A stretch of DNA of 18,776 bases from Candidatus Roizmanbacteria bacterium CG06_land_8_20_14_3_00_34_14 (lineage in GTDB: Bacteria; Patescibacteriota; Microgenomatia; UBA1406; GWC2-37-13): NCBI GenBank assembly GCA_002779665.1, contig PEVZ01000031.1, positions 4,245 through 23,020 on the forward strand, in the 5' to 3' direction. A program made the position numbers and the translations under genes. Shown piece after piece: positions 1 through 18,776 of the stretch. Below the pieces are notes generated by a model, which made no database searches, was not told the DNA's origin, and saw only the letters and a list, made by a program, of their open reading frames with translations. Each line of letters begins with the position of its first letter. Position 1 is the first letter of the stretch.

Positions 1-47
1 TACGTCGTTGCCTTAATATACGAGCGGTAGTGATGCTCTTTTTCTTC

Positions 48-76
48 GTCCGCCGTAGCTTTATGCGAAAGCGGAT
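48..76. repeat. GC-rich short hairpin repeat
   Basis: A GC-rich patch in AT-rich DNA. TCCG (50-53) pairs with CGGA, and an inner CTTT pairs with AAAG just before it, with a six-base internal bulge on the left arm. It lies downstream of the 42-residue microprotein on the minus strand. Its style (TCCGCC and GGCGGA halves) resembles the palindromes near 4523 and 9523, so it may be one of a dispersed family or a transcript end. Bases 1-47 hold nothing else I can support. Confidence 0.4.
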
Positions 77-86
77 TAGCTTAAAT

Positions 87-215
87 TCACAGATGATAAA
101 GTGTCACCGGTATTCTTAAATTCTTCTTCGCTAATTTCTTGAATTGATCTGCCACAAAAGCGATTAAATCATTCTTCTTCTGATATTTAGTTTTAAATAT
201 GGCTGACTTATTCAT
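87..215 (-). CDS. Conserved-looking 42-residue microprotein
   Basis: A 42-residue basic, soluble protein read from ATG at 215 to TGA at 87. It has no cysteines and no membrane segment. The first 30 residues are Lys-rich and probably helical (KKNDLIAF, then QFKKLAKK), and the protein ends in a distinctive RIPVTLYHL tail. The start is supported by a near-perfect promoter, TTGACA (251-246), 17-base spacer, TATCAT (228-223), seven bases ahead of the ATG. The ending looks like small conserved hypothetical proteins I associate with Microgenomates, but I cannot name a family. It is divergent from the nuclease-fold gene at 423. It could be a nucleic-acid-associated or ribosome-associated small protein; that is a guess from its charge only. 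Confidence 0.6.
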   Translation of the reverse strand: MNKSAIFKTKYQKKNDLIAFVADQFKKLAKKNLRIPVTLYHL

Positions 216-222
216 AACCCTT

Positions 223-251
223 ATGATAAAGAAAGTAATATTGTTTGTCAA
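223..251 (-). promoter_or_regulatory. Sigma70-type promoter of the 42-residue microprotein
   Basis: TTGACA (251-246) and TATCAT (228-223) are separated by exactly 17 bases. The -10 ends seven bases before the ATG at 215, so transcription should start on or next to the start codon (leaderless). Confidence 0.7.
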
Positions 252-276
252 GTCCTATAGCAAAATACTCTTCATT

Positions 277-292
277 TATAAGACGTCTTATA
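277..292. promoter_or_regulatory. 16-bp perfect palindrome, possible operator
   Basis: TATAAGACGTCTTATA is a perfect 16-bp palindrome in the divergent gap between the microprotein promoter and the nuclease-fold gene. It lies 25 bases upstream of the -35 at 251-246. A dimeric repressor or activator site is plausible; no regulator is encoded next to it. Confidence 0.4.
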
Positions 293-333
293 GTATTTAT
301 ATCACAGTTTATATTGTTGTATCAATACAATAA

Positions 334-360
334 AAGTTATCCAGAGTCTGTGGATAACTT
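334..360. repeat. Inverted repeat with two DnaA-box-like sites
   Basis: AAGTTATCC (334-342) and GGATAACTT (352-360) form a nine-bp inverted repeat with a nine-base loop. Overlapping it are TTATCCAGA (337-345; 8 of 9 to the DnaA box TTATCCACA) and TGTGGATAA (349-357; a perfect DnaA box on the minus strand). It could be a DnaA-binding regulatory site or merely a hairpin. It is just upstream of the promoter for the gene at 423. Confidence 0.4.
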
Positions 361-370
361 ATTTTAATCA

Positions 371-399
371 TTGGTTATTACTAAGCTGTATAATATAAT
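371..399 (+). promoter_or_regulatory. Promoter of the nuclease-fold gene
   Basis: TTGGTT (371-376), 17 bases, then TATAAT (394-399). A second overlapping TATAAT sits at 389-394. The predicted transcript begins near 406 and gives a leader of about 17 bases to the ATG at 423. It also argues against the TTG at 399 as a start, since that TTG lies inside the -10. Confidence 0.6.
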
Positions 400-422
400 T
401 GTCTAAAATTACCTTATCTATT

Positions 423-1208
423 ATGAATTTTTCCGTCTTAACATATAACACACTATTTAATAAAGCTTTTTTACAACTGAAAACAATCATCGATAAGAAC
501 CATCCGGATATTCTTTGTCTCCAGGAAGTTGATATTTCACCGGATAATTTAAAAAATCTAAATAAATATGGCTACCAACTGGCAGATTATTCTGGTACGT
601 TTATTAAATTTGGTAGAGCTTTTGGCGTAGCAACCTATTATAACCCACAAAAGTTTAAATTTATAAATTCAAATTCATTAAAGATTTCTTCTAATTTATC
701 GGAGCTTTTTTATACTATTCCCCAGTTTATCCTTGGCATTAATAAACTCAAGACCGTTCTCCAAACTGATTTTATCAGTAAGGTGAATAATAAAAAAATC
801 GTCATCTGTAATTCTCATCTGATTGTCATCGCGTCCAATAAGGTGAGGGTAAATCATATTGATGAAGCGTTAACTTCTCTAAATATCAGCAATAAAATAC
901 CACTTATTATCGTTGGAGACTTTAATTATCTACCTTATCAGAGAAAAAGATTAGATAATATTATGGCTAAATTTAATCTAAAAGAAGCCACAAAAAATAT
1001 TATGCAGACAGTCGATTTTTCTTCTAATGGAAAAAAAGAAGACTTCTCCTTTTTGCAAGGATTTTTAATAAGAAGGATTAATCATTTTTTCGGAAATCAG
1101 ATGAAAAATGATTATATTTACTATCGAGGTGTTAGACTATCTAAGACTGACAGGATCGAAGTCCGCTTCTCCGATCACTATCCTGTAATTTCAAACTTCA
1201 AAATTTAA
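423..1208 (+). CDS. Endonuclease/exonuclease/phosphatase-family protein
   Basis: A 261-residue single-domain protein of the metal-dependent EEP superfamily (exonuclease III, DNase I, inositol-phosphatase and sphingomyelinase relatives). The superfamily landmarks are present in order: Asn in TYNTLF (residue 9), Glu in LQEVD (E35), His in NSHL, Asp and Asn in GDFN (D166, N168), and the catalytic pair in SDHYP (D251, H252). The full catalytic set implies an active phosphodiesterase or phosphatase, but the substrate (DNA, phospholipid or other) cannot be read off. There is no signal peptide. The ATG at 423 is chosen over the TTG at 399, which falls in the -10 box; MNFSVLTYNT also begins the domain as usual. 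The 3' end overlaps the convergent glycosyltransferase by 11 bases. Confidence 0.85.
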   Translation: MNFSVLTYNTLFNKAFLQLKTIIDKNHPDILCLQEVDISPDNLKNLNKYGYQLADYSGTFIKFGRAFGVATYYNPQKFKFINSNSLKISSNLSELFYTIPQFILGINKLKTVLQTDFISKVNNKKIVICNSHLIVIASNKVRVNHIDEALTSLNISNKIPLIIVGDFNYLPYQRKRLDNIMAKFNLKEATKNIMQTVDFSSNGKKEDFSFLQGFLIRRINHFFGNQMKNDYIYYRGVRLSKTDRIEVRFSDHYPVISNFKI

Positions 1209-2031
1209 TTTTTGTCAATTTTATAAATAATTTTTTTATTTTATTTAGATAATTTTTTAATTTGACATCAATCATTTTTGTTTTAATTTCTTTAAAATAT
1301 TGTCCGCCCATTTGAGCTTGATAACCTAATTTTTTATTTGTTATCTCGCCTAAAAGAATAGTATAGAAACTTGCTATTCCGTATTTTAAGAATATATTTA
1401 CATAGCCGTCTTTTTTAACCCTTCTAAATGACCATTTTACTAATTTTTTTGGGATAATATGCAATTTTATTCCTGCATTTTGAATTCTTATACTCAAATC
1501 ATGATCTTCACTAATAGTAGTTTTTTCATTGAATCCTTTCAATTTAATAAAAATGTTCCTTAAAATAACAAAATTATATCCTGGAGCCATTTGTTTATTG
1601 ATTAACTTTAAAATTTCAAGACCGTAATTAGCTATCTGAGCCAAAATTAAATTAAAACTATCATTATCATCTGGTAACTGGTAAGTAGTCAAAAAAGGAT
1701 ATGAATACTTGTCTATATATTTTTTTAAATCAGAAAGATAATTCTTTTTTATTCTTGAGTCTGCATCTAAAAAAACTAGGTATTCACCTGTGCTATTTTT
1801 AGCACCTAAATTTCTCTGATAACATAAGTTTCTTTTCTGACTAATTACTGCTTTTATCAGATATTTATTTTTATATTTCATTGCTACATCTATTGTTCTA
1901 TCTTCTGATTTTCCATCGACTATGATAATTTCAAAATTCTTTTCTTTCTGCTTAGTCAGGTCATCGAGTAAATTAGGTAGGTATTTTTCCTCATTTAAGG
2001 TAGGAATGATAACTGAAAAAAAAGGCTTCAT
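1198..2031 (-). CDS. Family-2 glycosyltransferase
   Basis: A 277-residue GT-A fold, family-2 glycosyltransferase, moving a nucleotide-activated sugar onto a cell-surface glycan or lipid acceptor at the inner membrane face. Seen: the N-terminal SVIIPTLNEE strand and loop (6-15), VDG (38-40), the nucleotide and metal-binding DAD (89-91), and the SEDHDLSIR motif (173-181) that supplies the catalytic base. There is no clear transmembrane helix. The C-terminus is Lys-rich and amphipathic, which could hold it at the membrane. It is divergent from a second family-2 enzyme at 2066 with only 34 bases between start codons, which suggests the two serve the same surface polysaccharide. Donor and acceptor are unknown. 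Confidence 0.9.
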   Translation of the reverse strand: MKPFFSVIIPTLNEEKYLPNLLDDLTKQKEKNFEIIIVDGKSEDRTIDVAMKYKNKYLIKAVISQKRNLCYQRNLGAKNSTGEYLVFLDADSRIKKNYLSDLKKYIDKYSYPFLTTYQLPDDNDSFNLILAQIANYGLEILKLINKQMAPGYNFVILRNIFIKLKGFNEKTTISEDHDLSIRIQNAGIKLHIIPKKLVKWSFRRVKKDGYVNIFLKYGIASFYTILLGEITNKKLGYQAQMGGQYFKEIKTKMIDVKLKNYLNKIKKLFIKLTKIKF

Positions 2032-2040
2032 ATAGTATGT

Positions 2041-2060
2041 ATTATAACATTTGGTAAAAT
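2041..2060. promoter_or_regulatory. Back-to-back promoters of the two glycosyltransferases
   Basis: The 34-base gap between the divergent starts holds TATAAT on the minus strand (2046-2041, nine bases before the ATG at 2031) and an extended -10, TGGTAAAAT, on the plus strand (2052-2060, five bases before the ATG at 2066). Neither has a convincing -35. Both predict leaderless or nearly leaderless mRNAs, and the promoters lie so close that they may exclude each other. Confidence 0.55.
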
Positions 2061-2065
2061 TGGAT

Positions 2066-2767
2066 ATGAAAGTATCCGTCGTTATACCTGTCTATAATGA
2101 AGAAAAAAGAATTAAGGTCTGCCTTGATTCTTTGATGGCTCAGACGGAAAAACCTGATGAAATTATTGTTGTTGATAATAATTGTACTGATAAAACCATT
2201 AAGATTGTTAAAAGATATTCTGAAGTAATAGTCGTCGTAGAAAAAAAACAAGGTATGACACCTGCCAGAAATGCCGGATTGAATTATTCTAAAAATGAAA
2301 TTATTATCAAATGTGATGCTGATAGTCTACTGCCTTTTAATTTTATTAAAAATATAAAAAATAATTTTAATCAAAACCCATCGATAATTGGAATATCTAT
2401 GCCAATTATTTTTGGCGATTTGAAAATATTAGGTTCATCGACATTACCTTTTTATTTTTACACGTTTATTGCAAGATTAATAGTTGGATTTTATTTTTTT
2501 ATTGGTCCAGGTTATGCTCTAAAAAGAACAGCTTGGGACAAAGTAAAAAATGAAATATGTCTTAATGATGAAAAGGTTCATGAAGATATTGACCTTAGTC
2601 TACATCTGAAAAAATATGGAAAAATATATCATGACCAAAAAACAATCGTTACCTCTTCTGCGCGAAGGATGATTAATAATCCGTTATCTTTTTTCGGAGA
2701 ATATATCCATCGATTTTTTAAGATGTATTGGAGTCATCGCCATATTTATGAACGGACCATACTTTGA
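2066..2767 (+). CDS. Family-2 glycosyltransferase, membrane-associated
   Basis: A 233-residue family-2 glycosyltransferase. Seen: SVVIPVYNEE (4-13), VVDNNCTDKT (35-44), the metal-binding DAD (84-86), GPGYALKR (147-154), and HEDIDLSLHLK (172 on), which carries the catalytic acidic pair. A strongly hydrophobic stretch (about 126-150) between the DAD and ED motifs suggests membrane association. The ATG at 2066 is preferred to the TTG at 2051, because the TTG overlaps the extended -10 and the family normally begins directly with the first strand (MKVSVVIPV). It probably works with the neighbouring divergent glycosyltransferase on a surface glycan. Its last 22 bases overlap the end of the convergent ligase gene. 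Confidence 0.9.
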   Translation: MKVSVVIPVYNEEKRIKVCLDSLMAQTEKPDEIIVVDNNCTDKTIKIVKRYSEVIVVVEKKQGMTPARNAGLNYSKNEIIIKCDADSLLPFNFIKNIKNNFNQNPSIIGISMPIIFGDLKILGSSTLPFYFYTFIARLIVGFYFFIGPGYALKRTAWDKVKNEICLNDEKVHEDIDLSLHLKKYGKIYHDQKTIVTSSARRMINNPLSFFGEYIHRFFKMYWSHRHIYERTIL

Positions 2768-4503
2768 AGTTCTTCGAGTGTAGTCACTTCTCCCGATTTT
2801 TTATCATCGCGGAATCGTTCCAATCTTGGAAAACGCAAAGCCAAATCTGCCGTGTGAGTAGGTGATTTTGTGATCTCATCGGCTTTTATTTCGACAACTA
2901 TTTTTGGCATAATCCAAACATCGCACTCTGCTTGCTTATCAACTAAATAATTTTTTGGCTTTTCCTTAATCCTTAGCTCATTACTCATCACCCATAACTT
3001 TTTCCACTCTTTGTCTGTCAATCCTGTCCCGATTTTAGCAACTGTCACAAATTTATCTTTTTTCTCATCTAAGACCCCGACCAAAAATGCTCCCATTCCA
3101 AAATCAGCCCTTTTTCCTTTTCCAAAATCATAACCCATCACTAAACAATCGATTGTATCGTTAATCCTTGAGGAATAACTTCTTTTATACTTGATCCAGT
3201 TCCATCCCCGGGCTCCAGGTTGATACACCCCGTCAATTTTTTTAGCGATCACTCCTTCTAATTTTTTTGAAATTGCACTTTCAAAAATTTCTTCTAACCT
3301 TTTTTCCTTATCTACCTCTTCTTGATTATCAACAACTATAATTTGCTTACTGATATCCTTATTTTTTATTGTCACTTTTTCAAGTGCGTTTCTTCTTTCA
3401 AAAAAAGGTTCCTTAATAAAATTTTTTCCATTCAAATATAAAAGTTCGAAAGCAAAAAGTTTTAATGGCACTTCAATTGCCTTTGCTCCAATATCATATT
3501 TTCGCTTTCTCTGCACTGTTTCTTGAAATGGAAGGAATTCCCCTGTCTTTGGATTATAACCGATCGCCTCCCCTTCGATTATTAATTCATCGGCTTTGAC
3601 TTCCCTCTTTACCCCCTCAACAATGTCAGGATACATAAAAGTCACATCCTCAAGGCTTCGTGAAAACAATCTGACCTTTGGGAGGCTCTTTACAGGGTCT
3701 GACCCTCGTCGAGGGTCAGACCCTAGGTAATGCACCTGCAGTCTAAACCCATCAAATTTCGGCTCAACCAAACACTTTCCTATTTGCTTAATTATTTCTT
3801 TAGCCGATGACATTCGCTCTGCCTTCATCATAATAATTGGCGTAAACACTTCAGGGCCAATTTCCTTTAAACCATCGACTCCTTTTTCCTTGAGGATTTT
3901 TCCAATAAATCCTAAATCGGGACGTACGTGGTAGGCAGTTTCAATAACCGGTCGCAAACTTTTGTCTCCGGTAAGCATCCAAGAATATGCGTCCAACACT
4001 GTCATATCAGAAAATCCGAGACGGATAATGCCGGTCGGAAGGCGGACTAAATAGCGACCTGATAATGGGTCAAGTTGACGAATAAGCTGGGCTAACAAAC
4101 TGGTTTTTATATCCTGGGAACCATTGCCGGTGGCAGTTGCTAATCGATAAAAGAAATCAAAAACGGTCAGAACTTCCATATCTTTTTCTTCGAAAGAGGT
4201 ATATATTTTTTTGAAACTCTCAACAGTCGCTCCCAAATCGCCACTTTTTTTAAATTCTTTTTCAAAATAACTTCTGTCAATATTAAGGGCGGACATAGCC
4301 GATTTAATAATCGTTCGTTCGGCCATACCAAAATCAATTCCTTCATAAGCAGGCCCAACCCGCCCCTGAAGCAGATAAACAACCTTGGCAATTTCCTGAG
4401 AGTTTAGTTTATTAAAAAGCTCTGCAAGAATTCGAGTAATCTCAAGACGGGAGGAATTACCCTCAATTTTTTCAAAGTATCGTGATAATTCTGAAAAAAA
4501 CAT
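2746..4503 (-). CDS. lig: ATP-dependent DNA ligase, archaeal type
   Basis: A 585-residue ligase that seals nicked DNA using ATP. Order: N-terminal DNA-binding domain (about 1-210), adenylation domain with motif I EPKFDGFR (nucleophile K249), motif III LIIEGEAIGYN, motif IIIa FELLYLNGK, motif IV EGVIAKK and motif V WIKYKR, then an OB-fold domain ending with motif VI-like ALRFPRLERFRDDK. Length and Lys position match archaeal and CPR ligases. Oddity: directly after the motif I strand (residues 260-271) there is an extra loop reading GSDPRRGSDP, encoded by a 31-bp perfect palindrome (3694-3724) that keeps the frame; relatives usually go straight from this strand to VRLFSR. The loop is at a turn, so activity is probably kept. 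The gene lies downstream of the Fic gene. Confidence 0.95.
   Translation of the reverse strand: MFFSELSRYFEKIEGNSSRLEITRILAELFNKLNSQEIAKVVYLLQGRVGPAYEGIDFGMAERTIIKSAMSALNIDRSYFEKEFKKSGDLGATVESFKKIYTSFEEKDMEVLTVFDFFYRLATATGNGSQDIKTSLLAQLIRQLDPLSGRYLVRLPTGIIRLGFSDMTVLDAYSWMLTGDKSLRPVIETAYHVRPDLGFIGKILKEKGVDGLKEIGPEVFTPIIMMKAERMSSAKEIIKQIGKCLVEPKFDGFRLQVHYLGSDPRRGSDPVKSLPKVRLFSRSLEDVTFMYPDIVEGVKREVKADELIIEGEAIGYNPKTGEFLPFQETVQRKRKYDIGAKAIEVPLKLFAFELLYLNGKNFIKEPFFERRNALEKVTIKNKDISKQIIVVDNQEEVDKEKRLEEIFESAISKKLEGVIAKKIDGVYQPGARGWNWIKYKRSYSSRINDTIDCLVMGYDFGKGKRADFGMGAFLVGVLDEKKDKFVTVAKIGTGLTDKEWKKLWVMSNELRIKEKPKNYLVDKQAECDVWIMPKIVVEIKADEITKSPTHTADLALRFPRLERFRDDKKSGEVTTLEELQSMVRS
3694..3724. repeat. 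31-bp perfect palindrome inside the ligase gene
   Basis: Two 15-base arms (3694-3708 and 3710-3724) around a single central T at 3709. Each arm is itself built on a 13-bp palindrome (AGGGTCTGACCCT and AGGGTCAGACCCT), so the element is two small palindromes joined by CGTCG. It is GC-rich in an AT-rich gene. In the ligase frame it reads GSDP-RR-GSDP without a stop. It looks like a mobile or REP-like palindromic unit that landed in frame. No target duplication is evident. Confidence 0.85.
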
Positions 4504-4522
4504 AAGGTAATTTTAGCTGGTC

Positions 4523-4535
4523 CCGCCACAGGCGG
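4523..4535. repeat. Short GC-rich palindrome
   Basis: CCGCC, loop ACA, GGCGG, just upstream of the ligase start. It is closely similar to the palindrome at 9523-9538 (CCGCC, AACA, GGCGG) and is therefore probably a dispersed repeat rather than a gene-specific signal. Confidence 0.55.
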
Positions 4536-4557
4536 AAGAGAATTATTAATAATTCAG

Positions 4558-4648
4558 TAAAAGCGCGATGCTTAATTTTTTTCGACTTGGGAATCCCCCG
4601 AAGGGGGAAGGTTCCCACAGAGAAATAAAATTTAGTATCACGCTTTTA
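4558..4648. repeat. MITE-like inverted-repeat element, 91 bp
   Basis: The outer 22-base arms (4558-4579 and 4627-4648) match as inverted repeats at 19 of 22 positions and begin and end with TAAAAGCG / CGCTTTTA. Inside is a second strong hairpin: TGGGAA (4588-4593) with TTCCCA (4612-4617), and CCCCC (4595-4599) with GGGGG (4603-4607) around a GAA loop. It fills the space between the Fic stop and the ligase start. It has no coding capacity and no T-run typical of a terminator on the minus strand, so a small non-autonomous element is more likely than a simple terminator. Confidence 0.6.
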
Positions 4649-4657
4649 AATATTAAA

Positions 4658-5701
4658 TCATACCATTACATATCGTGCCGACTTTGTACTTCCTATTTTC
4701 TTAATCAACCCTTTCTTTATCAAATCCTGCAAATCTCGAAGCACCGTGTCTTCCGAAACGTCAGGAAAAACATCACCAAAAGTCTGATTTTGGATATAAC
4801 CAATTTCCTGGATATACTCAATCATCTTCATCTGACGTTCCGGCAAAAATATCTGCTGTCCGCCAAATTTTTCTTTTAACTTAACATCTTTTGATAATTT
4901 TAAAATTTTGGTCTTAACTTTTTCAAATTCTATCCCCGCTCCAGATGTAAAATACTCAAGCCACGAAGTCAGATCTCCCGCCGAAGCTTTTTGCAAATTC
5001 TGGTAATATGAGATGGCATCTTTATCATAATATTCTTCAAGTGAAAAAAACCGACGGATATCATACCCTCCTAAAAATAAAATTAAAGTAGCCAAAACCC
5101 GGGAAACCCTACCGTTACCATCTAAAAAAGGATGGATGCGGACTAATTCATGATGGGCAATCCCCGCCTTGAGTATTGGATGAAGCTTATCCTTATCATC
5201 ACGACCTAACCAATAGACAAATTCGCGCATTAAAAATGGTACTTCAATTGGCACGGGTGGACGAAAAGTCACTTCCCCATTAGCAGAATTTTTAATTATC
5301 ACTTGTTTTGTCCTATACTCACCTATCTGCTCATTGACTAAGATTTTATCGGTTAAAATACGATGAAGTTTTTTAATTATTTGCTCGGAAATTTTATCAA
5401 TCTTTTTTTTAGCCTCTTCATCAATAAAATCAATCACTTTTCGATAATTAATTATTTCTTGGATATCACGAGGGCGACCAATAACATCTTTTCCTAATAA
5501 GACGTCTTTTGCATCATCCTTATGAAGATTATTTCCTTCAATATGAGTACCGTGATAGGCTGATCTGATCAACGCCTCTTCCTTAAATTGCTTTTCCCAG
5601 AGAGGTAAAAGTGGCGAATGCCTGATCACTTCCTCGGACGCTTCAATCTTGGAGATATTGTTTAAAATTTTATTTGTAATGACAAAAGTAGGATTGAACA
5701 T
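4658..5701 (-). CDS. Fic-domain AMP-transferase with C-terminal winged helix
   Basis: A 347-residue Fic-family protein, predicted to transfer a nucleotide monophosphate (usually AMP) from a nucleotide to a hydroxyl side chain of a target protein in the cytoplasm. Seen: an N-terminal Fic_N-like region with THIEGNNL (52-59), where E55 corresponds to the autoinhibitory glutamate; the catalytic HPFLDGNGRVSR (190-201; H190, G195-N196-G197-R198 and R201 all intact); and a C-terminal winged-helix-like domain (about 290-347). The position four before E55 is Gly rather than the usual Ser or Thr, a small departure from the inhibitory motif. The layout matches the common chromosomal Fic/winged-helix proteins, which may be regulators or toxin-like. 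There is no adjacent antitoxin; inhibition is built in. An extended -10 six bases before the ATG predicts a leaderless mRNA. Confidence 0.92.
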   Translation of the reverse strand: MFNPTFVITNKILNNISKIEASEEVIRHSPLLPLWEKQFKEEALIRSAYHGTHIEGNNLHKDDAKDVLLGKDVIGRPRDIQEIINYRKVIDFIDEEAKKKIDKISEQIIKKLHRILTDKILVNEQIGEYRTKQVIIKNSANGEVTFRPPVPIEVPFLMREFVYWLGRDDKDKLHPILKAGIAHHELVRIHPFLDGNGRVSRVLATLILFLGGYDIRRFFSLEEYYDKDAISYYQNLQKASAGDLTSWLEYFTSGAGIEFEKVKTKILKLSKDVKLKEKFGGQQIFLPERQMKMIEYIQEIGYIQNQTFGDVFPDVSEDTVLRDLQDLIKKGLIKKIGSTKSARYVMV

Positions 5702-5707
5702 GGAATA

Positions 5708-5716
5708 ATTATATCA
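5708..5716 (-). promoter_or_regulatory. Extended -10 promoter of the Fic gene
   Basis: TGATATAAT (5716-5708 on the minus strand) is a perfect TGn-TATAAT extended -10, ending six bases before the ATG at 5701. No good -35 is visible, which is normal for extended -10 promoters. Confidence 0.65.
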
Positions 5717-5777
5717 CTAAATAAGTTGTAAATTAAAAGTTAGAGGTCAAAAATTACCTTTTTGACTTTTAAATTTC

Positions 5778-5786
5778 TGTTATAAT
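5778..5786 (+). promoter_or_regulatory. Extended -10 promoter of the pilin-like pair
   Basis: TGTTATAAT (5778-5786) is a perfect extended -10 ending six bases before the ATG at 5793, so the transcript should begin at the start codon. A TTGACT at 5762-5767 is too close (13 bases) to act as its -35. Confidence 0.65.
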
Positions 5787-5792
5787 TTTATA

Positions 5793-6089
5793 ATGGTTTA
5801 CGCATTTAATATTAATCCTACAAGTTTTCCCGCTGCTAAAATAGGCAAGGTCAGTGATATTATGAACATAGCCCTTCCTTTGGCAATGACCGGTGGAGGT
5901 TTAATTTTTTTGTTCATTCTGTTGAAGGCAGCTTTTGATATTTTGACTAATGGTGATAATCCCGATGCTTTAAAAAAAGCCTACGCCTCAATTACGACAT
6001 CTGTCGTTGGTCTAATTATTGTTATTGCCAGTTTCCTCGCCATTCAATTGTTAGGAGTTATTTTAAAAACAGATATAATACCAAAATGA
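5793..6089 (+). CDS. T4SS-pilin-like two-helix membrane protein (first)
   Basis: A 98-residue protein with two hydrophobic helices (about 24-47 and 66-91) joined by a short polar loop (NGDNPDALKKAY). This is the layout of the VirB2/TrbC-like and T4SS_pilin families that CPR bacteria carry in multiple copies. It has no cleavable signal peptide with an obvious A-x-A site, although residues 10-15 (TSFPAA) could be processed. It overlaps the next pilin-like gene by four bases (ATGA), so the two are translationally coupled and probably co-assemble. A role in a type IV secretion or surface filament is inferred from family and pairing. No VirB4 or VirB6 gene is in the window. Confidence 0.75.
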   Translation: MVYAFNINPTSFPAAKIGKVSDIMNIALPLAMTGGGLIFLFILLKAAFDILTNGDNPDALKKAYASITTSVVGLIIVIASFLAIQLLGVILKTDIIPK

Positions 6090-6469
6090 AACTTTTAGCA
6101 GATACTGATAAAGCCGTTCAAGAATTATTTGGAGGAATTACTCCGCCTGATTCTATGAATGTTGGTGGAGATAATCCTGTCCAAGGGCTTGGTAAACTGG
6201 TTGCATTTGGGATAAATATGTTTATTACAATCGCTGGAATATTTCTTATTATTTATCTGCTTTGGGGTGCTTTTGATTGGATTTCATCCGCCGGTGAAAA
6301 AGAAAAAATTACTAAAGCTCAAAATAAAATCACTAATGCTTTAATAGGAATTGTTTTAGTTTTTGTCGTCCTGACAGTATTTAATCTATTAGCCGGTAAT
6401 CTGCTTGGGATTGTTAATCCAATCGACGGTGGCGGATTTGAAATAAAATTACCCACCCTTGGGCAATGA
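6086..6469 (+). CDS. T4SS-pilin-like two-helix membrane protein (second)
   Basis: A 127-residue protein with an extended N-terminus (1-34), then two hydrophobic helices (about 36-64 and 82-108) separated by a charged loop (SSAGEKEKITKAQNK), and a Pro/Gly-rich tail. It has the same two-helix plan as the gene before it, and the helix-end motif LWGAFDWISSAGEKEK is typical of pilin-like proteins from CPR genomes. Its ATG overlaps the previous stop (ATGA), which would allow translation without any ribosome binding site. The two proteins may be major and minor subunits of one filament or pore. The 3' end comes within 18 bases of the convergent ATPase gene. Confidence 0.75.
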   Translation: MKLLADTDKAVQELFGGITPPDSMNVGGDNPVQGLGKLVAFGINMFITIAGIFLIIYLLWGAFDWISSAGEKEKITKAQNKITNALIGIVLVFVVLTVFNLLAGNLLGIVNPIDGGGFEIKLPTLGQ

Positions 6470-6487
6470 ACAATTGAAGTCTATAGT

Positions 6488-7708
6488 TTATTTAATAAGA
6501 AATGGTAGAGCTGGATGTTGGGTGACCCCAGAAATGATAAAGGATTCTTTAGAATTGGAAAGTAAAAAACTACCTGCAATCTTATCAGGAATTTCACGTT
6601 TCAGTCGCGTGAGGGACGATATATGAGTAGACGTAATAGTCGAGGATGATTTAATTTCAATTAAATATAATTTCTGATTATCTTCAATCACAAGGTCAAC
6701 TTCTAATCTATCTCTTGTATGCAAATAGTATAGCAATGAATCGTTAAGATGATGATATTCTCGTTTAAAAAAATCAATAACTATCATTGTTTCAAATAAA
6801 GCGCCATATTGTGGACTGGAGTCAAGAGTTTCTATATTTCTTATTCCCATAAGGTAAGCAGCAAGACCAGTATCAGTAAAATAGAGCTTTGGACGTTTAA
6901 CCAAACGTTTTCCAAGGTTTTGAAAATATTGAGGTAGTAGAATTATTTGATAACTTGCAACTAATATAGAAAGCCAAGTTTTAGCGGTAGTAAAAGACAC
7001 ACCAATATCGCGAGCTAAAGAAGAGAGATCAAGAATCTGACCTGTACGGATTGCACATGATTTGAGAAACGCCTGAAATTGAAGTAAGTTACCAATATTT
7101 TTAAGGTCTCGAACGTCACGTTCAAGATAAGTCTTAATATATGAACTTGCCCAAGTATCATAAAAGATTGATTTATCAGTAAGAGGTTCAGGGTATCCTC
7201 CTGTAAAAATATATTTTGAAACAAGGTTTTTTTGTTGAAATAGTTGTGGTTGTGGCTGAGAAAATAAACTATGAATATCTAAAGAATGTTTTCCATTACC
7301 TTGACGCTCTGATAGAGAAAGCGGGAGAAGGGTCAATATGGCAGCACGACCTGCTAATGATTCTGTTACACCTTTCATAAGAGTAAAATTTTGAGATCCT
7401 GTAAGTAACCACTGTCCTGGAGTGCGATCATTATCAATTTTTTCTTTAATATAAGGTAGAAGTATAGGTGCATACTGAATTTCGTCGATAATAACAGGCT
7501 TATGAATATTGTCTAAAAAACCAATAGGATCTGCGATTGCACGTGATTGAACATCTGGATTTTCAAGATTAATATACTGATGAGTTGAACCAAATTCTCG
7601 ACGAAGAAGTGTGGTCTTACCTGATTGACGAGGACCAGTCAGAACGATAGCGGCAAAAGCCTTAACTGTTTGATGAAGTTGATCCGTGATAGTTCGTGGA
7701 TAAATCAT
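6488..7708 (-). CDS. AAA-14 / DUF4143 family ATPase
   Basis: A 406-residue ATPase of the AAA-14 plus DUF4143 class, a widespread and horizontally mobile family of unsettled function. Seen: Walker A GPRQSGKT (25-32), Walker B VIIDEIQ (72-78), a sensor-like LLTGSQNF (about 97-104), the DUF4143 landmark SYIKTYLERDVRDL, a winged-helix-like segment, LYFTDTGLAAYLMG, and near the C-terminus a nuclease-like core (VDLVIE ... LYLIEIKSS) of the PD-(D/E)XK type. All key residues are present, so it should bind and hydrolyse ATP. It has its own strong promoter and sits between the pilin-like pair and the PH/propeller operon, facing the pilins. That placement fits an independent insertion rather than a member of either set. 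Confidence 0.92.
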   Translation of the reverse strand: MIYPRTITDQLHQTVKAFAAIVLTGPRQSGKTTLLRREFGSTHQYINLENPDVQSRAIADPIGFLDNIHKPVIIDEIQYAPILLPYIKEKIDNDRTPGQWLLTGSQNFTLMKGVTESLAGRAAILTLLPLSLSERQGNGKHSLDIHSLFSQPQPQLFQQKNLVSKYIFTGGYPEPLTDKSIFYDTWASSYIKTYLERDVRDLKNIGNLLQFQAFLKSCAIRTGQILDLSSLARDIGVSFTTAKTWLSILVASYQIILLPQYFQNLGKRLVKRPKLYFTDTGLAAYLMGIRNIETLDSSPQYGALFETMIVIDFFKREYHHLNDSLLYYLHTRDRLEVDLVIEDNQKLYLIEIKSSSTITSTHISSLTRLKREIPDKIAGSFLLSNSKESFIISGVTQHPALPFLIK

Positions 7709-7714
7709 ATTTTT

Positions 7715-7743
7715 ATATTAACCCTTTATTTTCACTTTGTCAA
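7715..7743 (-). promoter_or_regulatory. Promoter of the AAA-14/DUF4143 gene
   Basis: A consensus TTGACA (7743-7738), a 17-base spacer, and TAATAT (7720-7715). The -10 ends six bases before the ATG at 7708, again predicting a leaderless transcript. Confidence 0.7.
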
Positions 7744-7765
7744 GTTGAAATTACCGGGTAAAAGT

Positions 7766-9490
7766 TTACTCTATCTTATAGATTTTACTTCCCTGAATAA
7801 CATAAATAATTTCTTTATGAACCACAAAATCTGAAGCTGTTGACAGTATTTTAGAATTCACCTGTTCCTGATAGTTGCCGTTTTTCCCCATGATATAAAT
7901 CGTTCCACGTTTTTTATCCCATCCATAAACTTTTTCTAAGTCTTTAGTGGTAAAAATTTTGTTTACATCAATATTATCATCTGGTAGATTAGTTTTAAAA
8001 GCATCCTGAAGACCAGAGGTAAATTTAAACATTATTGAATCACCCGCTATGTAAACCGAACCGTCGATTGAAAATGAATTTACCGAAGATAAATTAAATG
8101 ATTGATCAGGCTGAAAATAAGAATTTTTGCCTCCAAACCCCAATTCTGCACTCATATACTTCCAAATCTCATTCTTTCCCTGATCCAATAAATAAATATT
8201 TCCATTAAAAACTACCAAATCAATAATCTTTCCCCACTCTTTATCATTCTCAATTACTTTTTTTGCTTTGCCATCAACCATCTGATAAACACCTGCACCT
8301 TCAACATAAAAATATTTTTTATCTTCAAACAAAGCAATTAACGAAGATTTTTTTATTTCAATAGATTGATCTTTGTCTAAAGATTTCTTGGTCAATGAAA
8401 ACTCATATAATACTCCCCTACTTTTATCACTAACTAAAAGATTATCGTCGTTAAGATAAATTTTGTCTCCTTTTGCATTTTTATCATCGACTGTTAAATC
8501 AAAAAATTCTGAATATTTTTTCTCCTCCTTTTTTAGAATTTTGTTCTCACTATCAGAAATAATTTTATCTATCCCACTTAACTCATAACTCTTAACCCCT
8601 AACTCTTTCTTGATTTTATTCGCCTCATCTTTACTATCAGCAATCAAACTCAAGGCGCTCGACATATTCAAAAATGACACCTCCTCCGCCTGGCTTAATT
8701 TTTGACTGATTAACTCCTTCGTTAAATTAATTTTTTTCTGATTATTCTCACTTTTTCTTCGAATTACCCCTATCCCAACACTCCAAAAAAGTATTAATCC
8801 TAAAATAAAAACAGTTATAAATGTCAAAATTTTTTGTTGGCCAAATCTTATATAATAACTTTTTAGATTAAGGGCTGAACCTAATTTTTTTGGAACTTCA
8901 AAAAAATTATCTATTGGTTTTTCCTCTTCATCAATCTTCTTCAGTTGCAAAAATAATGCTGCCGTTCCGTGGTCATCTTTTGTAAGTAATTCCGGAGTAA
9001 TCTCGTCAATAATTTTTGGAATCGGCCGATGATCAAATTTATTATTTAATCCTTCCTCTCCCCCAAGCAATCTTACAAAATTGCTAAAAGTAAAAACAAA
9101 TACATCATCAATTTTGATAAATCCCGATGCGGTCTTATCGGAGTCAATAAGCAAAACTAATTTATTATTGCGACGGATATAAATCTTGCCTTGATTAATA
9201 GTTTTTAGATAAAAAATATCGCCTTTTAAATAACCGGCTGAAAAAGAAAATCCTGATGGAAGATTTTTTTCTTTAATAATATTTGAAATAAATATGTCAA
9301 ACTGCTGTAAATTTTCAATTTTTAAAAGTCTGATTTTTTCTCGAATGTAGAATGTTAATTCTCGTCCAATGTCAGGAGTAATACCTGCCTCAATTTCAAC
9401 TGTTAAAAATAAATTATTTTCATCAACAAAACCGGAAAAACCGTCCGGTTTTTCATTTCCTAAATAAAATCCTAATTCTTGCTTGAACAT
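7766..9490 (-). CDS. Membrane protein: PP2C-like domain, one helix, propeller-like domain
   Basis: A 574-residue protein with a clear three-part plan. Residues 1-185 resemble a degenerate PP2C-type phosphatase fold: DGFSGFV (17-23), FSAGYLKGDIFYL (83-95) and a late KDDHGTAALFLQL (171-183) that recalls the PP2C DDxT segment, but the usual acidic metal-binding set is incomplete, so activity is doubtful. A single membrane helix follows (221-243), then a charged coiled-coil region (245-330). The rest (about 340-574) is a series of beta repeats such as NIYLLDQGKNEIWKY and IIYVIQGSKIYKIE, spaced like propeller blades. The cytoplasmic half may sense or regulate and the outer half may bind a ligand. 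It is the last gene of an operon with a PH-domain protein and a two-helix protein. No named family is certain. Confidence 0.65.
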   Translation of the reverse strand: MFKQELGFYLGNEKPDGFSGFVDENNLFLTVEIEAGITPDIGRELTFYIREKIRLLKIENLQQFDIFISNIIKEKNLPSGFSFSAGYLKGDIFYLKTINQGKIYIRRNNKLVLLIDSDKTASGFIKIDDVFVFTFSNFVRLLGGEEGLNNKFDHRPIPKIIDEITPELLTKDDHGTAALFLQLKKIDEEEKPIDNFFEVPKKLGSALNLKSYYIRFGQQKILTFITVFILGLILFWSVGIGVIRRKSENNQKKINLTKELISQKLSQAEEVSFLNMSSALSLIADSKDEANKIKKELGVKSYELSGIDKIISDSENKILKKEEKKYSEFFDLTVDDKNAKGDKIYLNDDNLLVSDKSRGVLYEFSLTKKSLDKDQSIEIKKSSLIALFEDKKYFYVEGAGVYQMVDGKAKKVIENDKEWGKIIDLVVFNGNIYLLDQGKNEIWKYMSAELGFGGKNSYFQPDQSFNLSSVNSFSIDGSVYIAGDSIMFKFTSGLQDAFKTNLPDDNIDVNKIFTTKDLEKVYGWDKKRGTIYIMGKNGNYQEQVNSKILSTASDFVVHKEIIYVIQGSKIYKIE

Positions 9491-9522
9491 ATTAAGATAA
9501 ATTCAAAATAAACAATCTCCAA

Positions 9523-9538
9523 TCCGCCAACAGGCGGA
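9523..9538. repeat. Short GC-rich palindrome
   Basis: TCCGCC, loop AACA, GGCGGA: a perfect 6-bp stem in the 120-base gap between the two-helix protein and the propeller-like gene. It is a second copy of the palindrome type seen at 4523-4535. Confidence 0.6.
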
Positions 9539-9597
9539 CCAACTCCAATAAATACCAAAAGCCAATAATTGTTAATTGGTTAGTATTGGCGTTGGTC
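9537..9597. repeat. Inverted repeat, 61 bp
   Basis: The 22-base arms 9537-9558 and 9576-9597 match as inverted repeats at 18 of 22 positions, with outer ends GACCAAC / GTTGGTC, around an AT-rich loop of 17 bases. It directly abuts the GC-rich palindrome at 9523-9538. It lacks a T-run and sits inside an operon, so it may be an RNA processing or stability element or a remnant of a small repeat rather than a terminator. Confidence 0.55.
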
Positions 9598-9610
9598 ATT
9601 GGTTTATTAG

Positions 9611-9823
9611 TTATATTATAAATACTGCAAATAACACTATTATCAATATAACCAATGAGGCTGTCACTTGCAATGAAGTGACAAAAACAATCAGGCCGTT
9701 ATGTTCATCTTGCAAAGTTTTATCCATTATTTTGACTTGTTTGGAAACTACTAAGGCATAAAGGTAATAAAAGATGGCAAAAAGCGAGATGATAACCTTA
9801 AAAGCAATATCTTTAAAATCCAT
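9611..9823 (-). CDS. Small two-helix membrane protein, DUF5657-like
   Basis: A 70-residue protein with two hydrophobic helices (about 8-26 and 46-69) and a charged loop between (VSKQVKIMDKTLQDEHN). Size, helix layout and the loop resemble the DUF5657 family, which I associate with CPR genomes; this is from memory and not certain. Its ATG overlaps the end of the PH-domain gene by 11 bases, so it is translated from the same mRNA, presumably by coupling, as no ribosome binding site is visible. It could be a small partner of the PH-domain protein or the propeller-like membrane protein encoded on either side. Confidence 0.7.
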   Translation of the reverse strand: MDFKDIAFKVIISLFAIFYYLYALVVSKQVKIMDKTLQDEHNGLIVFVTSLQVTASLVILIIVLFAVFII

Positions 9824-10364
9824 GTTTTTTGCTTAATAATTTATTAATTATTTGAACTGCATCAGATGGATGAGGAACATCGAGAAATTCAATATTTTCT
9901 TCTGTTCCGGCTGTTTGAATAAAAATAGAACCAAAATCAAAAAATGATTCCAAATATCCACCGCTTTTTACGGTCGTGTCCTCAATTTTTCCTAATTGAG
10001 CATTGGTAATTTCTTTATATAAAATTGCATAAAAATCAATGTCAATCACCCGTTTGCTTGTTACTATCCCAACATTAAAATACCAATTTAAAATATTAAA
10101 CCAAATATAACTACAGATAATAATAAAATAAAATAAGTTAATAATAAATATTTGTCCAAAGTTTAAAAAATTTGGAAGAAAAAAATTAAAAATAAAAAGA
10201 ATGATAAAAAATAAAATTGAGCTTAAAAACCAACCAATTTGAGTAAAGGGATGACTTCGAAGTAGCAAATAAACTTTTTCACCTTCCTCTTGAGTATTAA
10301 ATTTTGCCTGAGGATTAAGACTATAAGAATAAAATACCGAACCTTTTTTATTATTGTTTTCCAT
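9813..10364 (-). CDS. Bacterial PH-domain membrane protein (bPH2 type)
   Basis: A 183-residue protein. A polar N-terminus (1-40, including a short EEGEKVYLLLRSHP strand region) is followed by two membrane helices (about 42-63 and 70-91) and a C-terminal bacterial pleckstrin-homology domain (about 95-180). The bPH2 landmarks are visible: VTSKRVIDIDF with the T-x-x-R turn, EITNAQLGKIEDTTVKSGG and the DFGSIFIQTAGTEE strand pair. Such proteins (YdbS/YdbT type) sit in the membrane with the PH domain in the cytoplasm; their role is unknown. It is the first gene of a three-gene operon. Its -10 (10378-10373) overlaps that of the divergent 5S rRNA gene, so the two promoters probably compete. Confidence 0.85.
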   Translation of the reverse strand: MENNNKKGSVFYSYSLNPQAKFNTQEEGEKVYLLLRSHPFTQIGWFLSSILFFIILFIFNFFLPNFLNFGQIFIINLFYFIIICSYIWFNILNWYFNVGIVTSKRVIDIDFYAILYKEITNAQLGKIEDTTVKSGGYLESFFDFGSIFIQTAGTEENIEFLDVPHPSDAVQIINKLLSKKHGF

Positions 10365-10382
10365 CCATTTATATTATATACT
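10354..10382 (+). promoter_or_regulatory. Promoter of the 5S rRNA gene
   Basis: TTGTTT (10354-10359), a 17-base spacer, and TATACT (10377-10382), with the mature 5S end at 10390 eight bases downstream. The -35 lies inside the start region of the divergent PH-domain gene, whose own -10 TATAAT (10378-10373, minus strand, eight bases before its ATG) overlaps this -10 by two bases. Confidence 0.7.
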
Positions 10383-10389
10383 ATCTATC

Positions 10390-10509
10390 GTCCTGGTTAC
10401 TTGAGCGACTTGGTCCCACCCTTTTCCATCCCGAACAAGGTCGTGAAACGAGTCAGCGCCAATGATACTCACATCGAAAGATGAAGGGAAAGTAGGTCGT
10501 AGCCGGGAC
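10390..10509 (+). rRNA. rrf: 5S ribosomal RNA, solitary
   Basis: A 120-base 5S rRNA, unlinked to 16S or 23S. The terminal helix is complete: GTCCTGGTTAC (10390-10400) pairs with GTAGCCGGGAC (10499-10509) over 11 pairs, including G-U wobbles. Conserved interior segments are in place: TGGTCCCACC (10411-10420), CCATCCCGAAC (10426-10436), GTGAAACG (10443-10450), GCGCCAATGATACT (10456-10469) and AAAGTAGGTCG (10489-10499). A nine-T run starts two bases after the 3' end, and a -35/-10 pair sits just upstream, so it is an independent transcription unit. The small open frame across it (10290-10484) is not a gene. Confidence 0.95.
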
Positions 10510-10519
10510 ATTTTTTTTT
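10499..10519 (+). terminator. Terminator of the 5S rRNA gene
   Basis: The closing helix of the 5S RNA is followed by a single A and nine consecutive T residues (10511-10519). This is the intrinsic-terminator layout with the rRNA's own structure acting as the stem. Confidence 0.7.
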
Positions 10520-10557
10520 AGGCCAAATTAGTGAACGAAGTGAACTTAGTTGGCCTA
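10519..10557. repeat. Inverted repeat after the 5S gene
   Basis: TAGGCCAA (10519-10526) and TTGGCCTA (10550-10557) form a perfect 8-bp stem. The inner loop contains two GTGAAC copies around GAA. It may be a back-up terminator or a dispersed repeat. It is immediately followed by another inverted repeat. Confidence 0.5.
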
Positions 10558-10610
10558 ACCCGCCTTTTATCGCTCTTAGAGCCAAAGGCGAAAAGCAAGA
10601 TATGGCGGGT
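10558..10610. repeat. Inverted repeat at the end of the four-cysteine membrane protein gene
   Basis: ACCCGCC (10558-10564) and GGCGGGT (10604-10610) form a perfect 7-bp GC-rich stem, with an inner GCTCT-T-AGAGC hairpin (10572-10582). The right arm touches the stop codon of the minus-strand gene ending at 10610. A terminator role for that gene is possible, although no strong T-run follows on the minus strand. Confidence 0.5.
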
Positions 10611-11161
10611 CATTTAACTTCAAAACTAACTTGTTTAGGAATACCAAAAATGGTTTTATCTTTAATTTCTTCCCTCTTACAACTTTGTGTAATTTCCTTC
10701 AGATCAATATTTTTATCTTTAATTTTATCTTTGATCATGTTGTTATTGATTAGATCATCAATACTCAAGAATCCTAAATAATTTTCCGCCATATTAACAT
10801 AATTAGACAAGCCACATTTCTTTTCTCCAATTGACTTCCCTATCTCCCAAATATAGAGACAGTCACCATTTAATAAATAGTTTGTTGTTTTGTTTTTTAA
10901 CAAAACCTTTTTATTTTGAATAAATAAGTTTTCACAGACGATGGGACCTACGAGGTTAAATTTAATTGCATTGGTATTTGTTGAGACGCCCAATTTTGGC
11001 GCCTCAACATTCTGGGATTGTGCAATCGTAACTGTTTTTGGCTGATTAAATTTAAAAAAAAATGAAATGACAACAATGAAAATAGGAATGATTAAGACTA
11101 TCTTTGAAACGTAAGAAAAGAAAGAGTGGATTGATTCATTGTCTGTAATATGGTTTTTCAT
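10610..11161 (-). CDS. Single-pass membrane protein with four outer cysteines
   Basis: A 183-residue protein of no family I recognise. A short cytoplasmic N-terminus is followed by one strong membrane helix (about 17-37), then a Thr/Ser/Asn-rich linker and a polar domain predicted to face outward. That domain has four cysteines (C76, C101, C116 and C161), enough for two disulfides. The ATG lies seven bases after the stop of the DUF2130 gene, in the same direction, so the two form an operon. No ribosome binding site is visible. There is no lipobox. It could be an anchored surface protein working with the DUF2130 protein, but nothing in the sequence says how. Confidence 0.75.
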   Translation of the reverse strand: MKNHITDNESIHSFFSYVSKIVLIIPIFIVVISFFFKFNQPKTVTIAQSQNVEAPKLGVSTNTNAIKFNLVGPIVCENLFIQNKKVLLKNKTTNYLLNGDCLYIWEIGKSIGEKKCGLSNYVNMAENYLGFLSIDDLINNNMIKDKIKDKNIDLKEITQSCKREEIKDKTIFGIPKQVSFEVK

Positions 11162-11168
11162 TTTTTGA

Positions 11169-12401
11169 CTATTTTTCGAATTTTTTCGCTACGCTCGGAC
11201 TATTTGCAGTTAATCTTTTTATTGATATATCTGTTGCCTTATTGTTAGCTAAACGTAAATTATTATCTGATTTCAATAGATTTTCTTTAACTTTACTTAA
11301 ATGATCTATTGTCTTGTCAATTTCATCTATTGCCTTAGCAAATTGATCTGATGCAAGACTATAATTTCGTGCAAATGCGTCTTTGAATTCATTTATATTA
11401 TTTTCAAAATTTGTTATGTCAATATTTTGATTTTTTAAAAATTTAATTTGTTTTTGAAGTTGAAGCGATTTCAAACTGCCCTGTCGTAAAAAGCCAATTA
11501 TCGTAATGAAATGTTGTGGCCTAATAGAATACATATTTAAATATTCATGAACTGTAACTATATCATCGTAATATTCGTTATCTTTTTCAAGCAAACTAAC
11601 CAATACGGCAAATTCACAATCCTTTTCTTTTCTATCCTTGTCAAGCTCTTTAAAGAAGTCTTTATTTTTGTGTTTTGTAGCTGTTTTGTCTTCCTCATTC
11701 TTCATCTCAAACATAATTGATAATATTTCGTTACCATTTTCGTCAAGCTCGCGATAAATATAATCACCTTTTGAACCGGTCGCCGAAATAGTGTTATCTT
11801 TTCCAAACTTTGCATTAGGAAAAGCAATTGATCGGATTTTATTAAATTCATTTTCACAATGTAATTCTAAAGACTCGCCAAACATCTTAGTGCTCATTTT
11901 TGAACGCATTTCCTTAAAAGAAACTAATGCTTTCTCAGCCGATCGAACTTTTTCTTCCTCTATTTCTTTTTTATTTTTTATTTCACTAATTTCAGTATCC
12001 TTTGCGCTTAATTTTTGACGAAATTCTTCTTCGATCTTTTGCTTTTCCTCCATCGCCTTAAGCTTTACGTCGGATTCAATTTGTTTCGCAATCGTTTCCA
12101 TTTTAGAATTTAAAGCAATGATTTCTTGGTCTTTTTTAGAGATATCAACTTTTGACTTACTGATAATCTCTTGTTCTTTCAACTGTAATTCAAGTTGACT
12201 TTCACGCTTCATAGCTTCTTTTTCCTTTTTCAGCTCTTCATTAAATTTATCCATCTTAATAGAATTCACAACATTACGAATTGTTGATTTATCAATATCA
12301 ATCTCATGAATTGACTTCAGATCAATCAAGTCACCTTTATGGCCGTCCTCCTGTAGAACGAGAGTGTTTTCGTCTTGTATTGATATTTTAATAGTTTTCA
12401 T
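11169..12401 (-). CDS. DUF2130 coiled-coil protein with nuclease-like core
   Basis: A 410-residue soluble protein. Residues 1-50 are a small domain and 51-168 a long Lys/Glu-rich coiled coil. The DUF2130 region (about 165-330) begins with MFGESLELHCENEFNKIR. It contains GDYIYRELDENGNEILSIMFEMK (split as GDY, then about 20 residues on, E232-M-K234), the D...E-x-K pattern of the PD-(D/E)XK nuclease fold, and HFITIIGFLRQGSL near its end. A second helical stretch follows (about 330-400). Distant DUF2130 proteins are widespread and uncharacterised; nuclease chemistry is inference from the motif. A TAAAAT seven bases before the ATG may be its promoter. It precedes the four-cysteine membrane protein in an operon. 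Confidence 0.9.
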   Translation of the reverse strand: MKTIKISIQDENTLVLQEDGHKGDLIDLKSIHEIDIDKSTIRNVVNSIKMDKFNEELKKEKEAMKRESQLELQLKEQEIISKSKVDISKKDQEIIALNSKMETIAKQIESDVKLKAMEEKQKIEEEFRQKLSAKDTEISEIKNKKEIEEEKVRSAEKALVSFKEMRSKMSTKMFGESLELHCENEFNKIRSIAFPNAKFGKDNTISATGSKGDYIYRELDENGNEILSIMFEMKNEEDKTATKHKNKDFFKELDKDRKEKDCEFAVLVSLLEKDNEYYDDIVTVHEYLNMYSIRPQHFITIIGFLRQGSLKSLQLQKQIKFLKNQNIDITNFENNINEFKDAFARNYSLASDQFAKAIDEIDKTIDHLSKVKENLLKSDNNLRLANNKATDISIKRLTANSPSVAKKFEK

Positions 12402-12404
12402 AAT

Positions 12405-12536
12405 TTATATTTTATTTCTTACCGCATAGGCAAAATTATAAAAATATTTCTGCCAAAGAGGGTCGCTTGATTTAAAAACATTATCACCGTAAAAATAATC
12501 ACTAATTGCTTCATAAACTCTGGTTAACTCTCTCAA
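12405..12536 (-). other. Possible 43-residue ORF or detached C-terminal fragment
   Basis: This frame is open from TTG at 12536 to TAA at 12405, three bases before the DUF2130 ATG. It reads like real protein (ELTRVYEAISDYFYG, then DPLWQKYFYNFAYAVR), rich in aromatic residues. It has no ATG of its own. It would join the end of the upstream DUF5674-like frame if the run of eight T residues at 12547-12554 had one more base. It is either a small gene with a TTG start, the tail of an originally longer protein, or noise. I do not recognise a family. Confidence 0.35.
12409..12414 (-). promoter_or_regulatory. Possible -10 of the DUF2130 gene
   Basis: TAAAAT (12414-12409, minus strand) ends seven bases before the ATG at 12401. 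There is no convincing -35. It has the same -10-to-ATG spacing as other first genes in this window. Confidence 0.4.
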
Positions 12537-12538
12537 TC

Positions 12539-12846
12539 TTAACTGATTTTTTTTATTGATTCACCCTCTACTGTTCGACTTTTATTTCCTGCCGATGGCC
12601 TAATATTAATCATCGAATCAAATTCAATAAAATTTTCTTTTTCTTCCGGATAAATGTTAACCCCCAAAGGTTTTTTTGCTCTGATCCATTTTTAATAAGA
12701 AGAGCTTCCTCATCAGCATGTAGCTCACCATCAACAACTATTATTTTTTTATCAATATCGATGACTACCTTAACCAAGTTTCCAAACATATTCTTTGCCA
12801 TTTCGTCAATTTCCTTTAAAGTAATTTTTTTAGTAACTATTTTCAT
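12539..12846 (-). pseudogene. DUF5674-like gene broken by one-base frameshift
   Basis: The first frame, from ATG at 12846, encodes 62 residues of a DUF5674-type protein (FGNLVKVVIDIDKK, GELHADEEALL, NGSEQKNLWG) and then runs into an unrelated Lys-rich tail to TGA at 12610. The missing continuation is present in another frame from about 12660 to TAA at 12539 (VNIYPEEKENFIEFDSMINI, then RPSAGNKSR), which is the expected family ending. Restoring one G in the G5 run (C run 12661-12665 on the plus strand) gives one intact protein of about 102 residues, the usual family length. Whether it is a true mutation, programmed shifting or an assembly error cannot be told here. A TATAAT six bases before the ATG drives it. 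Longer starts up to 12951 overlap the tRNA and are rejected. The protein's function is unknown. Confidence 0.8.
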
Positions 12847-12852
12847 AAGAAC

Positions 12853-12858
12853 ATTATA
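12853..12858 (-). promoter_or_regulatory. -10 element of the DUF5674-like gene
   Basis: TATAAT (12858-12853, minus strand) ends six bases before the ATG at 12846; there is no clear -35. It lies in the divergent gap shared with the tRNA-Gln gene. On the plus strand the same gap has an extended -10, TGGTAAAAT (12882-12890), which would serve the tRNA starting at 12901. Confidence 0.55.
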
Positions 12859-12900
12859 CAACTCAGAAAGGGGTATTTTTTTGGTAAAATATGAAAGCAA

Positions 12901-12973
12901 TGGGGAGTGGTGTAACGGTAACACGCCTGCCTTTGGAGCAGCGCGACTCAAGGTCCGAATCCTTGCTCCCCAA
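12901..12973 (+). tRNA. trnQ: tRNA-Gln (anticodon TTG)
   Basis: The acceptor arm TGGGGAG (12901-12907) pairs with CTCCCCA (12966-12972) over seven pairs, including the U1-A72 pair typical of tRNA-Gln; A12973 is the discriminator and CCA is not encoded. The D arm is GTG / CAC around TAACGGTAA. The anticodon loop CTTTGGA (12931-12937) gives anticodon TTG (12933-12935), reading CAA. The T arm is CAAGG / CCTTG around TCCGAAT. The anticodon stem has CTGC/GCAG plus either a C-C mismatch (12926/12942) or a bulged C at 12942 with C12926-G12943 pairing; the bulge version gives a normal five-base variable loop. Confidence 0.92.
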
Positions 12974-13010
12974 CAAAGAAATGGTAAAAAAATTTTAATT
13001 TGTTTATAAT

Positions 13011-13775
13011 ATGTTACTTTTTATTCAATCTTTCATTTTTTTAATCTTTATTACTGTTTTATTCATTTGCATCAGGTTAATACCTGGAATAAACTCTACA
13101 TCATTGATAGCAACTAGCGAAGGTGTTGGTTGGCTTTATTCTGAAATAGGTCTTATATTTGGTGTTTTTGCTGCTTTTACAATCCAATCTCAGGCGAAAA
13201 AGTGGGACGATCTTATCAGCTCCATACGTAAAGAAGTAATAAATCTACATCGACTTTTTTGGCTTTCCAATCACCTACCATCAGATGTGGGAAAAAGACT
13301 ACAACTCGGTATTCAGGAATATCTCGGTTTAGTAATGAATGAAGGATGGAAAAACATTGATACAGGCTATCGTTCTTCAACCTTAGAAAATTCTATTCAC
13401 TTTTTACAAGAAGTCGTTTTTGATCTTCCTAAAACTTCTCCTGAATATTCTTCCACTGCAATCACGATAATTAAAGAAATCTTTGAAAGTCGAGAGGAAA
13501 GAATATTCCAAAGCTCAAAAAGAACATCGCTTCTTCTTAAGGCTACTATTTACACGGGAGCGATAATGATGATTATACTTTCATATTTTATTGGAGTAAG
13601 TAATTTTTGGATTGATTATATATTTACCGGAAGTATTGCTTTCCTTACAACTCTTATTATTATGGTAATTGAAGATCTTGAACATCCATATCGTCCAGGT
13701 CACTGGCACGTAACACAAGAGTCTTATCAAACATTACTCGGTGAGGTGTCAAAAAATAATTTATATAAAAAATAA
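13011..13775 (+). CDS. DUF4239 (bestrophin-like) membrane protein
   Basis: A 254-residue membrane protein of the DUF4239 family, described as bestrophin-like. Two helices lie near the N-terminus (about 3-22 and 42-60), a cytoplasmic helical region with WDDLISSIRKEVINLHRL and LPSDVGKRLQLGIQEYL follows, and two more helices (about 172-192 and 197-220) lead to the family-typical end motif IEDLEHPYRPGHW. Channel activity is suggested only by the name and distant similarity. It begins 38 bases after the tRNA-Gln. A TATAAT directly abuts the ATG and is badly placed for it, so read-through from the tRNA promoter is possible. It is followed after 20 bases by an FTR1-type permease in the same direction. 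Confidence 0.85.
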   Translation: MLLFIQSFIFLIFITVLFICIRLIPGINSTSLIATSEGVGWLYSEIGLIFGVFAAFTIQSQAKKWDDLISSIRKEVINLHRLFWLSNHLPSDVGKRLQLGIQEYLGLVMNEGWKNIDTGYRSSTLENSIHFLQEVVFDLPKTSPEYSSTAITIIKEIFESREERIFQSSKRTSLLLKATIYTGAIMMIILSYFIGVSNFWIDYIFTGSIAFLTTLIIMVIEDLEHPYRPGHWHVTQESYQTLLGEVSKNNLYKK

Positions 13776-13795
13776 TTTAGATAAAACATATATTT

Positions 13796-14632
13796 ATGAT
13801 TGCAACTGCATTAATTTCTTTTAGAGAATTTTTAGAGGCCTTCTTGATAATAGGTGTTTTTCTGGGTATTTCAAGAAAACTTAATTTAAAAAAAGAGTCC
13901 GAAATTAGCCTGGCTTCAATAATTGGATTGTTAACTTCACTCCTGATGGCAACGGGTACTTATTTTTATGGTAATCAAGTTCGAGGTATTTTGACCGAAA
14001 AAAATACTGAACTGCTTGAGAGCTATTTAATGATATTTTCCGGAATATTTATTACTTACGTAATCTTTTCACTTCATGAAGTTATTAACAAAAGTCGCAC
14101 CGGGACTTTGATCAAACTTAAACAAAAACTAAACAAAAAAGTCTTTGATTTTTCCTTATTTTCAATGATCGTTTTTTTGATTCTTAGGGAAGGATTTGAA
14201 ATCGCATTGTTTACAGCCAGCACTTCTCTCTTTTCCGTCTTCATCCAAAATTTTATCGGCCTGATGTTAGGATTTTTTGTCGCCTCAATCCTTGGATTAA
14301 TGACGTTTTTTGCCTATATTAAATTTTCTATCAGCAAAATATTCAGATTTACTGAATATATGATAATCGTTCTCGGGGCCGCCTTAATTCAAAACGGTAT
14401 AACAGAATTATTAGAGCATAATTTTGATATTAATTTATCAAAGATATTGTCTATTCCTCTTAATTTTTTGCCACATAAAAGCACAGTTATTGGTCATATG
14501 TTAAAAAGTTTTTTGGGAATAAGTCGTGAATTCAGTTTTTCAAAATTGGCAATTATGGGAGTGTATTTTTTAATAGTATATTTATTGTTCCTGAAAAAGA
14601 AAAGGTCGCAAATAAATATAAATCCTAAATAA
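13796..14632 (+). CDS. FTR1-family high-affinity iron permease
   Basis: A 278-residue integral membrane protein with about seven helices. Both hallmark R-E-x-x-E iron-binding motifs are present: REFLE (10-14) in the first helix and REGFE (131-135) in the fourth. The first motif has Phe in place of the usual Gly, while the charged residues are kept. FTR1/EfeU permeases carry ferric iron, normally fed by a ferroxidase (EfeO, EfeB or a multicopper oxidase); none is encoded here, so either a partner lies elsewhere or the transported metal differs. It is likely co-transcribed with the DUF4239 gene 20 bases upstream. The gene ends four bases from the convergent aldehyde dehydrogenase. Confidence 0.92.
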   Translation: MIATALISFREFLEAFLIIGVFLGISRKLNLKKESEISLASIIGLLTSLLMATGTYFYGNQVRGILTEKNTELLESYLMIFSGIFITYVIFSLHEVINKSRTGTLIKLKQKLNKKVFDFSLFSMIVFLILREGFEIALFTASTSLFSVFIQNFIGLMLGFFVASILGLMTFFAYIKFSISKIFRFTEYMIIVLGAALIQNGITELLEHNFDINLSKILSIPLNFLPHKSTVIGHMLKSFLGISREFSFSKLAIMGVYFLIVYLLFLKKKRSQININPK

Positions 14633-14635
14633 TAA

Positions 14636-15988
14636 TTACATTTGTTTTTCTATTACAACAGTTTTAATATTGACAAACTCTTTGAGTCCGTATGAAGACA
14701 GTTCCCGGCCATAACCTGAATTTTTAGAACCTCCAAAAGGCAAGCGAATATTTGAAGTCACTTTATTATTAATAAATACTGAGCCTGATTCTAACTCTTC
14801 TATAAATAATTGAGCTCTTTTTTTATTATTTGTCCAGACTGATGCTCCCAGTCCAAACTTCGTATCATTGGCAATTTTAATTGTCTCAGCATCATCTTCG
14901 ACAATAAAGATTGTAGCCACCGGTCCGAAAGCCTCTTCAAAATAGAGTGGCATTTTTTTAGTCACATCGGCAATAATTGTTGGCGGGTAAAAATATCCTT
15001 TCTTAGCAATTCTCTTTCCTCCTGTAATTATTTTTGCTCCCATTTTCACCGAACTGTTAACCTGATCTTCAATTGTCTCTAAAATTTTTTTACCAGAAAG
15101 TGGTCCTATTTTATTTTCTATTTCCTTAAAATTTTTTGTTAATTCCCGGATAAACTCATTAGCTATTTTTTTTTGAATAATAAAACGTTTAGCGGAAATA
15201 CAGACTTGACCGCTGACACTAAGTCTTGCCGAAGTGGCAACCAAGGAAGCCTTTTTAATATCGGCGTCGTCGAGAACTATAAATGGATCGCTCCCGCCTA
15301 ATTCTAAAATTGATTTTTTAATCGAAGCTCCTGCAAGCGAAGCGACTGCCGATCCGGCTTTTTCACTTCCCGTAAGAGTTACTCCACGGACATAATTACT
15401 TTTGATCACTATCTCACTCATTGAGGAATCGATTAATAGATTCTGAAAAACCCCTTTGGGAAAACCTGCCTCAATAAATATTTTTTCAATCAATTGAGAA
15501 GTCTGGGGTACATTTGACGCAAGTTTAAGTAACATCGTATTGCCAACCATAAGAGCCGGAACAGCCGCCCGAAACACTTGCCAGAAAGGATAGTTCCACG
15601 GCATAATCGAAAATATAACCCCTAAAGGTTCAAAACGGATATAGGATTCTTCGGCTTCAGTTTTGATTATTTCTTTTTTTAAAATCGCCTCTGCACTACC
15701 GGCAAGAAATTCACACAAAGTTGCGCATTTCTCTACTTCAGCCGTGCTCTCTTCAATATTTTTTCCCATCTCCATTGTTATCATTTTGGCGAATTTTTGC
15801 TTATGGAGAAGTAATATTTTTCCGACTTTTTTCATCAAAACCTTTTTTTCTGAAAAAGGAACTTTCTTCCATTTTTTAAAAGCCTCATGACTCAAATTAA
15901 TTTTATTTTCCAATTCATTTTCAGTCAAAATGGGGAATTCTCCAAAAATTTCTTCCGTCGCCGGATTTATTGAAAGTAATTTTTTCAT
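14636..15988 (-). CDS. NAD(P)-dependent aldehyde dehydrogenase, succinate-semialdehyde type
   Basis: A 450-residue aldehyde dehydrogenase, oxidising an aldehyde to its acid with NAD(P)+ in the cytoplasm. The catalytic set is complete: N132 in PWNYP, general base E229 in LELGG, nucleophile C263 in GQVC, plus LPFGGSKNSGYGRE near the end. The LLKLASNVPQTS stretch and overall length resemble the YneI/Sad-type succinate-semialdehyde dehydrogenases, but CPR members probably have other substrates. The start ATG is 24 bases after the stop of the thiamine-diphosphate enzyme gene, in the same direction, so they form an operon. There is no ribosome binding site; no separate promoter is obvious. Confidence 0.93.
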   Translation of the reverse strand: MKKLLSINPATEEIFGEFPILTENELENKINLSHEAFKKWKKVPFSEKKVLMKKVGKILLLHKQKFAKMITMEMGKNIEESTAEVEKCATLCEFLAGSAEAILKKEIIKTEAEESYIRFEPLGVIFSIMPWNYPFWQVFRAAVPALMVGNTMLLKLASNVPQTSQLIEKIFIEAGFPKGVFQNLLIDSSMSEIVIKSNYVRGVTLTGSEKAGSAVASLAGASIKKSILELGGSDPFIVLDDADIKKASLVATSARLSVSGQVCISAKRFIIQKKIANEFIRELTKNFKEIENKIGPLSGKKILETIEDQVNSSVKMGAKIITGGKRIAKKGYFYPPTIIADVTKKMPLYFEEAFGPVATIFIVEDDAETIKIANDTKFGLGASVWTNNKKRAQLFIEELESGSVFINNKVTSNIRLPFGGSKNSGYGRELSSYGLKEFVNIKTVVIEKQM

Positions 15989-16012
15989 ATAATTTATGCT
16001 AAGCGGGACGCT

Positions 16013-17656
16013 TTACAAAATACAGGTTTTTTCCTTTAATTCCTTCACTAAAATTCTATAATCATCCGAATAATCAATTGGCACCTCAATCAAATGAACT
16101 CCTTTTTTATCAAAAACTTCTTTTAAATATTTTTCCAAATCTCCGCTTTTTTCAACCTGATAACCATTAGCTCCGTATGATTTGGCAAGGGCAACAAAAT
16201 CAGGATTTCCAAAACTTAAGGCAAAATCATCTAAACCCATCGTCTTTTGTTTCCATTTAATCATCCCAAAAGCATTATCACGCAAAATAATAATTGTTAA
16301 GTCTAATTTTAATCTATTGGCCGTCTCTAATTCCTGAGAATTCATAAGAAAGCCCCCATCCCCACAAATGGCGATGACTTTTTTTTCCGGAAAAATAATT
16401 TTGGCGGCCATAGCTGATGGTAAACCTGCCCCCATCGAAGCTAGGGCATTATCTAAAAGTAAAGTATTTTGTTTTAAAGTATGATAATTTCTTGCAAACC
16501 AGATTTTATACATTCCATTGTCTAAAGTGACTATGTCTTCTTCGGCCATATTTTGTCTTATGACTTTAACAATTTGTTGCGGGGAATATGGAAAACGTTC
16601 TCTCTTTGTAATTGATTGAAAGTGAGCATTTAAATATTTCTGCATTTTATAAAAATAGGAAAAATCCCAGTCTGACTTTTTACTAATCAGATTGCCAATC
16701 TGTCGAATTGTGTTGGCAATATCTCCGACCACTTCATGCTGAGGAAAATAAATCTGATCAACAATAGCCGGAAAAAAATTAATATGGATCACTTCTCTTC
16801 TATCACTTTCATCCATTATAAACGGTGGTTTTTCAATCGTATCATGACCAACATTAATAATTAAATCTGATTTGTTTATTGCACAGTGAATATAATCATT
16901 TTCAGAAAGTGCCGCTGTCCCTAAATATTGAAGATGCTTTTCGGTGACCACTCCTTTCCCCATTTGAGTCGTAAAAAAAGGAATGCCTGTTTTTTCAATA
17001 AAATCAGTTAAAACTCGCGAAGTCCTTTTCCGATTGGCTCCGGCTCCGATTAAGACTAAAGGACGCTCTGCCTTCTCTATCATTTCAACCGCTTTTTTTA
17101 TTGATTTTTCCTCAGCGACCGGACGTCGGGTATGATGGTTAATCATTGGAACTCCGGTGGCTATTTCCTCAGCGACGTCTTCTGGAAGTTCTAAATGGAC
17201 AGCCCCGGGTCGCTCTAATTTTGCAACCCGAAATGCCTCTCTCACTATCATTGGGATCATCTCACCATTAATAATCTGCTTAGTTAACTTGGTGATTGGA
17301 CGAAACATCTCAACAGTATTGATAATCTGGAAATTACCTTGTTTGCTTTTTTTTATCGGTTTTTGACCGGTAATAAATAAAGCTGGCATTCCCCCAAGTT
17401 GAGCATAAGCAGCGCTTGTCACTAAGTTAGTTGCACCTGGTCCCAAAGTGGACAAACAAACACCTGGAATTCCGGTTAATCTACCGATGGTGGCAGCAAT
17501 AAAACCAGCCGCCTGTTCATGCCTGGTGACTACAAATTTAATTGAAGAATTTTTTATTGCCTGAAGCAGTTGTAAATTTTCCTCACCAGGAACGCCAAAA
17601 ATATATTTAACCCCCTCACTCTCTAAACATTTTACCAATAACTGTGCGCTATTCAT
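16013..17656 (-). CDS. Thiamine-diphosphate enzyme, acetolactate synthase large-subunit type
   Basis: A 547-residue ThDP-dependent enzyme of the acetolactate synthase (IlvB/AlsS) class, expected to decarboxylate pyruvate and join two units into acetolactate. Domains: N-terminal ThDP-binding with catalytic E47 in RHEQAAGF, GRLTGIPGVCLSTLGPGATN, a central domain, and the C-terminal ThDP/Mg domain with GDGGF (432-436) and DN (460-461) about 27 residues later. No small regulatory subunit or other branched-chain gene is nearby, so a catabolic or another keto-acid role is as likely as amino-acid synthesis. It is first in an operon with an aldehyde dehydrogenase. A promoter TTGTAA (17694-17689), 17 bases, TAAGAT (17671-17666) ends nine bases before the ATG. 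Confidence 0.92.
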   Translation of the reverse strand: MNSAQLLVKCLESEGVKYIFGVPGEENLQLLQAIKNSSIKFVVTRHEQAAGFIAATIGRLTGIPGVCLSTLGPGATNLVTSAAYAQLGGMPALFITGQKPIKKSKQGNFQIINTVEMFRPITKLTKQIINGEMIPMIVREAFRVAKLERPGAVHLELPEDVAEEIATGVPMINHHTRRPVAEEKSIKKAVEMIEKAERPLVLIGAGANRKRTSRVLTDFIEKTGIPFFTTQMGKGVVTEKHLQYLGTAALSENDYIHCAINKSDLIINVGHDTIEKPPFIMDESDRREVIHINFFPAIVDQIYFPQHEVVGDIANTIRQIGNLISKKSDWDFSYFYKMQKYLNAHFQSITKRERFPYSPQQIVKVIRQNMAEEDIVTLDNGMYKIWFARNYHTLKQNTLLLDNALASMGAGLPSAMAAKIIFPEKKVIAICGDGGFLMNSQELETANRLKLDLTIIILRDNAFGMIKWKQKTMGLDDFALSFGNPDFVALAKSYGANGYQVEKSGDLEKYLKEVFDKKGVHLIEVPIDYSDDYRILVKELKEKTCIL

Positions 17657-17665
17657 TTGGCTTAT

Positions 17666-17694
17666 ATCTTAATATCTTTTAATATTATTTACAA
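17666..17694 (-). promoter_or_regulatory. Promoter of the acetolactate-synthase-like operon
   Basis: TTGTAA (17694-17689), a 17-base spacer, and TAAGAT (17671-17666), nine bases before the ATG at 17656. It is of moderate quality in a very AT-rich gap. Confidence 0.45.
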
Positions 17695-17741
17695 TTAGAA
17701 AATTTATAAAAAAAATAAAATTTATTGACTACATTGTAACG

Positions 17742-18380
17742 CTATAACTTAGCACTCATTAATCTTCTTTTTGCCATTTTGATTCTTAAGGTTGAGGATA
17801 TATTCCAATGAAATAAAAAGCGGAAAATACTTTTTTTAAATTTATCTTGAGCGGTAATAACTCCTCTTGGATTATCAACCAAATTTATTGAATATTTATC
17901 GGCCATATATTCTGTTGTCCACCTGATTAAATAGATAGAGACAATACTCAACAGTATTGCGTAGAGTGGTATAAAAAATAAATTAATTTTGTTTTTTTGA
18001 ATTAGATAAATTCCTACACTCAAAATAATCATTTCTATAAAAAAAGATTGAAGATTATGCCATAAAACGCAGTGTCCGGCTTCATGGAGAATAACCCATT
18101 CAAGTTCATCTTTATTAAAAGACTTATAAAGACCAGTTGAAAGAATCATTTTCGGCCAAAAAGGTAATCCTGCCATCATCCCATACATTTTTTTGTCATG
18201 AAATAAAGTTACGTCAAACAAATTTAATCCAGTTTTCTTCTTGACAACATTTTTTATCCATTCATCCTTAATTGTACTTGTCTTTATCTTTGGTCCAACA
18301 AACAAACTTGAAAAACTAATGATTTGAAACCAATTAACAATGACAAGAAAAAGTATTATAAAAATGATTATGTTAATCAT
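17742..18380 (-). CDS. M48-type membrane metallopeptidase
   Basis: A 212-residue zinc peptidase of the M48 (HtpX/Ste24-like) class. Seen: an N-terminal membrane helix (2-22), the zinc site HEAGH (99-103; ligands H99 and H103, catalytic E100), two further helices (about 112-128 and 133-152), and TEYMAD (156-161), whose E157 is the third zinc ligand with D161 in the usual E-x-x-x-D arrangement. It is shorter than HtpX (about 290 residues) but keeps all active-site residues, so it is likely active at the cytoplasmic membrane in protein quality control. The ATG directly follows the stop of a 34-codon open frame (18381-18485), which suggests coupling. Its promoter appears to lie upstream of that small frame. 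Confidence 0.88.
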   Translation of the reverse strand: MINIIIFIILFLVIVNWFQIISFSSLFVGPKIKTSTIKDEWIKNVVKKKTGLNLFDVTLFHDKKMYGMMAGLPFWPKMILSTGLYKSFNKDELEWVILHEAGHCVLWHNLQSFFIEMIILSVGIYLIQKNKINLFFIPLYAILLSIVSIYLIRWTTEYMADKYSINLVDNPRGVITAQDKFKKSIFRFLFHWNISSTLRIKMAKRRLMSAKL

Positions 18381-18485
18381 TTAAAATAAAATCAATAATT
18401 TTTTCCAACCCTCTACAGCCAAGACATTCTTTGCAACTTCATTACCGAGTCCAAGAATAATAATTACGCGATTATTTAAATTCAT
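18381..18485 (-). CDS. Possible 34-residue leader peptide ahead of the peptidase
   Basis: This open frame runs from ATG at 18485 to TAA at 18381, directly before the peptidase ATG at 18380. The product is hydrophobic in parts (RVIIILGLGNEVAKN, then KKLLILF) and matches nothing I know. Support for it being translated: TATAAT (18498-18493) ends seven bases before its ATG, the same spacing as other first genes here, and its stop abuts the next start. Against: it is short and could be chance. Inside it is a 14-base segment complementary to part of the hairpin at 18535-18569. A regulatory leader is a reasonable guess only. Confidence 0.4.
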   Translation of the reverse strand: MNLNNRVIIILGLGNEVAKNVLAVEGWKKLLILF

Positions 18486-18492
18486 TTAAATT

Positions 18493-18498
18493 ATTATA
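18493..18498 (-). promoter_or_regulatory. -10 element ahead of the leader frame and peptidase
   Basis: TATAAT (18498-18493, minus strand) lies seven bases before the ATG at 18485, within an alternating AT stretch. The -35 is not clear. Confidence 0.45.
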
Positions 18499-18534
18499 TA
18501 TATTTTTGTTCTTATAAATATCATATTTAAAACG

Positions 18535-18569
18535 TTACATTCTTTTCACGGCCGTTGCAAAGAATGTAA
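18535..18569 (-). terminator. Hairpin after the partial DUF5666-like gene
   Basis: TTACATTCTT (18535-18544) and AAGAATGTAA (18560-18569) form a perfect 10-bp stem; the 15-base loop holds the palindrome ACGGCCGT. It starts three bases after the stop of the gene ending at 18572, and on the minus strand is followed by CGTTTTAAAT, a weak T-run. It is likely an intrinsic terminator or a 3'-end stabiliser. Confidence 0.6.
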
Positions 18570-18571
18570 AA

Positions 18572-18776
18572 TTATTTTTCAGTTCCTTTAATTTTTTGGG
18601 TTGGATTAAATTGAACATTTTGTGCCGTTACGTTACCATCGGTATTTTTTGAACCAAAAACAGATACGTTTTCCCAAACTTTTAGTTCAGATTTATTATC
18701 TGTTTGCACTTTGTTAATGACTGTTTTCGCGTTTATTAAAACTATTTTACTACTGTCATCTTGCAGTTTGACAGTG
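18572..18776 (-). CDS. 3' end of a DUF5666-like protein (partial)
   Basis: This open frame enters from the window edge and stops at TAA (18572-18574), leaving 67 visible C-terminal residues. The segment reads as beta-rich: KIVLINAKTVINKV, SELKVWENVSVFGSKN, then TDGNVTAQNVQFNP. This resembles the DUF5666 beta-barrel repeat (metal- or ligand-binding-like domains of exported proteins; typical wording is L-x-V-G-x-x-V-x-V-x-G-x-x-x-x-D-G-x-V-x-A-x-x-I). Such proteins in CPR often have a signal peptide or membrane anchor, which would lie outside the window. It is followed closely by a strong hairpin. The domain assignment is from pattern memory. Confidence 0.65.
   Translation of the reverse strand, partial: TVKLQDDSSKIVLINAKTVINKVQTDNKSELKVWENVSVFGSKNTDGNVTAQNVQFNPTQKIKGTEK

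What the first reader, a model, noticed from the sequence alone, without database searches (positions are those of the whole stretch)
1..18776. Leaderless, Shine-Dalgarno-free gene starts across the window
Seen: none of about twenty starts has an AGGAGG-like site. A good -10 ends 5-9 bases before the ATG at 215, 2031, 2066, 5701, 5793, 7708, 10364, 12401, 12846, 17656 and 18485; several are TGn extended -10s, and 215 and 7708 also have TTGACA at a 17-base spacing. With normal spacing the transcript would begin at the ATG. Internal operon genes (6086, 9823, 11161, 13796, 15988) also lack a site and would rely on coupling or 70S entry. The consistency suggests that leaderless initiation is the default for first genes in this organism. 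The background is very AT-rich, so TATAAT-like words are common by chance; the fixed distance is the real signal.
Basis: partly seen in the sequence, partly recalled or inferred. Interest (0 to 1): 0.7.

Follow-up and report, generated by a model that had tools for sequence, protein, structure and literature searches.

The report
Shine-Dalgarno-free, leaderless starts in Patescibacteria
In this tiny uncultured bacterium many genes carry their promoter so close to the start codon that the messenger RNA should begin at or next to the AUG itself, and the usual ribosome-binding signal shows no sign of use; the same promoter position recurs in much of what was sampled of its phylum.

Summary
All 11 listed starts have a TAnnnT word ending 5-9 bases before the ATG; so do 14 of 15 operon-leading starts in the window, against 18% expected, and 0 of 21 starts have a Shine-Dalgarno (SD) word at 4-13. 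In half of the genome (160 operon-leading genes) a motif fit begun from random words recovers an extended -10, TGnTATAAT, with its mode exactly 6 bases before the ATG, at 5-9 in about 47% of genes; the excess over shuffles is about 24%. A -35 word sits at spacing 17 in 12 of 84 such promoters and in 0-1 at each other spacing. Orthologues of gene 5793 keep the -10 at 5-8 in 18 of 19 genus genomes although flanks have diverged. SD words are not enriched in the order (29 of 605 starts, 50 of 605 control positions), yet the 16S anti-SD is intact in 10 of 10 readable genus relatives. Internal genes show an A-rich, T(-1) context instead. The peak recurs elsewhere in the phylum (55 of 377). 'Default' is too strong: roughly a quarter to a half of first genes. 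No transcript ends were mapped. Known mechanism, apparently unreported lineage.

The parts
5781..5786 (+). -10 TATAAT (TGT extended), 6 bases before ATG 5793 (T4SS-pilin-like operon)
   Evidence: 18 of 19 genus orthologues keep TAnnnT at 5-8, 16 at exactly 6
5793..6089 (+). small membrane-type protein, first gene of a two-gene operon; predicted leaderless
   Evidence: no Pfam match
6074..6079 (+). -10-like TATAAT 6 bases before ATG 6086 inside the operon; not conserved (7 of 19 orthologues)
6086..6469 (+). T4SS_pilin family gene (PF18895), internal gene overlapping the previous stop
223..228 (-). -10 TATCAT, 7 bases before ATG 215 (42-codon ORF)
246..251 (-). -35 TTGACA, spacing 17 to the -10 of 215
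   Evidence: read
2041..2046 (-). extended -10 TGT-TATAAT, 9 bases before ATG 2031; divergent pair with 2066, 34 bases between starts
2055..2060 (+). -10 TAAAAT (TGG extended), 5 bases before ATG 2066
5708..5713 (-). extended -10 TGA-TATAAT, 6 bases before ATG 5701 (Fic/DOC protein)
7715..7720 (-). -10 TAATAT, 6 bases before ATG 7708 (AAA_14/DUF4143 protein)
7738..7743 (-). -35 TTGACA, spacing 17 to the -10 of 7708
   Evidence: read
10373..10378 (-). -10 TATAAT, 8 bases before ATG 10364; lies between the ATG and the divergent 5S rRNA gene
   Evidence: 17 of 17 readable genus orthologues keep it at d=7-8; 5S
10392..10508 (+). 5S rRNA gene, 27 bases from ATG 10364, divergent
   Evidence: Rfam RF00001, 73.7 bits
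12409..12414 (-). -10 TAAAAT, 7 bases before ATG 12401 (DUF2130)
12853..12858 (-). -10 TATAAT, 6 bases before ATG 12846 (DUF5674)
17666..17671 (-). -10 TAAGAT, 9 bases before ATG 17656 (TPP enzyme)
18493..18498 (-). -10 TATAAT, 7 bases before ATG 18485 (34-codon ORF)

Best explanation
A sigma-70-type promoter (extended -10 TGnTATAAT, sometimes with TTGACA 17 bases upstream) is placed so that RNA polymerase starts on the A of the ATG or within a few bases of it; the mRNA of many operon-leading genes is therefore leaderless, or nearly so, and would be read by a ribosome that enters on the 5'-AUG. Internal operon genes are started without Shine-Dalgarno pairing, in an A-rich, G-poor context with U at -1. 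Shown: position, sharpness, -35 register, conservation in two genes, absence of SD signal. Inferred: the transcription start, 5'-AUG entry, and any pairing of U(-1) with the initiator tRNA (recalled model, untested).
For: TAnnnT ends at d=6 before 20.6% of 160 first genes, against 1.1% of 1427 internal ATGs and 3.75% per position at d=16-45 of the same genes; at 5-9 in 75 of 150 first genes off the window's contig, against 131 of 1427 internal ATGs. Best -10 word at 5-9: 52 of 150, shuffle mean 16.2, maximum 25 in 50 rounds; internal ATGs 145 of 1427 against 152.8. Mixture fit: T.60 G.39 n T.89 A.92 T.50 A.71 A.75 T.98, mode d=6, from a TATAAT seed and again as the best-scoring fits (top 4 printed) of 60 random-word starts. 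-35 (5 of 6 of TTGACA) at spacing 17: 12 of 84 own first genes, other spacings 0-1; 26 relatives 16 of 238, other spacings 0-5; internal ATGs 4 of 131 and 4 of 442. Gene 5793: 18 of 19 orthologues, flank identity 0.37 against 0.61 in the -10; 10364: 17 of 17. Controls 9490 (6 of 18) and 6086 (7 of 19) lack it. Eleven of 31 divergent pairs under 400 bases have starts 74 bases or less apart. E. coli control: SD 19 of 40 starts, TAnnnT at 5-7 in 0 of 25 first genes.
Against: No transcript data. At least half of first genes lack a clear -10 at 5-9. Starts were taken as the first ATG; only 23 of 70 orthologue pairs agreed on it. A second peak at d=8 and cases at d=9-10 predict leaders of 2-4 bases if transcription always starts 7 bases after the -10. 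T(-1) is equally common with and without a -10 (60 of 84 and 56 of 77), so it is no evidence for transcription starting at the A. The same fit on 160 internal ATGs also put 24% of its mass at 5-9, though on a different motif with codon periodicity, so the 47% should be read with the 24% shuffle excess. Samples of single relatives are small; G018 has no significant d=6 peak (3 of 38, p=0.16), although its 5-7 window is in excess (12 of 38).
Confidence: 0.86

Rival explanations
1. Chance: TATAAT-like words are common in a 66% A+T genome and any start will have one nearby.
For: The background is AT-rich; a 5-wide window holds a TAnnnT by chance in 17.8% of cases.
Against: Single-base sharp peak at 6; dinucleotide shuffles and internal ATGs show none; -35 register at 17; orthologue conservation; the peak also appears in relatives at 43-45% G+C (G135, G065).
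Confidence: 0.02
2. The AT-rich motif is a translation element (a non-SD ribosome-binding signal as in Bacteroidetes), not a promoter; leaders exist and are longer.
For: Start contexts are AT-rich throughout; internal genes, which need no promoter, show an A-rich T(-1) signal and some TAnnnT at d=6 (18 of 131).
Against: The motif is TGnTATAAT with a TTGACA at 17 bases in first genes and not in internal ones (0 of 39 at spacing 17); among 65 first genes with over 150 bases of upstream space the strong -10 words cluster at 5-9 (13, against 0-4 per 10-base bin beyond d=10).
Confidence: 0.06
3. Short-leader initiation: transcripts begin 1-5 bases upstream of the ATG, and T(-1) is in the mRNA.
For: Second peak at d=8 (12.5%); T(-1) at 72% in first and 65% in internal genes, whether or not a -10 is present; one conserved TTGACA-type promoter with TATACT has d=10 (L014).
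Against: The mode is d=6, which puts the A at the usual start 7 bases after the -10 (established promoter geometry, recalled); a pyrimidine before a purine is also what polymerase prefers (recalled).
Confidence: 0.25
4. SD is used but missed because the anti-SD of this lineage has changed.
For: Two genomes of family f3 of the order have CATCTCC instead of CACCTCC in 16S; the own genome's 16S is not held.
Against: 10 of 10 readable genus 16S genes carry CACCTCC; a motif fit from random starts on internal genes finds A-rich sequence, not a purine block with G.
Confidence: 0.03

Closest known systems
-10 region adjacent to ORFs in Deinococcus-Thermus (PMC12340547; passages seen)
   Same: TANNNT word a few bases upstream of the ORF, a -35 that enhances it when present, about 30% of ORFs on average, predicted leaderless mRNA.
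   Different: There an RBS motif coexists; here no SD signal is seen in the order. That study's domain-wide scan left out symbiotic and unclearly classified species; its species table was not seen.
Bacterial leaderless class of GeneMarkS-2, as described in PMC9581028 (passages seen)
   Same: Leaderless transcription predicted in up to 40% of transcripts in 21.6% of bacterial species.
   Different: The example named is Mycobacterium tuberculosis; no Patescibacteria named in the passages seen. The original paper is not held.
SD-free initiation of Bacteroidetes (PMC5397173, passages seen; sequestered anti-SD recalled and cited in a reference list)
   Same: Low SD use, AT-rich weakly folded start regions; an anti-SD that is present (recalled for Bacteroidetes).
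   Different: Here the first-gene signal is an extended -10 with -35 register; whether the anti-SD is masked was not tested.
Leaderless transcripts of Mycobacterium (PMC4633059, search listing and start of abstract only)
   Same: Leaderless genes as a common feature of the transcriptome.
   Different: Experimentally mapped there, predicted only here.

Membership tests
Bacterial leaderless (-10-adjacent) genes | -10 word at a fixed distance of about 6 bases before the ATG, above shuffled and internal-ATG controls | tested here: met
Bacterial leaderless (-10-adjacent) genes | -35 element in register with that -10 | tested here: met
   12 of 84 at spacing 17, 0-1 at others; internal-ATG control 4 of 131
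Bacterial leaderless (-10-adjacent) genes | promoter position conserved in orthologues | tested here: met
   18 of 19 and 17 of 17 for two genes; internal-type controls 6 of 18, 7 of 19. For 10364 the box may also be held by the divergent 5S gene
Bacterial leaderless (-10-adjacent) genes | mapped transcript start at the A of ATG | not testable with these tools
   no RNA data
Bacterial leaderless (-10-adjacent) genes | preference for AUG over GUG/UUG starts | tested here: inconclusive
   no d=6 peak before 65 GTG/TTG codons upstream of the first ATG (4.6%), but most of those are probably not starts
Shine-Dalgarno initiation | purine-rich SD words 4-13 bases before starts above control | tested here: not met
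   29 of 605 starts, 50 of 605 at d24-33, 244 of 2847 internal ATGs, 7 genomes of the order
Shine-Dalgarno initiation | CCTCC at the 16S 3' end | tested here: met
   10 of 10 readable genus relatives; 16 of 18 in the order; own 16S not held
Patescibacteria (CPR) | no ribosomal protein uL30; genome near 1 Mb (marker recalled) | tested here: met
   0 of 20 genomes, found in 13 of 14 controls; own assembly 784,847 bases, 82.6% complete
Microgenomates-like class | no bL9 (marker recalled) | tested here: met

The most novel reading that the evidence does not exclude
Leaderless initiation is a phylum-wide feature of Patescibacteria, and at least one whole order has stopped using Shine-Dalgarno pairing altogether while keeping the anti-SD, starting first genes from 5'-AUG transcripts and internal genes by an A-rich, U(-1) context; SD use and leaderless use vary separately among families.
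Probability: 0.5. Interest if true: 0.75.

Novelty: new member of a known kind. Interest (0 to 1): 0.6.

Why it matters
Patescibacteria are a large, mostly uncultured part of the bacterial tree. If many of their genes are leaderless, gene finders that look for SD sites will misplace starts, expression tools for cultured epibionts need -10-adjacent promoters rather than ribosome-binding sites, and the phylum, with SD-using and SD-free families side by side, becomes a place to study how SD initiation is lost while the anti-SD stays.

Tried and rejected
Rejected: chance from AT-richness. Rejected: that T(-1) rises as SD use falls; across 27 genomes there is no correlation (rho 0.02, p 0.91), and SD use against leaderless excess is weak (rho -0.27, p 0.17). 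Rejected: that bS21 loss explains missing SD; bS21 is found in 25 of 27 genomes, SD users and non-users alike. S1 domains (24 of 24) and IF3 (22 of 24; not found in the incomplete own genome) gave no explanation. Weak folding: internal starts fold less than internal ATGs (-1.89 against -4.38 kcal/mol) but not significantly less than their own shuffled sequence (-2.07, p 0.06), so composition alone can explain it. Orthologue start concordance was poor (23 of 70), so that set was too small to use. The scan meant to name the taxon failed because the TPP enzyme is widely shared. My first count of the window (12 of 15) was by eye and left out two weak words; recounted by one rule it is 14 of 15, and the two upstream TATAATs of gene 423 lie at 23 and 28, one less than one search printed for the neighbouring base. 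Paper searches for leaderless with Patescibacteria, CPR bacteria, Saccharibacteria and Candidate Phyla Radiation, and for Shine-Dalgarno with Candidate Phyla Radiation and with Patescibacteria plus translation initiation (no paper), listed no title or visible abstract start reporting it; I saw passages of PMC12641178, PMC6851277 and PMC9723584, and those do not report it; the other listed papers were not opened.
Full report
What was checked. The window is 18,776 bases of one contig of an incomplete genome (784,847 bases, 72 contigs, 82.6% complete). I sampled 396,557 bases of it. An ORF caller that knows nothing of promoters gave 404 ORFs; 341 of at least 100 codons with an ATG near the front and 60 bases upstream were kept: 161 operon-leading ('first': divergent neighbour, or more than 60 bases behind a tandem one), 132 'inner' (25 bases or less, overlaps included) and 48 neither. 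Control: 1431 in-frame ATGs inside the same genes. Upstream regions with N were dropped, giving 160, 130-131 and 1427. d is the number of bases between a word and the ATG.

The window. All 11 named starts have TAnnnT ending 5-9 bases before the ATG. Of 15 operon-leading starts that I count in the window 14 have one (chance 17.8% each; p = 4e-10), two of them weak (423, 13011); of 6 internal starts, 2 (p = 0.29); SD words at 4-13 precede 0 of these 21. Two of the eleven head ORFs of 42 and 34 codons and may not be genes; without them it is 12 of 13. Gene 423 also has TATAAT at 23 and 28 and may be leadered.

The genome. TAnnnT ends exactly 6 bases before the ATG in 20.6% of first genes and 13.7% of inner genes, but 1.1% of internal ATGs; TGnTAnnnT at d=6 in 7.5% of first genes; TTGAC[AT] clusters at d=29-34 in first genes and is absent from 131 inner genes at those distances. 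With the window's contig excluded, the best -10 word falls at 5-9 in 52 of 150 first genes; 50 rounds of dinucleotide shuffling give 16.2 on average and 25 at most; inner genes 18 of 128 against 13.3, no clear excess; internal ATGs 145 of 1427 against 152.8. A mixture fit seeded with TATAAT but free in distance gives T.60 G.39 n T.89 A.92 T.50 A.71 A.75 T.98 with mode d=6 and 47% of first genes at d=5-9; the four best of 60 fits begun from random upstream words reach the same motif, distance and 47%. On inner genes both kinds of fit go to an A-rich word ending in T right against the ATG. On 160 internal ATGs the seeded fit goes to a different motif with codon periodicity, 24% of its mass at 5-9, so 47% is an upper figure and the shuffle excess, 24%, a lower one. 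Where a -10 sits at 5-9, a hexamer matching TTGACA in 5 of 6 lies at spacing 17 in 12 of 84 first genes and in none or one at each other spacing from 10 to 25; inner genes 0 of 39, a decoy set at d=20-35 1 of 72, internal ATGs 4 of 131 (0-4 at other spacings). In 65 first genes with over 150 bases of upstream space, strong -10 words number 13 at d=5-9 and at most 4 in any later 10-base bin. Among 31 divergent pairs with starts under 400 bases apart, 11 are 74 bases or less, one of them 24 bases with a shared AT block; in the E. coli stretch 1 of 9. Miscalled starts may shorten a few of these.

Conservation. Of 20 genus genomes 19 have gene 6086 and, beside it, a readable orthologue of 5793: 18 of 19 have TAnnnT at 5-8, 16 at exactly 6, while the flank from -40 to -13 has mean pairwise identity 0.37 against 0.61 in the -10. 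Gene 10364 (18 of 20 genomes) keeps TATAAT at d=8, once d=7, in 17 of 17 readable orthologues; one had no ATG near. That box lies between the ATG and the divergent 5S rRNA gene and may serve both. Two internal-type genes serve as controls: 9490 has a TAnnnT at 5-8 in 6 of 18 and 6086 in 7 of 19.

Shine-Dalgarno. In 7 genomes of the order SD words at 4-13 precede 29 of 605 starts, against 50 of 605 at d=24-33 and 244 of 2847 at internal ATGs. E. coli by the same pipeline gives 19 of 40 against 2 of 40. The anti-SD is intact: CACCTCC in 16 of the 18 16S genes whose end I could read (20 loci fetched), 10 of 10 in the genus; the two readable genomes of family f3 have CATCTCC. The own 16S is not in the assembly. 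Of 30 further 16S loci from the phylum my pattern read 16, all CACCTCC; 14 were not read.

Internal genes. T precedes the ATG in 72% of first and 65% of inner starts, 31% of internal ATGs and 25% of out-of-frame ATGs, with 38% T in the intergenic background; it is the same with and without a -10, so it belongs to the start codon rather than the promoter. Positions -9 to -2 of inner genes are richer in A (0.51 against 0.41) and poorer in G (0.08 against 0.17) than -31 to -24. I read this as SD-free entry in an open A-rich stretch; pairing of U(-1) with the initiator tRNA is a recalled model and untested. My filter printed no Met tRNA from the sample.

The phylum. The d=6 peak is present in the pooled first genes of 6 other genomes of the order (31 of 178), 4 of the class (15 of 99) and 16 elsewhere in the phylum (55 of 377), backgrounds 4.2, 2.5 and 3.8% per position. 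Individually it is strong (p below 1e-3, uncorrected) in G026, G135, G168, G065 and G078, and absent or not significant in others, such as G092, G095, G087 and G153. By comparison with d=24-33, SD words are in excess (p below 0.05, uncorrected) in G080, G050, G092, G153, G074, G078 and G111 and not in the other sampled genomes of the phylum. G078 has both. So the two modes vary separately; with 6-38 first genes per relative these single-genome calls are rough, and 26 relatives are a thin sample of the phylum.

Literature. Leaderless promoters of just this form are described in Deinococcus-Thermus (PMC12340547, passages) and leaderless transcription is predicted in 21.6% of bacterial species (PMC9581028, passages). 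My searches found no paper reporting them in Patescibacteria; most subscription papers and all bioRxiv preprints are outside that library. The mechanism is therefore known and the lineage apparently new.

After the one check: the window count was raised from 12 to 14 of 15, the word 'unsupervised' was replaced by what was run and backed, the internal-ATG results were added, and small coordinates and ranges were corrected.

Noticed in passing
L047, L059 (G026 and G029, family f3 of the order): 16S 3' end reads GGATCATCTCC in the two f3 genomes with a readable 16S, against ATCACCTCC in the other 16 readable relatives: a changed anti-SD core in a lineage whose sample shows no SD use.
   Followed up: partly
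10365-10391: Only 27 bases separate ATG 10364 from the divergent 5S rRNA gene; one AT block seems to hold -10 elements for both directions, and 17 orthologues show the same AT block, most with the 5S sequence beyond it.
   Followed up: partly
3695-3723: A 29-base palindrome (GGGTCTGACC...GGTCAGACCC) lies inside the DNA ligase reading frame without breaking it; one further site in the sampled genome, none in samples of six relatives.
   Followed up: partly
L005, L008 and other own-genome stretches: Palindrome GTAGGGAACAAAAATTTTTGTTCCCTAC, 12 hits over both strands (about 6 sites) in 396 kb, some directly before start codons; none in the samples of six relatives.
   Followed up: partly
14636-17656: Aldehyde dehydrogenase and TPP-enzyme pair; the TPP enzyme is 89% identical to one in an unnamed MAG (WY2.bin75) and 57-63% to enzymes of many unrelated phyla among the 80 loci listed, suggesting lateral gain.
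   Followed up: no
12610-12846: The DUF5674 ORF matches only positions 2-65 of the 109 in its family profile, so it looks truncated or frame-shifted.
   Followed up: no
first-gene starts, own genome: A second, smaller -10 peak at d=8 with less at d=7; unexplained.
   Followed up: no
G118, L062: 16S scoring above the other 29 fetched from the phylum (1576 bits) with an unlike 3' end, perhaps a contaminant contig.
   Followed up: no
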